Under the pieces are notes generated by a model. It was not told the DNA's origin. It saw only the letters and a program-made list of their open reading frames with translations, and did not search any database. DNA of 64,000 bases from Ardenticatenales bacterium (GTDB lineage: Bacteria; Chloroflexota; Anaerolineae; Promineifilales; Promineifilaceae), in assembly GCA_020634575.1 (NCBI GenBank), contig JACKBM010000022.1:1-64000 (forward strand), given 5' to 3'. The position numbers were made by a program, and so were the translations under genes. Below are positions 1-64,000 of this stretch, piece by piece. Position 1 is the first letter of the stretch. The number at the start of each line of letters is the position of its first letter.

Positions 1-473
1 GCGGCGGCGACCATCGCCCGGCCTACATTGGAATGGATATCCAGCTGGGCCAGGATCGGCACGTCCGGCCCGACCAGCTCTCGAATGGCGCCCAGCAGGA
101 AGCCTTCCGGGTCAGCCAGCCCATCTGGACCATCCAGGTCGCCGACGACCATGGAACCATGCAGCTCCAGGAGCACGCCGTCGATCGGCCCGGCGGCGCG
201 GATGCCGTCCAGGAGCTCGCCCAGGATATGGTCGAAGATCGGCCGGGGTGTGGGGCCGCTGGGATGCGGCTCGGCAAAAACGGTTGGAATCAGCTCCAGC
301 CCGTACCGGGTGCCGGCTTCAATAAAGCCGCCCAGGGGAGTGTTGGTGCCGGTGAAAGTGTCAATGATCGCCTGGCCGTGCAGGTAAAAACGTTCGTGGT
401 AACTGTCCCAATCGGTCTGGACCGGGGTGAAAGTGCTGGTTTCGTGGCTGATTCCGCCAATAACAACGCGCAT
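1..473 (-). CDS. M81/MlrC-family metallopeptidase, 3'-truncated by window edge
   Basis: The reading frame opens with ATG at 473 and runs off the left edge without a stop, giving 157 residues of a family usually about 480-500 long. The opening MRVVIGGISHETSTF, then GVLLELHGSM and LAQLDIHSNV, are hallmarks of the M81 (MlrC) family, named for microcystin-degradation protein MlrC; the His of HETSTF, the Glu/His of LELHGSM and the Asp/His of LDIHSN are candidate metal ligands. It starts 13 nt after the stop of the CBM9-like gene and probably shares its transcript from the operator at 1150-1177. A role in hydrolysing an imported peptide-like or cyclic amide substrate is inference; microcystin as the substrate is not implied. 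Confidence 0.88.
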   Translation of the reverse strand, partial: MRVVIGGISHETSTFTPVQTDWDSYHERFYLHGQAIIDTFTGTNTPLGGFIEAGTRYGLELIPTVFAEPHPSGPTPRPIFDHILGELLDGIRAAGPIDGVLLELHGSMVVGDLDGPDGLADPEGFLLGAIRELVGPDVPILAQLDIHSNVGRAMVAA

Positions 474-486
474 GGGCTGACCTTTG

Positions 487-1131
487 TTAATCCGGCCGGA
501 TCAACGTGCCGAAACGGGCCGGAACATGAAAATTGGCTGGTTCAACCAGGGTAGGTGACCAGCAGCTGAATTCGGCTGATGCTTCTCGGGGGCGTTCGAT
601 GCGGTAGAAGTTGCCGCGCCAAATACGAGGCGGCGGCGCGCTGCCCAGCAAACCCGCCCAGGGTAAATATAGACAGGCTTCCCACTGATTTGCCGCATCA
701 TGGCGGGCCGCGGCCCAGCGAATGCCCGGGCAATCCCAGGCACTGTCAACGATGACCCGCCCGCCGTCGCCCGGATTGTGAATGCGAGCGTCAAACAAGA
801 CGCCATCCGGGTTTATCTCAAATTCGAAATAATCTGTCGGAATATCCGGGCCAGGACTCAGGAAAAGTTCCACGACCTCTTCTTCGTAAATGGGTTGGTC
901 GCGCTCGCTCATGGTCGCCCAAATGTCGGGATCTGTGCATTGAAAATGGACGGCAAACGCCTGCTGATCAGCGCCGGCGCGAACAACCGTCTGGTGTTGG
1001 GCGAACGCCCGCCCATGGTAATGGCGCAGGGCGGGTAGACTGGGCAGCACAGACCAATCCAGGTCAAGCAAGTCAACCGCATCGTGCCAGTGGGAAGGTA
1101 TGGGGGGCAGCTGCAACTGAAGGGATGTCAT
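487..1131 (-). CDS. CBM9-like carbohydrate-binding fold protein
   Basis: 214 residues with start ATG at 1131, preceded by GGAGACGG. A longer reading frame reaches 1221 but would cover the operator at 1150-1177, so I reject it. The pattern YEEEVVELFLSPG, DYFEFEINPDG and the C-terminal ERP...SCWSPT...FHVPARFG match the family 9-like carbohydrate-binding (CBM9/DOMON-like) fold common in Bacteroidota and Chloroflexota. There is no signal peptide, so it probably acts in the cytoplasm. It is first in a two-gene unit with the MlrC-like protein. It may bind a glycan-derived substrate, but the ligand is unknown. Confidence 0.82.
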   Translation of the reverse strand: MTSLQLQLPPIPSHWHDAVDLLDLDWSVLPSLPALRHYHGRAFAQHQTVVRAGADQQAFAVHFQCTDPDIWATMSERDQPIYEEEVVELFLSPGPDIPTDYFEFEINPDGVLFDARIHNPGDGGRVIVDSAWDCPGIRWAAARHDAANQWEACLYLPWAGLLGSAPPPRIWRGNFYRIERPREASAEFSCWSPTLVEPANFHVPARFGTLIRPD

Positions 1132-1149
1132 GAACCGTCTCCGTCTATC

Positions 1150-1177
1150 TGGTTCACTTATGGAACCACTATACCAC
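1150..1177 (-). promoter_or_regulatory. 28-bp operator/promoter motif, copy A
   Basis: Read on the coding (minus) strand the three blocks are GTGGTATA, TGGTTCCATAA and TGAACCA with one base between blocks. The same layout recurs at 21238-21265, 31011-31038 and 31101-31128, always oriented toward the downstream gene. Here it lies 18 nt upstream of the start at 1131, so the leader is very short. TGGT...ACCA half-sites are typical of FadR-type GntR operators, and TGGTACTAT resembles an extended -10. This is the most diverged copy in the middle block. Confidence 0.72.
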
Positions 1178-1269
1178 GTGCTATAATCGCCCGCAAACCA
1201 GCCGGGCGAGGGGTTGGCCAACCCGACGGGTTAATTTGTCATAATCATTTGGAAAAGGAAGGGATGTAG

Positions 1270-2358
1270 ATGAGCCTCATTGGTCAGAGCAAACAGGCAT
1301 TGGATACGCCGGCCCTCTGGGTCGACCTGGATCGACTGGACAGCAACATCGCCGAACTGGCGGCCTACTTTAAGGCCGCCGGGGTGGGCTGGCGGCCCCA
1401 CATGAAAGGGGTCAAGATCCCGGCCATTGCCCACAAAGCGGTTAATGCCGGCGCCCTGGGCGTGACGGTGGCCAAACTCAGCGAGGCTGAGGTAATGGCC
1501 AACAATGGCATTGGCGATATCCTGATTGCCAACCAGGTCGTCGGGCCGTTGAAAACCGGCCGGTTGATGCAGCTGCGCCGCCAGGCTGATGTCAAAGTAG
1601 CCGTCGATGACCCGGCCAATGTCGCCGAACTGGGCGCCGCCGCCCGCAGCGCCGGTGTCGAATTGGGTATCCTGGTCGATATCAACACCGGTATGAACCG
1701 GACCGGTGTTGCCTCCATAGAAGCCGCCGTGGCCCTCAGCCAGCAAGTGGCCGATACGCCCGGCCTCCGCTATCAGGGGCTGATGGCCTGGGAAGGCCAT
1801 GCCGTCGGTATGCAGGATGCCGAAGCCAAGGAAGCCTCGATTCGCCAATCTGTCTCCATGCTCACCGACGCGGCTGACGCCTGCCGGGCCACAGGCTTGC
1901 CCGTGGAGATCGTCAGCGGCGGCGGCAGCGGCACTTACAAATTCACCGCCCAGATACCTGGCATGACGGAAATTCAGGCGGGCGGCGCCATCTTCAACGA
2001 TGCCGCCTATACCCGTTGGGGCGTCACCACCCAGCAAGCGTTGTTCGTCAAGGTGACCGTCACCAGCCGGCCCACACCGGAGCGCATTATCATCGATGCC
2101 GGCTTCAAGGCACTGCCCGGCTATCATGTTCAGCCCGAGCCGCTTGGCGTCGCCAACATCGCCCGCTACAGCACCTCGGCTGAACATGGTGTCATCACCC
2201 TCTCAGCCCCGAATGAGAGCTTGAAAGTGGGCGACAACCTGGATGTGGTTGTCGGTTACACCGATGCCACGCTTTTCCTGCATGATCAGCTGTACGGCAT
2301 CCGCGATGGGGTGATTGAACTGATCTGGCCCATCACCGCGCGGGGCAAGCTGACCTGA
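1270..2358 (+). CDS. DSD1-family PLP enzyme (D-threonine aldolase / D-serine dehydratase-like)
   Basis: 362 residues starting at ATG 1270 behind a purine-rich GGAAAAGGAAGGGA. The N-terminal alanine-racemase-type TIM barrel begins ALWVDLDRLDSNI and carries the PLP lysine in RPHMKGVK (K46). LVDINTGMNRTGV and SGGGSGTYKF are the usual phosphate-gripping loops, and the C-terminal AEHG and LHDQLYG segments are where this family binds its divalent metal. Family members cleave D-3-hydroxy-amino acids to glycine plus aldehyde, or dehydrate D-serine. It is transcribed away from the CBM9-like/MlrC unit and convergently with the AKR gene, whose stop abuts it. Exact substrate unknown. Confidence 0.88.
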   Translation: MSLIGQSKQALDTPALWVDLDRLDSNIAELAAYFKAAGVGWRPHMKGVKIPAIAHKAVNAGALGVTVAKLSEAEVMANNGIGDILIANQVVGPLKTGRLMQLRRQADVKVAVDDPANVAELGAAARSAGVELGILVDINTGMNRTGVASIEAAVALSQQVADTPGLRYQGLMAWEGHAVGMQDAEAKEASIRQSVSMLTDAADACRATGLPVEIVSGGGSGTYKFTAQIPGMTEIQAGGAIFNDAAYTRWGVTTQQALFVKVTVTSRPTPERIIIDAGFKALPGYHVQPEPLGVANIARYSTSAEHGVITLSAPNESLKVGDNLDVVVGYTDATLFLHDQLYGIRDGVIELIWPITARGKLT

Positions 2359-3327
2359 TCACGGCAGCTCCCAAACCCCGGGATTGAGCAAAGGGCTGTC
2401 CCAGCGAAACGCCGCCAGCCGGTCCATCACTTCAGGCGGCAAAGCCGGCTGGCTGGCGGCGGCCAGGGCGACAGCCAGTTCCGCTTCATTGCGCACGCCG
2501 ATGAGGGCGGTGCTCAGCAGCGGATGTGACAGCACAAAGCGCAGCGCCAGCTCCGCCAGCCGGACTGGCGGCTGCAGGCCGGCCCCATAGGCGGCGACCG
2601 CCCGGGCCTGTGCCTTGAGCGGCGCCAGGTGCACGGGCAAATCTTCAGCTCGCGGTGTCAGGGCGCCCTTGAGATAAACTGAGCGAATCACCATGCCGAC
2701 CCCCTGAGCAGCGGCCAGGGGTAACACCTCATCGACCAACGTCTGATCGAGGATGTTAAATGCTACCTGCAAAACTTCTGCGCCCTGGGCGATGGCCTGC
2801 TGCGGCGCTTCTGTGCCGTAGGTGGAGGCGCCCACCAGCCGGGTCAGGCCGCGGCTTTTGAACTGTTTCAGGATCTCCATGGCCTCGCCATCGGCAAAAA
2901 CCTCTACCGGGGCGCTGTGCAGCATCAACACGTCGACGTGATCTGTCCCCAGCAGCCCCAGACTGGTGGTCAGGGATTGCTCTACCTGTTGGCGCAATGC
3001 CTCGCCCCGCAGCACCGTACCATCCGGCCCAAAGCAGCTGGCTTTGGTGGTCAGCACGACCTCGGCGCGTTTCCCTTTGAGAGCGTGGCCCAGCACCTGT
3101 TCGGCGTCACCATAGCCGCGGGCGGTGTCGATATGGTTGATGCCGCCGGCGATGGCCTGGTGAACCAGCCGGGTTGCTTCGGCCAGGGTGGGCGGGCGCA
3201 TCCCACCGGTACCGCCCTGCGCCTGCTCGTCTTTGGGCGTGATGCCGTAAGCCATCCCCAGGGCGACTGTGCCCAGAGAGAGGCTTGATACTTCAATGTC
3301 GCTGTGACCTAATCGTCGCATGTCCAT
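2359..3327 (-). CDS. Aldo/keto reductase
   Basis: 322 residues. I start at ATG 3327 (MDMRRLGHS); a TTG start at 3360 would overlap the preceding gene. The catalytic tetrad is complete: D67 and Y72 in HIDTARGYG, K95 in LTTKASC, H137 in VLMLHSA. These enzymes reduce aldehydes or ketones with NADPH; sequence resemblance is to the bacterial L-fucose/galactose dehydrogenase-like branch. It is the last gene of the long minus-strand run that begins with the GntR regulator near 21.2 kb, and its stop directly abuts the convergent DSD1-type gene. Confidence 0.88.
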   Translation of the reverse strand: MDMRRLGHSDIEVSSLSLGTVALGMAYGITPKDEQAQGGTGGMRPPTLAEATRLVHQAIAGGINHIDTARGYGDAEQVLGHALKGKRAEVVLTTKASCFGPDGTVLRGEALRQQVEQSLTTSLGLLGTDHVDVLMLHSAPVEVFADGEAMEILKQFKSRGLTRLVGASTYGTEAPQQAIAQGAEVLQVAFNILDQTLVDEVLPLAAAQGVGMVIRSVYLKGALTPRAEDLPVHLAPLKAQARAVAAYGAGLQPPVRLAELALRFVLSHPLLSTALIGVRNEAELAVALAAASQPALPPEVMDRLAAFRWDSPLLNPGVWELP

Positions 3328-3356
3328 TATCGTTTCTCGTTGTACCGGCCGGTCAC

Positions 3357-4268
3357 TCAAGCCCAGCCCTTGTCTGCTGCCGCCAGGAAATCAGCCGCAT
3401 CCAACCCCTGCCACAATTTGGCCAGCTCCGCCTCGCTTAGCGGCCGCATCGGCGCCCGTGGCGCTCCGCAGGGGAAGCCCATACGGGTCAAGATCGCCTT
3501 AACCGCTGCGATGCTGGGGACCGCCGTGAAGGCACGGATGATCCGGTTGGCCTGGTACTGTTTTGCCTGCGCGCCGGCCAGATCGCCCGCCTGATAACAC
3601 TCAAAGAGCTGGCTGAACAGACCTGGCAAAATATTGTACGTGGTGCCGATGGCGCCGTGGGCCCCCATCGTCAGGGCCGGCAGGCACATCTCGTCCGGGC
3701 CGGAAAGGACGGTGATGCCCCGTTCTTCACCCAGTTCGATGATGCTGCGCATGGTAAAGAAATCGTAGGAGGTGAATTTGATGCCGGCCACCTGCGGGAT
3801 CTGCATCAGCTCGCGGAACATATCGACTGTCACGGTTACGCCGGTGGCGCCTGGAATGTTATAGAGCCAGAGCGGTGTATCGGGTGCGGCCGCAGCAATC
3901 TGTTGATAATGGGCCATGAGCGCCGGTTGGTCGACGCGGAAATAAATCGGCGGTATGGCGGCGATGGCTGTCGCGCCGGCGCTCTGGGCATGGGCGGCCA
4001 GGTCAGCCGCCACATGGGTGGCCACGGCGCCCACATGAGCCACCACCGGCACGCCGGTCCCCGCTTCGTCCAGCACCGTTTCCAGGCTGAGCTTGCGCTC
4101 GTCCGGATCCAGCAGCAGCCCTTCGCCGGTGCCGCCGCAGACAAAGAAGCCGGCCAGGCCACACTCCAGCTGCCAGCGCACCAGTGAGCGCATCACGCGG
4201 GTGTCCAATTGTCCCTGCTCAGTAAACGGCGTCACCAACGCCGACAAAATCCCAGTAATCCGTTCCAT
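3357..4268 (-). CDS. DapA/NanA-family lyase (paralogue 1)
   Basis: 303 residues with ATG 4268 set by AAGGAGG at ideal spacing. Class I aldolase of the dihydrodipicolinate synthase / N-acetylneuraminate lyase superfamily: GTGEG at 46-50 (carboxylate-binding loop), Tyr136 in LYNIPGATG and the Schiff-base Lys164 in GIKFTSYD. The YNIPGATG loop resembles NanA more than true DapA. Members catalyse retro-aldol cleavage releasing pyruvate, or dehydration of 2-keto-3-deoxy acids. Its location beside a reductase and a flavoprotein in a catabolic operon argues against lysine biosynthesis. Two further DapA-family members lie at 18020 and 33633. Confidence 0.88.
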   Translation of the reverse strand: MERITGILSALVTPFTEQGQLDTRVMRSLVRWQLECGLAGFFVCGGTGEGLLLDPDERKLSLETVLDEAGTGVPVVAHVGAVATHVAADLAAHAQSAGATAIAAIPPIYFRVDQPALMAHYQQIAAAAPDTPLWLYNIPGATGVTVTVDMFRELMQIPQVAGIKFTSYDFFTMRSIIELGEERGITVLSGPDEMCLPALTMGAHGAIGTTYNILPGLFSQLFECYQAGDLAGAQAKQYQANRIIRAFTAVPSIAAVKAILTRMGFPCGAPRAPMRPLSEAELAKLWQGLDAADFLAAADKGWA

Positions 4269-4291
4269 CAAATCCTCCTTGGGGAGCGTTG

Positions 4292-4402
4292 GCCACGGAT
4301 TAACACAGATTTGTCACGGATTCTTTTCATATGGCTGGTAAATCAGGCAAATGTCTGTAGAAAAAGAAAGAAATCCGTGTTTAATCCGTGTCAATCCGTG
4401 GC
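4292..4402. repeat. Family A hairpin repeat (copy 1)
   Basis: A 111-bp inverted repeat. The left arm begins GCCACGGATTAACACAGATT and the right arm ends AATCCGTGTCAATCCGTGGC. The centre is unrelated AT-richer sequence. Related copies lie at 5657, 51379, 51945 and 60387. It separates the flavoprotein gene from the DapA-like gene within an otherwise tight operon and could act as an mRNA-processing or attenuation hairpin. Confidence 0.85.
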
Positions 4403-4413
4403 AAAAAAACCTC

Positions 4414-5616
4414 TTAATGCCGCCGTTGGATGGCGTCTTTTTGGGCCAGGGTTTGGGCCAGGTAGGCGGCGGTTTCGGCCTGGCCATAGCGGGCCGGGGC
4501 GAAGCTGGCGATGTTGATACCTGGCGTTTTGCCGGCGGCTAATTCCGCCAGCAATAAGCCGGCCACCGGGTTGTACGCAAAGCCGCCCGAGTGAAAGGCA
4601 CAACCAACCAACAGATTCTCCAGCCCGGGCACCGGCCCCAGGATCGGTTCGCCATCCAATGAGAAAGAAAGCAGTCCAACTTCTTCACTTTCCCAAACCG
4701 TGCCGGCCAGCGCCGGCAGGATGGGCTGGATGTCGGCGCGCAGCTGGTCTGGGAGACCGGCCGGTGCCGCCAACCCCGCCATACGAAACGCCAGTTCCGG
4801 CGCCGGAAACTCAATCCGCTCAGCCGTCTCGCCGCCCACCAGCAGCCGGCCGCCAGTCGCTGGCCGGAAATAGCCGCCATACGGATTGGCATTGACAGCC
4901 GGCAAATCAGGCGGCAGGGCCAGCGGCCGCGTCACATAGCGCTGGTGGACAAAGCTCTTGATCGGCAACTGGTACCCCAGGTTGGCCAGCAAACGAAGCG
5001 TCCAGACATGGACGGTGCTGATCACCTGGTCGACTGCGATAGCGCCCGCGGCGGTCTGCACGGCCGTCACCCGGCCCCCTGATGTTAAAAGCCCCTGAAC
5101 CAGCGTCCCTTCCCGGATCTCAACGCCCAGCTCGGCGCAACGACGCGCCAGGGCAGGCAGGTAAGCGGCCGGCTCGCTGTAGCCGCCCAGCGGGTCAAAC
5201 AGCCCGACAATATCTGGCGGCAGTTGCAGCGCCGGCCAACGTTGCATCATCGTGGCGGCGTTCATGAGTTCATAGGCGACCCCGAGCTGATCATACAGGG
5301 CCAGCAGCGGTTCTCGTTCCTGCCACGACGGGGCGTCGAAGAGATTCAGACAGCCGACGGCGTTAAATTGGTAGCCGTATGGCCCCAACTCGGCGCTCAG
5401 CTCCCGGTACAGGCGGAGGGCAATCTGGCGGGCGGCCACGCCGGCCTCGGTCCAGAGCAGGCCCGTGATAATACCGCCGGCCCGGCTGCTGGCGCCATCG
5501 CCCACCCGCTCTTTCTCCAGCAGGATGACCTGGCCTACCCCCTGCCGCGCCAGCTGATAGGCTGTACTCAGCCCAATCACCCCACCACCAATCACCACCA
5601 CTGTCTGGTTGCTCAT
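4414..5616 (-). CDS. FAD-dependent oxidoreductase, DAO/glycine-sarcosine oxidase family
   Basis: 400 residues. The Rossmann motif GGGVIG (10-15) sits in VVVIGGGVIGLSTAY, followed by the acidic end of strand 2 (LLEKERVG) and SSRAGG, which contacts FAD. The C-terminal substrate-cap and FAD-return motif is FSLDGEPILGPVPG...GCAFHSGGFAYNP. This matches DAO-type amine/imino-acid oxidases and dehydrogenases (glycine oxidase, sarcosine oxidase, D-amino acid dehydrogenase). In this cluster it may oxidise an amino-sugar acid or D-amino acid product. Family A repeats flank it on both sides, which is unusual for an internal operon gene. Confidence 0.87.
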   Translation of the reverse strand: MSNQTVVVIGGGVIGLSTAYQLARQGVGQVILLEKERVGDGASSRAGGIITGLLWTEAGVAARQIALRLYRELSAELGPYGYQFNAVGCLNLFDAPSWQEREPLLALYDQLGVAYELMNAATMMQRWPALQLPPDIVGLFDPLGGYSEPAAYLPALARRCAELGVEIREGTLVQGLLTSGGRVTAVQTAAGAIAVDQVISTVHVWTLRLLANLGYQLPIKSFVHQRYVTRPLALPPDLPAVNANPYGGYFRPATGGRLLVGGETAERIEFPAPELAFRMAGLAAPAGLPDQLRADIQPILPALAGTVWESEEVGLLSFSLDGEPILGPVPGLENLLVGCAFHSGGFAYNPVAGLLLAELAAGKTPGINIASFAPARYGQAETAAYLAQTLAQKDAIQRRH

Positions 5617-5652
5617 TTCCGGCTGACTCCAGGCGCAGCTGAGGTTGCAGAG

Positions 5653-5741
5653 TTTTGGCCACGGATTAACACGGATTCGGCACGGATTCTTCTTTTTCTA
5701 AAGAAATCCGGGGAAATCTGTGTTAATCCGTGGCCAAAAAA
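5653..5741. repeat. Family A hairpin repeat (copy 2)
   Basis: The left arm TTTTGGCCACGGATTAACAC and right arm GTGTTAATCCGTGGCCAAAA are exact complements over 20 bp; an imperfect inner pairing (GGATTC.../...GAAATCC) follows. This is the shortest and most symmetrical copy of the family. It lies between the flavoprotein start and the upstream dehydrogenase stop. Confidence 0.88.
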
Positions 5742-5761
5742 TGAATGCATCGTTGTGCCTC

Positions 5762-6784
5762 CTAGCTGTTGCCGGCCAGCTCGGCCGCCGTTAGCTCATT
5801 GAGCAGGGGCTGGCCGGCGCTGAGGCGGTCGATGTTCTGGTTGAAAATGGACCAGATGCGGCTGACAAAATCCCGATTCTTCGACGAGCCGGAGATATGG
5901 GGTGTCATGATCACATTGGGATAGCGCCAGAGCGGATGGTCCGGCGGCATTGGGTAATAAAAATGGGTGTCCAGGGCCGCGCCGGCAATCTGGCCGTTGT
6001 CCAGGGCGGCCAGCAGCGCATCTTCCTGGACAATGGGGCCGCGGGCCGGATTGAGCAGAAAGGCGTGCGGCGGTAGAGCAGCCAACTGTGCCGGCCCGAT
6101 CAGGCCGCGCGTCGAAGGCGAGAGGGGCATGGCCAGGATCAGGAAATCCAGTTCGGCCAGGAACTCGCGCCATTGCTCCGGCCGGTACACCTTATCCGGC
6201 AACAGACCGGCCGGATCGCCCGTACCCGCCACCACAAAGACGTTGTCACGCGGCCCCACACCGCTCCGGCTGAGCACATGGACCCGCATCCCCAGCGCCC
6301 TGGCCAACCGGGCCGTCTCCCGGCCGATGCCGCCGTAACCCCAGAGGCCAACCGTCGCGCCATAAATGCCCTGCTGATAACGGGCGGCCGGATCCCAGAC
6401 GCCCGCCTCCTGGTTGCGGATCAGGCCGCGTAGATCGCGGGCCAGGTTGATCATCATGGCGATATTCCACTCGCCAATCGGCACGTCAAAGACGCCGCGG
6501 GCATTGGAGACGTGCACACCCCGCTCGGATAGCCCCAACCCAACAATTTGGGTAAAGCCAACGGAGCCGATTTGCCAGAAGGCCAGGCTTTTCATCTCGG
6601 CCAGATTCTGGGGCGGGTGGGTGGAAAGCATAAGCTGGATATCGCCGGCCACAGCGGCCGGCGCCGACCAATCTTTTTCCTCCATGTCCGCTTCCAGGAT
6701 GGTGAACCGGCCGGTCACGTTCTTCTGCAACTGCGCCAGAGCGGCCGGGTCGATGGCGCCGTGGATGAGGATCTGGCTGTTCAA
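5762..6784 (-). CDS. D-2-hydroxyacid dehydrogenase-family protein (paralogue 1), Glu replaced by Tyr
   Basis: 340 residues. NAD-binding GYGGIG at 149-154, catalytic Arg248 in NPARGP and His296 in TPHISG are present. The usual acid/base-relay Glu of the DVFxxEP motif is Tyr277 (LDTHFYYP). The paralogue at 23534 has the same Tyr, so the change is systematic rather than decay. The start ATG overlaps the stop of the upstream enolase-superfamily gene by 4 nt, implying coupled translation. It may act on the 2-keto acid made by the upstream dehydratase homologue. Whether it is catalytically typical is uncertain. Confidence 0.87.
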   Translation of the reverse strand: MNSQILIHGAIDPAALAQLQKNVTGRFTILEADMEEKDWSAPAAVAGDIQLMLSTHPPQNLAEMKSLAFWQIGSVGFTQIVGLGLSERGVHVSNARGVFDVPIGEWNIAMMINLARDLRGLIRNQEAGVWDPAARYQQGIYGATVGLWGYGGIGRETARLARALGMRVHVLSRSGVGPRDNVFVVAGTGDPAGLLPDKVYRPEQWREFLAELDFLILAMPLSPSTRGLIGPAQLAALPPHAFLLNPARGPIVQEDALLAALDNGQIAGAALDTHFYYPMPPDHPLWRYPNVIMTPHISGSSKNRDFVSRIWSIFNQNIDRLSAGQPLLNELTAAELAGNS

Positions 6785-7989
6785 TCGACCAACACCTTGC
6801 CCGGCACGCTGTTAAATTCACCGCTGCCCGGCACAAAGGGGAAACGCGCCTTTGTCGCCTCACTTAACGTGATGCCCAGCCCCACACAGTCGGGCGGCAA
6901 CACCTGGCCGTCCACCATACGGAAGCTGTCGCCGATGATTTCCCGGTGCAAGGGGCCATAAGCGGGCGCGATCTCCAGCACCGTCGTGTTCTCGGCGGCG
7001 AAGCCACAATGGAGATTTTGCATAAAGCCGCCGCCGGCCGCCCAGGAATGGGTGGCGATCTGCCGCCCCTTGCCGGCCAGCAGCGCCGCCACCCGCATAA
7101 ATTCGCCCAGGCCGCCCGTGAAGGCCGCATCGGGCTGGCCGATGTCGAAGCTGTCCTGCTCGGCAAAAACCCGCCACTCGTACATCGTCGTCAAACATTC
7201 GCCGCCGGCGATGGGGATGGGCGTGGCGCGCCGCAGCTCGGCATAGCCCCAGGGGTCAGTGTAATGGAGAGGCTCTTCAAAAAAGAGCAGATCGTAGGGT
7301 TCGATGGCGCGGCAGACGGTCAACGCCGTGGGCAAATCCCAGGTCTGGCCCGGGTTGTTGCCCATATGGCCATCCAGGGCGATCTTCAGGCCGGGGCCGC
7401 TGTGGGCGCGTAGGGCCGCCAGCTTGGCCGCTTCAAAATCGGCGATCTGCTGGGGGGAACCGGCCGTTCCCTCTGCCCGCGGATAGGCGCCAGTGGCAAT
7501 CTTCACAGCCCGGAATCCCAGCGACTGGTAAAAATCCACCTTTGCCTTGAGCCGCTCGATGGGGTAATTGCTTGGCCCCCCGGTGGCGTAACAGGGCAGC
7601 TGTTCATGTTTCAGCCCCCCCAGCAATTCGTAAACCGGTAGCCCCAGCGCCTTGCCTTTCAGGTCCCACAGTGCGGCCTCGATGCCGCTCAGGACAATCG
7701 GCCCCAAACCAACGCGGCCCCAGAAATTGCCGCAATGGTACATGCGCGCCCATAACTGGTGGATGTTGTCGATGGTCTGGCCTATCAGGATCGGCTTATA
7801 AAAATCGACCACCTCAGGCACCATTTCCGGGCAGAAATAGCCGGCGTAGGTTTCGCCAAGACCCATCAGTTCCGTATCGGTGTGGATCTCAATGAAGGCG
7901 GCGCTGCGCCGGCGGCGGGCCTCGCTCAGAAAGGGGTCGTCGGTACAGGGGCCGGTGAGCAGAACGGTGCGCACATCGGTGATTTTCAT
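6781..7989 (-). CDS. Mandelate racemase / muconate lactonizing (enolase superfamily) protein 1
   Basis: 402 residues. Metal ligands are D206 (ALDGHMG), E238 (FFEEPL) and E264 (AGGECL). The candidate bases are K163 (AVKIATG) on one face and H314 (ATHSWAAGG) with D287 (GQPDAAF) on the other, the arrangement of MR-subgroup acid-sugar dehydratases. Typical chemistry is abstraction of a proton alpha to a carboxylate and loss of water to give a 2-keto-3-deoxy acid. It overlaps the dehydrogenase by ATGA and follows the ABC ATPase by 11 nt. Substrate unknown; a second member lies at 25670. Confidence 0.9.
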   Translation of the reverse strand: MKITDVRTVLLTGPCTDDPFLSEARRRRSAAFIEIHTDTELMGLGETYAGYFCPEMVPEVVDFYKPILIGQTIDNIHQLWARMYHCGNFWGRVGLGPIVLSGIEAALWDLKGKALGLPVYELLGGLKHEQLPCYATGGPSNYPIERLKAKVDFYQSLGFRAVKIATGAYPRAEGTAGSPQQIADFEAAKLAALRAHSGPGLKIALDGHMGNNPGQTWDLPTALTVCRAIEPYDLLFFEEPLHYTDPWGYAELRRATPIPIAGGECLTTMYEWRVFAEQDSFDIGQPDAAFTGGLGEFMRVAALLAGKGRQIATHSWAAGGGFMQNLHCGFAAENTTVLEIAPAYGPLHREIIGDSFRMVDGQVLPPDCVGLGITLSEATKARFPFVPGSGEFNSVPGKVLVD

Positions 7990-8000
7990 CGGCTCAGCTC

Positions 8001-10049
8001 TTACATGAACTGCTCAGCATGGTGACAGGCCACCATGTGGGGCAGCGCCGGCGTACCCATGTCGCGGAACTCCGGATCAACTTCCCGACAGATGTCGGTG
8101 GCGTGGATACAACGGGTGTGGAAGCGACAGGCGGCCGGTGGATTGGCCGGGTTGGGGACATCCCCTTGCAGGATGATGCGCTGCCGCTGCGACTCCTTGT
8201 CCGGATCGGCGACCGGGATCGCCGTGAGCAGCGCCTGGGTGTAGGGATGCAGGGGATGATCAAAGACCTCGTTCCGGTCGCTCAGCTCCACAATCTGGCC
8301 CAGATACATCACCGCCACCCGATCACTGATGTAGCGCACCATCGACAGGTCATGGGCGATAAAGAGGTAGGTCAGCCCCAGCTTTTCCTTAAGTTCCTCA
8401 AGCAAATTGATAACCTGCGCCTGAATGGAGACATCCAGCGCGGAAATAGGCTCGTCGGCCACGATGAAGGCCGGGTTGGTGGCCAGGGCGCGGGCAATGC
8501 CGATGCGTTGCCGCTGGCCGCCGGAAAACTCATGCGGGTACCGGTTGACAAAGTAGGGATTGAGCCCGACCAGCTGCAGTAACTCGTTGACCCGGCTCTG
8601 GCGGCTTTCGCTGTCGCCCAGCCCATGGATCTCCAGCGCCTCGCCAATGATGCCGCCCACCGTCATGCGCGGGTTGAGGGAGGCGTACGGGTCCTGGAAA
8701 ATCATCTGCATATTGCGGCGGGCCAGACGCAGCTCCTCCCGCCCGAGCTGGGTCAGATCCTGGCCATCCAGGATGACCCGGCCTGCGGTTGGTTCCAGCA
8801 GCTGCAGGATGGTCTGACCGGTGGTGGATTTGCCGCAGCCGCTTTCGCCGACCAGCCCCAGCGTCTCGCCCCGCATGACCTGGAAGGTGACGCCATCGAC
8901 GGCCCGCACAGCGCCAGTCTCGCGCCGGAACAAGCCGGATTGGACCGGGAAATGCTTTTTCAGGTCGATAACTTCGAGCAAGACTTCCTGTTTGGCCGGC
9001 TCCTGGCGCCGTTCAACGCGTTCGCTACCAATGACGGCGCTGGCATGGCCGAGCCCGGAGGCCGCTACCGATTGGGCATGGACCTCCTCCCAGCGCCAGC
9101 AGGCGGATTGATGCCCATCAGTGACCGTCTGCAAGGGCGGGTTTTCCTGCCAGCATTGTTCGACGGCATAGCGACAGCGGGGGGCGAAGGGGCAACCGGC
9201 CGGTGGTCGCAACAGATCGGGCGGCAGCCCCGGGATCGGCACCAACTGTTCTTCGTTGCCCTCAATTGACGGGATCGATTCCAGCAAGCCCAGGGTATAG
9301 GGATGGGCCGTGCGCTTGTACAGATCATGGACCGGCGCCAGCTCGACGATATAACCGCCGTACATGACGGCCACTTTCTCCACCAGGCCGGCGACCACAC
9401 CCAGATCATGGGTGATCCAGATGATCGCCATGCCCAGCTCTTTTTGCAGCCGGGCGACCAGCTCCATAATCTGCGCCTGGATGGTGACGTCCAGCGCCGT
9501 GGTCGGTTCATCGGCGATGAGCAGCGCCGGGTCGCAGAGTAACGCCATGGCGATGCCGATCCGTTGCCGCTGCCCGCCGGAGAACTGATGCGGATAGTCA
9601 TTGATCCGGTCCACCGCATTGGGGATGCCGACCAGGTTCAGCAGTTCGACGGACCGCTTTACGGCCGCCTCATGCGTCATTTGCAGATGCCGTTCCAGCG
9701 CCTCGGTGAGCTGCCGGCCGACGGTGAGGACTGGATTCAGCGAGGTCATCGGGTCCTGGAACACCATCGCCATCTCTTTGCCGCGAATGTCCCGCACCTG
9801 GCGCCGTTTAAGCGCCAGCAGGTTGCGGCCGTTGAAGATGACCTCGCCCGCCTCAACTTTGCCGGGCGGGCTGGGGATAAGACCCATAATCGAGAGAACG
9901 CCCACAGATTTGCCGCTGCCGCTCTCGCCGACAATCGCCATCGATTCACCTCTAGCCAGTGTGTAGGAGATGCCGTTGACGGCATGGACAGTGCCTTCGT
10001 CTGTATAGAAGCGGGTGGTCAGATTGCGTACTTCGAGAAGGTTGCTCAT
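8001..10049 (-). CDS. Peptide ABC importer, fused double ATPase (DppD-DppF type)
   Basis: 682 residues carrying two complete ABC-ATPase halves. Walker A is GESGSGKS near residue 40 and GESGCGKS in the second half; LSGGQ-type signatures appear as [12 protein letters not shown] in both; Walker B is ADEPTTALD and ADEPISALD. Each half ends with the oligopeptide-importer C-terminal domain (HPYTLGLL... and HPYTQALL...) with its Cys-containing FAPRC / FHTRC motif. The canonical system uses two separate genes (dppD, dppF), so this is a natural fusion, common in several phyla. It energises the importer formed with the permeases at 11052 and 14086 and the binding protein at 12078. Confidence 0.95.
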
Positions 10050-10055
10050 AATGCT

Positions 10056-10964
10056 TTAGAAATGGGCCAGGGCTTCCCTGACAGATAGATGGCTGGCCAG
10101 CTGCTCCGCCTTAAATGCCTGGTCGACATGGGCGGTGCTGCGAGCGCCAATGAGTACGGATGTGATATGGGGGCGGTCAATGACCCAGGCCATGGCCAGT
10201 TGGGGCATGGGGATGTCAAGCTGGGTGCTGGCGGCGCGCAGATCTTCCACGACCGCAAAATTTTCGTCGGAGAAATAGATATCCTGATGGGCGGGGATGA
10301 TGTCGAAGCGGGTACCGGCCGGTATCTCGCCCCCGCGCCGGTATTTGCCGGTCAGGAAACCGGCTCCCAACGGGCTAAACGACAGCACGCCGATCTGCTC
10401 CTTGGCGCAAAGCGGCAGCATCTCCGCTTCAATGTCGCGTACAACCAGGTTGTAATTGGGCTGAACCGAGACAAAGGGCTGCCAGCCCTGGGCCTTCTGT
10501 AGTGCCAGCGCCTCGGCCAGTTGGGCAGCCGTGTAATTGCTGCAGCCGATCTGGCGCACCTTGCCGCTGCTGACCAGCTCATTTAGCGCCCCCAACGTTT
10601 CGGCCAGCGGCACTTTGGCATCCCAATGATGGACCTGGAACAGGTCGATCACCTCGGTTTGCAGCCGGTTCAGGCTGGCTTCGGCTGAACTGAGGACCCG
10701 CTCGCGGGTCAGATTGGTGGCCACTTTGGTTGCCAGCACAATTTGGTCACGCTGACCGCTCTGCCCTAACCAGCGGCCCACCACTGTTTCCGACGCCCCG
10801 GCGGCATAGGCTTCGGCGGTGTCAAATAGATTAATCCCTGCCGCCACCGCATGATCCATGACCGCAAACGATGTGGCTTCGTCAATCTCGCGTCCAAAGG
10901 TCACACAGCCCAACCCGATGGAGCTGACCTTGAATTCTGTTGTCCCTAATTGCCGATAATTCAT
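10056..10964 (-). CDS. Aldo/keto reductase (paralogue 2)
   Basis: 302 residues. The tetrad is visible as Asp and Tyr in NLFDTAEAYAAG, Lys in LATKVATN and His in FQVHHWDAK. The C-terminal NADPH-binding segment is VLIGARSTAHVDQAF. It belongs to the common YghZ/AKR-like branch. It lies between the ABC ATPase (6 nt away) and the permease (about 90 nt away), inside a transporter operon, which links its substrate to what the importer brings in. Only distantly similar to the reductase at 2359. Confidence 0.9.
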   Translation of the reverse strand: MNYRQLGTTEFKVSSIGLGCVTFGREIDEATSFAVMDHAVAAGINLFDTAEAYAAGASETVVGRWLGQSGQRDQIVLATKVATNLTRERVLSSAEASLNRLQTEVIDLFQVHHWDAKVPLAETLGALNELVSSGKVRQIGCSNYTAAQLAEALALQKAQGWQPFVSVQPNYNLVVRDIEAEMLPLCAKEQIGVLSFSPLGAGFLTGKYRRGGEIPAGTRFDIIPAHQDIYFSDENFAVVEDLRAASTQLDIPMPQLAMAWVIDRPHITSVLIGARSTAHVDQAFKAEQLASHLSVREALAHF

Positions 10965-11051
10965 CGATGACTTCCAGTTGTTTCAGTGGCCGCCTTTAGC
11001 CAGACTGGCGCCAGCTTTTGCTGAGCGCCACGATCTCTTTGCGGCTACCCA

Positions 11052-12014
11052 TTAATCGTAGCGAATGCGCGGATCGACGATGCCATACAAAACATCCGCC
11101 AGGAGATTGCTTAACAGGATCATGGTGGCGCTGATCAGGGTGACGCCCATCAGGATGGGGTAATCACGCGTGGTCGTCGCGCGCCAGCCGAGCATACCCA
11201 GTCCGGGCCATTGAAAGATCGTTTCCACGATGATGGCCCCGCCCAATAGCTGCGGCAGGCTGAGGGTCACCACGGTGACCAGCGGCAGCAGCGCGTTGCG
11301 AAAGGCGTGGCGAGCCACCACCGTCCATTCCAGTAACCCTTTGGCCCGGGCAGTCCGGATGTAATCCTGGCTCAGCACTTCAAGGATGCTGGAGCGAGCA
11401 TAACGGGCCCAGACCGCCGCATAAAACGATCCCAGCACCAAAGTCGGGAGGACCAGATGTGCCAGGCGGTCACCTATGGAAAAGTCGGAGCCGATAGTCT
11501 GCATGCCATTGGTGGGCAGGAAATCCAATTTGAGAGCAAAGATATAGATAACCCCCAGGGCCAGGAAGAAATTGGGGATGGATAAATTGAAAAAGGTAAT
11601 AACCGTCAGGAAATAGTCCAGAAAGGAATATTGTTTTAGCCCCATCAACACCCCGAGGGGAATGCCGATGAGCAGGGAAGTGAGAAAGGCGGTGCCCATC
11701 AGCAGCAGCGTCGGGCCAAGGCGCTGCCCGATTAGCTCGGCCACCGACATGGAGCCTTTGAATGGGTAGCCGAGGTCGCCCTGCACCGCATCACCCAACC
11801 AGCGAACGTAGCGAATGAGCCAGGGCTGATCCAGCCCGTATTGGGCCCGGACTGCCTCAACCTGCTCGGGTGTCATCTCCACGTAGGAGGCAAAGCCGAT
11901 GATGTTGATGACCGGATCACCGGGCGACAGGGCAAAGAGCCCGTAAACGATCAGGGTGATGCCGAAGAAGACCGGGATAGAAACCAGAAGCCGGTTAACG
12001 ATATAACGTGCCAT
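11052..12014 (-). CDS. Peptide ABC importer permease (DppB type)
   Basis: 320 residues with about six membrane helices. The first is in FFGITLIVYGLFAL, followed by the external segment PGDPVI typical of DppB/OppB. The EAA cytoplasmic loop reads YIRTARAKGLLEWTVVARHAFRNA. The C-terminus ends DVLYGIVDPRIRYD, a classic DppB ending. It pairs with the DppC-type permease at 14086; the binding protein gene lies between the two, an unusual order. A strong hairpin at 12031-12060 precedes it. Confidence 0.94.
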   Translation of the reverse strand: MARYIVNRLLVSIPVFFGITLIVYGLFALSPGDPVINIIGFASYVEMTPEQVEAVRAQYGLDQPWLIRYVRWLGDAVQGDLGYPFKGSMSVAELIGQRLGPTLLLMGTAFLTSLLIGIPLGVLMGLKQYSFLDYFLTVITFFNLSIPNFFLALGVIYIFALKLDFLPTNGMQTIGSDFSIGDRLAHLVLPTLVLGSFYAAVWARYARSSILEVLSQDYIRTARAKGLLEWTVVARHAFRNALLPLVTVVTLSLPQLLGGAIIVETIFQWPGLGMLGWRATTTRDYPILMGVTLISATMILLSNLLADVLYGIVDPRIRYD

Positions 12015-12030
12015 AGAGAGATCCTGAAGG

Positions 12031-12060
12031 CAGGCCTGGCCCAGAGCTGGGCCAGGCCTG
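12031..12060. terminator. Perfect 13-bp hairpin between binding protein and permease
   Basis: CAGGCCTGGCCCA, a 4-nt loop GAGC, then the exact complement TGGGCCAGGCCTG, with no T-run on the minus strand. It lies in the 63-nt gap after the binding-protein stop. In SBP-dependent transporter operons such hairpins typically protect the 3' end of the SBP mRNA and lower downstream permease expression. Processing or attenuation is more likely than full termination. Confidence 0.8.
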
Positions 12061-12077
12061 CACGTAGACTTAGAGAA

Positions 12078-13958
12078 CTAGCTGCCGTCCCAAACCCAGA
12101 GATCTTCCGGATGGTACAGTCTCAGCCAGAAGCCCAGACCGGCATTGGTCTGCCAGTCCGTCCCTTGCAGGTATTGGCTGCGCGCCGCCAGGAATGACGG
12201 TGAAGCCGTGGCAAAGGCTGGATGGTACTCATTCCAGATACAGTCGATCTGCTGATAGATCTCGACGCGGGCATCCGGGTCCGTCTCGGTCCGGGCTGCA
12301 TCGATCAGCGCCGGCAGGTCCGGATGCTGGAAGTACACAGCGTTATCTTTCAGGCCGGTTTCCGGATTGGGAGCTTCCGGCCAGGAGCGATAACCCCAGT
12401 TGGTCGTCGAATCCGGCGTGATGAAGGGCAGGATGACGCCCGGGTCAGCGCCGGGGCCGAAGAGCAGGACGTGGAAGTCCCAATCCTGGCCGCGCGGGCC
12501 GTTGCCCTGGACGTAGTCGGTGATCAGGGAGTTGTCGATGAAGTCGACGTTAACCTTGAACCCTTGCGCGCGCAGGAATTCCTGGGCGATAGGCAGATAG
12601 TCGCGGCGGGCATTCAGGCCTAACCAGGACATCATGTCGATGGTCACATCGGCCGGGTTGATCCCGATCTCCGCCCACAGCTCTGCCGCTCTGTCCGGAT
12701 CATAGTTGTACTCAACCATGGTCGGGCAGGCGTAGATCGTGCCGTCAAAGAAGCTGTGGCGGACGGTGCCCTGACCCTGCAGGATGCTGTCCACATAGCC
12801 CTGACGATCGATGGAGTAGAGGAAAGCCTGTTTGGCCAGCGGATTCTGCCACAAACCGTCATTGGTGTAGTAGTTCATCTCCATGCCGTACCATTGGGCA
12901 CTGTTCTCGGCGATGAGCACTTCCAGGGTCGGGTCTTCTTGCAGACGGGCTACTTCGGTGGCGACAATGGGGTTAACCATGTGCAATTCGCCACGCTGCA
13001 GCTTGACGATAGCAACTTCAGCCGTCGAGATCTCCATGAAGAGGCGATCCGGGGCCGGGGCGCCGCCCCAATAGTCGTCGTTACGCTCATACTCAATAAA
13101 TTGATCAGGCTCGTAGCGGACGAATTTCCAGGGGCCGGTGCCGATCGGGTTGGTGAACCAGTAGTCGGCTGTGCCGTTCAGGACCGCTTCCTCATCCAGC
13201 CCGCTCACGATATGTTCGGGCAGGATTTCCAGCAATTCGGCGGCCAGGAAGAGGCGCGCAAAGGAAGCATCCGGGCTTTCGAGATTGAACTGGATCGTCA
13301 GGTCGTCAACGATCTCGATACCGGTAATGGAGTCAGCCTCGCCGTCATGGTAAGCCAGCATGTCAATGATGGTTGTACCCTGGCGAACACCATTCAGCGG
13401 TCGCAGATTAGGGCTGTTGCGGAGGTGGATGCTGTAGACGACGTCTTCAGCCGTAAACGGCTCGCCGTCGTGCCAGGTCACGCCTTCGCGCAGCGAGACA
13501 GTGTAGGTCAGACCGTCTTCAGAGACCTCGTAACCGGTCGCCAGGCGGGGTTCCAGACCATCGGCCAACGGCCAGAAGAGGGTTTCAGCCATCGGGCTGA
13601 TCGCCCAGCCACTTTCCCAGTTGCTGCGATGGGGCCAGCTTTGTTCCGGCCAGCCGTTGGGCAGCCAGATGCGGACGTCGCCACCTTGCTGGGGTTCACT
13701 CGGCGGATCACCCAGTTCCATCATCTCTTCACCGCCTTCCGCGGCGACGGTCACTTCGACCTGTTCGACCACGGTTTCGGTGACGACCCGGGTGACTTCA
13801 ATGGTCTCGCCTTCCTGGACAACCGTATCGGTCACCACGCGGGTTACTTCAACGGGTACTTCCTGGATGACGACCTCTGGTTCAGCCTGACAGGCGGCCA
13901 GCACCAGCAGGCTGACCAGCAAGAACAGGCGTAAACTGAGTCTGCGGACATTCATCAT
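12078..13958 (-). CDS. Peptide ABC importer substrate-binding lipoprotein (SBP family 5)
   Basis: 626 residues. Lipoprotein signal peptide with lipobox LAAC, Cys23. A Val/Thr/Glu-rich linker (EVTRVVT repeated) follows to about residue 80. The mature SBP_bac_5 domain shows WPLADGLEPRLATGYE...LTYTVSLREGVTWHDGEPFTAEDV and the later PNPETG...ARTETDPDARVEIYQQID. Two adjacent ATGs follow AAGGAGGAG; the first (13958) is used here. It captures the imported substrate outside the membrane. Family 5 binds peptides, but also glycosides, nickel and opine-like molecules, so the ligand need not be a peptide. Confidence 0.95.
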   Translation of the reverse strand: MMNVRRLSLRLFLLVSLLVLAACQAEPEVVIQEVPVEVTRVVTDTVVQEGETIEVTRVVTETVVEQVEVTVAAEGGEEMMELGDPPSEPQQGGDVRIWLPNGWPEQSWPHRSNWESGWAISPMAETLFWPLADGLEPRLATGYEVSEDGLTYTVSLREGVTWHDGEPFTAEDVVYSIHLRNSPNLRPLNGVRQGTTIIDMLAYHDGEADSITGIEIVDDLTIQFNLESPDASFARLFLAAELLEILPEHIVSGLDEEAVLNGTADYWFTNPIGTGPWKFVRYEPDQFIEYERNDDYWGGAPAPDRLFMEISTAEVAIVKLQRGELHMVNPIVATEVARLQEDPTLEVLIAENSAQWYGMEMNYYTNDGLWQNPLAKQAFLYSIDRQGYVDSILQGQGTVRHSFFDGTIYACPTMVEYNYDPDRAAELWAEIGINPADVTIDMMSWLGLNARRDYLPIAQEFLRAQGFKVNVDFIDNSLITDYVQGNGPRGQDWDFHVLLFGPGADPGVILPFITPDSTTNWGYRSWPEAPNPETGLKDNAVYFQHPDLPALIDAARTETDPDARVEIYQQIDCIWNEYHPAFATASPSFLAARSQYLQGTDWQTNAGLGFWLRLYHPEDLWVWDGS

Positions 13959-14062
13959 GTTCTCCTCCTTGGTAGGGGTAAACGATAAGCAAATTTAAGG
14001 TGTGCCAGGCTCACCTGGAGCACTGGCTTGTTGGCGACAATTCGGACGGGACCAGTTAGCAT
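13955..14062 (-). CDS. Candidate 35-residue leader peptide upstream of the binding protein
   Basis: A short frame starts at ATG 14062 behind an excellent Shine-Dalgarno GGAGGTGAAG. It encodes a 35-residue basic peptide beginning MLTGPVRIVANKP and ending PLPRRRT. Its TGA (13957-13955) overlaps the ATG of the binding-protein gene, and its last Arg codons are the AGGAGGAGA Shine-Dalgarno of that gene. This is the geometry of translational coupling. I see no homology or repeated regulatory codon run. It could be a real coupling ORF or chance. Confidence 0.45.
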   Translation of the reverse strand: MLTGPVRIVANKPVLQVSLAHLKFAYRLPLPRRRT

Positions 14063-14085
14063 CTTCACCTCCAGATATTGTTGAA

Positions 14086-15018
14086 TCAGTTCGAGCGAGT
14101 CGCGTCGAGGGCGTCGCGCAGACCGTCCCCGACAAAATTGATGGATAACACGGCGAGCATGATGCAGATCCCGGGCGGCAGCCAGAGCCAGGGCATCTGT
14201 TCCAAAATGACGAGTTCCTGGGCTGCGGTCATCATGTTGCCCCAGCTGGCTGCCGGCGGCAGGATGCCCAGGTTCAAAAAGGAAAGAGCGGCCTCCAGCA
14301 GGATGGCGGTGGCCACGCCGAAAGTAGCGTGAACGACCAGCGGCGCGACCACGCCGGGGAGCACATGTTTGAGGATAATGCGACTGTCTTTGCCGCCCAG
14401 GGAGCGGGCCGCCAGCACATAGTCCATTTCACGGAGTGAAAGTATCTGGCCGCGCACGAGCCGCGTTGGCTCCGTCCAGCGCAGGATGGCGATGGCCACG
14501 ATGGTGTTGCGCAGGCCGGGCCCCAGGATCGCGACCAGGAAGATGATAATAATCAGGGAAGGAAAGGTCATGACCACATCGACCAGCCGCATGATGAACC
14601 AGTCCACCTTGCCGCCGTAATAGCCTGCCAGAGAGCCCAGGATGATAGCGATCGTCTCATAAATGGTGACCGCGATCAGGCCGACGCTGAGGGAGGGCCG
14701 GGCGCCATAGAGCAGGCGGCTGAAGACGTCGCGACCAAAACCATCGGTGCCCAGAATATGGTCGCGGCTCGGCGGTTGGCGAAAATCAATCAGATTCTGC
14801 TCGGCCGGGTCGTACGGGGCGATAACCGGGGCAAAGATCGCCCCCAGCGCCATGATGGTCAGCACGACAACGCCAAACATGGCCAGACGGTGGCGCAGGA
14901 AGCGGCGCAGGGCCCGCCGGCCCGGGGTGTCGATATGTTGTTTGCTGAAATCCTGATTGGCAGTCAATTTGGCGGCAGCCGGTCGATCAGGATTCATTTC
15001 GGGTTGTTTCTCAGTCAT
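14086..15018 (-). CDS. Peptide ABC importer permease (DppC type)
   Basis: 310 residues. A cytoplasmic N-terminus (to about residue 45, RRALRRFLRHRLA) is followed by about six helices. The periplasmic-loop motif HILGTDGFGRDVFSRLLYGARPSL is characteristic of DppC/OppC, and the EAA loop reads YVLAARSLGGKDSRIILKHVLP. The C-terminus is INFVGDGLRDALDATRS. The partner permease is at 11052. Confidence 0.94.
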   Translation of the reverse strand: MTEKQPEMNPDRPAAAKLTANQDFSKQHIDTPGRRALRRFLRHRLAMFGVVVLTIMALGAIFAPVIAPYDPAEQNLIDFRQPPSRDHILGTDGFGRDVFSRLLYGARPSLSVGLIAVTIYETIAIILGSLAGYYGGKVDWFIMRLVDVVMTFPSLIIIIFLVAILGPGLRNTIVAIAILRWTEPTRLVRGQILSLREMDYVLAARSLGGKDSRIILKHVLPGVVAPLVVHATFGVATAILLEAALSFLNLGILPPAASWGNMMTAAQELVILEQMPWLWLPPGICIMLAVLSINFVGDGLRDALDATRSN

Positions 15019-15042
15019 CTATATATGCACTCATTCTTACGC

Positions 15043-15633
15043 TCAGGTTGGCGTCAGGATCATGGTCTCAGCCAGGGCGAACACACAGGAGCTACGCTGG
15101 CCACCGATGCTGGGCTCCCAGATGCCGCGCGTATAGGGTTGGCCGGGGCACAGGTGGCCGTTAATCTGAATGGTGGCCGTCCAGGTGAAAAACAAGACCG
15201 TAAAGAAATCGCGGTCCGGTCCAAAGGTAGGTGCCGGCCCTTCGGCAATGACGGGCGACTCCAACTTCTGCCAGGTGGCCTGTATCTGAACGGCATCGGT
15301 TTCAATCTGCCAGCCGGGCTCATGGCGAATATCGCCGGTCCGAGTGAGCCGGGCCGGGTGCGTGGGCAACTCCCGGTCAAAGGGGTTCCCCCGGCCAGCT
15401 ATCATCTGGCGAATAAAAGCCGTAACCTCCGGATTGTCGCTGTACACACCTTGATACGCCGGCTGATCGTCGATGTCGACGAAGGCGACGGTGCCCTCAC
15501 CGGCCGGTGAGTAACGGGTGTGATAAAGGCTCACCATGGCACTGTTGCTCGCGCTATCCGGCCGGCGCAGATAGTTAATCCAATGTTCACCGGACCAGTA
15601 CAGGGTGCCAGGGTTGATGACAGGGCGACTCAT
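15043..15633 (-). CDS. Conserved-type hypothetical protein in the catabolic operon
   Basis: 196 residues, start ATG 15633 (MSRPVINPGTLYWSGEHW). I do not recognise a family. It is soluble, with no signal peptide or membrane helix, rich in Trp/Tyr and beta-strand-like segments, and contains two possible domains: an N-terminal part with YHTRYSPAGEGTVAFVDIDD and a C-terminal part with FFTVLFFTWTATIQINGH. It lies 5 nt after the amidohydrolase at 15639 and 24 nt before the permease, so it is translated as part of the operon. A ligand-binding or accessory role is only a guess. Confidence 0.75.
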   Translation of the reverse strand: MSRPVINPGTLYWSGEHWINYLRRPDSASNSAMVSLYHTRYSPAGEGTVAFVDIDDQPAYQGVYSDNPEVTAFIRQMIAGRGNPFDRELPTHPARLTRTGDIRHEPGWQIETDAVQIQATWQKLESPVIAEGPAPTFGPDRDFFTVLFFTWTATIQINGHLCPGQPYTRGIWEPSIGGQRSSCVFALAETMILTPT

Positions 15634-15638
15634 CAGAT

Positions 15639-16388
15639 TCAAATCCTCAACAAGCGCGCGGCGTTGGCGCCTAGAATCAGCCGTTTGGCCTCGTCGCTGA
15701 TATCCGCCGTGATAATCTTGCCCAGCTGTGAGCGCGGGTCCATCAACGGTATGTCGGAGCCAAACAGAACCCGCTCCGCCCCCGCCTCACGCACCAGCTC
15801 TTCAATCACGCCCGGACTCCGAAAGGTGGAGCAGGTCTCCATATAGACGTTCGTATACGCCTGGGCCGCGGCAATGGCCTCAGCCCGCGCTTCGGCCACA
15901 TTGCCCGAATGGCCGGCCACAAAGTTGGCCCGTGGAAAAAGCGGGGCGATGTCCGCCAGGTAGCGGGGCCGGTTCGTGTGGAAATGGTCCGTATGGAAAA
16001 TGATCGCCAGCTCGCGCTCATGGGCAAACTGGTAAATTGGGAACCAGCGCTCCTCATTAAAAGGCCAGGGCGTGTAGGGCGGGTATAGCTTAATGGCGAC
16101 AAAATTCAGGTCATCGATGGCGCGTTCCAGCTCCGGCACCATCCGCTCCGGCATGAGCGGCGAGACGTAGGCAAAGCCGACGAAGCGATCCGGGTGCCGG
16201 GCGATGAAGCGGGCGTTGAGATCATTGGACGTGGTGCCATCCGGCTGGAAGATGTGAAAGAGGCAGGCGATGTCAATGCCCACTGCATCCATGGCCCGGA
16301 GCATCATGGCCGGGTCATCTTCCATGCCGACGCTCTCCATCTTGCCGGAATGGCCGTGAAAGTCGATCACACGGATGCCGTCAATCAT
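15639..16388 (-). CDS. Amidohydrolase (amidohydrolase_2 / ACMSD-like), metal site intact
   Basis: 249 residues; ATG 16388 (MIDGIRVIDFHGHSG) overlaps the end of the preceding gene by 8 nt, so a longer frame reaching 16541 is rejected. HxH metal motif in DFHGHSG, His residues in IIFHTDHFHTN and VAGHSGN, and Asp in VLFGSDIPL give a complete mononuclear-metal TIM-barrel site. Members decarboxylate or hydrolyse carboxylate or lactone substrates. It is paired with the neighbouring gene at 16381, a same-fold protein lacking the HxH; the two may form a heteromer. Confidence 0.87.
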   Translation of the reverse strand: MIDGIRVIDFHGHSGKMESVGMEDDPAMMLRAMDAVGIDIACLFHIFQPDGTTSNDLNARFIARHPDRFVGFAYVSPLMPERMVPELERAIDDLNFVAIKLYPPYTPWPFNEERWFPIYQFAHERELAIIFHTDHFHTNRPRYLADIAPLFPRANFVAGHSGNVAEARAEAIAAAQAYTNVYMETCSTFRSPGVIEELVREAGAERVLFGSDIPLMDPRSQLGKIITADISDEAKRLILGANAARLLRI

Positions 16389-17145
16389 GGCTGCCTGCCT
16401 CCGCCAAAATGCGCTCCAGATTGCCGGCACACAGGAGGGCCAGCTCGGCCTCGCTGATGGCCAGATGATGGAGATAAAACAGGATCGGCCCCATCGCGTA
16501 GCGGCCAAACCAGGAGCCGTAGACAAAGCGCTCAGCGCCAAATTCGCCCATCAGCCTTTCGACGCCGCCGATTGGCTCGTAGCGGCTGAGCTCGAGATAG
16601 GCGTTGGGCAGGGTGTGGAGGACCGGCCGGATCCACAAATGATGCGCATAGTGCGCCCCCACCAGGACCGTCACCAGCTCCGGAAAAGCTGACAGCGTGT
16701 TGACCAGTTCATCCGCCCCCATTTCCGGTAACGGGATCCAGAGCGGAATCCGCTTATCCATGAGCCAGCCCAACATCTCCCGGTAAGCCCAGATGGTGAA
16801 AGGTAAACCCGCGGAGCGCGCATCATAAAGGCGCACCGACCGAACCTGGCCCGCCGCCTGGTACGCCGCGAGCTGGTCCAGGGATTCCGGGGTTGGCATC
16901 ATGATCCATTGGGGCTGCAGCCGCCCGTCATCACCCAGCCATTCCGCCAACATCTCGTTGCCATCGCGCGGGCTAAGCAGCTCGCCCTGGGCATGGTAAA
17001 TCAGCGCCTTGTCGACGCCATGGCGATCCATTTCCCGCAGCAACGCACCGCGGTCGCGAATGGCGCTGGGTTCATCGCGCCGATCGCCAACCCGCACGTT
17101 GGCGTCAAAAACCGGCACCCGGCTCTGGAAATGAAGGGTACTCAT
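16381..17145 (-). CDS. Amidohydrolase-fold protein without the HxH metal motif
   Basis: 254 residues with amidohydrolase_2 layout (FDANVRVG at the barrel start, ...LVGAHYAHHLW in the middle, ERFVYGSWFGR near the end). The N-terminal DxHxH is replaced by DANVRVG, and the late catalytic Asp of GSDxP is replaced by GSWFG. It therefore looks catalytically altered or non-metal. It overlaps its metal-competent neighbour by 8 nt. A regulatory or structural partner role for that enzyme is inference. Confidence 0.82.
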   Translation of the reverse strand: MSTLHFQSRVPVFDANVRVGDRRDEPSAIRDRGALLREMDRHGVDKALIYHAQGELLSPRDGNEMLAEWLGDDGRLQPQWIMMPTPESLDQLAAYQAAGQVRSVRLYDARSAGLPFTIWAYREMLGWLMDKRIPLWIPLPEMGADELVNTLSAFPELVTVLVGAHYAHHLWIRPVLHTLPNAYLELSRYEPIGGVERLMGEFGAERFVYGSWFGRYAMGPILFYLHHLAISEAELALLCAGNLERILAEAGSHD

Positions 17146-17147
17146 CG

Positions 17148-18023
17148 CTAATCCACCTGGACCCGGAAGCTGACGCGCCGGATCCGCTCGTGGTCGGATT
17201 CGCGGGCATTGTTCAGGGCGTACTGGCTGACAGGCAGCAGGTAATGGGTTTCGGCGTGCAGCGAGATAAACGCTTCCGCATACGGCACGCCGCCGGCCAT
17301 ACCCATCGCCCCATCGCTGGTCTCAATCCGTTTGCGGGCATAGGCGCCGCCGTACCCCTGGCTTTCCAGCGCATCCAGCGAGGCCAGCTTTTTATCCACG
17401 ACATCGGTGATGTCGATGAAGACGTCGTTGTAATAACCGCCGTCGGCATCCCAGATTTGCCGTCGCGGGCTGGCCGCGGCGCCGGTGCCGAAATAGAAGA
17501 CCTGGGCGACTTTATGGGGCGGGTTTGTGTCGCCAGGGTCCACCGCCGCCGCCAGCTGGATGGCCGCCATCACGATCTGGCCGGTAATTGCATGCGGATT
17601 GGTGAGCACATCCCCCTCGCGCGGAAAATGGGTCAGGATGATATTGGGCCGCAGCTCGCGCAGCAAAGCTGCTAGCCGGCGGACGATCTCTTCGGTCAGG
17701 GTGAGTACTGCATCATCGGCGCCGAAGAAATAGATATCCTCCACACCCAGCAGCCGGCAGGCTTGCCGGGTCTCCTCGGCTTTGATATCCGAGCGTTCCG
17801 CCATCAAGGCAAGCAGTTCGTCCGCCGCCGGGACCTCGCTGCGCCGCTGCATCTCATCGCTGATCACCTTGTCATGAATACGGGCGCCGTGGGTCAACAC
17901 CACACAGCCCACGTAATCGCCGCGGCTGACATGGTGGGCCATGGTGCCGCCGGATTGGTCAAAAATATCGGCCGGATGGGCGCCGATGGAGAGAATGCGA
18001 AGCGTTTCGTTGCTCTGGCTCAT
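17148..18023 (-). CDS. PIG-L/LmbE-family deacetylase homologue with altered active site
   Basis: 291 residues; ATG 18023 overlaps the upstream stop as ATGA. The family signature AHPDDE...GGT appears as AHPADIFDQSGGT: His16 and Asp19 (zinc ligands) are kept, but the Asp used as general base in MshB is Ala18 and the following Glu is Ile20. LTHFPREGDVLTNPHA supplies the third ligand region (HPDH/NPHA). Family members remove N-acetyl groups from amino-sugar conjugates. Here activity may be shifted or lost, yet the rest is well conserved and the gene is embedded in the operon. Confidence 0.86.
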   Translation of the reverse strand: MSQSNETLRILSIGAHPADIFDQSGGTMAHHVSRGDYVGCVVLTHGARIHDKVISDEMQRRSEVPAADELLALMAERSDIKAEETRQACRLLGVEDIYFFGADDAVLTLTEEIVRRLAALLRELRPNIILTHFPREGDVLTNPHAITGQIVMAAIQLAAAVDPGDTNPPHKVAQVFYFGTGAAASPRRQIWDADGGYYNDVFIDITDVVDKKLASLDALESQGYGGAYARKRIETSDGAMGMAGGVPYAEAFISLHAETHYLLPVSQYALNNARESDHERIRRVSFRVQVD

Positions 18024-18937
18024 GAGTTCACCCAATCTGAATATTTTTCCAGGAACCGGGCCTTGCAGGCCTGGTATTGTTCTTCTGTGAAACCTTTGTA
18101 GGGAGAAAGTAGCCGCAAGGGCATCGCTTCCAGCCCACCGAGGCGGACGATCATCTTGTCATAGGCGCCGTCCATGCGCCCTTCGTGCCGGAGCGGGCCG
18201 AACAGGTCTGCGCCGAGATCGCGAAACTGGTGCTGCAACGTCAGGAGTGTTTCGTAATCTTTTTCCTGGCCGGCCACAAAGAGTGCCTTCACCTTGTTTG
18301 GGATGGCCGGTCCCCACGAGGCCAGGATGGAACATTCGCCATACATGCAGCCGTGGGCGTAGCCGGTCTCACCGAGAAAATGTTGCAGCTCGCCAGCTTC
18401 GCTGACCAGCTCAGCGGCCCGGGCCATGCCGCCACCCGTATTTTTGGTGGCCACCAGGTTGGGGATGGCGTCGATCAGGCGGCGGTAATCGGCCGCTTCC
18501 AGCACCCGGCCGGCCCGCGGCAGGTTGTAATGGAGGAACTGGGCATCCGGATAGGCGCCGCAGACATCCTGGAAATAGGTCAACAGCTCGTCGTCACGCA
18601 GAGCGCCCCACGGCGGCAGCGCCATCTGGAAGATGCGGAAGCCAACCTTGTAGGCGTAATCTAACTTCTCGCGGATGATGGGCGTGGAAAGGCCGATCAG
18701 GCCGACCATCGGATAGAGGCCGTCGCCCCGGGTCTCTTCGTAAAAGATATCGACAATGCGCCGGAACTGACTGGAATTGACCGCATGGCCCTCGCCGGCC
18801 GTGCCGAAGATGTACAGGTGCTGGTAGTTGGCCACAGTATGCCGAATCTCCTGCCGGAACAGATCTTCCAGCAGGTTTTCGTTTTCATCCCAGGGAACTT
18901 CGCAGGAAACGAGAATGGCTTGTGGATAACGGGCCAT
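18020..18937 (-). CDS. DapA-family lyase (paralogue 2)
   Basis: 305 residues. The DHDPS-type barrel has GTAGEGHA in the carboxylate-binding loop, Tyr in LHYNLPRAGR and the Schiff-base Lys in LVATKNTGGG. It is strongly diverged from the copies at 3357 and 33633, which suggests a different substrate. Its stop is coupled to the PIG-L gene (ATGA) and its own start shares one base with the Rieske stop (TAATG). Expected reaction: aldol cleavage or dehydration of a 2-keto acid. Confidence 0.85.
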   Translation of the reverse strand: MARYPQAILVSCEVPWDENENLLEDLFRQEIRHTVANYQHLYIFGTAGEGHAVNSSQFRRIVDIFYEETRGDGLYPMVGLIGLSTPIIREKLDYAYKVGFRIFQMALPPWGALRDDELLTYFQDVCGAYPDAQFLHYNLPRAGRVLEAADYRRLIDAIPNLVATKNTGGGMARAAELVSEAGELQHFLGETGYAHGCMYGECSILASWGPAIPNKVKALFVAGQEKDYETLLTLQHQFRDLGADLFGPLRHEGRMDGAYDKMIVRLGGLEAMPLRLLSPYKGFTEEQYQACKARFLEKYSDWVNS

Positions 18938-19302
18938 TAGCTTCTCTTGCCTCCAATTTCGACCATCAGGCGGTCGTCGATTACGGTAACAGGGTAGGTC
19001 GTCAGCCGGGCTGACGGCTCAAAAATGCTGGCGCCGGTGGTGATGTCAAATTCCCAGCCGTGCCAGGGACAACGCAGGATCTGACCCTCTTTGCCCCAGA
19101 CATATTCACCATAGTCCGATGGCAGGTAAGCGCCATCGATGCTGCCCAGGCAGACAGGCGCCTGATCGTGAATACAGGAGTTCTTGAGGGCATAAAACTG
19201 CCCCTCAATGTTGAATATGCCAATGGATTGCCGGGCCACTGTGACGAGCAGGCGTTCACCTGGCAAAATGTCCGAGGCACGGCCCACTTCATATTGAGCC
19301 AT
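18937..19302 (-). CDS. Rieske [2Fe-2S] ferredoxin-like protein
   Basis: 121 residues. The cluster ligands are C43 and H45 (NSCIHDQ) and C78 and H81 (RCPWHGWEF). The gap between the pairs is about 33 residues, roughly twice the usual, with an insertion around LPSDYGEYVWGKEG. Single-domain Rieske proteins deliver electrons to oxygenases. Possible partners in the cluster are the DAO-type flavoprotein and oxygenases, but no Rieske oxygenase alpha subunit is present, so the partner is unclear. Confidence 0.9.
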   Translation of the reverse strand: MAQYEVGRASDILPGERLLVTVARQSIGIFNIEGQFYALKNSCIHDQAPVCLGSIDGAYLPSDYGEYVWGKEGQILRCPWHGWEFDITTGASIFEPSARLTTYPVTVIDDRLMVEIGGKRS

Positions 19303-19363
19303 AGCGATCTATTTCAATTGGCGGTGCCGGCGATTAGCCAGCACCTATACGCTTGGTGACGGC

Positions 19364-20461
19364 CTACAAATTGAACAATTCAGCCGCGTTGTCGTGAAAG
19401 ATTCTTTGCCGATAGGCTGCCGGCAGACGGTTGATGACCCGCAGGGCGTCAAAATCCCAGTGGGGATAATCGCTGGCATAAAGAAGGGTCCTGTCAGCCT
19501 GAATCATGGCAAAAATCTGTAATAACCATTCCGGATTGGGTGGTTCTTCGATAGGTTGGGTCGTGAAGAAGCAGTGCTCCAGGATATATTCGCTGGGCAT
19601 TCGCTTCACCCAGGGGGCATCAGCCCGTAACGCCTTGTAGTTTTTGTCCATCCGCCACATCAATTGGGGCAGCCAGGAGACGCCGCCTTCGATGAAGACC
19701 CATTTCAAGGTCGGGAATTTCTCGAAGACGCCCTCGGCGATGATGCTGATGAGCTGGGTCTGAAAGATGGTGGGTAGGCTGGTGTGATATTCAAAGAATG
19801 TGCGCGGGTAGCCTACCGCCGAGACAGGGTGGGCGATGCCTGTGCCGGCTGACGCCGGATGCATGCCGATCGGCAGGTTATGGCGGGCCGCCGCCTCATA
19901 TATCGGGTGATAGAATTTTTGCCCGTAGGGCGATGTCGAGGTCGCCCCCATGATGACCATGACCATATCCTCGCGCGGACCCAACCGGTCAATTTCGGCC
20001 GCCGCCGCCGCCGGATCATTGGAGTTGATGGCGATGGCGCCGCGCAGGTTGGGGTAGGGCGTTAACCAATGGTCGATAGTCCAATCATTCCAGGCGGCCA
20101 TGACGGCATTAGCGTATTCATGGAGGGGATGGGTGTTCCAGCCATAAATCTCGCCGGTCAAGATGCCGATATCGACCTGGTTTTCAACCATGAGCTGTTG
20201 TTGCAACAGCTCCGGATCAGAGCCGGGCGGGCCGCCGCCGGGCGGATAAGCGTCTTTGCGCCGGTGACCGGCCGGTGACAGATACCCCAGCCCACCCACG
20301 CGCGAACCCGCTTCCATGATCCGCTGCCGCCAGGGATGGGCCAGGTAGGGTTGTAAATCCGACCAATCCCGGATGGTGTGGTGCACGTCACAATCAATAA
20401 TCTGGTATTTGCCAGAGTGCCTTTTTGTTTTTTCCTGCTCACGCTGTTGCAAAGCTGTCAT
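19364..20461 (-). CDS. Amidohydrolase_2-family enzyme
   Basis: 365 residues. YQIIDCDVHHTIRDW is the N-terminal metal motif. IGMHPASAG, KWVFIEGGVSWL and LLYASDYPHWDFD are the later barrel motifs, the last with the catalytic Asp. This resembles the large ACMSD/gamma-resorcylate decarboxylase-like group that is abundant in soil and marine bacteria. It is the first enzyme gene after the GntR regulator (18 nt gap). Its substrate probably relates to the regulator's inducer. Confidence 0.87.
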   Translation of the reverse strand: MTALQQREQEKTKRHSGKYQIIDCDVHHTIRDWSDLQPYLAHPWRQRIMEAGSRVGGLGYLSPAGHRRKDAYPPGGGPPGSDPELLQQQLMVENQVDIGILTGEIYGWNTHPLHEYANAVMAAWNDWTIDHWLTPYPNLRGAIAINSNDPAAAAAEIDRLGPREDMVMVIMGATSTSPYGQKFYHPIYEAAARHNLPIGMHPASAGTGIAHPVSAVGYPRTFFEYHTSLPTIFQTQLISIIAEGVFEKFPTLKWVFIEGGVSWLPQLMWRMDKNYKALRADAPWVKRMPSEYILEHCFFTTQPIEEPPNPEWLLQIFAMIQADRTLLYASDYPHWDFDALRVINRLPAAYRQRIFHDNAAELFNL

Positions 20462-20479
20462 TTCAACCTCATTGGCTTA

Positions 20480-21160
20480 CTAAACAGGAAAATCTTGTAG
20501 CCGAAAATGGTCGTGCATCGCCAGGCGCGCGGCAGGGATATCCCGGTCGCGCAACGCCTGTACGATATGGCGGTGCTCCAGGATGATCCGTTCCGGATTG
20601 CGCCGGATGGCGGAGGCGTCTTCAGCCAGGGTGCGCCGAAATACATCCACGACGAGAGGGGACATCTCTTCGATGACCCTGTTTTTGGCCGCCTTCAGCA
20701 AGGCCAGGTGAAAATCGATATCTTCCTTGATGGTACTTTTGCCAGCCGCATGTTTGCTTTCGTAAACCTCAAGGATCTCCTCAAGGCCATTGATCTCTTC
20801 TTCGGTGATGCGATTGACGATCAGGCCAACTGCGCCGATCTCCAGCGCCGCGCGCGCTTCGCGGACATCTTTGGCGGTTGTCCCATCCTGGTTAACAGTC
20901 AGAGGGAGGGCTATGGCCACGGCCTGCCGGTCAAAGTCGGCCACAAAGGTGCCTTTGCCGGTGCGTTTGACGACAATGCCTTCAGCGACCAGGGCGCTGA
21001 GCGCCTCACGGACGATGTTGCGGCTGATGGCCAGCGTTTCACTCAGTTCTCGTTCACTGGGCAACCTCGTTCCGGCCGACAGATCCTCAACCAAAATGTA
21101 CCGCTTGAGGGTAACGACGGTTTGATGGGTGAGTGTGTCGCGGGAAACAGCCGATAACAC
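20480..21160 (-). CDS. GntR-family regulator, FadR subfamily (FCD domain)
   Basis: 226 residues, GTG start at 21160 behind GGAGC. N-terminal winged HTH: LPSERELSETLAISRNIVREAL then EGIVVKRTGKGTFV (residues 33-75). The C-terminal all-helical FCD domain has the metal/ligand residues D-FH in DIDFHLAL, H in EHRHIVQAL and H in MHDHF. Such proteins bind organic acids or sugar acids and repress at TGGT/ACCA-type operators. The gene is autoregulated if the motif at 21238-21265 is its operator, and identical-layout sites precede three other units of the cluster. Confidence 0.93.
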   Translation of the reverse strand: MLSAVSRDTLTHQTVVTLKRYILVEDLSAGTRLPSERELSETLAISRNIVREALSALVAEGIVVKRTGKGTFVADFDRQAVAIALPLTVNQDGTTAKDVREARAALEIGAVGLIVNRITEEEINGLEEILEVYESKHAAGKSTIKEDIDFHLALLKAAKNRVIEEMSPLVVDVFRRTLAEDASAIRRNPERIILEHRHIVQALRDRDIPAARLAMHDHFRLQDFPV

Positions 21161-21237
21161 AAGGTTGCTCCTGTTTTTTTAACGGGTACAGCCTGTGCCA
21201 ACATCGATTTAGCGTGTCAGGACAGGGGACGTAGAAC

Positions 21238-21265
21238 TGGTTTACTTATAGTACCAGTGTACCAC
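21238..21265 (-). promoter_or_regulatory. 28-bp operator/promoter motif, copy B (GntR autoregulation)
   Basis: On the minus strand: GTGGTACA, TGGTACTATAA, TAAACCA with single-base separators. It lies 77 nt upstream of the GTG of the GntR gene and would control the long minus-strand unit that follows. The middle block is identical to the copy at 31101-31128. Confidence 0.75.
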
Positions 21266-21300
21266 CGAGGATCGGCTGATGCAAGTGGCTAACGGCCCTT

Positions 21301-23433
21301 CTAGCGCAGCTCGGCTGGCAGCCGCACAACGCGCAGCCGGCTATTGAAATGGTCGCTGATCAACAGATATTCGTCACGATAAAGGCAAAGGCCATAGGGA
21401 GCGTTCAGGCCTGCCGTGACGGCCAGCCCACCGTCACCCCAATCGCCGCCGTCACGGCTGCCGGCCAATGTTGCCAACCGCCCATCCGGGGTGAGGTAAC
21501 GCACCCGGTGGTGGCCGGCCTCGCTGAAAAAGAGGGTGCCGCCGGCCGATACGGCGACACCGCGTGGTGTGTGGATGGCGGCGCGGCGGGCCAGCGCGCC
21601 ATCAGGGCTGGCGCCCGCGCGGCCGGTGCCGGCAACCGTCTCAATCTGGCCATCGGGACGCAGGCAGCGAATGACGTGAAAAGCGGCATCAGCGAAAAAC
21701 AGGTTGCCAGCCATATCAAAACAGAGCGCGGCGGGACTGCCCACCCGGGCGGCAGTCGCCGGACCGCCATCGCCGCTGTAGCCGGACCGGCCGGTCCCCG
21801 CCACCGTACTGACGAGCCCACTGTCCGCCGCAATCCGGCGGATACGCCCCACGCTGTCGCCCAGGTAAATATCATCCTCTGGCCCATGGGTCACGGCCAT
21901 GATACCCACAAAGCTGGCGCTGTTAGCCGGGCCGCCATCCCCCTTGTCCCAGCAGCCGGAACCGCTGTCCCAGGGCAGGGTGGTGCCGGCAATGGTGATC
22001 AGGCGCCCATCCGGCTCGATCCGGCGCAGGCGCCCGTTGCGATGGTCAGCAATCACGACGCGGCCGAGAGAATCGACCGACACGTCATGCGGGTTACCCA
22101 GGTGGGCCTCCGTGGCCGGGCCGTTGTCGCCACCATAGGCGCGGGCGCCGCTGCCGGCGATGGTGCTGATGTGTCCGGTGGCCGGGTCAAGGCGGCGGAT
22201 GCGCTGGTTCCAGACGTCGGCGATGTAGATGCGGCCGGCGGCGTCGACAGCCAGGCCGTTCGGGCCACACAAATAAGCCTCTGTGGCCGGCCCGCCATCG
22301 TGGACGCCCAGGCCGCCGAGCGCTGTGGTGACGATGGTGCTCTGGCCATCGTAGCGGCGTAACCGGCCGGAACAATCCCCCCAGTAAACGGTGCCGTCCG
22401 GGTCGGCCCAGATGCCGGCCTCACAGGCGTTGCAATGTGTTTCGGCGCCCGGCAGCCCTTCTTCGCCATAACCCGGGACCCCGTTGCCGGCCAGTGTGCG
22501 GGCGATCCCTGTGGCAGCTTCCAGCTTGCGCACGCGAAAGCCGTACTTTTCGCCGACATACAGATTGTCATGGACGTCAAAGCAAAGCGCGTCAGGCATC
22601 AGCAGGCTGGCTTCCGTGGCCGGGCCGCCATCGCCGCCACCGCCCCGCTGACCATTGCCGAAAACGGTCGTGATAATGCCGCTTTGCATGTCGATTTTGC
22701 GGATGCGGTCATTGCTGTTGTCGCAGACGTAAAGATCCCCTTTGGAATCAAAGGCGAGATGCTCCGGGTTGTAGAAGCCGGCCTCAAGTGCTGGTCCGCC
22801 GTCGCCGTGATAGCCGCCCAGCGTCAGCCCGGGGCCAAAGTAGGGGCGGCTGTCGCCCTGTTCCGATGGGTAGTGGCGGGCATCCAGCCCGGCAAAACGG
22901 CTGATAATCCCCGTTTGGGCATCGACCTTGCGTACATTGTTGGCCCATTCGCTGGAGAGATAAAGGTTGCCCGCTTTGTCGATGGCGATGCCGCAGGTGG
23001 TGTCCATTTCGGCTTCTAGCGCCGGGCCGCCATCGCCGCCGCGCCCCTTGCGGCCGCTGCCGGCCACGCGGGTGATGATGCCGGTTTCGTAATCGATGCG
23101 CCGGTAGGTGTAGTTACCCAGATCCGAGAGGTAGAGATTGCCATGCTGGTCCTGGGCCAGGTCGTGGGGGTAGTAGAAACGAGCCTGGCTGGCCGGCCCG
23201 CCATCCCCCCGGTCGCCCGGCACCCCATCGCCGGCGAAGTTGTGCAGGATACCGTCCGCGTCGATTCGCCAGAGCCGGTGGGCGTGGTAATCGACCACGA
23301 TCAGGTCGCCATCCGGCCGGCGCACGACACCCAGCGGCCAGCCGGCGTCAGCCTCGCGGGCCGGGATACCGTCACGATAGCCGCTGCCGGCGAGGGTGGT
23401 GATGTAGTTGTGAGGGACGGTGTGCAGGTCCAT
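21301..23433 (-). CDS. NHL-repeat beta-propeller protein, 12 repeats
   Basis: 710 residues made almost wholly of NHL-type repeats. Each begins with a GDGGPA-like turn (for example GRGGDGGPALEA, GGGGDGGPATEA, GYSGDGGPATAA), continues with a PxGLAxD strand, NLYxAD and then RKxD..TGIIxTxAG. I count 12 repeats, enough for two six-bladed propellers. There is no signal peptide, unusual for this class. It is last in the minus-strand unit starting at the MDR gene. A role in binding or cleaving a polymer or a lactone is possible; the function is unknown. Confidence 0.88.
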   Translation of the reverse strand: MDLHTVPHNYITTLAGSGYRDGIPAREADAGWPLGVVRRPDGDLIVVDYHAHRLWRIDADGILHNFAGDGVPGDRGDGGPASQARFYYPHDLAQDQHGNLYLSDLGNYTYRRIDYETGIITRVAGSGRKGRGGDGGPALEAEMDTTCGIAIDKAGNLYLSSEWANNVRKVDAQTGIISRFAGLDARHYPSEQGDSRPYFGPGLTLGGYHGDGGPALEAGFYNPEHLAFDSKGDLYVCDNSNDRIRKIDMQSGIITTVFGNGQRGGGGDGGPATEASLLMPDALCFDVHDNLYVGEKYGFRVRKLEAATGIARTLAGNGVPGYGEEGLPGAETHCNACEAGIWADPDGTVYWGDCSGRLRRYDGQSTIVTTALGGLGVHDGGPATEAYLCGPNGLAVDAAGRIYIADVWNQRIRRLDPATGHISTIAGSGARAYGGDNGPATEAHLGNPHDVSVDSLGRVVIADHRNGRLRRIEPDGRLITIAGTTLPWDSGSGCWDKGDGGPANSASFVGIMAVTHGPEDDIYLGDSVGRIRRIAADSGLVSTVAGTGRSGYSGDGGPATAARVGSPAALCFDMAGNLFFADAAFHVIRCLRPDGQIETVAGTGRAGASPDGALARRAAIHTPRGVAVSAGGTLFFSEAGHHRVRYLTPDGRLATLAGSRDGGDWGDGGLAVTAGLNAPYGLCLYRDEYLLISDHFNSRLRVVRLPAELR

Positions 23434-23449
23434 AGATAGTCCGTCGTAG

Positions 23450-23533
23450 AGACGCGCTGCGGCGCGTCTTCTGATATGTCGGGCGCCGTCGAGACGCGCC
23501 CCCTCGCCTTGCTCGGGGCAAGCTAGCGCGTCT
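23450..23533. repeat. Paired hairpins with AGACGCGC arms
   Basis: The first hairpin is AGACGCGC-TGCG-GCGCGTCT (23450-23469). A second begins AGACGCGC at 23492 and closes with GCGCGTCT at 23533, with an inner CCCC...GGGG pairing. Between a dehydrogenase stop and the NHL start they are likely interspersed palindromic repeats and may act as processing or termination structures. Confidence 0.75.
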
Positions 23534-24499
23534 TTACGGGTGGACGATGTTTTGCAGTGGTTCGCCCCGGTACAGCCGGTCGATGTTGGCGGCGATAAAC
23601 TCGAAGCGGTAGTTCATGGTGCCATCTGTTGTGCCGGCGTTATGCGGGCTCATGATAATGTTGTCAAGCTCGGCGAATGGTTCGTTAGCCGGCGGGCAGA
23701 TCTCGCTCAGGTTGTTGGGATAACGATACCAGACGTCATTAGCTGCGCCCGCGATCTGTCCCGTGCGCAACGCCTGATAGAGGGCGCTCTCGTCGACCAC
23801 CGGGCCGCGGGCGACATTGACCAGGTAAGCGGTGGGCTTCATTAATTGCAACTCGGCTGCACCCAGAAAGCCGGTGGTGGCGGCGACATGAGGGATAGCG
23901 ACAACGACAAAATCCGCTGCCGGCAGATGGTCGTGCAGCGTGTCCAGCCCGGCGATCTGGGCCAGGCCCAGTTCCTGACCACGGCTGGCTGCTGGATTTT
24001 GCGTCAGGCCGGTTACCTGCATGCCGAAAAAGCGCCCCCAACGAGCCAGTTCGGCGCCAATGTGGCCCAGACCAAGCAGTAACAGGCGGCGGCCGCGCAG
24101 CTCGCGGCGGAAGACGCCACCGCTCCAGTCACCCTGCCGCAGCGCGGCATCCTGCTGCCGAATCTCCCGGTTGAGCATCGTCATCGTCATAAAACAATAT
24201 TCGGCCACGGCCCATTCGTGACCATAGACGTTGCAGACGGTGCAGCCGGGCGGCAAGGCCGTCATCTCTATCCCTTCGGTGCCGGCGCCGACGCCCTGCA
24301 CGAGCCGCAGCGGCGCGTTGGGCGAGAACCAGCTCCCTTTGACATAGGAACTGACCAGCACATCAATGTCGCGCAGCTTGCGCCTGTAGCTCTCATCCGT
24401 TTCGTTGTCGAAGGGAAAGAGCTGGTGCGGTGTCTGGATCAGCTCAGCCAGCACCGGGATGTATTTCGCCAGGACGAGAATGCGCGCTGGCGCCGTCAT
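23534..24499 (-). CDS. D-2-hydroxyacid dehydrogenase-family protein (paralogue 2), Glu replaced by Tyr
   Basis: 321 residues; ATG 24499 overlaps the upstream stop as ATGA, so a longer frame to 24553 is rejected. NAD motif GLGHIG at 143-148, Arg231 in NVARGP and His286 in SPHNAG are conserved. The catalytic Glu position is Tyr260 (NDVWYRYP), the same replacement as in the paralogue at 5762. Likely role: reduction or oxidation of a 2-keto/2-hydroxy acid in the same pathway. The enzyme may use an altered proton relay. Confidence 0.87.
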   Translation of the reverse strand: MTAPARILVLAKYIPVLAELIQTPHQLFPFDNETDESYRRKLRDIDVLVSSYVKGSWFSPNAPLRLVQGVGAGTEGIEMTALPPGCTVCNVYGHEWAVAEYCFMTMTMLNREIRQQDAALRQGDWSGGVFRRELRGRRLLLLGLGHIGAELARWGRFFGMQVTGLTQNPAASRGQELGLAQIAGLDTLHDHLPAADFVVVAIPHVAATTGFLGAAELQLMKPTAYLVNVARGPVVDESALYQALRTGQIAGAANDVWYRYPNNLSEICPPANEPFAELDNIIMSPHNAGTTDGTMNYRFEFIAANIDRLYRGEPLQNIVHP

Positions 24500-25629
24500 G
24501 GCTGCACCCGGCACAGGGCGTAACGGATGTGGGTGATCGACATCTCCGTACACCAGAAGCTGAACAGGATGTCGCCGTTGGGCAGCAAGGTGGCAGTGGG
24601 GGCGCCATAGGCGATGGTATCGTGGGAGCGCGGGTAGGCTTCAGGCGCATCGACGCCCAGCCGTTCCCGGCCGGTTGCGTCCCAGAGCTGAATCTGATTC
24701 GCCAGATCCCAGGTCAGCCCCCAATCCTCAGAGAGACAGGCACGAAAACCGGGCTGATTGGCCTCGCGGGTGGTGTAGACCGCTGCCAGCCGGCCGCCGC
24801 CCAGATCGACGACGTTATTGGTCTGGCCCGGAATGTTGGTTGCTTCCGGCTCTGTCCAACGGGCGCCATCTGGTGAGCCGAAGCAGCGGTGCAGGGGCAG
24901 GGGCGCCATCCCGTTGGCCATATCGGCGCTCCAGAATAGGGCAAACAGGCGCTGGTCGGTCAACGACGTTACCCGACCATGCCAGAACCCTTTGCCGCTG
25001 GCGGCGCCGTCGGCAAACCAGACCGGGTCAGACCAGCTTTGACCCCGGTCGGCAGAGTAAAAGCCGAGTGTCCGCGGCTGATAGGGACCGGGGTCGTCGA
25101 ACGCATGCCATTGGTCGTAGGGCAGGAACCAGCGACCGTCAGCCAGCTCGATGATGCTGGTGCTGGGCGTGATGACAAGATCGGCCGGTATGTCGATAAC
25201 CTCGGGCTCCCCCCAGCTGGCGCCGTTGTTGTGGGAGCGCTGCAGGATAACTTCCAGCGCCGTCAGGCCGCCCGTTTTTTCGTTAAAGATGGGCCACTCC
25301 GGATCGCTTCGGTCCACCCGGAAGGCAACAATGACCAGCTCGCCATCCCGCATACGCGTCAGAAAGGGGCTGTGATAGGAGTAGGGCCGGTCATCCTGCG
25401 TCCGGTCGGTGATCAGCTCATGTTCTCCCCAGCTCAGGCCGCCATCATGGGAGCGGCATTGCCAGAAGGTGAGGTCGGTGGCGTACATGCCCTGGCCCCG
25501 GTTGTAGGTGCAGAGCAGCTCTGTGCCACCCAGGGAGACCAGGTGACTGAACAGGGCGGTGACATGGACGTAGCCGGGATTGGGGTTGCGATAAATTGGC
25601 CCGCTGCTGACAAGTTCCAGAGTAGCCAT
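24496..25629 (-). CDS. Asp-box (BNR/sialidase-like) beta-propeller protein
   Basis: 377 residues from ATG 25629, preceded by GGAGGGAAT. Five Asp-box turns are visible: SHDGGLSW, SHNNGASW, SADRGQSW, SPDGARW and SEDWGLTW, spaced as in a six-bladed sialidase propeller. No secretion signal is seen, so it is probably intracellular. The family includes exo-sialidases and related glycoside-processing proteins as well as non-catalytic relatives. I could not identify the full Arg triad. The neighbouring DapA/NanA-like lyases make an acidic-sugar substrate attractive but unproven. Confidence 0.84.
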   Translation of the reverse strand: MATLELVSSGPIYRNPNPGYVHVTALFSHLVSLGGTELLCTYNRGQGMYATDLTFWQCRSHDGGLSWGEHELITDRTQDDRPYSYHSPFLTRMRDGELVIVAFRVDRSDPEWPIFNEKTGGLTALEVILQRSHNNGASWGEPEVIDIPADLVITPSTSIIELADGRWFLPYDQWHAFDDPGPYQPRTLGFYSADRGQSWSDPVWFADGAASGKGFWHGRVTSLTDQRLFALFWSADMANGMAPLPLHRCFGSPDGARWTEPEATNIPGQTNNVVDLGGGRLAAVYTTREANQPGFRACLSEDWGLTWDLANQIQLWDATGRERLGVDAPEAYPRSHDTIAYGAPTATLLPNGDILFSFWCTEMSITHIRYALCRVQP

Positions 25630-25669
25630 ATTCCCTCCAGGATGAAGCCGCGGAGAGCGGCTTGGATAG

Positions 25670-26872
25670 CTAAAAATATTCCTCGCCGGGCGCCAGGTGC
25701 TGCCGGCAAATTGCTTCATTCAGGGTCAGGCCAAGACCGGGCGCGTCAGACAGGACGACATGACCGTCTGCAAAAAGGGGCAGCCCCTCCCGATCCGCCA
25801 CCTGCCCGATCCAGGGAGCATCATGGAAATGGTATTCCAGCCCGGTGAAGTTGGGGCTGGCGGCGGCCACATGGGCGCAGGCGATAATGCCCAGGGCGCA
25901 GCTGTTGTTGTGCATCGCCATGGGCAGGTAATGCATCTCGGCATATTCGGCGATCTTGCGTGTTTCGTGTAGCCCGCCGGAAAACAAGATGTCGGGATGG
26001 ATAATGTCGCAGGCGCCCCGATCGATGAATAGCCGGAATTGCTCGGCCACAAAGACCTCGCCCAGGGCGATGGGAATCGGGCTTTTCTCGCGGATGGCGA
26101 CACAGGCATCGGGGTTGGTTACCGGCGTCGGGTCTTCGAGCCATTTGAGATTGAGCGGCGCCAGCGCCTGGGCCAGGCGAATGGCCGAGGGGACGTCGTA
26201 TTGCATATGGCCGTCGACCGAAATCTCCATGTCGGGTCCGACAGCGTCGCGCACGGCGCTCAGTCGCTCGACAATCCGGTTGATCTGGGGCAGGGTGAGG
26301 GTCCGGTTCCAGCCATCGTTGGGCTGATCGGTGGCGGCGTAGTCGATATCAAATTTGATGTCGGTGAAACCACGGTCGCGGGCTTCCTGGGCCAGGGCGC
26401 GCCAGGCGCCGAGGTCGGCCAGATCGGCCGGGGCGCTGCGGTCGAGGTAGACGAGCAGCCGGTCGCGATACTTGCCACCCAGCAAATTGTAGACCGGCGT
26501 GCCCAATGCCTTGCCGGCCAGGTCAAGCAGAGCCATCTCCACACCGCTCACCGCCCAGGCGACTGGCCCAAATGGGGTGGCGCTGGCAGATTGGCTGGGC
26601 TGGTGGGGCGGTTGCCCCCCATAAAGCATGTCGGTGATGAAGGGGCGGATAGCAAACGGGTCCTTACCCAGCAGGTATGTGCGCATCTTGCCATTGATGA
26701 GTTGGCGCACGCCGAGCGTCTGTTGTTGGAAATGGGCGGCCTCGCCCAGGCCGTAGAGACCGGCGTCGGTGTCGATGCGGACCAGCAAAATATGCCAGTC
26801 CCGCCCCTGGCCGCCGATACCGTGGGCGTCCGGCCCGACCAGGGCCATGGTGCGGACATCAGTGATTTTCAT
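25670..26872 (-). CDS. Mandelate racemase / enolase superfamily protein 2
   Basis: 400 residues, start ATG 26872 (MKITDVRTMALVGPDA) inside the end of the TIGR04076 gene (14-nt overlap, so translationally coupled). K173 in DIKFDIDY; metal ligands D220 (SVDGHMQ), E246 (WLEDPTP) and E272 (ALGEVF). A candidate His lies in AMHNNSCALG. It differs from the member at 6781 in its C-terminal motifs and probably uses another acid sugar or carboxylate. Expected reaction: dehydration or epimerisation next to a carboxylate. Confidence 0.88.
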   Translation of the reverse strand: MKITDVRTMALVGPDAHGIGGQGRDWHILLVRIDTDAGLYGLGEAAHFQQQTLGVRQLINGKMRTYLLGKDPFAIRPFITDMLYGGQPPHQPSQSASATPFGPVAWAVSGVEMALLDLAGKALGTPVYNLLGGKYRDRLLVYLDRSAPADLADLGAWRALAQEARDRGFTDIKFDIDYAATDQPNDGWNRTLTLPQINRIVERLSAVRDAVGPDMEISVDGHMQYDVPSAIRLAQALAPLNLKWLEDPTPVTNPDACVAIREKSPIPIALGEVFVAEQFRLFIDRGACDIIHPDILFSGGLHETRKIAEYAEMHYLPMAMHNNSCALGIIACAHVAAASPNFTGLEYHFHDAPWIGQVADREGLPLFADGHVVLSDAPGLGLTLNEAICRQHLAPGEEYF

Positions 26873-27188
26873 CATCAGCCTCAAGGCGTTCCAGGAGGAA
26901 GAAGACCGGCCGGAACCCATCTGTACAGTTGGTCACGAAAGTACCCGGTTTTGTGCCCAGCATGTTGCCGCCCCGGGCCAGCACCATCACATATTTTTGG
27001 ATATCAGCCCAGGCCCAATCACTAAACCCATCCGGGATGTGGCCGTCGGAGATGAAGCTGTGGCCGACCGGGTAGCTGTGGCAGCAACCTTCCGGTTTCC
27101 AGGTCACGCCTTCGGTGTAGGCGTCGACAAACTCCTGGTTAAAGGTCTTTTTCAGGATAGTGATACGCACTTTGTAAGGCACCAGCAT
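26859..27188 (-). CDS. TIGR04076-family protein
   Basis: 109 residues matching the small TIGR04076 family across its length: VRITILKKTFNQEFVDAY, KPEGCCHSYPVGHSF, GFSDWAWADIQKYVMVLARGG and the signature VTNCTDGFRPVFFLLERLE. Function is unknown; three Cys (two in the GCCHS segment, one in NCTDG) suggest metal binding. A clear AGAGGA Shine-Dalgarno precedes ATG 27188. It is translationally coupled to the enolase-superfamily gene. Confidence 0.88.
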   Translation of the reverse strand: MLVPYKVRITILKKTFNQEFVDAYTEGVTWKPEGCCHSYPVGHSFISDGHIPDGFSDWAWADIQKYVMVLARGGNMLGTKPGTFVTNCTDGFRPVFFLLERLEADDENH

Positions 27189-27273
27189 GAGGTTGTCCTC
27201 TGGTAAGGTCGGTTTTTCGCTTATTGTCAGACCGGCCGGTTGTGACCGACCTGCTCTGGCCGCGGCCGGCCGG

Positions 27274-28110
27274 TCAATCCCAGCGGCTGGGGTTCAGGCC
27301 GGTTGCCTGGTCCGCCATGTCGGCCGGCTTATTGGCCACGTTGAAATCCGCCCGACGGATATTGCGGTCGATGAAATAGGGGCGGACATTGGCCGGCAGA
27401 GTCGCTAACTGTTCTTCAGCCCATGGCTTGACTTCCGGGACGATGGGGCCGGCCCAGGCCGGCCGGTAAGCGATGGCCAGCATGCGGCGGGCATAGGTGC
27501 CCACGTTGGGGAAGTTGCCATGGAACACTTTGTGGTTCAGGAGGAGGGCGGAACCGGCCGGTGCCGGCACCATCACCTCTTCCGGGTGGCCTGTGTACCG
27601 CTTGTACGGGTTGGCGTCGGCATGGAGCGACAGATGGGAGCGGGGCACCACCCGAAACGGCGATACCTCTGGTGTGAGCTCATCCAGATAATACAGCACC
27701 CGGATGATGATGGGGCAGCTGCCTTCGTAGCCGAAGATCTGGGAGCCGTACGGTTGGCCGTCGGTGTGGAGGCTGATGCCGGGGTGACCTGGTTCGGAGA
27801 TGGCATAGGCGTAGGTCATGAAGACGAGGTCATCGCCAAGCAGTTCAGCCAGGAAGTCGGTGACCGGCCGGTGATCAATCAACTGCGTGATCGCCCCGCC
27901 ATGCCATTGCATCTGGCTACGCGTCCGCTGATGGACGCTGTAATCCATGGGTGTGGTTTCCAGCCCGGCGGTGATCTCCCGCAACTCAGCCAGCAGCGGC
28001 GGCGGCAGGACATCCGGTAGAATGAGATACCCTTCCAGCTCCAGATTACGGATCTGCTCGCCCCGGCTTAACTGACGCCAATCCCGATTATCCACGCGTA
28101 CGTCCGTCAT
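27274..28110 (-). CDS. Phytanoyl-CoA dioxygenase (PhyH)-family Fe(II)/2-oxoglutarate oxygenase
   Basis: 278 residues, ATG after GGAGGCGACAAG. The facial triad is visible: HTD in SLHTDGQPYG and the distal His in LLNHKVFHGNFPN, with Arg in ARRMLAIAYRP likely binding 2-oxoglutarate. The N-terminal EGYLILPDVLPPPLLAEL is the usual PhyH opening. It would hydroxylate a small metabolite using O2 and 2-oxoglutarate. Its place between amidohydrolase and TIGR04076 genes suggests it initiates or modifies breakdown of the cluster's substrate. Confidence 0.9.
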   Translation of the reverse strand: MTDVRVDNRDWRQLSRGEQIRNLELEGYLILPDVLPPPLLAELREITAGLETTPMDYSVHQRTRSQMQWHGGAITQLIDHRPVTDFLAELLGDDLVFMTYAYAISEPGHPGISLHTDGQPYGSQIFGYEGSCPIIIRVLYYLDELTPEVSPFRVVPRSHLSLHADANPYKRYTGHPEEVMVPAPAGSALLLNHKVFHGNFPNVGTYARRMLAIAYRPAWAGPIVPEVKPWAEEQLATLPANVRPYFIDRNIRRADFNVANKPADMADQATGLNPSRWD

Positions 28111-28122
28111 CTTGTCGCCTCC

Positions 28123-29127
28123 TCAGGCCGGCAGCGGGTAAAGCTGCCGGGCATTGTGGTAGAAGATATCTTCAATCTGGTTGTCTGTTAATTTCAACCG
28201 CTGGAAAGCCAGAATCAGGCTGCGTAATGATTCCAGGCCAACCAGGACGGGGGCCAGCTTGATATGCTTCTCTTCTTTATCCATATCATTGGCATAAAAC
28301 CAGTGGAACGAATCGCCGATGGCCACACAGCGGCCGTGGATGTGGCTGACATGGAAATCAGTGCCATAAAACAGCCGCTCATGCCCCATCGTCTCGATGA
28401 TCGCCTCAAAGGCGCCGGCTTCAGTGACGGCTGAGGTGTCAAACCAGACATTGTTGAGCCCTTTAAGTGAGTGGATGCCTTCGATGGTGTGCCAGGGGTT
28501 AAAGCCGCGGGCGGCATGGGCCAGGATCAGGTTCATTTTAGGATAGGTTTCGCAATAGCGCCGGATCGTGGCCTGATTGAGCGGGTCCGCCAGGGCGCGA
28601 TCCCGCACCATGTGGAGGGTGATGGAGAGCCCAAACTGATTGGCAACTTCCATATGGGCTTCGGGCAGATACGCTTCGATGGGCGCCGCCCAGGTGGGGC
28701 CGTCGACCTGGGCCATGGTGTGATAACATTTCAGGCCAACAAAACCATGGCGCTGGACCTCGCCGGCAATGTAATCTGGCTCCATATCCGGGGCGATGAT
28801 CATCTGGCCAAAAGCGTTTTTGCCCAGCGGGCCATTCACTTCAGCAGCGATGTAATCATTATTGGCTTCCCGGTCGCCCATAAAAGCCAGCCCAAAAAAG
28901 AGCCCGCCCTGGGTGCGCCCGCCCGGATGGATCCATTCACTGTATTCGTAAAATTCAGCCAGCCCCTGGGGGTTCGGGGTATCGCCGAAGCCGCCAATCG
29001 CCCCAGGCGAAAAATGGTCGTGTCGAAAGAGGTGAGCGTGGGCATCAAAGATGCGGTCGGGTAGATGGGGTTCAACCTCGCGGCTGAGAAATGCTTTGTC
29101 TTCGTCGGTAAATTGCCAGCTAACCAT
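28123..29127 (-). CDS. Amidohydrolase_2-family enzyme
   Basis: 334 residues, ATG behind AGGAGGAATCC. The metal motif is IFDAHAHLFRHDHF; later barrel motifs are GLKCYHTM, ITLHMVRD, LILAHAARG and LFYGTDFHVSH with the catalytic Asp. It is complete, and one of four amidohydrolase-fold genes here. The substrate is probably a carboxylate, lactone or amide released in the pathway. It lies 12 nt upstream of the PhyH gene. Confidence 0.88.
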   Translation of the reverse strand: MVSWQFTDEDKAFLSREVEPHLPDRIFDAHAHLFRHDHFSPGAIGGFGDTPNPQGLAEFYEYSEWIHPGGRTQGGLFFGLAFMGDREANNDYIAAEVNGPLGKNAFGQMIIAPDMEPDYIAGEVQRHGFVGLKCYHTMAQVDGPTWAAPIEAYLPEAHMEVANQFGLSITLHMVRDRALADPLNQATIRRYCETYPKMNLILAHAARGFNPWHTIEGIHSLKGLNNVWFDTSAVTEAGAFEAIIETMGHERLFYGTDFHVSHIHGRCVAIGDSFHWFYANDMDKEEKHIKLAPVLVGLESLRSLILAFQRLKLTDNQIEDIFYHNARQLYPLPA

Positions 29128-29154
29128 CGGATTCCTCCTGAACGAATGGACCGT

Positions 29155-29817
29155 TTACAAGCGTGATAGCGCCTCTTCTAGTGAAATAGTCCGGAAAGAT
29201 TGGGTAATCCCAGATTTTGTCAATGAGCCTTGCCGCCAGATTTGTTGAGCCGGCCCGGAATTGGGTAGATCGGGGGTAGCAAAAATAGATTCTGCCCAGG
29301 TGACCACATCCGGATTGGCAGAGCCGAAAGTCAAGTCAGCCCTTTCCACCTGACCTGCGCCACTATAAAGATAACAACGCTTGATTGTGCGCCGGGCGCT
29401 TTCCCGCAGCTCGGCCGCAAATTCGTTAGAGCACGGCGGTCGCTCTGGTACGAGCAACACGGTGATGCCGCGGTCAACGATGGCGGTTAACCGGGCTGCT
29501 GCGTCGTCAGGCACGAGAATTTCTTTGTGAGCGGGCCAGATATCCAGCATTTTATGATCGGCCAGCGGTTGGCGGCTCTGGAAACTGTAATAGTCCGGGT
29601 AAGCGTAGAAGGTTTCCTGGTGCTGACGGTAGCAATCATAGAAGGCAGTGACGTAGGCCAGGATCAGGGTAGCGGCACCAGCACCCTCCACGTTGGTCGG
29701 TGCGACCAGCCCCAATCTTTCCAGCGGACTGAAGCCGGCAAAATAGGCGGCATGAGAACGCGGCTGACCGCCCTGATACAGGGTGAAATCGTGACCACGT
29801 AGGATTGAACTATGCAT
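29155..29817 (-). CDS. Hypothetical protein in the catabolic cluster
   Basis: 220 residues, start ATG 29817 after AGGAGAGAAC. I recognise no family. It is soluble, lacks a signal peptide and has YPDYYSFQSRQPLADHKMLDIWPAHKEILV followed by a region (ITVLLVPERPP, RRTIKRCYLYSG) that could be a small alpha/beta domain. It lies between the MDR dehydrogenase (35 nt) and an amidohydrolase (27 nt). Function unknown. Confidence 0.75.
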   Translation of the reverse strand: MHSSILRGHDFTLYQGGQPRSHAAYFAGFSPLERLGLVAPTNVEGAGAATLILAYVTAFYDCYRQHQETFYAYPDYYSFQSRQPLADHKMLDIWPAHKEILVPDDAAARLTAIVDRGITVLLVPERPPCSNEFAAELRESARRTIKRCYLYSGAGQVERADLTFGSANPDVVTWAESIFATPDLPNSGPAQQIWRQGSLTKSGITQSFRTISLEEALSRL

Positions 29818-29852
29818 GTTCTCTCCTGCCAATTGCGTCAAGGCCGATCATT

Positions 29853-30884
29853 TCAGTCGCGCCAATCAAAGATGACGCCCAGCATCGATTTTTCGCGCTC
29901 ATAAGCCATCTCGTATGCCTGGCGCATCTCGCTGTAATGAAAGCGGTGGGTGATGAGCTGGCTCGGTTTGAGCCGGCCATCGGCCATGAGCGACAGGACA
30001 TGGGCGGCGGAGCGATCAGCGGCCCAGCGATTTTGCATGTCGAAGGCGGAGCTGCCGGAATTGGGGAAGAGATAACCGGCCGGTCCCGACACCGCAAACA
30101 GCGAAATCCCCTTGATGTAAAACAGCTCCATCGGCAGCGGATTAAAGTCCAGTGGCAGCTCGCCCCGCCCCAACAGGCTGACGATGGAAACCCGCCCATT
30201 TTCCCGTACGATATCCAGCGCCGTGCGGAAAGCCGGCCACGGGTTGGCCGTCAGGATGACAAGGTCAATACCCTGCCCGTCGGTGAACTCATTCAGCTTC
30301 GTTTTGAGATCGGGGTCGCTGGAGAGGAAACCGGCGTGAGCGCCCATCTGGGCCGCCATCTCCAACCGCAGTGGGCTGTTGGCAATGGCGACGACACGGG
30401 CGCCAAACAGCGGCCCCAGGGCGATGGCGCCCAACCCCAGCAGCCCCACACCCACGACAGCCACGTTTTCGCCCGGCTGGAACTGCGCTTTGCGGTAACA
30501 ATGGGCGCTCAAGGCGTAGAGATGGGCGTAGACCGCATCTTCCGGATCAACGCCGGGCGGTACCCGGACCATGCTGGCCGACTCTTTGGTGATGTACTCA
30601 GATTGATGGGGTTGCCGCGTCACGACGGTGTCGCCCACCTTGACCCGGGTGACGGCGCTGCCGATGCCCTGGACAATGCCCAGGTTGCTGTCGCCAACCC
30701 AGCGGGGGTAGGTCGGGGCGCCGGGCACATCCTCAGCGCCCTCGTAGTTGCCCCGGTCGGTGCCGATTTTGAAGGCGCTGATCTGCGTTTTGATCCAGAT
30801 TTCATCCGGGGCGAGCCGGCTGGCGTCCAGAGGCTGCTCTTCGATGGTGAGCTGGCGCGGGCCGTGCAGGATGGCAATTTTCAT
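29853..30884 (-). CDS. Medium-chain dehydrogenase/reductase without catalytic zinc ligands
   Basis: 343 residues; GGAGG five bases upstream fixes ATG 30884 (MKIAILHGPRQL), so a 440-residue frame reading back through the promoter region is rejected. GroES-like N-domain plus Rossmann VVGVGLLGLGAIAL. The usual catalytic Cys (here SAFKIGTDRG) and the GHE motif (here WVGDSNLG) are missing, as is the structural four-Cys lobe. It is therefore a zinc-free MDR, more quinone-reductase- or BchC-like in mechanism. It is the first gene of the unit controlled by the site at 31011-31038. Confidence 0.88.
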   Translation of the reverse strand: MKIAILHGPRQLTIEEQPLDASRLAPDEIWIKTQISAFKIGTDRGNYEGAEDVPGAPTYPRWVGDSNLGIVQGIGSAVTRVKVGDTVVTRQPHQSEYITKESASMVRVPPGVDPEDAVYAHLYALSAHCYRKAQFQPGENVAVVGVGLLGLGAIALGPLFGARVVAIANSPLRLEMAAQMGAHAGFLSSDPDLKTKLNEFTDGQGIDLVILTANPWPAFRTALDIVRENGRVSIVSLLGRGELPLDFNPLPMELFYIKGISLFAVSGPAGYLFPNSGSSAFDMQNRWAADRSAAHVLSLMADGRLKPSQLITHRFHYSEMRQAYEMAYEREKSMLGVIFDWRD

Positions 30885-31010
30885 CGTTCCTCCAGTTACA
30901 GGGGCAGGGCCGCCGGAGTGCCTGGTTATCGGGCAAGCGGCGCCGCCAGAAAATGGCCGTTGTGGGGAGCTGGCACCATGACAGGCTGAAGAGGGACCGC
31001 GATGCCTTAC

Positions 31011-31038
31011 TGGTTCAGCTATAGTACCAGTATGCCAC
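31011..31038 (-). promoter_or_regulatory. 28-bp operator/promoter motif, copy C
   Basis: On the minus strand: GTGGCATA, TGGTACTATAG, TGAACCA with one-base separators. It lies 126 nt upstream of the MDR start and 62 bp from copy D, which faces the opposite way. Together they define a divergent promoter region (30885-31166) between the minus-strand MDR-to-NHL unit and the plus-strand aminotransferase unit. Confidence 0.75.
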
Positions 31039-31100
31039 AGTGCGTGGCGAGCGTCAAAAACCGGTTCACCCACCAGTTGTGGTTGCCAGCGCAACCCCAT

Positions 31101-31128
31101 GTGGTATATTGGTACTATAACTGAACCA
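31101..31128 (+). promoter_or_regulatory. 28-bp operator/promoter motif, copy D
   Basis: On the plus strand: GTGGTATA, TGGTACTATAA, TGAACCA with one-base separators. It lies 38 nt before the aminotransferase ATG. This copy best represents the consensus. The TGGTACTAT core has the form of an extended -10 element, so repressor binding would cover the promoter. Confidence 0.77.
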
Positions 31129-31166
31129 ATTGTGCGCCCAGGCTGCTTGCCACAATCGGAGGCGAC

Positions 31167-32504
31167 ATGTCCCACAACAATCGGGTGGCCCGATCCCTGG
31201 CTACCTACGAGCGGGCGGGTGAGTTAATTCCCGGCTGGACCCAGCTCATCAGCCGTCGTTCCAGCCAGTTTGCCCACGGTAACAGCCCCATCTACGCCCA
31301 GAGCGCCAAAGGCTCCCGCTTCATCGATATTGACGAAAATGAATACATCGATTGGGTCAATGCGGTTGGCGCCATCATCCTCGGTCATGCGGACGAGGTA
31401 GTCAACGCCGCCGTCAAGGAGCAGATCGACCGGGGTAGCCTTTATACGCTCAATAGCCCCCTGGAAATTGAGCTGGCGGAGCTGCTCAATGAGGTGATTC
31501 CCTCTGCGGAAATGGTCCGCTATACCAAATCCGGCGGTGAAGCCTGCGCCCTGGCCGCCCGCATTGCCCGCGGCACGACCGGCCGGGATGTCATCCTGTT
31601 TTCCGGCTACCACGGCTGGCACGACTGGTATCAATCAGCCAATTACCTGGTTGACCCCGAAAGTGGGGAGTTCCCCTTTGCCGGTATCGAGCCGATCGGT
31701 GTTCCCAGGGCGTTGGCCGGGACGGCGTTGCCCTTTGTCTGGGGCGACCTGGCCCAGTTGCAGGCGCTGCTGGAGGCGCACGAAGGTGAGGTGGCGGCGA
31801 TCATGATGGAGCCGCTGCGCTCGGAGCTGCCACCGGCCGGTTACCTCGAAGGGGTCAAACAACTGGCCCACGAACATGGCGCCCTGCTGATCTTCGACGA
31901 AGTCTCCAGCGGCTGGCGTCTCCATATCGGCGGCGTTCAGGCGTACGTTGGCGTCACCCCCGATATGACAGTGCTGGCCAAGGCGATGTCCAATGGCTTT
32001 CCCATGGGCGCGGTTGTCGGTTCCCGGGCCGCGATGGAACCGGCCAAACATATGTTTATCTCCAGCTCCTACTGGAGCGACAATATCGGCCTGGTGGCCA
32101 GCCTGACCACCATCCGCGAGTTGCAACGGCGGGATTCCGCCCGCCGCTTCGAGGAGATTGGCGAGTTGCTGCGGGCGACGCTCAATCAGGCCATCGCCGC
32201 TGCCGGTCTGGAGGGCAGCTGCACTGGTCTTTTCTATGCCCCGGCCATTTCGTTAAAGCTGCCGGATGAAGCGTTGCGCCAGAAGGTGACGACGCTGTTT
32301 ATCCAGGAGATGGCCCGCCGCGGCGTTCACACCTACATGGGCTTCAAGGCCACCCTGGCTCACACCGAGGCGGATATTGCTGAAACCGGCCGGATCGCGA
32401 CTGAGGCGCTGGCCGTCATCAAACAGGGGCTCGACGCCGGCGACCTGGACAACTTGCTGCAAAGTGATCTGAAGAAAGAGCCGTTCCGCCGCCTGGTCCG
32501 CTGA
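31167..32504 (+). CDS. Class III aminotransferase (glutamate-1-semialdehyde aminomutase-like)
   Basis: 445 residues, ATG after CGGAGGCGAC. Fold type I PLP enzyme: WVNAVGAIILGHADEVV and YTKSGGEACALAARIAR (phosphate loop), FSGYHGWHDW, FDEVSSGWR (Asp contacting the pyridine N) and the PLP lysine in VLAKAMSNGFPMG. Similar to HemL-type aminotransferases, but in a catabolic operon it more likely transfers an amino group to or from a keto-sugar or amino acid. First gene of the plus-strand five-gene unit. Confidence 0.9.
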   Translation: MSHNNRVARSLATYERAGELIPGWTQLISRRSSQFAHGNSPIYAQSAKGSRFIDIDENEYIDWVNAVGAIILGHADEVVNAAVKEQIDRGSLYTLNSPLEIELAELLNEVIPSAEMVRYTKSGGEACALAARIARGTTGRDVILFSGYHGWHDWYQSANYLVDPESGEFPFAGIEPIGVPRALAGTALPFVWGDLAQLQALLEAHEGEVAAIMMEPLRSELPPAGYLEGVKQLAHEHGALLIFDEVSSGWRLHIGGVQAYVGVTPDMTVLAKAMSNGFPMGAVVGSRAAMEPAKHMFISSSYWSDNIGLVASLTTIRELQRRDSARRFEEIGELLRATLNQAIAAAGLEGSCTGLFYAPAISLKLPDEALRQKVTTLFIQEMARRGVHTYMGFKATLAHTEADIAETGRIATEALAVIKQGLDAGDLDNLLQSDLKKEPFRRLVR

Positions 32505-32541
32505 ACCGCGCCGGGCCCGTTCGGAACAGGTAAAGGAGGGA

Positions 32542-33618
32542 ATGATGCTCATCGCTGATGCGCACCTGGATTTATCCTGGAATGCGCTGCAATGGAACCG
32601 GGATTTACGCCAATCGGTCTACACCATTCGGACCCAGGAAGTGGGCACGCCCGGCAAGGGGCGTACGTTGGGAACGGTGGCGCTGCCGGAGATGCGGCGG
32701 GGCAGGGTGGCGCTGAGTATCGCCACGTTGCTGGCGCGTTCAACCGGCCGGTCCGCCCCCCACATCGACTTCGGCTCCCCGGCCCAGGCTTACGGTATTG
32801 CCCGGGGCCAGCTCGCGTACTACCGGGCGCTGGAGGTGGATGGTGAGATCCGTATCCTGGCCGATGGCGCCGCGTTGGCAGCCCACATGGCAGAATGGCT
32901 GGCCTGGGAAGCGGCCGGGGCTGACGAAGCGACTGTGCCGCCGCTCGGCTTTGTCCTCAGCATGGAGGGGGCTGACCCTATCCGTGACCCGGAGCAACTG
33001 GCAGATTGGCATGCCGCCGGGCTGCGGCTGCTGGGGCCGACCCATTATGGCCCGGGCCGCTATGCCGGCGGCACCGGCACCGAGCTGGGCTTGACAGCAA
33101 TTGGTCAGGCCCTGCTGCCCGAGATGGCCCGGCTGGGCGTCATCCTCGACCTGACCCACTTTTCCGATCAATCGTTCTGGCAAGCGGTTGAGCTCTACGA
33201 TGGGCCGGTCATCGCCAGCCACAACAATTGCCGCGAGCTGGTGCGCCATCAGCGCCAGTTTAGCGACGAACAGCTCAAATATATCATTGAAAAGGATGGC
33301 GTCATTGGCGCCGCTTTTGATATCTGGATGCTGCAGCCCGGCTTTACGCTGGGTGACAGCAATGCGGGCATCGGCATGGCCAGGGTGGCTGACCATATCG
33401 ACTATGTTTGCCAATTGGCGGGGAATAGCCGCCACGCCGCCATCGGCAGCGACCTGGACGGCGGTTTTGGCCGTGAACAATCCCCATTTGACCTGGACAC
33501 CATCGCCGATATGCAACAGATCGCCGTCATCCTGGCCGGCCGCGGCTATACGACTGCTGATATCGAAGCGATCATGTACGGTAATTGGGTCCGTTTATTA
33601 AGTGACGCCTGGCGTTAG
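32542..33618 (+). CDS. Membrane dipeptidase (M19 / renal dipeptidase family)
   Basis: 358 residues; two adjacent ATGs (32542, 32545) follow AAAGGAGGGA. All metal-site motifs of M19 are present: HLD in DAHLDLSW, the bridging Glu in LSMEGADP, His in GPTHYGPG and in ASHNNCREL, Asp in IGSDLDGGFG. These binuclear zinc enzymes cleave dipeptides, including those with a D-residue, and some beta-lactams. No secretion signal is visible. Together with the Dpp-type importer and the MlrC-like protein this supports an amide-linked substrate. Confidence 0.9.
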   Translation: MMLIADAHLDLSWNALQWNRDLRQSVYTIRTQEVGTPGKGRTLGTVALPEMRRGRVALSIATLLARSTGRSAPHIDFGSPAQAYGIARGQLAYYRALEVDGEIRILADGAALAAHMAEWLAWEAAGADEATVPPLGFVLSMEGADPIRDPEQLADWHAAGLRLLGPTHYGPGRYAGGTGTELGLTAIGQALLPEMARLGVILDLTHFSDQSFWQAVELYDGPVIASHNNCRELVRHQRQFSDEQLKYIIEKDGVIGAAFDIWMLQPGFTLGDSNAGIGMARVADHIDYVCQLAGNSRHAAIGSDLDGGFGREQSPFDLDTIADMQQIAVILAGRGYTTADIEAIMYGNWVRLLSDAWR

Positions 33619-33632
33619 GAAGGAGAAAGAGA

Positions 33633-34571
33633 ATGGATATTCAAGAGGTTAAGAACACATTATGCGGGCCGATGATCCCGGTCATTACCCATCTCAACGC
33701 CGATCTGAGCGTTAATACGGACGCCATTCGGCAAGAGGTAAATTACCTGGTCGAACACGGCTTGACGACGGGAAATGGTGTGCTGCTGGCAGTGGGTGCT
33801 GGTGGCGACTTCAACATGTTGTCGGTCGAAGAGCGTAAACAGGCGGCCCAGGCGATTGTCGACGGGGCAGCCGGCCGGGTACCGGTTCTGGTCGGGGCGC
33901 AGGATACCAACGTCAACGTGATCATAGAGATGGCTAAGTTTGCTGAGGAAATCGGCGCCTATGGCATCCAGACCAGCACCCCGTACTACTACCCCCCGTC
34001 CGACGAGGATGCGCTGGCCGTTTATCGGGCCGTCCATGATGCGACCTCGCGCATCGCCATTATGGCCTACAACACGTTCTGGCACGACTATGACTTTCCC
34101 TTTGAAGTGCTGGATCAGTTATGCGAGTTGGAGCGGCTGGTCGCCCTGAAGTGGGCCCGGCCGAGCAATGGTACGGCTTATCTCAAAGGGGTAGCCCGCT
34201 ACGCGGACCGGCTGGCGGTTGTGGACAACGCCGGCCTCTGGGTGATGAACCATATGCTGGGCGGCACCGGTTTTATCACCCACCTGGCCACCATCTGGCC
34301 GGAGCATGACCTGGAGATCTGGCATCTCCTGCAGGCTGGCGAATACCGGGCGGCGCAGCAAAAACAAATGGCGGCCAACTGGGTCTGGCAGGAGTTCCGC
34401 GGCAAGATGGCTCGCCGTACCAGTGGTGAGTCGCCGCCGGTGAAGGCGGCGCTGGACCTCCTGGGGCGCTACGGCGGTCCCAGCCGATTGCCAGGACGGA
34501 CCCTGAATGCCGAGGAACGTGCTGAGCTCAAGCAGCTGCTGCAGAACATTGGCGTGCCGGGCCTGAGCTAG
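33633..34571 (+). CDS. DapA-family lyase (paralogue 3)
   Basis: 312 residues, ATG after AGGAGAAAGAGA. DHDPS fold: GAGGDF stands where GTTGE normally is (Glu to Asp), Tyr in AYNTFWHDYDF and the Schiff-base Lys in LVALKWARPS. The altered loop suggests a substrate different from the paralogues at 3357 and 18020. Third gene of the aminotransferase unit. Confidence 0.86.
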   Translation: MDIQEVKNTLCGPMIPVITHLNADLSVNTDAIRQEVNYLVEHGLTTGNGVLLAVGAGGDFNMLSVEERKQAAQAIVDGAAGRVPVLVGAQDTNVNVIIEMAKFAEEIGAYGIQTSTPYYYPPSDEDALAVYRAVHDATSRIAIMAYNTFWHDYDFPFEVLDQLCELERLVALKWARPSNGTAYLKGVARYADRLAVVDNAGLWVMNHMLGGTGFITHLATIWPEHDLEIWHLLQAGEYRAAQQKQMAANWVWQEFRGKMARRTSGESPPVKAALDLLGRYGGPSRLPGRTLNAEERAELKQLLQNIGVPGLS

Positions 34572-34610
34572 CCAGCCTGCCCGTGGCAGGTTCTTTCTTG
34601 AGGACAGACT

Positions 34611-35372
34611 ATGATTGATTTAACTGGCAAAGTAGCGCTGGTGACCGGCGCCGGACGGGGTATCGGCAAGGGTTGTGCCCTGGCCCTGGCGGCGGCCGGG
34701 GCGACGGTGGTGCTGAATGACCGGCCGGACAGCCCCGACCTGGCTACCGCTGTGGCCGAGGTCACTGCTCTGGGTAATGGCGGGTACGGCGTCGAGGCGG
34801 ATGTATTCAGCCGTAATGGTTGTGAGCAGCTGCTGACCGAGGCGCTGCGGCTGGCTGGCCAGGTTGATATCCTGGTCAGTAACCCGGCTCGCAGCAGCCG
34901 GGCGCCGTTCCTGGAATTTTCCCTGGAAAACTTTGAAAGCACCATTCAGGCCACGTTGATTGGCGGCTTCAACATGAGCCAGCTGGCCGCGCGCCATATG
35001 GTTGAACGGGGGGAGGGCGGCAAGATCATCTTCATCTCCAGCGTCCACGCGGAACGGCCCTACCAGCGCGCTGTCGCCTACAACGCCGCCAAGGCCGGGC
35101 TTAACCACATGGCCCGGACCATCGCTCGCGAACTGGTCCCCCACCGGATCAATGTGAATATCATCGAGCCTGGCTGGATTGATACGCCCGGGGAGCATGC
35201 CTCTTTTGGGCAGGCACACGTTCAGCAGGCTGGGGCCAAATTGCCCTGGGGACGTCTTGGCACGCCGGCTGATATCGGCCAGGCGGTGGCCTTCCTGGCC
35301 TCGCCCGCGGCAGACTACATCACCGGCACGATGCTCGCCGTCGATGGCGGTTTTCGTGACAAGGACACATAA
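34611..35372 (+). CDS. Short-chain dehydrogenase/reductase (SDR)
   Basis: 253 residues. NAD(P) motif TGAGRGIGKG, the NNAG position reading SNPARS, catalytic Ser in FISSVHAE and YNAAKAG (Tyr-x3-Lys). The C-terminal PWGRLGTPADIGQAVAFLASPAADYITGTMLAVDGGF is standard for classical SDRs. Likely oxidises a hydroxyl of a sugar or hydroxy-acid intermediate. 39 nt after the lyase gene. Confidence 0.92.
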   Translation: MIDLTGKVALVTGAGRGIGKGCALALAAAGATVVLNDRPDSPDLATAVAEVTALGNGGYGVEADVFSRNGCEQLLTEALRLAGQVDILVSNPARSSRAPFLEFSLENFESTIQATLIGGFNMSQLAARHMVERGEGGKIIFISSVHAERPYQRAVAYNAAKAGLNHMARTIARELVPHRINVNIIEPGWIDTPGEHASFGQAHVQQAGAKLPWGRLGTPADIGQAVAFLASPAADYITGTMLAVDGGFRDKDT

Positions 35373-35387
35373 GGAGGGTATGCACAC

Positions 35388-36164
35388 ATGAGACGCAGTA
35401 AGGTTTTGGCTAAATGGCGGGCTGGCAAGTTTGCCCGTTTTTCAGCAATGGGGCACGTACTGCCCTTTTTTATCCGCTATTCAGCCCGTTATGCATACGA
35501 TGGGATCTGGCTGGACCTGGAGCATCGCAACATGGACAACCGGGAAGTCCAGCATTTGCTGGCGCTGGGCCACCTGTATGACATCGACATAATGGTGCGC
35601 CCGCCGACGACCATGCGTGGCCAGCTCTACCGTTACCTGGAAGATGGGGCAACCGGTTTCATGATCCCGTTTGTCTCCACGCCCGAAATTGCTCGGGATA
35701 TTGTGGCAGCGACCAAATACCCGCCACTGGGCAACCGGGGGCTGGATGGGGCCGGTCTGGACAGCGATTTTGGTCTTTACACCTGGAAAGAGGGCAGCAC
35801 CTATATTGAAGACGCCAACCGGGAAACCTTCATCGTTGCCCAGATCGAGACGCTGGAGGCGCTGGAGAATGCCGAGGCAATCGCAGCGGTGCCGGGCATC
35901 GACCTGCTTTTCCTGGGGCCGGGCGACATGCAGCTACGTATGGATGCTGACCCAACCGTAGACCTGACGATGGCCGATGCCACCCAGGCCGTCAAGGCAG
36001 CGGCGGATAAGCAGGGCAAGCTGTGGGGCCGCACGGCCGGTTCGGCTGAAGAGCTGGGCCGCTACCGGGCGATGGGAGCGGCCATGGTGCCGCTGGGCGG
36101 CGACTTCTCGCTCATGAATGTTCTGCGCGATGCCAGCGCCGCGATGGATGAGGTATTGGATTAA
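35388..36164 (+). CDS. HpcH/HpaI-family aldolase
   Basis: 258 residues, ATG after AAGGAGGGTATGCACAC. The class II pyruvate-aldolase barrel is recognisable: YDGIWLDLEHRNMDN, MVRPP, GATGFMIPFVSTPEIARDIV, VAQIETLEALENAE (metal-binding Glu) and LLFLGPGDMQLRM (Asp). It would split a 4-hydroxy-2-oxo acid into pyruvate and an aldehyde. Last gene of the plus-strand unit; hairpins follow. Confidence 0.9.
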   Translation: MRRSKVLAKWRAGKFARFSAMGHVLPFFIRYSARYAYDGIWLDLEHRNMDNREVQHLLALGHLYDIDIMVRPPTTMRGQLYRYLEDGATGFMIPFVSTPEIARDIVAATKYPPLGNRGLDGAGLDSDFGLYTWKEGSTYIEDANRETFIVAQIETLEALENAEAIAAVPGIDLLFLGPGDMQLRMDADPTVDLTMADATQAVKAAADKQGKLWGRTAGSAEELGRYRAMGAAMVPLGGDFSLMNVLRDASAAMDEVLD

Positions 36165-36200
36165 GCGATCGTTGGGACGTAGCCGCCTGGGTATACGACA

Positions 36201-36331
36201 GGGGGGACCTCCAGTGGCCTGCAGGCGACCGGCAGACCCCCTGCCAGGAGGCCCCCCTGAAGCAATGCTGCGACGACCCGCTGATACAACAACCTGGTGT
36301 CAGCCGGCCAACCTATGATTGCCGGCTGACA
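36201..36331 (+). terminator. Two consecutive GC hairpins after the aldolase gene
   Basis: The first hairpin pairs GGGGGG-A-CCTCC (from 36201) with GGAGGCCCCCC (to 36257). The second pairs TGTCAGCCGGC (36298-36308) with GCCGGCTGACA (36321-36331) around a 12-nt loop. Neither has a strong U-tract. They lie between the stop at 36164 and the convergent small gene at 36380 and probably end the plus-strand unit. The rest of 36165-36379 shows nothing else. Confidence 0.65.
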
Positions 36332-36379
36332 GGAATTATCATGTGTAGGCAGGCGGCGGGCGCTCTGTTGCCGTATTGT

Positions 36380-36613
36380 TCAGCCATGTACGATGCGATC
36401 AACGAGCGGCAAAGATACGACGGCGGCCGTGACAATAGCGGATTCGTGCCAGCTAAATTCATCGACCAGGTACGCGATGGCGAGGCCAATCGTCAGGCAG
36501 ACAACAATGGTGACGAACGGGTTTGGTGAGCCATACCGTTTCAATAACACGAGGCTAACGAAAGTAACGCCTGAAATGATCAGAATGGCACCGATTAGGA
36601 TTAGTAGCGGCAT
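36380..36613 (-). CDS. Small membrane protein (77 aa)
   Basis: 77 residues, ATG 36613 behind AAGGAGATTG. Two or three hydrophobic helices: LLILIGAILIISGVTFVSLVLL, then NPFVTIVVCLTIGLAIAYLV, then ESAIVTAAVVSLPLV. No family recognised. It follows another small membrane protein and the RHS gene on the same strand; an immunity-type role for the RHS tip is possible but speculative. Confidence 0.75.
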   Translation of the reverse strand: MPLLILIGAILIISGVTFVSLVLLKRYGSPNPFVTIVVCLTIGLAIAYLVDEFSWHESAIVTAAVVSLPLVDRIVHG

Positions 36614-36628
36614 GTCACAATCTCCTTG

Positions 36629-36892
36629 TTAGTCTGGCTGCGCGTCTTCGGGCAAATAATCGGATTTACTGAAGGCGGAAAGCATTCGGCTTAGCGCCAT
36701 GACGATTAGGGCCAGGTTAAACAGAAAGCGGTTGACGCCGATAAGATGAAGGAATATGAGCACGGTGGCCATCCAGAGCAGTATGGCCAACTGCCCCCAA
36801 CTCCCGCCCCTCCGTTTTTGCAGAAAGGCAAATAGCACTGTGAGGCCAAAGGCCGCCAGCATCGTGAAAGGGTTTAGAGATATCAGATCCAT
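36629..36892 (-). CDS. Small membrane protein (87 aa)
   Basis: 87 residues from ATG 36892, preceded by AGGAGGAAAAC. Three hydrophobic segments: NPFTMLAAFGLTVLFAFL, GQLAILLWMATVLIFLHLIG and FLFNLALIVMALSRML, with a charged C-terminus. I do not recognise it. It lies 157 nt downstream of the RHS stop and 15 nt before the 77-residue membrane protein. Confidence 0.78.
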   Translation of the reverse strand: MDLISLNPFTMLAAFGLTVLFAFLQKRRGGSWGQLAILLWMATVLIFLHLIGVNRFLFNLALIVMALSRMLSAFSKSDYLPEDAQPD

Positions 36893-37049
36893 GTTTTCCT
36901 CCTGGGAATTGCCACATAAAGGACAATCTTTACAACTGTGAACATAATGATGAAAAGCTGGCGCCTGGCAGCCCATATGCTTGCCACGCAGGTCTGGCCG
37001 CAGGCGCCAGCTTTATATCTTTCTAGAGCGTCTCACCGGCCGGATTCAA

Positions 37050-40000
37050 TCAGTACCAGTTGCCATTTCCTGTGTAATAATGAACCTGACCGTTATAGAA
37101 ATAGGTAACCGTTGTGGTTGATGAATCTGCCAGTACCTCCATCACATAGAGCAGGACTTCGCCAAGGTATCCCCATGCATGATCGCCGTAGATGTGCTGC
37201 ATCTGGCCACTTTGCCCGTCAATAACGTGAAGATTGACTTCATCGGCGAGAAACGAATTGCGTGCAACTGTAAGCCGAATCGTATCGCCTGGACTGGCAT
37301 GACTGAGTGCAGCATCAAACCCTCTCACGAGCCCATCAAGCCCGACGCCGGTGAAGTGGAGTGCCAGCGCGAATAGGCCGAGCAGGACACCTACAATGAT
37401 CATGGCAACTGTCACAAGCTGTGCGCCCGCGGCGGCAGTAGCCAACCAGGCGGCGTCCACATTGACCATTGAAAGCAGAATGCCAATGGCGGTACTCAGC
37501 TCTTCTATGGCCTTCGCAGTATTGGTGAACAGCATCTTGAGACCAGCGATCAGGGGACCAAGCACGGACAAAATCTGTCCTACGACGCCGGCAGTGATTG
37601 AAATGTCATCAAAGGCAGATTTGATCTCGCCAAGAGAATCGCGGATAAGTTGTGCCTGCTCAACGGTCAGATCGATCTGACCGCCATCCGCACGCCAGGA
37701 TTCCCAGCCAAAGTGTTGCAACCATTCAGTGAAGTGTCCGGTTGGGTCGGTCCCCATCAAGGGCCTGTTTTGCGCGTAAGCGAAGCGATTGAGAACGGCG
37801 GAATTGAGGGCGATGGGTGCCTGGCTTCTTGAGGTTTTTACGCTTTGTGATAAAGCTGCTTCGCTGTAGTCACCAGTCAAAGCCGCAAACTGTTTGCCCG
37901 GCACCAACGTATCCGCGCTGAGGAACCGGCCGGTTCCCGGATCATAATAGCGCGCGTTGTAATCATAGAGACCCAGCTTGTCGTCCCAGCGCTGGCTGGT
38001 GTATTGGTAGCCGGTTGGGGTAACAGTGCCGCTGGTCTCCCAGCGCAGCTCGCCCCAGGGGGTGTAACGGCGGTCAGAGCGGACCAGGCCGTTGGCCCAG
38101 AGGGTGGTCGTCGTGCTGCCGAGGTGGTCGCGCAGGAAGAAGCTGACTTCAGCGGCCTCGCGCATTGCCACAAGGGCGCCGCCGAAGGCGTAATGGCGTG
38201 TTTCCAGGTTGGTAGCGAGATTGTGGCTGAACAGCTTGCCCAGCTGCACCGTATCCTGACCACGCAGATAGTCGCGCCGCAAGACCAGGCGGCTGTCTGC
38301 ATCGTAGACAAAGCCGATATCTTCGCCGCGCAGCCGTGGGTCGGTGGCCCGAGCCAGCATGTTGTCGACCGTCCAGCTTTGCTGCCAGCGGCGCCCCATA
38401 TCATCCAGCCGCTCGATCATGTTGCCGTTGGCATCATACCAGGCCGTCTGGCTTTTGTTGAGATGGGTCACAGCGTGGGGTTGGCTACCCAGGTAGTCCT
38501 GGCTCATATTCCCCTTCTGCACAAGATTACCTAGCACATCATAATTGTACTGCTCATTGTAGGATCCGGCCGGTGCCCCGCTGGTGTAGGCTGCTGTCAG
38601 CCGGTATAACGCATCGTAGCTGAAATGCTGGGTCTGGTTACCACCGGCCGGTGCCTGTCTATCCAGGATCGCCGTGATGTTGCCGGCCCCATCGTAGCTG
38701 TAACTGAGCCAGCCGCCCGCGCCGCTGAAGGCGTTGCTGTTGATCGCGTCCAGGCGAAAGGCGTTATCGTAGGCAAATGTCTGGGTGATGTTATTGCCCA
38801 GTCGCAGCGCCGTCAGCTGGCCGGCGGCATTGTAGCTGGCCTCGTCGACATAGATACCGTCCCCGACCAGCGCCCGGGGCTGGCCATTGGCCCAGTAGTA
38901 ATCGGTCACCACCTTTTCGCCGTACTGCCAACCGGCCGGTGCCGTGTGGGCTGTACCTGGATAGTAGGTGGCGCTGGGCAGGCCGCCATCCGTGTACTCA
39001 TAGCGGAATTCATACTGCTGCCCGGCTACGGTACGCTGTTCGGTCAACATCTGGCCGTGGATGTCGTAGTGGAACGTCGCGCTGTTGTTACCGGCCGGGG
39101 CGTAGGCTGTCATGCTGGTGCGCCGGCCAAGCCCGGCATTGCCGCCACTCTGGTCATCGTAGCCGTAGCTGGCCAGAACGGTGCTGCCGGCCAGCCTGGC
39201 GGTGAGCCGATGGAGCGTGTCGTAGTTGAAGTTGATGGTTTGCCCGAGACTGTCCCGCTGCCAGCTGAGATTGCCGGCGGCATCATAGCCGTACTGCCAG
39301 GTGCCCATATCGGGATCGATGAGTTGGATCTTGCGACCCATCTGATCATATTCGATGGTCGTTACATTGCCCGCCGCATCGAGAACCTGGGTGAGCTGAC
39401 CCTTGAGGTCGTAGGTGTAACGAGTTCGGCTGAAGGTGAGTTCGCTGTAATCGTTGAGCTGGATGGTGGCCCCGGCGGTGCGGGCCAGCGCGGTAAATTG
39501 CCAGCCGCTGACAGCCCATCCGGCCGGTTGCGCCAGCGTAACCGCGGCGACCTGTTCCGGCTTACTTTCCGGCCAGATCATGACGGTAAATTCGCGGCTG
39601 GTGGCGTCGCCGCGCATAACAACCCGGTAATCCATGTTGGCGCTATAGGGGAGCAGGCTGATGCTCTGGCTGCTGCTGCCGGTTGTCTGCAGAAGCTCGA
39701 TGGTGCCGTTACGGATGGCCAGGGCCCAGCGGTGGAAGCTGCTCGTATCCCAGACCCCATTGTCATTAAAGAAGTAGAATTCCTGGTTATTCTGATTGCC
39801 GCGGAAGCTGAATTGCACGCCCCAGTCTGGGTGGTTGCTGACCGGCCGGATGATACTGGTGCCCCAACTCCCATCGCCCGTCAGTTTGACTGCCCCGCTG
39901 TTGACACTGACGTTGCCTTGCCTGGTCCAGCCCGGTAAACGCCGGTTGTCAAACTCATCCCGAAAAGGTTCCAACGCTTCGTCGACACCCACCAGCTGCC

Positions 40001-43000
40001 CGGCATCATCCCGCAGGGCGACGCGTAGATGTCGCTCCGGGTCGATGTTGTAAACCTGGTGCAGGCCATAAACTGTGGTATTGACCGCGCCGGTCAGGGC
40101 TACCTGGCGAACTGGATTGCCGGCACTATCATAATCGGTGAATGTGTGACTGACGGCCTGGCTGGGCGTGGCATAGGCTGGCCCACCTTCGCCAGCGGCA
40201 GCCAGCAGGTAAGGGGCGCTCTGACGAATCACGCGACCGGCGCCATCGTACAAGGTATCGACGATGATGCGTTGGCCGGTAAATTTGCCAGCGGCCCACC
40301 AATCCGTATGGGCAGCTTGCTGCTGGATGGGGCGGCCCAGGCCATCAACAAATTCGCGCTGCCAGCTCCCACCCGTAGACCAGGCCGCCGCGCCGGTCTG
40401 GCTGCGTTGCCAGCTGGCCGTATAGCTGAGACCACCGGCTTGCAGCTGGTAGCTATGCGCTTCGACCGGCCGGTTCCCGGCAAAATCAGCTTCGCTCCGG
40501 TAGCGGAAGGTGAGCCGGCCGAGGCTGTCGTAGCGATAGAAGGTGGCGGCCCCATTGGGATCGGTCTGGCGGCGCAGGGTACCGGCCGGTTCAAGCAGAT
40601 CGCAATTGATATTGAGCCCGCAGTAAGCGGTCGTTGTGGTATGGCCCAGGGCGTTGCTGCTGCTGACGGGATAAAGATGATAGAGCGGGTCAAAGGTCGT
40701 TGTTGTGATATTGCCCAGCGGGTCGATGAGCCGGATGGGATTGGCGAAACTGTCGTATTCAAAGCGTTGACCGCTGTATTGGCCTGCGGCGATGCGCTGC
40801 TCAATGCGTGTCGGCAATCCCTTCAGGGGCTGTTTGTTCCAGCCGCGATTGTCATAACTCGTTCTTGTTTCGCCGATCAGTGTCGCGCCATCGTATTCAC
40901 GCTCACGAGCAATTGCGCTCACAAGCCAGGCTGCTTCGTTGGGGTAGAAATTGCGGCTGACGATATGGTGCCGCTCTGTGGACCCGCCCAGCATCCCAAT
41001 CTTTTCGAGGCGTGTTTCGTTGCCAAACTGGCGGTTGTTTTGCCGGCCGTAGGTATGGATGGTGACTGTGCTGGTGGCCTGGCCGCCGCGTTGGAAGCTG
41101 GTTGCCGTTTCAGTCTGCGCGTAGGTGAAGTCGAAATCCTCCAGGCCATCGCCGGTAATGTCTGCCGCGTCGGTCGCGTAGAGGATTTCTTGCTGGCTCG
41201 TCAGGAAGCCGTCCGCAGCGTAGCTTTCGCTGCGCTGAACCCGACCACTGTGGTCGCGATCCTGGAGGAAGCGTGTGATCTGGCGCTGAAGCTGGCTACC
41301 GTCGTAATCCAACCAGGTCTGCTCCATGCTGGCAAAACCGACCAACGGCCGGTGGCCGTAGCTGTAGCCATTCACCTGGTCCGCCCGTGGACAGTTAAAC
41401 GCGCCCGGCAAATTGCCGACGGCGCCATCATACTGATCGTAACAGGGCGTCGTGGGCGTAAACTGTTGAATGGCTGGCGTGTTGTGGACGCCATCAAAGA
41501 CACGCTGCTCGGTGACGAAAAAAGAGCGGCCATAAAGTGGGATAGGGCTGCTCCAGCCAGGTGACTGCCGGCCATCATCCGCATAACTGAATTCAGTCCG
41601 GCCACCAACGCCATTGTCAATGGCGACGAGATGTTCGAAGCGATAACAACTGGTCTGGTTGGTGTGCGCCAGGGAGTTGTAGGTGAAGGTAGTGGCCGGT
41701 AGCGCACCCTGACCGCTGACACCGATCTCCTGAATGGAGTGGACGAGATAGCTACGGCTGCTACGATGGCCCTGGCCACAAGGATTGTTGTCATGGAAAA
41801 CACCAGACAACCCGAAATCAATGCGGCGCCAGGGCGTGGTCATGTCGAGGTGGTAAATGTCGATGGCATCGACCCGCTGGTCATTGGTTAACTGGAAGCG
41901 GAGTTCGCTGCCGTAGTTGCTGGTTACGCGCGTGAGCGCATCGGGCGCCTGAGCGGTGAAGTTGTAGCGGATATGGGCCACACGGGCGTTGTCAGTCAGT
42001 ACCGTGAGTTCGGCCGGGGGTTGCCCATGATGTTCAGGCGGGGTGGTCCAGTTCACGTAGCCGTATTGAATCTGGTTGCCGCGACTGTCGGTGATGGTGT
42101 CCACCTGCCAGCGCAGCGGACTGTAGCCGGGCCGGAAACCGGCCGGTTGGACTCCCGTCAGCACAAGATGGGTCGGCGGGACGCTCTGGCCGGTCTCGGC
42201 CTCTTCCAGAAAACCCAGGCGGTAGACGGTGCCATTGCCGGCCGTTACCAGCCAATATTGGCCATGCCCGTTCACACCGGGTTGCAGTGCTGGATTGACA
42301 GTATGCAGTTCGATCTTCAGGCTGGGTCCGTTGATGGCGATGTAGCGGGTCACGTTCCCCACGGCCGATGCCCGCTTCAGTTGATAACTCTGGCCGTTGA
42401 GCACCAGCGAAAATTCATCGCCATGATGCAGGAACAAGTTGCCGTTTGGCTTGATCTCCACCAGCTGCCGGCTGATCTCGACATGGCCTAAAGACCAGCC
42501 ATTGCCGAGCGGGCCGATGTCCTGGCCGTCAAAAAAAACCATGCCATTTAATCCGGCACTGTTATAGCTGACGTCGATGTTGGGTGTGAGGTTGCCGCGA
42601 CCGGCCGGTAGCTCAATGGGATATTGAAAGGTGGCTGCGCCAGTGAAGCTGCTGACCGCTGGGACCTGCCATTCGTACCGCCAGGGAGATGGGACATCGC
42701 CGCCAGCTTCATCAGGCGCCACCAGCGCCCATTGCCCAAGGTTTGGCAGCTGTAAGGAGACGAGGTTGGGACCGTGGCTGGTCAGGGCCGGCACGGTCCA
42801 ACTGTTATTGGCGGCATCGAAATGGCCGAAGTAGCTCGTAGGCGTTAGCGCCAGGTTACTGGTATCAGCGGCCAGCAGGAGCGGCCGCTCAGGTTGCAGG
42901 ATGGTCTCAGTCTGCAGGCCGATGGCGCTGAACTGGAGGGCCTGGCTGACACCGGCCGGTTGCTTGCCACTCGCCAGGCTGATGGTGAACTGGGTTGGCT

Positions 43001-43358
43001 CCGCAAACGCGCCGTCCGGGACGACCAGCATCATGTTGAAGGATGTGAAAAGGAAAGCGCCGCCACTGGTGGAGATGGTGGCACTGTTCGTGCTGGTCTG
43101 CAAGTTGAAACCGGCCGGGACCAGCTCGGTCAGGCTGCCGGCGCTGGCTGGCAGGGCAGGGGGCGCGTCAATCGTGTTGGATTCGCCATCTGGCAAACGG
43201 AGGCCGTTTTCCTGCCAGGGCTGGCTGCTCTGGCGATCGGCCGGGGCCGCCGCCAGGTAGCCCGGTGATTGGGCCAGAACCGGGCCCACAATCGGCCCGA
43301 TCAGGGTGATGGCCAGGATGAACTGGACCAGAAGGATGAGTCGTTTTTGCCTGTGCAT
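37050..43358 (-). CDS. Secreted SpvB/RHS-repeat protein with variable C-terminal tip
   Basis: 2102 residues from ATG 43358; Sec signal MHRQKRLILLVQFILAITLIG...VLAQ. Next come a linker, an SpvB-like N-terminal region (ELPAGRGNLTPNIDVSYNSAG...LGNGWSLG) and a long series of YD/RHS repeats (YDLKGQLTQVLDAAGNV, YDAAGNLSWQRD, YDALYRLTAAY). The RHS core ends YDYNARYYDPGTGRFLSADTL...NRFAYAQNRPLMGTDPTG. About 225 further residues form a tip with hydrophobic helices (VTVAMIIVGVLLGLFALALHF) and no recognised toxin domain. The tip is encoded in roughly 37050-37733, which looks less GC-rich than the core. RHS shells usually encapsulate the tip; export here would be by Sec. Confidence 0.92.
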   Translation of the reverse strand: MHRQKRLILLVQFILAITLIGPIVGPVLAQSPGYLAAAPADRQSSQPWQENGLRLPDGESNTIDAPPALPASAGSLTELVPAGFNLQTSTNSATISTSGGAFLFTSFNMMLVVPDGAFAEPTQFTISLASGKQPAGVSQALQFSAIGLQTETILQPERPLLLAADTSNLALTPTSYFGHFDAANNSWTVPALTSHGPNLVSLQLPNLGQWALVAPDEAGGDVPSPWRYEWQVPAVSSFTGAATFQYPIELPAGRGNLTPNIDVSYNSAGLNGMVFFDGQDIGPLGNGWSLGHVEISRQLVEIKPNGNLFLHHGDEFSLVLNGQSYQLKRASAVGNVTRYIAINGPSLKIELHTVNPALQPGVNGHGQYWLVTAGNGTVYRLGFLEEAETGQSVPPTHLVLTGVQPAGFRPGYSPLRWQVDTITDSRGNQIQYGYVNWTTPPEHHGQPPAELTVLTDNARVAHIRYNFTAQAPDALTRVTSNYGSELRFQLTNDQRVDAIDIYHLDMTTPWRRIDFGLSGVFHDNNPCGQGHRSSRSYLVHSIQEIGVSGQGALPATTFTYNSLAHTNQTSCYRFEHLVAIDNGVGGRTEFSYADDGRQSPGWSSPIPLYGRSFFVTEQRVFDGVHNTPAIQQFTPTTPCYDQYDGAVGNLPGAFNCPRADQVNGYSYGHRPLVGFASMEQTWLDYDGSQLQRQITRFLQDRDHSGRVQRSESYAADGFLTSQQEILYATDAADITGDGLEDFDFTYAQTETATSFQRGGQATSTVTIHTYGRQNNRQFGNETRLEKIGMLGGSTERHHIVSRNFYPNEAAWLVSAIAREREYDGATLIGETRTSYDNRGWNKQPLKGLPTRIEQRIAAGQYSGQRFEYDSFANPIRLIDPLGNITTTTFDPLYHLYPVSSSNALGHTTTTAYCGLNINCDLLEPAGTLRRQTDPNGAATFYRYDSLGRLTFRYRSEADFAGNRPVEAHSYQLQAGGLSYTASWQRSQTGAAAWSTGGSWQREFVDGLGRPIQQQAAHTDWWAAGKFTGQRIIVDTLYDGAGRVIRQSAPYLLAAAGEGGPAYATPSQAVSHTFTDYDSAGNPVRQVALTGAVNTTVYGLHQVYNIDPERHLRVALRDDAGQLVGVDEALEPFRDEFDNRRLPGWTRQGNVSVNSGAVKLTGDGSWGTSIIRPVSNHPDWGVQFSFRGNQNNQEFYFFNDNGVWDTSSFHRWALAIRNGTIELLQTTGSSSQSISLLPYSANMDYRVVMRGDATSREFTVMIWPESKPEQVAAVTLAQPAGWAVSGWQFTALARTAGATIQLNDYSELTFSRTRYTYDLKGQLTQVLDAAGNVTTIEYDQMGRKIQLIDPDMGTWQYGYDAAGNLSWQRDSLGQTINFNYDTLHRLTARLAGSTVLASYGYDDQSGGNAGLGRRTSMTAYAPAGNNSATFHYDIHGQMLTEQRTVAGQQYEFRYEYTDGGLPSATYYPGTAHTAPAGWQYGEKVVTDYYWANGQPRALVGDGIYVDEASYNAAGQLTALRLGNNITQTFAYDNAFRLDAINSNAFSGAGGWLSYSYDGAGNITAILDRQAPAGGNQTQHFSYDALYRLTAAYTSGAPAGSYNEQYNYDVLGNLVQKGNMSQDYLGSQPHAVTHLNKSQTAWYDANGNMIERLDDMGRRWQQSWTVDNMLARATDPRLRGEDIGFVYDADSRLVLRRDYLRGQDTVQLGKLFSHNLATNLETRHYAFGGALVAMREAAEVSFFLRDHLGSTTTTLWANGLVRSDRRYTPWGELRWETSGTVTPTGYQYTSQRWDDKLGLYDYNARYYDPGTGRFLSADTLVPGKQFAALTGDYSEAALSQSVKTSRSQAPIALNSAVLNRFAYAQNRPLMGTDPTGHFTEWLQHFGWESWRADGGQIDLTVEQAQLIRDSLGEIKSAFDDISITAGVVGQILSVLGPLIAGLKMLFTNTAKAIEELSTAIGILLSMVNVDAAWLATAAAGAQLVTVAMIIVGVLLGLFALALHFTGVGLDGLVRGFDAALSHASPGDTIRLTVARNSFLADEVNLHVIDGQSGQMQHIYGDHAWGYLGEVLLYVMEVLADSSTTTVTYFYNGQVHYYTGNGNWY

Positions 43359-43483
43359 CAGAATTTCCCCGAAAAATAGATCGATAAATGATGAATCAGT
43401 GCCGCGCCCGTATCCGGAATGGAGCGCACTACACTCATATACAATCAACGGAGAAATCAGCTTTTGCCGACACGAGTTTTGAA

Positions 43484-43523
43484 AATTGGCAAAAAAAGGG
43501 GGGGTACAATCTGTACCCCCCCC
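43484..43523 (-). terminator. Intrinsic terminator after the DUF2202 gene
   Basis: On the minus strand a stem of GGGGGGGTAC with GTACCCCCCC around a five-base loop is followed directly by TTTTTTT. It starts 28 nt after the DUF2202 stop, a textbook Rho-independent terminator. A related palindrome (GGGTACAA-T-TTGTACCC) lies at 49112-49128. Confidence 0.9.
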
Positions 43524-43550
43524 TGGAATTGCGTTGCAAAACGGTTGTGT

Positions 43551-44471
43551 TTAGTTCTGGCCGTTCCTGCGCCCGCGCCCGCGCTCCGTGTCGGAGTTGA
43601 TGATGGCGTCGAACGTTTCCTGGTCCAGGTAGACGGGCGTGTAGGTGGCGCCGCCCTGGTTGTCCAGGTTGCGGACGAAGGCGCGCAGATGGTTGCGTGA
43701 GCCGAGCATCAGGTTCTCGTAAACGAGGATGATGTCTTCATTGTCGGTGGTGGCAATGGCGTGCTGCAGGTCGGAGATATCCAACTCCTCAATTAAGGCG
43801 CCGACTTCCAGGGCTGCCTGAAGCGAAGCGCTACCGGTGGCGACCAGTTGATTGTACAGCTCCTGCAAATCACTGTTGGTGAAAGCCCCTTCGGGTGCAC
43901 CTTCCGCCGGGTCCGGCAGTTGGTACCGATCCAGCAGCGTCTTGACGGCGGCAGTATGGCTCAACTCGCTGTCAGAGATGTTGCTGAAGATCTGGGCGCC
44001 CCACATGTCGTAGAAGGCGGCATACACGTCATGGGCCAGCTTTTCTTCCTCACGCATGTAGAGCAGGCCAACCACTTCATCGCTGGTTAACTCGTCTATG
44101 CCCAGGGTGGCCAGGGTCTGGTCAAGCGTTGTTTTATCGACCGAGGTGATACCTTCTTCGTCAACATCGACGACGAGATCTTCCTCGTCAGGGGTTGTGA
44201 TTTCGACAGGTTCAGATTCGGCAACTTCAACATCTTCAGTCTCAGCCATCTCTTCGGCCGGTTCTGCGGCTTCTTCTTCGCTCACCACCGCAGATTCGGT
44301 AGTAGGTGCGATGGCCTCTTCGGTCGCTGCCGTTGTGTCGGCCTCGAATTGGCTGGCTGCTTCCGGCGGCGCTTCGGTTGGGTCCGCTTCGGTCGCATCG
44401 CTACAGGCAATCAGGCTGATGGCCAGTAGCAGTACAAGTAACAGGGTTGTAAACAGTCGTTGTTTGAACAT
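43551..44471 (-). CDS. DUF2202-domain lipoprotein (ferritin-like fold)
   Basis: 306 residues. Lipobox SLIAC with Cys23, then a very acidic, Glu/Thr-rich linker to about residue 110. The DUF2202 domain follows: LTSDEVVGLLYMREEEKLAHDVYAAFYD, IFSNISDSELSHTAAVKTLLDRY, GALIEELDISDLQHAI and ENLMLGSRNHLRAFV. The Glu/His pairs (EEEKLAHD, ESH-like SELSHT, EELD, RNHLRAF) resemble a di-iron four-helix bundle. Extracytoplasmic; function unknown, possibly metal or peroxide handling. Downstream of the membrane protein at 44498 and probably co-transcribed. Confidence 0.9.
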   Translation of the reverse strand: MFKQRLFTTLLLVLLLAISLIACSDATEADPTEAPPEAASQFEADTTAATEEAIAPTTESAVVSEEEAAEPAEEMAETEDVEVAESEPVEITTPDEEDLVVDVDEEGITSVDKTTLDQTLATLGIDELTSDEVVGLLYMREEEKLAHDVYAAFYDMWGAQIFSNISDSELSHTAAVKTLLDRYQLPDPAEGAPEGAFTNSDLQELYNQLVATGSASLQAALEVGALIEELDISDLQHAIATTDNEDIILVYENLMLGSRNHLRAFVRNLDNQGGATYTPVYLDQETFDAIINSDTERGRGRRNGQN

Positions 44472-44497
44472 GATTCGTCATTCTTTGTCTCGCTGCC

Positions 44498-45721
44498 CTA
44501 GATAGTGGCAGCGGTCACCTGTTCCAGACGGGCCAGGGCGCTGCGGATGGTGCGCCAGAGGTCAAAGGCGACTGGCCACATCGACAGGGCCCAGAGGCCA
44601 TAGGCCAGCCCATGCAGAAACAGTTGGTAATTGTCATTAAAGATACTGGCCCACAGGGCCAGGCCGCCGAGATTCACGGCTGCCAGGCTGAGCCAGTGGC
44701 CGCCCAGCCTGGCCGGCTGACCGGGCAGGAAAATGCGGCTGAAGAAATAGGGTAGCAGGGCATAGCCAAACTGCAAGACCCAACCATAAATCAGGGCCTG
44801 CGGGGCATTTTGCTCAATGCCCGCCCCGGGGAAGCCGGGGACGCCCAGGATGATCAGCGGCGCCATCATGACCGGCACCAGGATCCAGATGTAGGCGGTG
44901 AGCAGATGCCAGATGCCGGGTGTACGCCAGACGGCGGGCTGGCCCAGCAAGGGCCGGATGACGCTGCCCAGCAGCCAGAAGGTAGCCGCCAGGTGCAAGA
45001 TCAGGCCAGGGACGGCGAAATAGTTGGATTGAACCCAGGGGCCCAGAATCAGGCCCAGGGCGCCAACGGTCATGCCCCAAAAGATGGCGCGGCGTGAGGT
45101 TGGGGTGCCGAGGGACCGGCCGGTCACCGCTGGATAAATATCAATCAGCAGCCCGGCAAACACCAGCGACAGAAAGCCCCAATTGTTGGCATGAATATGA
45201 ACCTCGATGGGTGTCTTGATCTGCAACCATTCGCTCCAGCCCAGCCAGAGCCCGGTGCCGACAATGATGCCGAGTAGCAAATAGCCCAACCCGGCCAGGT
45301 AAAAGAGACGGCCATCACCGGCTGCCTTGACCGCAGCTGCAGTGGCCGGCGCCTGAGCGCGCATTTCCCGTAGTTGCCAGATGAGCAACAGCGTGGCGGC
45401 AAAAATAAGGGTGCCGCCGGCAAAAATCACAGCCTGGTTGATGATCGGAATGCCCACCAGCAGCAAGAGCAGACCGGCGTTAAATGAGAGCCAGGTCCAC
45501 GGCCGGAAGGCGGGGCGGGGCAGCTTATAGCGCAGGGCCACCAATAGCGGCAGCAGGCCAAAAAGCGCTTCGCTCATCGCCCCCAGGGTGATCAGATGGA
45601 CGCGCAGCCAGCGCAGCCCATTGAACCAGGGCAAAATCTGAAAACTCGTCAATGAAGCATCGATAGCGCTAACCAGCGCCATGATCAGAAACAGGGCGGT
45701 CATCAGGAAATACAGGTTCAT
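44498..45721 (-). CDS. Multi-helix haem-copper-oxidase subunit I-like (CcoN/NnrS-like) membrane protein
   Basis: 407 residues, about 11-12 membrane helices, ATG after GAGGGATTGTC. Helices carry His residues in the pattern of stand-alone subunit I-like proteins: RVHLITLGAMSEALFG, EVHIHANNWGFLSLVFAGLL, ILHLAATFWL, IWHLLTAYIW and FLHGLAYGLWAL. Such proteins are found near nitrite or NO metabolism and copper handling; it is too short to be a full oxidase subunit. The nearby cytochrome c, cupin and Crp/Fnr genes support a redox or nitrosative-stress role, which remains inference. Confidence 0.75.
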   Translation of the reverse strand: MNLYFLMTALFLIMALVSAIDASLTSFQILPWFNGLRWLRVHLITLGAMSEALFGLLPLLVALRYKLPRPAFRPWTWLSFNAGLLLLLVGIPIINQAVIFAGGTLIFAATLLLIWQLREMRAQAPATAAAVKAAGDGRLFYLAGLGYLLLGIIVGTGLWLGWSEWLQIKTPIEVHIHANNWGFLSLVFAGLLIDIYPAVTGRSLGTPTSRRAIFWGMTVGALGLILGPWVQSNYFAVPGLILHLAATFWLLGSVIRPLLGQPAVWRTPGIWHLLTAYIWILVPVMMAPLIILGVPGFPGAGIEQNAPQALIYGWVLQFGYALLPYFFSRIFLPGQPARLGGHWLSLAAVNLGGLALWASIFNDNYQLFLHGLAYGLWALSMWPVAFDLWRTIRSALARLEQVTAATI

Positions 45722-45758
45722 GACAATCCCTCACGTGGGATGAGAAGAGGTTTTTTTT

Positions 45759-45874
45759 GCCGCAGATTGCGCAGATTACGGGATTTTTGTGTGCGCCATT
45801 TAGTTCAGAGTGAAATCTGAACTGGTATTAACTTCGCGAACATAACAATCCCCAAAATCTGCGCAATCTGCGGC
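45759..45874. repeat. Family B hairpin repeat (copy 1, free-standing)
   Basis: The left arm GCCGCAGATTGCGCAGATT and right arm AATCTGCGCAATCTGCGGC are exact complements, separated by about 78 nt of AT-richer sequence. Copies nested in family A elements occur at 51978-52068 and 60445-60535. It lies between the ferritin-like gene stop and the membrane-protein start. Confidence 0.88.
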
Positions 45875-45882
45875 CAGAACTC

Positions 45883-46308
45883 TTAAAGTGGCCAGTCGCG
45901 CAGGATACGCTCCGTTTCTTCGGAGTGGCCGCTTTCGTCGCGGACCATATCTTCAAGCTGCACCGCCAGACCCTTGTCGCCGTATTCTTCGGCTTCTTTG
46001 GCCCGCTGCGTATAGTCCTTGGTGGCCTGGCGCTCAGCGGTCAGGACCGCCTCCAGCATCTCGCGATTGTTCTTCGCGGCCGGCACGGGGCGAGCTGTCG
46101 TAGTCGGCTCGCCGCCCAGGGCCACGATCTTGTTGGCCAGGAACTGGGCGTGCAACGATTCATCAGCGATCTCGGTCAGGAAGAATTGGGCCAGTTGCGG
46201 CCGGTAGGGGCCGGTGGCCTTGGCGGCATAGACGGTGTACTGGATGATGGCGCTCAGTTCGCCAGCCAGGTCTTCGTTCAGGTTGTTGATTAAAGTTTGC
46301 TTATCCAT
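45883..46308 (-). CDS. Ferritin-like (bacterioferritin/Dps-type) di-iron protein
   Basis: 141 residues, ATG behind AAAGGAG. Four-helix bundle with iron-binding Glu/His motifs: NEDLAGELSAIIQYTVYA (Glu17 region), TEIADESLHAQFLANKI (ExxH), AVLTAERQATKDY and DMVRDESGHSEETERIL (ExxH). Close to the bacterioferritin-like family that stores iron or scavenges peroxide. Its place in a redox/stress group fits. Confidence 0.9.
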   Translation of the reverse strand: MDKQTLINNLNEDLAGELSAIIQYTVYAAKATGPYRPQLAQFFLTEIADESLHAQFLANKIVALGGEPTTTARPVPAAKNNREMLEAVLTAERQATKDYTQRAKEAEEYGDKGLAVQLEDMVRDESGHSEETERILRDWPL

Positions 46309-46427
46309 TAGATACTCCTTTCCCTCTCCCTCGCTTCCCTCGCTTCCCTCGCTTTGCTCGGGATGACAGGGTTACGTCGGGATTACGGTTGCTGCGCTGT
46401 GATCTCGTGTTTGGCGCAGCGAATTAT

Positions 46428-46742
46428 TCAGGTTGTGATTCGGGTGGCCAAAAAGGCCAGCCGGGTTTCGGCTTCGATGCCGCGGACGGTGCCGGCGGGC
46501 ATGACGACGGTGGCGCCCGGTCCGACCGGTAGGCGTTCGCCGTCAGTTATCATCCAGCCGCAGCCTTCCAAAAAGTGATACATAGCCGTGGCCTCCGGGT
46601 GGGGCGGGATTTTTTGGCCCGCTTCCAGTCCGGCGATGAGGACGCGGACGTTCTCATCTTCCAACAGGATATGGGGTTGGGGACCCTCGGCAGCGTAGGC
46701 AAGTTCATTGCGCCAGTGTGAAATCAATTTTGTTTCGCCCAT
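46428..46742 (-). CDS. Small cupin-domain protein
   Basis: 104 residues, ATG 46742 nine bases after AAGGAG. One cupin barrel: GLEAGQKIPPHPEATAMYHFLEGCGWMITDGERLPVGPGATVVMPAGTVRGIEA. Motif 1 keeps its first His (PPHPEA) and the later His/Glu (YHFLEG). Such single-domain cupins often bind Fe or Mn. An Fnr-type palindrome at 46799-46812 lies 57 nt upstream, so it is probably controlled by the Crp/Fnr protein at 47520. Confidence 0.86.
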   Translation of the reverse strand: MGETKLISHWRNELAYAAEGPQPHILLEDENVRVLIAGLEAGQKIPPHPEATAMYHFLEGCGWMITDGERLPVGPGATVVMPAGTVRGIEAETRLAFLATRITT

Positions 46743-46798
46743 CACCAGCAACTCCTTACATCATGGGTTTATCTTAGCAGCCATCTTTGTTCGGGTCG

Positions 46799-46812
46799 CC
46801 GACTTTTGTCGG
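46799..46812. promoter_or_regulatory. Candidate Crp/Fnr-type operator (site 1)
   Basis: CCGAC-TTTT-GTCGG: five-base inverted half-sites with a four-base spacer, the architecture of Fnr sites (TTGAT-N4-ATCAA) with different half-sites. Identical to the site at 47487-47500. It lies upstream of the cupin gene and just past the cytochrome c stop. Confidence 0.68.
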
Positions 46813-46820
46813 GTTTCGAA

Positions 46821-47408
46821 CTAGGGCGGCCCGCCCATGCCATTGCCATTACCATTTCCATTGCCGTGCCCCTGGCCCATTCCCTGCATGCCGTTCTCAT
46901 GTTGCATGTCGCTCATGTTGTGGCCGGCGCCATTGGCACCGAGACTCTGGATGTAGGTGATGACGGCCCAGCGCTCTTCCTCACTCAGGGTATTGCTCCA
47001 GGTTGGCATGGCTGAGTTAAATGGATCCATCGTCCCGCCTTCGCTGACGCGCCAGAACAGGTAATCGTCCCCCAGCATCTGGCTGGTTTGCGCGACCGGG
47101 GCGGCGACCGGATTTAGTGTCTGGCCAGCAGCACCCTCGCCCATACCCGTTTCGCCGTGACACACGGTGCAGTAGGTGGCATAGATGTCCTCGCCGTCAG
47201 CCAGGACCTCTTCGGTGGCTGAAACGGGATTCACAAGACCGGCGTATTCCTCCGGGATGGTTGCCTGGTGGCGCAACTGCATCTGATCGCGGATGGCCAT
47301 CATATCCACAGTTGGGACCGGTGTGGGCTCGGCGTCCGCTTCTCCCTCTACCTGGCAGGCTGCCAGGAGGAGAAGCGAGGCCGCTAGTAATAAAAGTCGT
47401 TTCATCAT
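46821..47408 (-). CDS. Cytochrome c lipoprotein (single haem)
   Basis: 195 residues. Lipobox LLAAC with Cys18. One haem-binding CTVCH at 80-84, with the distal Met in NSAMPTWSNTL; DGEDIYATYC precedes the haem site as in class I cytochromes. The C-terminus is a His/Met/Gly-rich tail (MSDMQHENGMQGMGQGH followed by Gly-Asn repeats) that could bind copper. GGAGAGA precedes two ATGs (47408 and 47405). Membrane-anchored, outward-facing electron carrier, with an Fnr-type site 79 nt upstream. Confidence 0.92.
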   Translation of the reverse strand: MMKRLLLLAASLLLLAACQVEGEADAEPTPVPTVDMMAIRDQMQLRHQATIPEEYAGLVNPVSATEEVLADGEDIYATYCTVCHGETGMGEGAAGQTLNPVAAPVAQTSQMLGDDYLFWRVSEGGTMDPFNSAMPTWSNTLSEEERWAVITYIQSLGANGAGHNMSDMQHENGMQGMGQGHGNGNGNGNGMGGPP

Positions 47409-47486
47409 TCTCTCCGCAGACAGCCGCTGAATGGCTGTCTATCAAGCTGATGAAAGCAATCTTAACGGCGGGGCGGGGTTGTGTCC

Positions 47487-47500
47487 CCGACTTTTGTCGG
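47487..47500. promoter_or_regulatory. Candidate Crp/Fnr-type operator (site 2)
   Basis: A second exact copy of CCGAC-TTTT-GTCGG, 79 nt upstream of the cytochrome c start and 19 nt after the stop of the Crp/Fnr gene. Two identical 14-bp palindromes 690 bp apart, both in front of genes and next to a Crp/Fnr-family gene, support regulatory function. Confidence 0.7.
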
Positions 47501-47519
47501 AAACCGGCCGGTTCTCATC

Positions 47520-48206
47520 TCAACAGGCCATCGCGATCAACGCATCCCGGTCCAGAATACGGATCTGATGCCGCTCAACGGCGATGAAACCATCATTCTC
47601 CAGGCCGCGTAGGGCTCGCTGGATGACATCCGGAACCGTGCCGAGGCGGGCGGCGAGCTCAGCCTGGGTATACCAGCGCGGCCGGTGCAGCACATCTTCG
47701 TCCGCATCTTCCACCAGGAGGCGGGCCAGCCGTTCACTGGTGCTGCGCAGGGAGAGGTCGGTGACCAGCGAGACGAGGTAAAGCATGCGCTCCGCCATGC
47801 CGGCGATGACGTGCTGGGCGAACTCGGGCTGCTCGCGCAGCAGGATGAGCAACTGGTCGCGAGGGATGAACCAGACACCGGCCGGTTCCAACGCCACCGC
47901 CGTCGCCGGGTTGGCATGATTGGCAAAGACGCCGACCTCGTTAAAGGTCTCGCCCGGCTCCAAAAACCGCAGGATCTGCTCCCGGCCCGCTGCTGACGTC
48001 TTAATCACTTTGAGCCAGCCATATTGCAAGTAATACAAGCCCGGCTCCGCTTCACCTTCCCAAACGACAACATCGCCCGATTGATATTCGCGCCAGCGTG
48101 ACGCCTGGGCCAGACTTTGACGGGCCGAACCTGGCAGTTGGGCAAAGAGGGGGATGTTTAGAAGCTGCTGGGCCAGCAGCTCCGCGGCTGGGCGGTGCGG
48201 GCTCAT
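47520..48206 (-). CDS. Crp/Fnr-family transcriptional regulator
   Basis: 228 residues. N-terminal cyclic-nucleotide-binding-type beta barrel (YQSGDVVVWEGEAEPGLYYLQYGWLKVIK...FLEPGETFNEVGVFANHANPATAVAL), dimer helix (LVSLVTDLSLRSTSERLARLLVE) and C-terminal HTH (YTQAELAARLGTVPDVIQRALRGLENDGFIAVER). There is no N-terminal Cys cluster as in Fnr, so the signal is not an Fe-S cluster; haem/NO (DNR-like) or a small ligand is possible. It probably binds the two CCGAC-N4-GTCGG sites. Confidence 0.93.
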   Translation of the reverse strand: MSPHRPAAELLAQQLLNIPLFAQLPGSARQSLAQASRWREYQSGDVVVWEGEAEPGLYYLQYGWLKVIKTSAAGREQILRFLEPGETFNEVGVFANHANPATAVALEPAGVWFIPRDQLLILLREQPEFAQHVIAGMAERMLYLVSLVTDLSLRSTSERLARLLVEDADEDVLHRPRWYTQAELAARLGTVPDVIQRALRGLENDGFIAVERHQIRILDRDALIAMAC

Positions 48207-48217
48207 GATTTCAGCGC

Positions 48218-49084
48218 CTAGAAGGGCACATCCTCATCGGACTCTTCGTTGCCGGCGCGCAGGCGGGCTTGCGCCTCTGGTTCCTCCAGATAGTTGTTTT
48301 CCGAAACAACATTGGAGCCAGTTTCCCGTTCAAATTCCCGCCGGGCATTGCCGGCGATACGGCCACCGCGCCGGGCGGCTGACTGGTTATCCTCAAAGCC
48401 CTGGGCATCTTCGTTTTCGGCAATTTGCCGCGTTGTCAGCTCTGCCAGGGATTGAAAGACCAGCTCGGCTTCTGTCATGTGGTCGCGCAGATTATGCTTC
48501 TTGTCCAGGTTTTTAAGTTTCTTGTGCTGACCCACCGTCAGACCGCCAAAGGTGGTTTTGGAGATCTCATTGGTGAGCAAAGCGTACTCCAGCCCTTCCT
48601 GCACGCCCCGCCGCGCCCAGGCATCGGTCAGCTTGGAACGGATGCTCTTGCTGCGCAGTCGCTTCTCGATCCATTCATCGGAGTAACCGTCGCGCCGGTA
48701 GCGCTCGATCTGCAGATCATAGATATGCTTGGCGCCGGTGCGGGCCAGCCACCGTTTAAGCGGCTCCGCCTTTGCCGAGGGAATGGATTGGACAATGCGC
48801 AGGATATCTTCGAGTTTGGCCGCATTGATGCTCTGCTGCCCGCCCCGGGTCGGCATCGAGCGCCGCTTGACCATCTCTTTCCAGCTCGCCTTGAGCTCCT
48901 GGTCGCGCTGGCGCATCCTTTTCAGATATTGGGCGGGATCATTGGAATCTGTGAGATGGGCAATGACGTCGACGACAGCGAAATAGACTTCGCCGGTTGC
49001 TTCGTCAAACGTGTAGCGCACAGTAGGGTCTTCGTCGTCACCGATGAAGCGGGCCAGGGCATCAGTTGGATTGTCCTCACTCAT
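48218..49084 (-). CDS. BRO-N-like (antirepressor/DinD-like) protein
   Basis: 288 residues from ATG 49084; upstream frame to 49168 rejected because it translates a palindrome. The N-terminal region VRYTFDEATGEVYFAVVDVIAHLTDSNDPAQYLKRMRQRD matches the BRO-N domain of phage antirepressors and DNA-damage-inducible protein D-like proteins. A helical, very charged C-terminal half follows (KLTDAWARRGVQEGLEYALLTNEISKTTFGG), ending in an acidic tail. No phage genes are nearby. It ends 11 nt before the Crp/Fnr start, so the two may be co-transcribed. Confidence 0.84.
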   Translation of the reverse strand: MSEDNPTDALARFIGDDEDPTVRYTFDEATGEVYFAVVDVIAHLTDSNDPAQYLKRMRQRDQELKASWKEMVKRRSMPTRGGQQSINAAKLEDILRIVQSIPSAKAEPLKRWLARTGAKHIYDLQIERYRRDGYSDEWIEKRLRSKSIRSKLTDAWARRGVQEGLEYALLTNEISKTTFGGLTVGQHKKLKNLDKKHNLRDHMTEAELVFQSLAELTTRQIAENEDAQGFEDNQSAARRGGRIAGNARREFERETGSNVVSENNYLEEPEAQARLRAGNEESDEDVPF

Positions 49085-49111
49085 AAGGAACTCCGGTTGG
49101 GCAGGGCAGGG

Positions 49112-49128
49112 GGGGTACAATTTGTACC
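49112..49128. repeat. Short palindrome GGGTACAA-T-TTGTACCC
   Basis: Eight-base complementary arms around one base, inside a G-rich tract upstream of the BRO-N-like gene. Its core matches the terminator hairpin at 43484-43523 (GGGTACAATCTGTACCC). It may be an operator or an interspersed palindrome. Confidence 0.6.
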
Positions 49129-49252
49129 CATCCTTTAACCCAAGCTCAAAAATTACGTTGGTAACCAAAATGATTGTACTGGATCAAATAGTTTTCCACG
49201 AGCGGCCTCTGCTGGTTCGGCCCGAATTCTGAAATGGCGCTAAGGCAACAAA

Positions 49253-49279
49253 AAAGCCTCTTCGCGATGAAGAGGCTTT
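49253..49279. terminator. Bidirectional intrinsic terminator
   Basis: AAGCCTCTTC (49254-49263), a five-base loop, then GAAGAGGCTT (49269-49278), preceded by an A-run and followed by a T-rich stretch, so it can terminate on either strand. Confidence 0.85.
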
Positions 49280-49328
49280 CTGTTTTCGAGCAATAAGGTT
49301 AGCCCGAAAAAGGGCGGGCAATTTAAAG

Positions 49329-49421
49329 ACCACAAGGAAGAGGGGAATCACCCTGAATCCGGCGGTTTTGTCGCGTTTCTCTCGTGCCAGTTTTTTATAT
49401 GAGGGAAAGTGCCCTTGTGGT
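49329..49421. ncRNA. Candidate structured RNA or leader
   Basis: ACCACAAGG (49329-49337) pairs exactly with CCTTGTGGT (49413-49421), closing a 93-nt domain with smaller internal complementarities (GGG-AATCA-CCC; GCG...CGC). No protein frame fits. It lies between the terminator at 49253 and the inverted repeat at 49553. I cannot assign it to a known RNA class; 6S-like or leader RNA are possibilities. Confidence 0.35.
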
Positions 49422-49532
49422 AAACCATCCGAATCTGCGACCAGAATACCAGCATCGACAGTTAAATGCGAACAAATATTTTACAGGCGCGCAATTTCCC
49501 AGCATACATTCATCTGGATTAAAAGGCTGGTA

Positions 49533-49632
49533 TTGCCGGCCGGCTAGGGAGCAGTAAAAGCCCGTAAACAAGGCTGGATGCTGCCATACTTTTCTGGCGA
49601 CTCTTAACGGGTTTTTACTATACCTGCCGGCT
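49533..49632. repeat. Inverted-repeat (MITE/REP-like) element
   Basis: AGTAAAAGCCCGT-AA (49553-49567) and TTAACGGGTTTTTACT (49604-49619) are near-perfect complements, with further GCCGGC-containing arms outside. It lies in the non-coding 49.1-49.8 kb stretch. No coding capacity; origin as a small non-autonomous element is inference. Confidence 0.6.
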
Positions 49633-49791
49633 ACGGAAGCCAGGGGAACGCTCTATTTCACAGTATAATTTGTAGCCGGACGCGTGTTGGCAGGTTATGT
49701 AGAGATATGTTTTTATGTTGTACTTTTCGAATGGCTATGCGCAGCTCATGGCTTATGTTTAGAGAGATAGGCAAGTCGCAAGGGTGAAATA

Positions 49792-50406
49792 ATGGGTTTT
49801 CTGATCGATATTGTGGGTAATCTGGGGGTGGGTAAAACCACGTTGGCGGCGCAACTGGCAGAACGATTGCCAGCCACGCCATACTGGGAGAGCCCCACGG
49901 CGAGGCCCTTTCAGGAGCTATTCAGCGCTGATAAGCCACGCTGGGCGTTGGCCAATCAACTTGACTTCTTTATGTTCCGGGCTGAGCAGGAGCGGCAGGG
50001 CAGAGGGGCGGCGGCGATCGCCATCCACGATGGTGGCCTGGACCAGGATTTTAATGTTTTCTGCCGTCTCATGCTGGAGGCGAAGTATCTCGCTGGACCT
50101 GAATATGACCTTTGTGCCCACACCTACCAATTGTTACGCGCCCTGCTGCCGCCGCCGGAACTGACTGTATACCTGGAAGCACCGGTTGCGGTTATCCAGG
50201 CGCGGCGCCAGCAGCGGGGCCGGCCGAATGATGACAATATCATCGCCCTGGAGTTGCTCAGTCGCTTCCAGGTTCATCTGGACAACTGGTTGCTGGCGCA
50301 GAAAGGGGACAACCTGATTCGATTTGCTGCTGGCGGCGCTGTGTTCTGGGATGAAACGGCAGTGGATCAGCTGGCGGATGAGATCCGGCGCCGGTTGGGT
50401 TGTTGA
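49792..50406 (+). CDS. Deoxynucleoside kinase-family protein
   Basis: 204 residues, ATG after AAGGGTGAAATA. P-loop GNLGVGKT at 9-16; WESPTARPFQELF aligns with the EPxxxNP region of dNKs; DFFMFRAEQER, HDGGLDQDFNVFCRLM (DRS/ERS-equivalent) and the lid ARRQQRGRPNDDN follow. Expected reaction: 5'-phosphorylation of a (deoxy)nucleoside for salvage. It precedes psuG, another nucleoside-salvage gene. A TATAAT at 49664-49669 could be its -10, but no good -35 is seen. Confidence 0.82.
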   Translation: MGFLIDIVGNLGVGKTTLAAQLAERLPATPYWESPTARPFQELFSADKPRWALANQLDFFMFRAEQERQGRGAAAIAIHDGGLDQDFNVFCRLMLEAKYLAGPEYDLCAHTYQLLRALLPPPELTVYLEAPVAVIQARRQQRGRPNDDNIIALELLSRFQVHLDNWLLAQKGDNLIRFAAGGAVFWDETAVDQLADEIRRRLGC

Positions 50407-50469
50407 TACCGGCCGGTCACCACATTACAATTAGCTTCCTAAATCCTGAACAGCAAACAGAGAGAAAAC

Positions 50470-51378
50470 ATGATTCCCCTGAAAATCAAACCTGACATCG
50501 AAGCAGCCCTGGCGGCCGGCCAACCCGTGGTGGCCCTGGAAAGCACCGTCATCACGCACGGCCTGCCTTATCCCGATAATTTGAATACCGCTCGCCTGAT
50601 GGAAGCGGCCGTGCGCGAGGGGGGTGCCTTGCCGGCGACCATCGCCCTCATTCAAGGGGTGATCCATATTGGCCTGACGGATGAGCAGCTGTGTTACCTG
50701 GCGGAGCGACCGGCCGGTACCGTCCGCAAATGTAGCCGCCGCGACTTCGCCATCACCGTGGCCAACAAAGAAGATGGTGCCACCACCGTCGCCGGCACCA
50801 TGATTGCCGCGGCCATGGCCGGCATCCCCATCTTCGCCACCGGCGGCATCGGCGGCGTCCACCGCGGCCATCCTTTTGACGTCAGCGCTGACCTGGCCGA
50901 GCTGGGCCAGACGCCGGTCGCCGTCGTTTCCAGCGGTCCCAAGCAGATCCTGGATCTGGACGCCACCCGTGAGATCCTGGAGACCAATGGGGTGACTGTG
51001 GTCGGCTACGGCAGCGACAAAATGGCGGCTTTCTACTGCCGCGAGAGCGAGCACCCGGCCGATGTCCGCCTGGACACGCCCGCCGAGGTCGCCCGTCTGA
51101 TCCGGACCCATCAGCAGTTGGGGCTGCAGAGCGGCTTGCTCATTTCTGTGCCGGTGCCGGCTGAGGATGGGTTGGATTACGCCGAGATCGACCAGATCAT
51201 TGACGTGGCGGCGGCCGAAGCGGACGCTGCCGGCATCCACGGCGCCGCCTCAACTCCCTGGTTGCTGCGCCGCATGGTGGAGCTGTCGGATGGCCGCACC
51301 CTCAAAGCCAACACCTCACTCCTGGCCAACAACGGCCGCACCGCCGCCCAAATCGCCGTCGCGTTGTCGGAGATCTAG
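50470..51378 (+). CDS. psuG: Pseudouridine-5'-phosphate glycosidase
   Basis: 302 residues, family length. Strong full-length match to PsuG/IndA: ALESTVITHGLPYPDN, GALPATIALIQGVIHIGL, RKCSRRDFA, TTVAGTMIAAAMAGIPIFATGGIGGVHRG, VVSSGPKQILD and the C-terminal ANTSLLANNGRTAAQIA. It cleaves the C-glycosidic bond of pseudouridine 5'-phosphate to uracil and ribose 5-phosphate (reversible). A pseudouridine kinase is not adjacent; the dNK-like gene upstream is a conceivable partner. A family A repeat begins immediately after its stop. Confidence 0.96.
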   Translation: MIPLKIKPDIEAALAAGQPVVALESTVITHGLPYPDNLNTARLMEAAVREGGALPATIALIQGVIHIGLTDEQLCYLAERPAGTVRKCSRRDFAITVANKEDGATTVAGTMIAAAMAGIPIFATGGIGGVHRGHPFDVSADLAELGQTPVAVVSSGPKQILDLDATREILETNGVTVVGYGSDKMAAFYCRESEHPADVRLDTPAEVARLIRTHQQLGLQSGLLISVPVPAEDGLDYAEIDQIIDVAAAEADAAGIHGAASTPWLLRRMVELSDGRTLKANTSLLANNGRTAAQIAVALSEI

Positions 51379-51487
51379 GCCACGGATTAACAGGATTAAG
51401 CACGGATTTTTTTCTGGAGAATGAGATTGGCGCGTAATCGCCAGCCATTGTCAAAAAAATCCGTGTTTAATCCGTGTCAATCCGTGG
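51379..51487. repeat. Family A hairpin repeat (copy 3) between convergent genes
   Basis: The left arm GCCACGGATTAACAGGATTA starts at the base after the psuG stop; the right arm AATCCGTGTCAATCCGTGGC ends inside the convergent cupin gene. The repeat supplies that gene's last codons and TGA stop (Ala-Thr-Asp-stop). It could serve as a bidirectional terminator. Confidence 0.88.
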
Positions 51488-51926
51488 CTGCCTTCCTTTC
51501 TGCACCGACCATGACGAAGTACATGGTTGAGGTGGTGTCGCCCCGGTTTTCCCAGGCATGGAGGCCGCCGGTCTGGATGACACAATCACCCGGCTGCAGT
51601 TCAACTTCACTGCCATCCTCCATGACGAGCCAGACATTGCCGCTGATCAGGATGCCGTAGTCGGTGGAGTCGGTCAGGTGGAGGGGGACCTGTCCTCCGG
51701 GGGGGATGAGACCGACGATACAGGTGGTGCCATCGGCCGGGGGGAAGAAGTCGGTCATCCCTTCGGTGGGGTCACCGGCCGGTACCGGCACGGTGTGCCC
51801 CCCAAACGTGCGCCAGAAATAGAGCAACTCGGACTCTTTTCCCTCAGGGGCCGCCGCCGCCAGCTGGTTCACAGCGGTAATGGTCGCCTTCCCTTCGTCA
51901 TCGTACCCGGTCACTATTCGTCTCAT
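51477..51926 (-). CDS. Cupin-domain protein (polar metabolite type)
   Basis: 149 residues from ATG 51926, preceded by GAGGAGATAAC; a frame extending to 51959 is rejected. The cupin core is IPPGGQVPLHLTDSTDYGILISGNVWLVMEDGSEVELQPGDCVIQTGGLHAWENRGDTTSTMYFVMVG; His in PLHL, Asp in TDYG and His in LHAW are candidate ligands. It resembles cupins associated with polyketide or aromatic metabolism. The last three residues and stop are provided by a family A repeat. Confidence 0.88.
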   Translation of the reverse strand: MRRIVTGYDDEGKATITAVNQLAAAAPEGKESELLYFWRTFGGHTVPVPAGDPTEGMTDFFPPADGTTCIVGLIPPGGQVPLHLTDSTDYGILISGNVWLVMEDGSEVELQPGDCVIQTGGLHAWENRGDTTSTMYFVMVGAERKAATD

Positions 51927-51944
51927 GTTATCTCCTCTTTTTTT

Positions 51945-52104
51945 GCCACGGATTATCACGGATTATTTTTGTTTTTTGCCGCAGATTGCGCAGATTAGGG
52001 GATTTTTATGTTCGCAGGGCATGGGCAGTGCGAAGTCAAACATCAGCGAAATCAGCGCAATCTGCGGCAAAAATATCCGTGCTTAATCCGTGCTAATCCG
52101 TGGC
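51945..52104. repeat. Composite repeat: family A (outer) enclosing family B (inner)
   Basis: Outer arms are GCCACGGATTATCACGGATT (from 51945) and AATCCGTGCTAATCCGTGGC (to 52104). Inner arms are GCCGCAGATTGCGCAGATTA (from 51978) and a right arm ending GCGCAATCTGCGGC at 52068. A second composite with the same nesting lies at 60387-60570. The right outer arm supplies the stop codon of the epimerase gene. Confidence 0.88.
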
Positions 52105-52950
52105 CGTTCTTCTCTCAGCCAGTTCAGCCAGCAGGTTGGCCAGGCTGTAGTGGGGCTCATAGCCGAGCAGGGTCTGGGCCTCGGTGCGGGCCAGGATGTC
52201 CGGGCGGACGCTGATATCGAGGCCGGCGGCTTCGGCCAGCTCGGCAAATTCGGGGTAGGTGGCCCGAAAGGTGCTGCCGGGGCCGTCCACATCCCAGTTG
52301 GCCAGTTGCGCCGCAGTGTAATCGTAGGCGCCGTCGATGTCGGCGACAAGGGGGGTGGGTTTGGCCGGGTCGGCCAGGTAGTCCAGGGCCAGGAGGACGG
52401 CGCGGGCAAAATCGTCAATGTGGACGGCGCCTTTCACAAACCAGTTGGCCCACTCAATAAATGAGCCATAAACCGCTGAGTTCCAGGCCGGGATGAAGGC
52501 GCGCGGCCGCAAAATAACCAGCCGCACATTATGGCGGGCGGCAAAAGTCTGGGCGATTTCCTCGGCGATGAGCTTGGTTTGCCGGTAATAGCCATCGCCA
52601 TCGTAGATGCTGGTCGTCGAGATATGAAGAATCTGCTTCACCCCGCTTCGTATAGCTGTCTCGAAGATGTTGAACGTGCCGGTCGCATTCAGATCCCAGA
52701 AATCAAAGCCATCTTTCTGGCCGGTGACTTCATGAATGCCATGCCAGGCGGCGATATGGACAACCACATCGACTTCAGACATCGCTTTTTGCAGCAAAGG
52801 GCGATCCAGGATGGAACCGTGAATGATGGTACCACCGGCAACCTGTGGCTGGCGGATATCGATACGAACGGGGTGATCTCCCCGGGCGAGAAGCTGGGGG
52901 GTCAGGACAGTGGCCAGGTCACTGGCGCCGCCACTGAGCAGGATGTTCAC
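52093..52950 (-). CDS. NAD-dependent epimerase/dehydratase (extended SDR)
   Basis: 285 residues; GTG start at 52950 fixed by AGGAGG seven bases upstream (VNILLSGGASDLA), whereas the frame itself reaches 53061. The nucleotide-binding motif is degenerate GGASDLA in place of GGxGxxG; DVVVHIAAWHG, the catalytic YYRQTK (Tyr-x3-Lys) and ISTTS are present. Likely acts on a sugar nucleotide or other NAD-linked substrate. Its C-terminal Ala-Thr-Asp and TAG come from the adjacent family A repeat. Confidence 0.86.
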   Translation of the reverse strand: MNILLSGGASDLATVLTPQLLARGDHPVRIDIRQPQVAGGTIIHGSILDRPLLQKAMSEVDVVVHIAAWHGIHEVTGQKDGFDFWDLNATGTFNIFETAIRSGVKQILHISTTSIYDGDGYYRQTKLIAEEIAQTFAARHNVRLVILRPRAFIPAWNSAVYGSFIEWANWFVKGAVHIDDFARAVLLALDYLADPAKPTPLVADIDGAYDYTAAQLANWDVDGPGSTFRATYPEFAELAEAAGLDISVRPDILARTEAQTLLGYEPHYSLANLLAELAERRTATD

Positions 52951-53048
52951 ATTGGCCTCCTGGGTAGGGCAGGGCCAAAGGCCCCACAGGAACAGACAGG
53001 CCAAGTTTACTTGGTCGGTTGAAATTCGGGTAGAAAGGCCTTTACTTG

Positions 53049-53110
53049 TTGACAGCAACATCGGACCTGCTTATTATTATCCTGTTTTCCCGGAATTGCG
53101 GGAAAACAGG
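53049..53110 (+). promoter_or_regulatory. Sigma-70-type promoter with palindromic operator for the MFS gene
   Basis: TTGACA (53049-53054), a 17-bp spacer and TATTAT (53072-53077) form a near-consensus promoter. Immediately downstream, CCTGTTTTCCCG (53081-53092) and CGGGAAAACAGG (53099-53110) form a perfect 12-bp inverted repeat spanning the expected start site and ending at the Shine-Dalgarno. A repressor operator is likely; the ArsR-like protein encoded at 54441 is the obvious candidate. Confidence 0.72.
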
Positions 53111-53118
53111 AAGGTGAT

Positions 53119-54444
53119 ATGAATCGGATTGGGGGAATGCGCGGCTTTGTCGTGTTGTGGCTGGGGCAACTTGTCTCGTTGTTGGGCACGGCAATGAGCC
53201 GGTTTGCCCTGACTATCTGGGCGTATGAGACGACGGGGTCGGTGACGGCACTGGCATTAGTCGGCTTTTTCTCGTTTGGGCCGACGGTGATTCTCAGCCC
53301 GATCGCGGGCGCACTGGTGGACCGCTGGGATCGCAAGAAAATCATGATCGCCACGGACCTGGTGGCCGGTCTGATGAGCACGACAATTTTGCTGCTGCTA
53401 TATACGGATAACCTGGAACTCTGGCATCTTTATGTGGCCGGGGCAATTACCGGCGCCTTTGAGTCATTCCAGTTCCCCGCCTTTTCTGCGGCCATCACCA
53501 TGATGGTGCCCAAAGAGCAATATGCCCGGGCCAGCGGCATGCAGTCGCTGGCGGATGCGGCCACCCAGATTGCGGCACCCTTGCTGGCGGGTATTCTACT
53601 GGTGGTGATCAAGATTGAGGGCGTGCTGCTGATCGATGTGGTCACATTTTTGGTGGCTGTGGGCAGTTTGTTGTTTATTTTGGTGCCGCGACCGGCCGGT
53701 TCCCAGGAAGGGCAGGCAGTTCACGGGTCACTCTGGCAGGAATCCCTTTTCGGTTTCCGCTATATCTGGAATCGGCCCAGTTTGCTGGGCATGCAGCTGG
53801 TTTTCTTCGGCATCAACTTCACCTTCATATTTTCCGTGGTGCTGCTGCCACCACTGATTCTCAGCCTTGTCGAGAACGGCGAAGTGATCCTGGGCACCGT
53901 CCAGTCCGCCACCGGGTTTGGGGCGCTGGTGGGCGCCTTGCTGCTGACCGCCTGGGGGGGCCCGGCGCGCAAGGTGCATGGTGTGTTGTTGGGCATGATC
54001 CTGGGTGGGCTGTTGGGGCAGACCATGTTGGGTCTGGGGACGGGGGTCCTCTGGTGGTCCGTTTGTGGTTTTTTCATGATGTTTTTCTCACCGCTTCTCA
54101 ATGGCAGCAACCAGGCAATCTGGCAGGCCAAAGTGCCGCCAGATCTTCAAGGACGCGTATTTTCGGTGCGCCGGCTTATCGCCCAGATTACCGGGCCCGT
54201 GGCCATGCTACTGGCCGGACCTCTTGCTGATCGGCTGTTTGAGCCGGCCATGATGCCTGGTGGGATGCTAGCCGACAGCTTTGGCTTTATGGTCGGCACC
54301 GGCCCGGGCGCCGGTATTCGCCTGATTTTTGTCCTGACGGGTTTGTTATCTGTTTTCATTGGCATGGCTGGCTACGCTTTTCCGGCGGTACGAGAGATTG
54401 AAGAGCGGCTGCCTGACCATACCCCGGAGGCAACTGCTGTATGA
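53119..54444 (+). CDS. Major facilitator superfamily exporter (MFS_3 type)
   Basis: 441 residues, ATG after AGGAAGGTGAT. About 12 helices. The MFS loop 2-3 motif reads GALVDRWDRKKIMIATDL; the N-terminal WLGQLVSLLGTAMSRFALTIW is typical of the EntS/MefA-like MFS_3 group. The final cytoplasmic tail is EIEERLPDHTPE. Likely drug or metabolite efflux. Its stop overlaps the ATG of the regulator gene (ATGA), so exporter and regulator are made together. Confidence 0.92.
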   Translation: MNRIGGMRGFVVLWLGQLVSLLGTAMSRFALTIWAYETTGSVTALALVGFFSFGPTVILSPIAGALVDRWDRKKIMIATDLVAGLMSTTILLLLYTDNLELWHLYVAGAITGAFESFQFPAFSAAITMMVPKEQYARASGMQSLADAATQIAAPLLAGILLVVIKIEGVLLIDVVTFLVAVGSLLFILVPRPAGSQEGQAVHGSLWQESLFGFRYIWNRPSLLGMQLVFFGINFTFIFSVVLLPPLILSLVENGEVILGTVQSATGFGALVGALLLTAWGGPARKVHGVLLGMILGGLLGQTMLGLGTGVLWWSVCGFFMMFFSPLLNGSNQAIWQAKVPPDLQGRVFSVRRLIAQITGPVAMLLAGPLADRLFEPAMMPGGMLADSFGFMVGTGPGAGIRLIFVLTGLLSVFIGMAGYAFPAVREIEERLPDHTPEATAV

Positions 54445-55538
54445 CCCTGGATGCCACACCCCTGTTGGCGCCGCGTCCGGTGACCATCACCGTCGAACTG
54501 GCGCCGTTACTCAACCAGCTCAACAGCCTGGCCGCTTTGAAAAGTGCACCATTCATGAGTGGTCTGGCAGACTGGATTTATCAGACCGAGCGTCAATTGA
54601 CGGACCAGGAGCGAGACAGCAACCGTCTGCTCTTTGCTTACCTCGGGCTGCCCGCTTTGGCAGCGGCCTTGCCACCTGATGCTCTGACCCTCTCCCTGGA
54701 AAGTTTCCTGACCAGGTTAGCTGTTGCAGACGCTAGCCAGTTTCGCGACCGCTGCCTGGCAGCAATGCTGGCCGATCCGCTGCCCAGTCTGGGCGTGGCG
54801 GCAGCCATGCCCCCGGTTCAGCCGGCTGAATTGCTGGCTGAAGCGAGCCGCTTTGTCGATTATTTCAACGCCCGCTTTGAATTTGGGACGGTGGCGGAGT
54901 GGTCGGCGCTTTACGAGCGGATGCAAAGACCTGAGGAATTGCTGCGGCAGATACAGGATCATTTGCAAACCCTCTGGCAGAAATATCTGCGTGCTGAGTG
55001 GGCGCGTGTCGAAAGTCGCGTACGTGGCGTTGTGGCTCGTCGGGAAGGACTTATCCGGCCGGATCAGGATATCTGGACCACCTTGCAGGCGGTAACCGGA
55101 CGAAATCTGGCGGCCATTGCCAGCCCGGCCGAGTTGGGCCAATTTAGCCGGATTGTCTGCGTACCGACGCCGCATAATGGACCTTATTTGACGCCGATAC
55201 CGGCCGGTGCCACCCTCTATCTCCTCTTCGGCATCCCCGCCCCGGACGCCCCGGTGGCAGCCCCGATCCCGCCTGATGTGGTTGTCGGCCGGCTGCAGGC
55301 ACTCGGCGATGAAGTCCGACTGGCCATCCTGATGGCCCTGCAGACAGCTGGCGAACTGAGTACGCCGGCGATCATGGCCCAATTTGATTTGAGCAAATCA
55401 GCCACCTCCCGCCATCTGCGCTTCCTCCAGGCCACCGAACTGGTCGAGGTCCGCCGCGAAGACAAGACGTTAAAGTTGTACCGTGTGAACCGGGCGGCGC
55501 TGGCCGAGCTGCGGGCGTTTCTCGGGACACTCGCCTAA
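54441..55538 (+). CDS. ArsR-type HTH regulator with long N-terminal domain
   Basis: 365 residues. The C-terminal winged HTH of ArsR type occupies about 285-360: VVGRLQALGDEVRLAILMALQTAGELSTPAIMAQFDLSKSATSRHLRFLQATELVEVRREDKTLKLYRVN. The preceding 280 residues form a helical domain not known to me in detail, as in the large two-part ArsR-like regulators of Gram-positive and Chloroflexota genomes. It overlaps the MFS gene by 4 nt. Probably senses the MFS substrate and binds the palindrome at 53081-53110. Confidence 0.86.
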   Translation: MTLDATPLLAPRPVTITVELAPLLNQLNSLAALKSAPFMSGLADWIYQTERQLTDQERDSNRLLFAYLGLPALAAALPPDALTLSLESFLTRLAVADASQFRDRCLAAMLADPLPSLGVAAAMPPVQPAELLAEASRFVDYFNARFEFGTVAEWSALYERMQRPEELLRQIQDHLQTLWQKYLRAEWARVESRVRGVVARREGLIRPDQDIWTTLQAVTGRNLAAIASPAELGQFSRIVCVPTPHNGPYLTPIPAGATLYLLFGIPAPDAPVAAPIPPDVVVGRLQALGDEVRLAILMALQTAGELSTPAIMAQFDLSKSATSRHLRFLQATELVEVRREDKTLKLYRVNRAALAELRAFLGTLA

Positions 55539-55570
55539 TACGGTTGGCCGCGTCGCGCAAGCGGCGCGCC

Positions 55571-55723
55571 AACCTGACAATCAGGTCCCCCAACCTGACA
55601 GGTCCCCCAACTTGACAGGTCCCCCCAACCTGACAGGTCCCCCCAACCAACCTGACAGGTCCCCCACTGGACAGAAGGTCCCCCAACCTGACAGGTCTGT
55701 CCCCCAACCCAGACAGCTCCCCC
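55571..55723. repeat. Tandem repeat, eight degenerate units of AACCTGACAGGTCCCCC
   Basis: Units of 17-21 bp, each with the palindrome CCTGACAGG followed by a run of C. Some units carry substitutions (CTTGACAGG, ACTGGACAGAAGG) or small insertions (AACCAACCTGACAGG). No spacers are present. The block fills most of the 264-bp gap between the ArsR-like stop and the zinc-ribbon gene and could fold as a chain of hairpins. Confidence 0.9.
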
Positions 55724-55802
55724 AGAATGCCACTGGTAGAAATCTGTGCTAGAATGCCCCAAGTCGCGTGTCAATTGAATTCAGTTTGTGGGGGGAAGCA
55801 AA

Positions 55803-56138
55803 ATGAGCTTCATTACCTGTCCCAAATGCTGGCAAATGAATGCTGCCGGGAGCAGTTCTTGTTCACGTTGCCGGTATGACCTCTCGGATGTTGGACCTGT
55901 TGCAGTTGAAGCCAGGCCAAACCCACCAGCATTACCCGTCTCCCGATCTCCAGCGAGAGCGCAGGATCTACTGCGGCAGCTGGACCGAACTCAGACCAGG
56001 AAAACCAGCAAACATCGTGATAAAGCCATCATGATCGGCATCCTGATATTGTCTTTTGTGCTGGTTCTGGTATTTACTGGCGCCGATGCTGCTTTGATGC
56101 TGCTGGATATGATCTTTGATATTCTGCGCCGTTTATAG
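55803..56138 (+). CDS. Zinc-ribbon membrane protein (111 aa)
   Basis: 111 residues, ATG 55803 behind GGGGGGAAG. The N-terminal zinc ribbon CPKCW...CSRC (residues 6-25) is followed by a Pro-rich linker, a basic segment (RTQTRKTSKHRDK) and one or two helices (AIMIGILILSFVLVLVFTG, AALMLLDMIFDIL). Such small ribbon-plus-helix proteins are common and of unknown function. Convergent with the ABC-2 permease. Confidence 0.84.
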   Translation: MSFITCPKCWQMNAAGSSSCSRCRYDLSDVGPVAVEARPNPPALPVSRSPARAQDLLRQLDRTQTRKTSKHRDKAIMIGILILSFVLVLVFTGADAALMLLDMIFDILRRL

Positions 56139-56147
56139 TGGGGCCGA

Positions 56148-56921
56148 CTAGCCTGTCTGATCAGCCAGCTCCCACCAGCCGATCGTGCCCAGGATACCGA
56201 GCAGGCTGGCAACCAGAACGACGATGTAGCTGGCCGCGCCAACCGTTATACCCTGCGTCAGGAGGGCCGGCACGGCCCAGGGAAAGTATTCACCCCAGCC
56301 CAATACCACCGTGATCTGGGCCATGACGATCGCCAGGACCGCGCCGCCCAGCGCCGGCAGGTAGCCGCGGCCGGCGCTGGCCAGGAAGCTGATCGGCGTG
56401 ACCAGCACCATCGTCAGTGTGGTTGCGAGCGCAAATTGGGCAGTCTGGGGCCAAAACAGCTCCGGAGTGAGAGGCGGTAAGCCGACGATTAACCCCATGC
56501 CCAGCCCGCACAGGTAAACGAGGGTTGTCGCCAGCAGCGACCAGCCCAGGATAACCACAAATTTGGCCAGGACGATGGCGCCGCGGCCGGTCGGTAGGGC
56601 GAGCAAATCCTTGACGGTTCGGTCGGCAAATTCGCGGCCGAAGACCCAGCTGCCCACGAAGCTGTAGAGAATGATACCGCCGGTGGTTACCGCCTGGTTG
56701 AGGAAGTTGAACATGGCCGGCCAGGTGAATTCGCCGCCCACCAGATACGCCTTGCTGGTGATGATGCCCAGCCGGCTGGCCAGTTCGGGATCCTTGAATA
56801 CCAACATAAACACGCCGCTGATCAACGGCACGATCATAAAGCCGATGAGCGCAAACAACGGTAATGGGGCGCGTCTGGCCTTATTGATTTCGACCCAGAT
56901 GGCTTGTGTGAGATTGTTCAT
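56148..56921 (-). CDS. ABC-2 type exporter permease
   Basis: 257 residues, six predicted helices (for example LFALIGFMIVPLISGVFMLVF, FVVILGWSLLATTLVYLCGLGMGLIV, IVVLVASLLGILGTIGWWEL). VFGREFADRTVKDLLALPTGR is the characteristic cytoplasmic motif of ABC-2 bacitracin-type permeases. The start overlaps the ATPase stop by 4 nt. Forms an exporter with the ATPase at 56918. Confidence 0.92.
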   Translation of the reverse strand: MNNLTQAIWVEINKARRAPLPLFALIGFMIVPLISGVFMLVFKDPELASRLGIITSKAYLVGGEFTWPAMFNFLNQAVTTGGIILYSFVGSWVFGREFADRTVKDLLALPTGRGAIVLAKFVVILGWSLLATTLVYLCGLGMGLIVGLPPLTPELFWPQTAQFALATTLTMVLVTPISFLASAGRGYLPALGGAVLAIVMAQITVVLGWGEYFPWAVPALLTQGITVGAASYIVVLVASLLGILGTIGWWELADQTG

Positions 56922-57844
56922 GGCGTGGGGACCTCATTCCGGCCGGTCAGCCGCAAAAAATAACTCTCCAACTCTTCTTTCTCCAGCGTCAGCGTTGTGG
57001 GCGGCTGCCCATTCTCTACCAGCAACGTCGCAATCTGCTCGGGATGTTGGATGGCGTCAGGCGCGCGCAGGCTTATCTGCTGACCGGCTGTCAAACTGAC
57101 AGCATAACCAGCCCCCGCCAACACCGCCTGCGCTGCCAGATTGTCACGGGTTGCGACGATCAGCTGTTGGTGGCGCTGCTGCTCCATCTCCGCGACCGAA
57201 AGCTCCTGCACCAGCCGCCCATCGTTAATAATGCCGATGCGCTCAGCCAGGCGGGCGACTTCGCCCAGGATGTGGCTGGACATGAAGATGGTGATGCCAT
57301 TGTTGCGGGCCAGCCGCTGGAGCAGTTCGCGCATCTCGACGATACCGGCCGGATCCAATCCATTGGCCGGCTCATCCAGAATCAGGAGCTGTGGGTTGTG
57401 CAGCAGCGCTTTGGCGACCCCTAACCGCTGCCGGTTACCCAGCGAGAGCGCCCGGGCGCGCCGGTCGGCATATTCGCCCAGGCCTAGCTGGTCGATGACC
57501 CGGTTTACCGCCGCCGGTGCCACACCGGGCCGCAGCCGGCGCATCATCTCCAGGTTCTGGCGTGTGGTTAGCTCGGGATAAGCGTCGGCCGTTTCTACGA
57601 GATAGCCCACCGAAGCCCAGAGCGTCCGATCACCCCGGCTGACGGGCCGGCCCAGAATTGTCGCGCCACCAGCCGTTGGGCGGATCATGCCCAGTAACAT
57701 GCGAATGGTTGTCGTCTTGCCGGCACCGTTGCGGCCCAGAAAGGCGTAGATTTCCCCTTGCCTGACCTGCAGGTCCAGGTCAGCCACAGCTTTGACGGCC
57801 CCAAACTGTTTGCTCAGCCCCTTCGTTTCAATGGCGAGTGTCAT
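56918..57844 (-). CDS. ABC-2 type exporter ATPase
   Basis: 308 residues. Walker A GRNGAGKTTT near residue 40, signature LSLGNRQRLGVAKAL, Walker B LLILDEPANGLDPAG, H-loop SSHILGEVARLAERIG. The C-terminal extension (from about 215) is typical of BcrA/CcmA-like exporters. ATGA overlaps on both sides place regulator, ATPase and permease in one coupled operon. Confidence 0.95.
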   Translation of the reverse strand: MTLAIETKGLSKQFGAVKAVADLDLQVRQGEIYAFLGRNGAGKTTTIRMLLGMIRPTAGGATILGRPVSRGDRTLWASVGYLVETADAYPELTTRQNLEMMRRLRPGVAPAAVNRVIDQLGLGEYADRRARALSLGNRQRLGVAKALLHNPQLLILDEPANGLDPAGIVEMRELLQRLARNNGITIFMSSHILGEVARLAERIGIINDGRLVQELSVAEMEQQRHQQLIVATRDNLAAQAVLAGAGYAVSLTAGQQISLRAPDAIQHPEQIATLLVENGQPPTTLTLEKEELESYFLRLTGRNEVPTP

Positions 57845-58467
57845 GATGCCTCCACAATGAGCAGCCGGCGCAGGCTGTCGATAATGCGTTCAGCCGCTTG
57901 AGTCAGATCAGCTGTCGTCAAACCATCCCAGTGGGCAAACAGCCAGCGATCATGAGCGTCGTCCAGGGCCATGACAAAGTCGATCAACAACGCCTCGGGC
58001 AGGTCACGCCGTATTACGCCCAGCGCCTGCCCATGGCGAATAAGCTGGCGCAAGCTGTCGCGCGCGGCCGCGAAAATGGCGGCAAATGGACCCTCCGTAG
58101 CTGCCGTAGGCGACATGGCGCCGCCGCCCTTGATCAGGCCCAGGACCCAGGGTCGTTCCTGAAAGCTGGTGAACTGGTATTGATAGATGGCGGTCATTTC
58201 CGTCCAGAAGTTAGCCGCGGTGAAATTGGCCGGATCCAGGGTCAGGCCGTCCAGCATTTCCTGGCCATAATGGAGCAGTGCTGTCAGATAGAGATCAGCT
58301 TTGTCATCAAAATAATAGTAAGCAGCGCCTTTGCTGATCCCGGCCTCGGCCAGGATACGATTCAGGGTTGCGCCTTCGTAACCATGGGCAGCGAACTCTT
58401 TGGCGGCTGCTTCCATAATGCGTTCTTTTTTGGCGGCTGGCAGCCGGGCAAACCGGGGACGGGGCAT
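57841..58467 (-). CDS. TetR-family regulator
   Basis: 208 residues from ATG 58467, preceded by GAGGTG (an upstream ATG at 58479 lacks a Shine-Dalgarno). The N-terminal HTH is KKERIMEAAAKEFAAHGYEGATLNRILAEAGISKGAAYYYFDDKADLY. The C-terminal ligand domain is unassigned. First gene of the TetR-ABC operon; the nested palindrome at 58487-58532 lies 20 nt upstream of its start. Confidence 0.93.
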   Translation of the reverse strand: MPRPRFARLPAAKKERIMEAAAKEFAAHGYEGATLNRILAEAGISKGAAYYYFDDKADLYLTALLHYGQEMLDGLTLDPANFTAANFWTEMTAIYQYQFTSFQERPWVLGLIKGGGAMSPTAATEGPFAAIFAAARDSLRQLIRHGQALGVIRRDLPEALLIDFVMALDDAHDRWLFAHWDGLTTADLTQAAERIIDSLRRLLIVEAS

Positions 58468-58486
58468 GGGACACCTCATAATCGTC

Positions 58487-58532
58487 TTTAGACCATAGAG
58501 TTAGACCGAACGGTCTAACCCCATGGTCTAAA
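58487..58532. promoter_or_regulatory. Nested double operator for the TetR regulator
   Basis: Two perfect inverted repeats share one centre: inner GTTAGACCG-AA-CGGTCTAAC and outer TTTAGACCAT ... ATGGTCTAAA, with three bases between inner and outer arms on each side. TAGACC half-sites with this symmetry are typical TetR targets. The concentric layout would let two dimers bind side by side, about 20 nt before the tetR-type start. Confidence 0.82.
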
Positions 58533-58582
58533 GAATAGCGCAAGATATTTGTGGGTGTCAATAGGGAGATTTAAGGGAACCC

Positions 58583-58602
58583 GTCGGGTAGCCGGACCCG
58601 AC
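58583..58602 (-). terminator. Hairpin after adenine deaminase
   Basis: GTCGGGT (58583-58589) and ACCCGAC (58596-58602) form a short GC stem just downstream of the ade stop at 58615. No clear U-tract; weak terminator candidate. Confidence 0.5.
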
Positions 58603-58614
58603 AGGTGGCCGAGC

Positions 58615-60369
58615 CTATTCGGTGAAGACGGGCAATGGCTCCTGGGTGGCGACGTCGACCAGGCCCAGGAGGTCGCTGAGGCGGACTTCGGGGATGACGG
58701 TGAGGGCGAGGCCGGTGGTGGCCAGTGCCTTGGCCCGGTGATGGATGCCCAGCTCGACGGCCAGGTCGTCCATCTTCTCCATCTCGACGGCCAGCTCGCT
58801 CACCGGCTTGAAGGACATCAGGCCGGCCAGGGGGAGCTCGACTTTGGCGAGGACCTGGCCATCGTTCACAATAACCACGCCGCCGCCGCAGGCCGCCAGC
58901 TCCTGGACCGCCAACAGCATGTCTTCCGGCCGGTGCCCCGTCACAATCACATTGTGCGAATCATGGGCGATGGTGCTGGCCAGAGTGGCGTGCTTGAGCC
59001 CCAGCCCCTTCAAAGGCACCACAATCGGCTCGTGTTTCTGACCGTGGCGCGGTACGACGGTCGCCAGGCAGATATCGTCACCCACCGCAGCCAGGTCAAT
59101 CTGGCCATCTTTGACGGTGACGGTGGCGCTGTCCAGGGCTGAGAGCCGGGTGGGCAACAGGTGCAGCATGTTCATCGTTACCTGGCCGTTCGCGATGGGC
59201 GGTTTGAGGCGGAACTGGTCCACAGTCAGCGGCGCGACGTGGACGCTGTTGTTGATCTCGATACTGTTCGGCGGCTCGGGGATATCCTGTAACAGTTTTC
59301 CATCCTCCACCATCAGCTCGCCGCCCACGAAAACCTCGCTGGTCCTGACCTCTTCCAGGGAGTCGAGCAGGATGATGTCAGCCAGGTAGCCGGGGGCGAT
59401 GGCGCCGTGGTCGCGCAGCTGGTAAGCGCGGGCCCCATTGAGGCTGGCCCAGCGGATGGCGACCGCCGGGTCGATGCCGTGGTAGAGCATCTCGCGGATG
59501 ACGCGATCCATGTGGCCGTTGATGAGCAGATCGGCCGGCGAAATGTCGTCGGTGCACAGGGCGATGTCGAGGAAAGGTAGTTTCAGGATATCCGGCACAA
59601 TGGCCCGGGCGTAGTTGCCAAAGGTGCTGACCTTGAGCAGCGGCAGCAAACCCAGACGCAGCTTTTCCACCCCTTCAGGCCCAATGCGCAGCTCGTGGTC
59701 GTTGTCGATGCCGGCCGCAATATAGGCGTTGAGCTCGCGTCCGGACAGCAGGGGGGAATGGCCCTGGATCTTGACGCCTGCCGCCAGCCCGGCCTCGACG
59801 ATACCGACCATTTTGTCGCTGCCATTGACGACGCCCATGTAATCCATCACTTCAGCCAGGGCGATGACCCGGGGCCAGGTGAGCATCTCGGCAATTTCGG
59901 CCGGGCCAAAATCGGCCCCGGCGGTTTCCTTGCCCGGCACTGCCGGCACGCATGAGGAGATCGACAGGTAAATGCGCAAGGGCAGCCCTTCACTCCCTTC
60001 CAGCATGAAGCGCATGCCGTCCATCCCCAGCACATTGCCAATTTCGTGCGGGTCAATGACCGAGGTCGTGGTGCCGAAGGGGAGGACGGCGGCGGCGTAG
60101 CTGGCCGGGGTGACCATGGTGCTCTCAATGTGGATATGGGTGTCGACGAAGCCGGGCGCCGCCCATTTGCCGCTACCGTCGTAGGTGGCCTTGGCCTCGA
60201 GCTGGTAGGCACCGGCCGGTCCCACCAGCGCCACCCGATCGCCGTAAATGCCGATATCGGCCGGGTAAATCTCGCAGGTGAACACATTGACCAGATTCAC
60301 ATTGGTAATGGCCAAATCCAGGGGCCGCGCCCCCCTTGCCGCCTCAATCAATTCCAACCGACTAACCAC
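58615..60369 (-). CDS. ade: Adenine deaminase
   Basis: 584 residues from GTG 60369 (VVSRLELIEAARG), placed by GAGGTG eight bases upstream. A frame open to 60735 is rejected because it translates the composite repeat at 60387-60570. Family motifs: APGFVDTHIHIESTM (HxH metal site), FGTTTSVIDPHEIGNVLG, EVMDYMGVVN, KIQGHSPLLSG, ALCTDD and the C-terminal HDSHNVIVTG...ACGGGVVIVNDG. It hydrolyses adenine to hypoxanthine and ammonia in purine salvage. Length and motifs are normal. Confidence 0.95.
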   Translation of the reverse strand: MVSRLELIEAARGARPLDLAITNVNLVNVFTCEIYPADIGIYGDRVALVGPAGAYQLEAKATYDGSGKWAAPGFVDTHIHIESTMVTPASYAAAVLPFGTTTSVIDPHEIGNVLGMDGMRFMLEGSEGLPLRIYLSISSCVPAVPGKETAGADFGPAEIAEMLTWPRVIALAEVMDYMGVVNGSDKMVGIVEAGLAAGVKIQGHSPLLSGRELNAYIAAGIDNDHELRIGPEGVEKLRLGLLPLLKVSTFGNYARAIVPDILKLPFLDIALCTDDISPADLLINGHMDRVIREMLYHGIDPAVAIRWASLNGARAYQLRDHGAIAPGYLADIILLDSLEEVRTSEVFVGGELMVEDGKLLQDIPEPPNSIEINNSVHVAPLTVDQFRLKPPIANGQVTMNMLHLLPTRLSALDSATVTVKDGQIDLAAVGDDICLATVVPRHGQKHEPIVVPLKGLGLKHATLASTIAHDSHNVIVTGHRPEDMLLAVQELAACGGGVVIVNDGQVLAKVELPLAGLMSFKPVSELAVEMEKMDDLAVELGIHHRAKALATTGLALTVIPEVRLSDLLGLVDVATQEPLPVFTE

Positions 60370-60386
60370 GCTACACCTCTTTTTTT

Positions 60387-60570
60387 GCCACGGATTAACA
60401 TACGCCGCTTCGCTCAGCACAAGCTGGGTTTTTCTCTTTTTCTTGCCGCAGATTTCGCAGATTTCGCTGATGTTTGTTCTCGCGACACCTTTGTCATGCG
60501 AGCAATAGAATCCCCAAATCTGCGAAATCTGCGGCAAAAACCAAAGAAAAATCTGTGCAAATCCGTGGCC
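60387..60570. repeat. Composite repeat: family A (outer) enclosing family B (inner), second copy
   Basis: Outer arms start GCCACGGATTAACA and end TGTGCAAATCCGTGGCC. Inner arms are GCCGCAGATTTCGCAGATTT (from 60445) and a right arm ending GCGAAATCTGCGGC at 60535. Same nesting as at 51945-52104, but the inner family B sequence is a variant (TTTCGC instead of TTGCGC), and both inner arms carry the same change. It occupies the divergent region between ade and corA. Confidence 0.87.
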
Positions 60571-60640
60571 GCTCTTCCAGATTTTCTTGACACAGATTAC
60601 CCGGAAAGGGATGATGATGCCAGTTGATTTCAGGGAGGCA

Positions 60641-61711
60641 ATGATGACAAAGAAGCCGGAGCAAAAACGCAGCAAGGTTGGGTTGCCGCCGGGCAGTCTG
60701 GTGCATGTGGGCCAGCAGAAGACGGAGGAGGTCACCTTTCATCTCATCGACTACGATCCCGACGGGATGTTCCTGGAGCATCAGACGGATGATCTGGCCG
60801 AGCTGGCAGCGGCCATCGAAACCCCCAGTATTACCTGGATCAATGTGATTGGGCTGCACCAGGTGGACCGTATTGAGGAGGTCGGCGCGGCGTTTGGTAT
60901 CCATACATTGCTCCTGGAGGATATCCTGAACACGGATCAGCGGCCGAAGCTGGATCAATTTGAGAAATACCTCTGCCTTATCCTGAAGATGTTGTTCTGG
61001 GATGAAGCGGCCGGCGCGGTGGTGACGGAGCAACTCTCCCTGGTCCTGGGTCAGACCTATGTGCTAACGTTTCAGGAGCAGGAAAAGGATGTCTTTGGGC
61101 CGCTGCGCCAGCGGTTGCGCGAAGGGCAGGGGCGCATCCGGGCGGCTGGCGCTGACTATCTCGCTTATGCCATTCTGGATTCGCTGGTCGACAACTATTT
61201 CCTGGTCCTGGAGCAGTTGGGTGATCAGATTGAGGATGTAGAAGAGGAACTGGTCGTGGCCCCAACCAGCGACACGCTGACGACTATCTACCATCTGAAG
61301 CGCCAGCTCCTCTTTATGCGCAAGTCTGTCTGGCCGCTGCGGGAAGCGCTCAGCATGCTGCTGCATGACGGGGGCGATCTGATCCGGCCGGCGACCCTCA
61401 TCTACCTGCGCGACGTCTATGAGCACACGATTCATACCATCGACACCGTGGAAACGTTGCGGGATATCGTCGCCGGCATCCTGGATATTTACCTGTCCAG
61501 CGTCAGCAACAAGATGAATGAGGTGATGAAGTTGTTGACAGTGATCGCCACCCTGTTCATCCCGCTGACCTTTGTCACCAGCCTCTATGGTATGAATTTT
61601 CACTACATGCCGGAACTGGCCTGGCGCTGGGGCTACGGTTTTGTCTGGCTGGTCATGCTGTTGATGACAGGGGGGATGCTTTATTATTTCAGGCGCAAAG
61701 AGTGGTTGTGA
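60641..61711 (+). CDS. corA: CorA-family magnesium/metal transporter
   Basis: 356 residues from ATG 60641, preceded by GGGAGGC. N-terminal alpha/beta cytoplasmic domain (TWINVIGLHQVDRIEEVGAAFGIHTLLLEDILNTDQRPKLDQFEKYLCLILKML), long stalk helices and two C-terminal helices. The channel signature GMN is in TSLYGMNFHYMPEL. The C-terminal RRKEW is basic, as expected. Transports Mg2+ (or Co2+/Ni2+) as a pentamer. Confidence 0.94.
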   Translation: MMTKKPEQKRSKVGLPPGSLVHVGQQKTEEVTFHLIDYDPDGMFLEHQTDDLAELAAAIETPSITWINVIGLHQVDRIEEVGAAFGIHTLLLEDILNTDQRPKLDQFEKYLCLILKMLFWDEAAGAVVTEQLSLVLGQTYVLTFQEQEKDVFGPLRQRLREGQGRIRAAGADYLAYAILDSLVDNYFLVLEQLGDQIEDVEEELVVAPTSDTLTTIYHLKRQLLFMRKSVWPLREALSMLLHDGGDLIRPATLIYLRDVYEHTIHTIDTVETLRDIVAGILDIYLSSVSNKMNEVMKLLTVIATLFIPLTFVTSLYGMNFHYMPELAWRWGYGFVWLVMLLMTGGMLYYFRRKEWL

Positions 61712-61758
61712 GGGTTGCCAGCGCCGCTCGCAGCGACCCGTGACTGCGCGCAACCACT
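61701..61758 (+). terminator. Hairpin at the corA 3' end
   Basis: AGTGGTTG (61701-61708, overlapping the last codons) pairs with CAACCACT (61751-61758). The loop contains GCAGCGACCCGTGACTGCG, a sequence resembling the arms of the hairpin at 62644-62704. Confidence 0.5.
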
Positions 61759-61843
61759 TATAGTCCCATCAGGCTGGCTTCAAAATTTCTTCACATTGAT
61801 CGCTATACTGTGAGGCGGCATGAGATCTGCCCGGAGGAAATTG

Positions 61844-62629
61844 ATGAAAGATAAGCCTGAGGCGAACCGGATCAGCCGGCGCCGATTTATTCAAAGCGGG
61901 GCTGCGGCCTCGTTGGGCCTTTTGCTGGTTGGTTGTGGTGACGACGAGGTGGCCGGGGAAACGGCGACTGCGGTGGTCGCGGCGCAACCGGCGGCTACGG
62001 AAACAGCGACGAACCCCGCCCCGACGGCCACCACGATGCCTCCTACAGCGACAGCTGCAGCGCCGACTGTCGACAGTGAACCCACGTCGACCGCCAATCC
62101 CCCTGCGGAAATCCCCACCGATGTACCCCCAACCCTGTCACCAACCCCCGCCTGTGGCGACGACGATGATGAGCCCACGCCGGCGCAGACGGAAGGACCG
62201 TATTACACGCCCAATACTCCGGAGCGGAGCAGTTTCTGGGAGGCGGATACGGTCGGGACGCGGCTGGTGGTGACCGGCCGGATCCTCACCACCGGCTGCC
62301 TGCCAGTCGCCGCCGCCCTGCTGGATTTCTGGCATGCAGACGCGGGCGGCGCTTATGACAACAGCGGCTACAAATTCCGCGGCCACCAGTTCAGCGATGC
62401 GAACGGCAACTACCGGCTGGAAACGGTCCTGCCCGGTCTCTACCCTGGCCGTACCCGCCACATCCACGTCAAAGTCCAACCCGCTAACGGACCCGTCCTG
62501 ACCACCCAGCTTTACTTCCCGAATGAGCCGGATAACGCCCGGGATGGCATCTTTGATGCGGAACTGCTGGTAGAGATGAGCGAAGCAGCGGATGGCCTGC
62601 AAGCCAGCTTTGACTTTGTCTTAGCCTGA
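61844..62629 (+). CDS. Tat-exported intradiol ring-cleavage dioxygenase-like lipoprotein
   Basis: 261 residues from ATG 61844 after GGAGGAAATTG. Twin-arginine signal SRRRFIQSGAAASLGLLLVGC with a lipobox Cys, then a Thr/Pro/Ala-rich linker. The intradiol dioxygenase fold follows: QTEGPYYTPNTPERSSF, DFWHADAGGAYDNSGYKFRGHQFSDANGNYRLETVLPGLYPGRTRHIHVKV. Fe(III) ligands are one Tyr in GPYYTP, Tyr in GLYPGR and two His in RHIHVKV. Anchored outside the membrane, so it would act on extracellular catechols or may have another role. Confidence 0.92.
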   Translation: MKDKPEANRISRRRFIQSGAAASLGLLLVGCGDDEVAGETATAVVAAQPAATETATNPAPTATTMPPTATAAAPTVDSEPTSTANPPAEIPTDVPPTLSPTPACGDDDDEPTPAQTEGPYYTPNTPERSSFWEADTVGTRLVVTGRILTTGCLPVAAALLDFWHADAGGAYDNSGYKFRGHQFSDANGNYRLETVLPGLYPGRTRHIHVKVQPANGPVLTTQLYFPNEPDNARDGIFDAELLVEMSEAADGLQASFDFVLA

Positions 62630-62643
62630 TTAGGCGTCCCCAA

Positions 62644-62704
62644 AGTCATCGGGTCGCTGCGAGCAGTGCTCACCTTGAACACCGTAAGAAGCGACCCGAT
62701 GACT
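62644..62704. terminator. 15-bp perfect hairpin between convergent genes
   Basis: AGTCATCGGGTCGCT (62644-62658) and AGCGACCCGATGACT (62690-62704) are exact complements around a 31-nt loop. It lies between the dioxygenase stop and the convergent TPP-enzyme stop, so it can serve both. Confidence 0.75.
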
Positions 62705-62714
62705 GCGAGCACCG

Positions 62715-64000
62715 CTAGATGATCACATTCAAGACCGCCTGCTGGCCGCGCTGGGCCGCTGCGTAGGCGCGGGCGAGGGCGGGGGGGAGTTCGGCCGGTT
62801 TTTCGACGCGCTCGCCATAACCATCGAAGGCGGCCACGATCTTCTCGAAGGCGGGCGGCGGGCCCAGGCTGGTGAGCGGGGGCGCCGGCTCCTCCAGATC
62901 GGGGTACCAGCGATTGACGTAGTTGGTGACGGTCGCCCATTGGCCATTGTTGAAGATGATGGTGATGAAGGGCAAATTCTGGCTGCGGGCGACCTGGTGG
63001 GCAGCCAGCGGGGCGCTGAAATAGTAGCAGCCGTCGCCGGTGCCCAGAACCGGTAGTTTGCCCGGCTCGGCCAGGCGGATGCCCAGGGCGGCGCCCATCC
63101 CCCAGCCCAGACCACCGGCGTTGGGCAGGGCGAAGAAGCGGCCCGGTTCGGCCAGCGTCAAATAATCCCCGCGCAAATCAAACTCGCGCAATACGACGAT
63201 CTCTTCATGGGCCATGGCCAGTTCATTGACGCAATGGGAGATCCAGCCGTAGGTCATCTCACCCAGCTCTTTGGCCCGGGCAATTTCGGCCGCGCGTTGG
63301 GCAGCCTTGCCCTGTTGGATGGCGCCGACCCAGCGCCGGCGCCGTTCGGTGAGGGCGGCGTCTGGCGCGGCGGTCGCGGTCTGTAGCGCCCCCAAAAAGG
63401 GGACGATGGCGCTGGTGACGACGGCATCAGCGCGGAAGCCGCGGCGCGGGTAGCGGCTCAGCAGCGGGTCCGGCCCGACGTGGACGACGCGGCAATCTTG
63501 TCCCGGCCGGGCATGGATCGGCATGTAGGGCACGTCGCTTTCCAGGCTGATGATCAGATCCGCCTCCGGCACGGCGGCGTGGGGATTGTCGCCCAGCCAG
63601 AGCTTGTGACCAAGCGGAAAGTGCAGGTTGCGCGGCATGAGGCCGGTCACGCCGGCGCTCTGGGCTTCAGCCAGGTTGACGAGAGCAGGCAGAATGTTGT
63701 GGTCCCGGTCGGTCCCGCTGCTGATGATGAGGGGGCGCTGGGCGGATGCCAGCCAGCTGGCGATGGTCTGGATGCTGGCCGGATCAGGCTGCGGCGGACT
63801 GGGCAGGACGGGCGGTTGGATTGGTGCCGGAATGGAGATGATCTGCTCGACGGCTTCCGGGGCAAAGGTGAGGTAGACGGGACCGGCCGGTGCACTCAAC
63901 GCCAGCGCATACGCCCGCGCCAAAATCAAATCGATCTCGGCGATGTTGTCGCCACTGATATGGTAATGCCACTTGACACTTTCCCGCACCATGCCGGCCT
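62715..64000 (-). CDS. Thiamine-pyrophosphate-dependent enzyme (acetolactate synthase-like), 5'-truncated by window edge
   Basis: The reading frame continues past the right edge; about 428 residues are visible, covering the central and C-terminal TPP domains of a family of about 550-590 residues. The N-terminal pyrimidine-binding domain with the catalytic Glu is outside the window. The middle domain is PLIISSGTDRDHNILPALVNLAEAQSAGVTG; the TPP-Mg motif is LGTGDGCYYFSAPLAAHQVARSQNLPFITIIFNNGQWATV. An ATG at 63992 is only an internal Met. It resembles the broad benzoylformate-decarboxylase/acetolactate-synthase group; substrate unknown, decarboxylation or carboligation of 2-keto acids expected. 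Confidence 0.88.
   Translation of the reverse strand, partial: AGMVRESVKWHYHISGDNIAEIDLILARAYALALSAPAGPVYLTFAPEAVEQIISIPAPIQPPVLPSPPQPDPASIQTIASWLASAQRPLIISSGTDRDHNILPALVNLAEAQSAGVTGLMPRNLHFPLGHKLWLGDNPHAAVPEADLIISLESDVPYMPIHARPGQDCRVVHVGPDPLLSRYPRRGFRADAVVTSAIVPFLGALQTATAAPDAALTERRRRWVGAIQQGKAAQRAAEIARAKELGEMTYGWISHCVNELAMAHEEIVVLREFDLRGDYLTLAEPGRFFALPNAGGLGWGMGAALGIRLAEPGKLPVLGTGDGCYYFSAPLAAHQVARSQNLPFITIIFNNGQWATVTNYVNRWYPDLEEPAPPLTSLGPPPAFEKIVAAFDGYGERVEKPAELPPALARAYAAAQRGQQAVLNVII

What the first reader, a model, noticed from the sequence alone, without database searches (positions are those of the whole stretch)
1150..31128. Four copies of one 28-bp operator/promoter define a GntR regulon of about 30 catabolic genes
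Sites at 1150-1177, 21238-21265, 31011-31038 and 31101-31128 share three blocks, consensus GTGGTATA / TGGTACTATAA / TGAACCA, each separated by one base. All four are oriented toward the gene they precede: CBM9-like/MlrC, GntR regulator and the long importer unit, MDR-to-NHL unit, and aminotransferase-to-aldolase unit. I see no fifth copy in the rest of the window. Seen directly: the sites and their orientation. Known: FadR-type GntR proteins use TGGT/ACCA half-sites. Inference: the regulator at 20480 binds all four, and the DNA from 1 to 36 kb is one regulon.
Basis: partly seen in the sequence, partly recalled or inferred. Interest (0 to 1): 0.86.

Follow-up and report, generated by a model that had tools for sequence, protein, structure and literature searches.

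The report
Local GntR regulon with composite operators
Four near-identical DNA switches in this bacterial gene cluster are very probably the docking sites of the cluster's own GntR regulator, laid over the start points of transcription so that one protein can shut off the local sugar-acid and amino-acid breakdown genes; related bacteria carry the same switches at the same genes.

Summary
In detail: four 28-bp sites stand at the stated coordinates, with no fifth copy. The reading holds in the main. The sites recur at orthologous gene units in relatives whose cluster order has changed, with unconserved flanks; G001 and G002 each carry four, at the same kinds of place. In 17 relatives, picked for carrying regulator or motif, a relaxed whole-genome scan gave 28 matches in 12 genomes and none to the reversed pattern. 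In 396 genomes of the class, 5 of 6 motif genomes are among the 10 with the regulator; three of the five were preselected.

New here: the sites are fused to sigma-70-type promoters. The -10 is TATAnT in the first block, not the TATAA of the second; a -35 of at least 4 of 6 lies 16-18 bp upstream in 21 of 41 sites (mean 5.3 at other phases). The operator has three TGGT boxes, two tandem at 8 bp and one inverted, plus a degenerate fourth. Likeliest mechanism: an autoregulated FadR-type repressor blocking RNA polymerase.

Limits: nothing bench-tested; the window's genome is not held; operon continuity, effector and substrate are inferred; site orientation is not universal.

The parts
1150..1177 (-). 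site 1 (operator), GTGGTATAGTGGTTCCATAAGTGAACCA; between CBM9-like/MlrC (-) and the divergent gene at 1270 (+)
   Evidence: corresponding sites in G001 (29535) and G002 (13167)
1168..1173 (-). putative -10 TATAGT of site 1
1191..1196 (-). putative -35 TTGCGG (3 of 6) of site 1, spacer 17
487..1131 (-). CBM9-like gene, first gene after site 1 (start codon assigned by eye)
   Evidence: PF16011
3..473 (-). MlrC / M81 metallopeptidase, N-terminal part, cut by the window edge
   Evidence: PF07364
1270..2358 (+). D-threonine aldolase / D-serine dehydratase-like gene, divergent from site 1; membership uncertain
   Evidence: beside a site in G001, G002 and G009
2359..20461 (-). 17 co-directional genes after gntR: aldo/keto reductases, NAL-like aldolase, FAD oxidoreductase, 2-hydroxyacid dehydrogenase, enolase-superfamily protein, peptide-type ABC importer, amidohydrolases, PIG-L, DHDPS-like, Rieske
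   Evidence: operon continuity inferred
20480..21160 (-). GntR regulator, FadR subfamily (GntR + FCD), 226 aa, GTG start
21238..21265 (-). site 2 (operator), upstream of gntR
   Evidence: also upstream of gntR orthologues of 44-79% identity in G001, G002, G007, G008, G009, G145, G152
21256..21261 (-). putative -10 TACACT of site 2
21279..21284 (-). putative -35 TTGCAT (3 of 6) of site 2, spacer 17
21301..30884 (-). MDR-to-NHL unit: Zn alcohol dehydrogenase, 29155 ORF, amidohydrolase, PhyH, enolase-superfamily, BNR, 2-hydroxyacid dehydrogenase, NHL
   Evidence: operon continuity inferred
31011..31038 (-). site 3 (operator) toward the MDR unit
   Evidence: corresponding sites in G001 (5886) and G002 (34883)
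31029..31034 (-). putative -10 CATACT of site 3
31052..31057 (-). putative -35 TTGACG (5 of 6) of site 3, spacer 17
31083..31088 (+). putative -35 TTGCCA (5 of 6) of site 4, spacer 16
31101..31128 (+). site 4 (operator) toward the aminotransferase unit
   Evidence: corresponding sites in G001 (5992) and G002 (43736)
31105..31110 (+). putative -10 TATATT of site 4
31167..36164 (+). aminotransferase III, M19 dipeptidase, DHDPS-like, SDR, HpcH/HpaI aldolase

Best explanation
The four sites are operators of the GntR/FCD protein encoded at 20480-21160. Each is superimposed on the core of a sigma-70-type promoter: the left box TGG-TATAnT is at once a TGGT half-site and a -10, with the -35 16-18 bp upstream. 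Bound GntR covers the -10 and the start point and shuts off its own gene and the neighbouring catabolic units; an oxidised, probably carboxylate-bearing metabolite of the pathway releases it. Shown by computation: the sites, their conservation at orthologous genes, their rarity in the genomes searched, co-occurrence with this regulator, and the phased promoter hexamers. Inferred: binding, repression rather than activation, the inducer, and the reach of each transcript.
For: Sites are far above background. Among 80 loci with relatives of the regulator, 8 of 10 with 45-79% identity hold a site of at least 20 bits and 0 of 70 with 37% or less do. G001 has four sites at the four corresponding places; G002 keeps one at each unit although the MDR and aminotransferase units are no longer divergent. 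Over eight window-to-relative pairs identity is 21-26 of 28 in the site and 6-17 of 30 in each flank. Whole-genome pattern: 18 matches in 8 of 10 genomes, 28 in 12 of 17 with a relaxed pattern, none to the reversed control in either; these genomes were picked for regulator or motif. In 396 genomes of the class 6 have the motif (1 the reversed control), 10 the regulator, 5 both (Fisher p 1.9e-8); without 4 preselected genomes, 2 of the 3 motif genomes are among the 6 regulator genomes of 392 (p 5.8e-4). A -35 of at least 4 of 6 at the right phase in 21 of 41 sites (other phases: mean 5.3, most 12) and of at least 5 of 6 in 12 of 41 (mean 0.85, most 4); after thinning to 34 sites with dissimilar upstream DNA, 16 and 10 (other phases: mean 4.5 and 0.7, most 10 and 3). 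R37, R47 and R51, invariant in alignment A1, appear to correspond to Arg59, Arg69 and Arg73 of NanR, proposed to contact bases (PMC8012715, passages; correspondence read by eye).
Against: G003 has a 70%-identical regulator but only a degenerate site about 240 bp upstream (16.0 bits, 11.2). G084 has the motif with no regulator at 1e-40, beside a trypsin-like gene; this may be chance. G351 and G182, both with a regulator of 40% identity, carry only weak sites (24.1 and 19.9 bits), before DHDPS1. Site orientation disagrees with the only outward gene in 4 of 16 decidable cases. Two of the four window sites have -35 hexamers matching only 3 of 6, and 20 of 41 sites have no -35 of 4 of 6. No binding or expression data.
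Confidence: 0.82

Rival explanations
1. The GntR protein binds these sites but acts as an activator, or as a dual regulator, of some units.
For: Some -35 hexamers are weak (3 of 6 at sites 1 and 2), as in activator-dependent promoters; sites before HpcH genes in G029, G010 and G004 are turned the other way.
Against: The operator covers the -10 and start region, where binding normally blocks; several relatives pair it with a perfect TTGACA (G152, G145, G396, G007, G008, G009).
Confidence: 0.12
2. The motif is bound by a different regulator encoded in or near the cluster, and the GntR gene is only one of its targets.
For: These genomes hold several to many loose matches to the regulator (3-31 first-look candidates in the genomes listed), and other GntR-like genes occur near some clusters.
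Against: The motif stands before orthologues of this gene where few other cluster genes are found in the 19 kb examined (G145, G396) and co-occurs with it over 396 genomes; the boxes are FadR-type TGGT.
Confidence: 0.05
3. The motif is only a promoter (sigma-factor) sequence without an operator.
For: Phased -35 and -10 hexamers are there.
Against: The best conserved box is the inverted one downstream of the -10 (ACCA in 38 of 39 unique sites), which sigma-70 contacts do not explain; matches are rare in whole genomes.
Confidence: 0.02

Closest known systems
FadR-subfamily (GntR/FCD) regulons such as LldR, PdhR, DgoR, ExuR (PMC4494728; sections 10 and 17 and passages seen)
   Same: GntR + FCD protein; TGGT/ACCA boxes; control of genes for oxidised substrates; extra boxes 7-12 nt from the site centre are described for many members
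   Different: The usual core there is TKGT-N3-ACMA with extra boxes at about half strength; here the core-right box matches ACMA in only 2 of 39 unique sites, and the right outer box is the strongest
E. coli NanR and its (GGTATA)3 operator (PMC8012715; abstract and passages seen)
   Same: Relative by sequence (83 bits to the NCBIfam NanR model; 86 bits in the PDB profile search); TGGTATA-type boxes in tandem; the cluster's DHDPS1 is closest to N-acetylneuraminate lyases among solved structures
   Different: Two tandem boxes plus one inverted instead of three tandem; no 32-residue N-terminal extension; of 11 genomes with NanE over cut-off only G029 has it beside a site
Atu1419 (VanR), a tetrameric GntR/FCD repressor of Agrobacterium (PMC7797058; passages seen)
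   Same: Acts on its own promoter region; palindromic operators that overlap the -10 box
   Different: 10-bp ATGTATACAT operator; VanR group of FCD proteins

Membership tests
GntR family, FadR subfamily | N-terminal GntR winged helix plus C-terminal helical FCD domain | tested here: met
   PF00392 2.5e-17 and PF07729 3e-22; AlphaFold2 model, mean pLDDT 88.1, with a helical C-terminal half; the best Foldseek hits are GntR-type regulators, TM about 0.4-0.5
GntR family, FadR subfamily | usual operator TKGT-N3-ACMA | tested here: not met
   core-left TKGT 37 of 39, core-right ACMA 2 of 39, AYAA 24 of 39. NanR and BioR are accepted exceptions (PMC4494728, section 10), so this does not exclude membership of the protein
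GntR family, FadR subfamily | binding to the operator as a dimer | not testable with these tools
   no binding data
LldR / PdhR / NanR as named models | score above the curated NCBIfam cut-off | tested here: not met
   LldR 105.7 of 311, NanR 83.3 of 260, PdhR 67.2 of 330 bits
NanR | three tandem GGTATA repeats | tested here: not met
   two tandem boxes (8-bp step) and one inverted box
NanR | 32-residue N-terminal extension for cooperative binding | tested here: not met
   the Pfam GntR match begins at residue 15 and the first predicted helix at residue 7
NanR | sialic acid pathway genes under control | tested here: inconclusive
   NanE over cut-off in 11 of 17 genomes, beside a site only in G029, but assemblies are fragmented and NanK, NagA and NagB were not searched for

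The most novel reading that the evidence does not exclude
The 27-bp element is a composite operator on which two or more GntR dimers assemble side by side at 8-bp steps (two tandem TGGT boxes and one inverted), cooperatively but without NanR's N-terminal extension, while the first box is at the same time the promoter's -10; the kind of right-hand box (TATACCA or TGAACCA) sets whether the promoter can fire one way or both ways.
Probability: 0.3. Interest if true: 0.5.

Novelty: new variant of a known kind. Interest (0 to 1): 0.4.

Why it matters
It gives a testable operator, promoter and regulator for a catabolic regulon of Chloroflexota that my searches did not find described (6 of the 634 FadR-type regulators analysed in PMC4494728 are from Chloroflexi). 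It also helps to separate the regulon's core from accessory genes: among 16 relatives the NAL-like aldolase, class III aminotransferase, M19 dipeptidase, SDR, zinc dehydrogenase and HpcH aldolase recur most often, while the window's ABC importer operon as a whole is found only in G001 and G002. That narrows the search for the unknown substrate.

Tried and rejected
TATAA of the second block as the -10: rejected. A -35 of at least 4 of 6 at the distance it would need occurs in 4 of 41 sites and of at least 5 of 6 in none, background level, against 21 and 12 for TATAnT; some sites also replace TATAA by TTCAA. A third reading, TACTAT, gives 6 and 3 of 41 and may be used at G152 (21683), G396 (8392) and G005 (5668).

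Sialic-acid regulon (NanR-like boxes, NAL-like aldolase, BNR genes, NanE beside a site in G029): NanE was sought in 17 genomes; 11 have it over cut-off, and in the other ten it is not near a site that I examined (other contigs; for G009 another place, contig number of one site not known to me). Not supported, not excluded.

Strict orientation of sites toward the regulated gene: 12 agree, 4 disagree, 22 lie between two outward genes, 3 undecided by my crude gene calls.

Plain FadR palindrome: two competing dyad centres (position 14, mean complement match 0.59; position 18, 0.66); not settled.

Internal promoters or terminators in the gntR unit: 2 promoter-like matches where 6.9 are expected, 20 terminator-like where 14.9 (sd 4.0) are expected, both strands; uninformative.

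Literature: the listings of searches show no description of this regulon or operator in the held open-access library; I saw passages or sections of three papers only. Which 6 Chloroflexi regulators PMC4494728 analysed is, as its text indicates, in supplements, which I could not read.

The report check made me add, and lower the confidence from 0.83 to 0.82 for the 20 sites without a fair -35; the sialic-acid membership row was changed to inconclusive.
Full report
Observation. They agree in 22-25 of 28 positions pairwise; a matrix built from any three finds the fourth at 36.0-44.9 bits; with the full matrix the next place that does not overlap a site scores 1.9 bits. There is no fifth copy in the 64 kb. 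Three sites point to one nearest gene start each. The site at 1150-1177 lies between two divergent genes, 18 bp from ATG 1131 of the CBM9-like gene (start assigned by eye) and 92 bp from the gene at 1270.

The regulator. Window 20480-21160 (-) encodes a 226-residue GntR/FCD protein. The nearest named models are LldR, NanR and PdhR, all far below their cut-offs. A search of predicted proteins gave 378 relatives (best 120 listed), the nearest 96% identical. Arg59, Arg69 and Arg73 of NanR, proposed to contact bases (PMC8012715, passages), appear to correspond to R37, R47 and R51, invariant in my 38-sequence alignment; I read that correspondence by eye. D147, H151, H196 and H218 are invariant too, which is the pattern I recall for the FCD metal site; that assignment is from memory.

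Conservation in relatives. Of the ten with 45-79% identity, eight carry a site of at least 20 bits; L003 has a degenerate one (16.0) and L006 none, its contig beginning inside the DHDPS1 gene. Of the 70 with 37% identity or less, none exceeds 16.5 bits. Those 70 include a few Chloroflexota, so the contrast is by protein similarity, not by phylum.

I then took longer stretches and re-scanned 24 stretches including the window with a matrix retrained on its own hits; because the motif is nearly palindromic, hits of both orientations entered the training (81 hits in the last round). Keeping the best hit per place at 19 bits or more gave 41 sites, four of them in the window. The reversed sequences gave 4 hits at 11 bits or more in 461,757 bases. 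The 41 sites are not independent: several are orthologous, and the stretches were chosen for carrying the regulator or the motif.

G001 has four sites: the divergent pair between MDR and the aminotransferase, one between CBM9 and the 1270-type gene, and one before gntR. G002 has four as well, at MlrC, gntR, MDR and the aminotransferase, although there the MDR and aminotransferase units are no longer head to head. Between the window and these two genomes the eight site pairs agree in 21-26 of 28 positions and the 30-bp flanks in 6-17 of 30. Sites that move with their genes while the flanks drift are what a regulon predicts.

Genome-wide specificity. The strict pattern gave 18 matches in 8 of 10 whole genomes, none to the reversed pattern. 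A relaxed pattern gave 28 matches in 12 of 17, again none reversed; one of these (G006 C769, second match) I did not inspect further. These genomes had been picked for regulator or motif. In 396 genomes of the class the strict pattern occurs in 6 and its reverse in 1; the regulator at E 1e-40 or better occurs in 10 (where at most 7 candidates per genome were scored, so a few may be missed); 5 have both. Fisher p is 1.9e-8, but four of these genomes had been picked by their regulator; without them 2 of the 3 motif genomes are among the 6 regulator genomes of 392, p 5.8e-4. The sixth motif genome, G084, has its site beside a trypsin-like gene and may be a chance match. Within the order, 3 of 56 genomes have the regulator (the same 56): the module is patchily distributed.

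Promoter. A scan for sigma-70 hexamers around the 41 sites gave 23 forward pairs overlapping the site against 3.9 expected from shuffled flanks, and 11 reverse pairs against 4.8. Eighteen of the 23 share one phase: the -10 is positions 4-9 of the site, TATAnT in the block GTGGTATAnT, and the -35 lies 16-18 bp upstream. At that phase 21 of 41 sites have at least 4 of 6 bases of TTGACA and 12 have at least 5; over other phases the means are 5.3 and 0.85 and the maxima 12 and 4. After removing sites with similar upstream DNA, 16 and 10 of 34 remain (other phases: mean 4.5 and 0.7). For TATAA as the -10 the numbers are 4 and 0 of 41, for TACTAT 6 and 3. The flanks were not used to find the sites. 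In the window the pairs are TTGCGG-17-TATAGT, TTGCAT-17-TACACT, TTGACG-17-CATACT and TTGCCA-16-TATATT. TGG-TATAnT also reads as an extended -10 (recalled). In the reverse direction, from the right-hand box, 7 of 41 reach 4 of 6; one of the two sites before gntR in G008 has a perfect TTGACA facing the other way.

Operator anatomy. In 39 unique sites: outer-left GGT in 30 (TKGT in 17), core-left TKGT in 37, core-right ACMA in 2 (AYAA in 24), outer-right ACCA in 38. Information: 8.7, 8.1, 6.2 and 10.6 bits. The sites were chosen by matrix, which inflates all four. The left box repeats at a step of 8 (mean self-match 0.63 against 0.08-0.48 at other steps from 3 to 13). Two dyad centres compete. 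So the element is not a plain TKGT-N3-ACMA site. Additional boxes near FadR-type sites are known at about half strength (PMC4494728, section 17); here the right outer box is the strongest of all.

Regulon content. Of 16 relatives examined (stretches of 3.6 to 55 kb, so absences are weak), the NAL-like aldolase is present at 45% identity or more in 12, M19 dipeptidase and SDR in 8, aminotransferase and DHDPS2 in 7, MDR, amidohydrolase D, AKR1 and the 1270-type gene in 6, HpcH in 5; OppB and the solute-binding protein of the importer only in G001 and G002. In the alignments the NAL-like aldolase has the YNIP tyrosine, the lysine and the GPDE motif of N-acetylneuraminate lyases, but GGTGE where they have GSTGE or GSSGE (roles of these residues recalled). 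The substrate remains unknown; two enolase-superfamily proteins, several DHDPS- or HpcH-type aldolases and hydroxyacid dehydrogenases point to oxidised sugars, while the dipeptidase, MlrC, aminotransferase and FAD oxidoreductase point to an amino or amide part. This is inference.

Mechanism. The simplest reading is repression: the protein covers the -10 and start region of its own and the neighbouring promoters and leaves when a pathway acid binds its FCD domain. Palindromes over the -10 box are known for the FCD repressor Atu1419 (PMC7797058, passages). Weak -35s at two window sites and reversed HpcH sites keep an activating or dual role open.

Verdict. A real, well-conserved local regulon of a known kind with a distinct operator variant. 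Not surprising as a principle; useful because operator, promoter and regulator are now concrete enough to test.

Noticed in passing
L122 (G029 C131) 6602-7189: A NanE-like epimerase gene stands divergently beside a site; in the ten other genomes with NanE over cut-off it is not near a site that I examined.
   Followed up: yes
L135 (G084 C90) 10165: A motif match in front of a trypsin-like gene in a genome without the regulator at 1e-40; perhaps chance.
   Followed up: partly
L126/L127 (G010 C18) and L128 (G004 C7): A second GntR of about 60% identity to the window's lies 2-4 kb from the first; possibly a duplication with shared targets.
   Followed up: no
L123 4951, L127 884, L128 13901 (before HpcH genes): Sites in front of HpcH aldolase genes are turned the opposite way in all three genomes where I saw one.
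   Followed up: partly
window 37050-43448: 2132-residue ORF with RHS repeats and an SpvB-like domain next to the cluster.
   Followed up: no
window 48218-49168 and 50470-51378: Bro-N domain protein, and an Indigoidine-synthase-A-like protein, outside the regulon.
   Followed up: no
window 15639-17145: Two adjacent amidohydrolase ORFs overlap by 161 bases as listed; a start near 16388 removes most of the overlap.
   Followed up: partly
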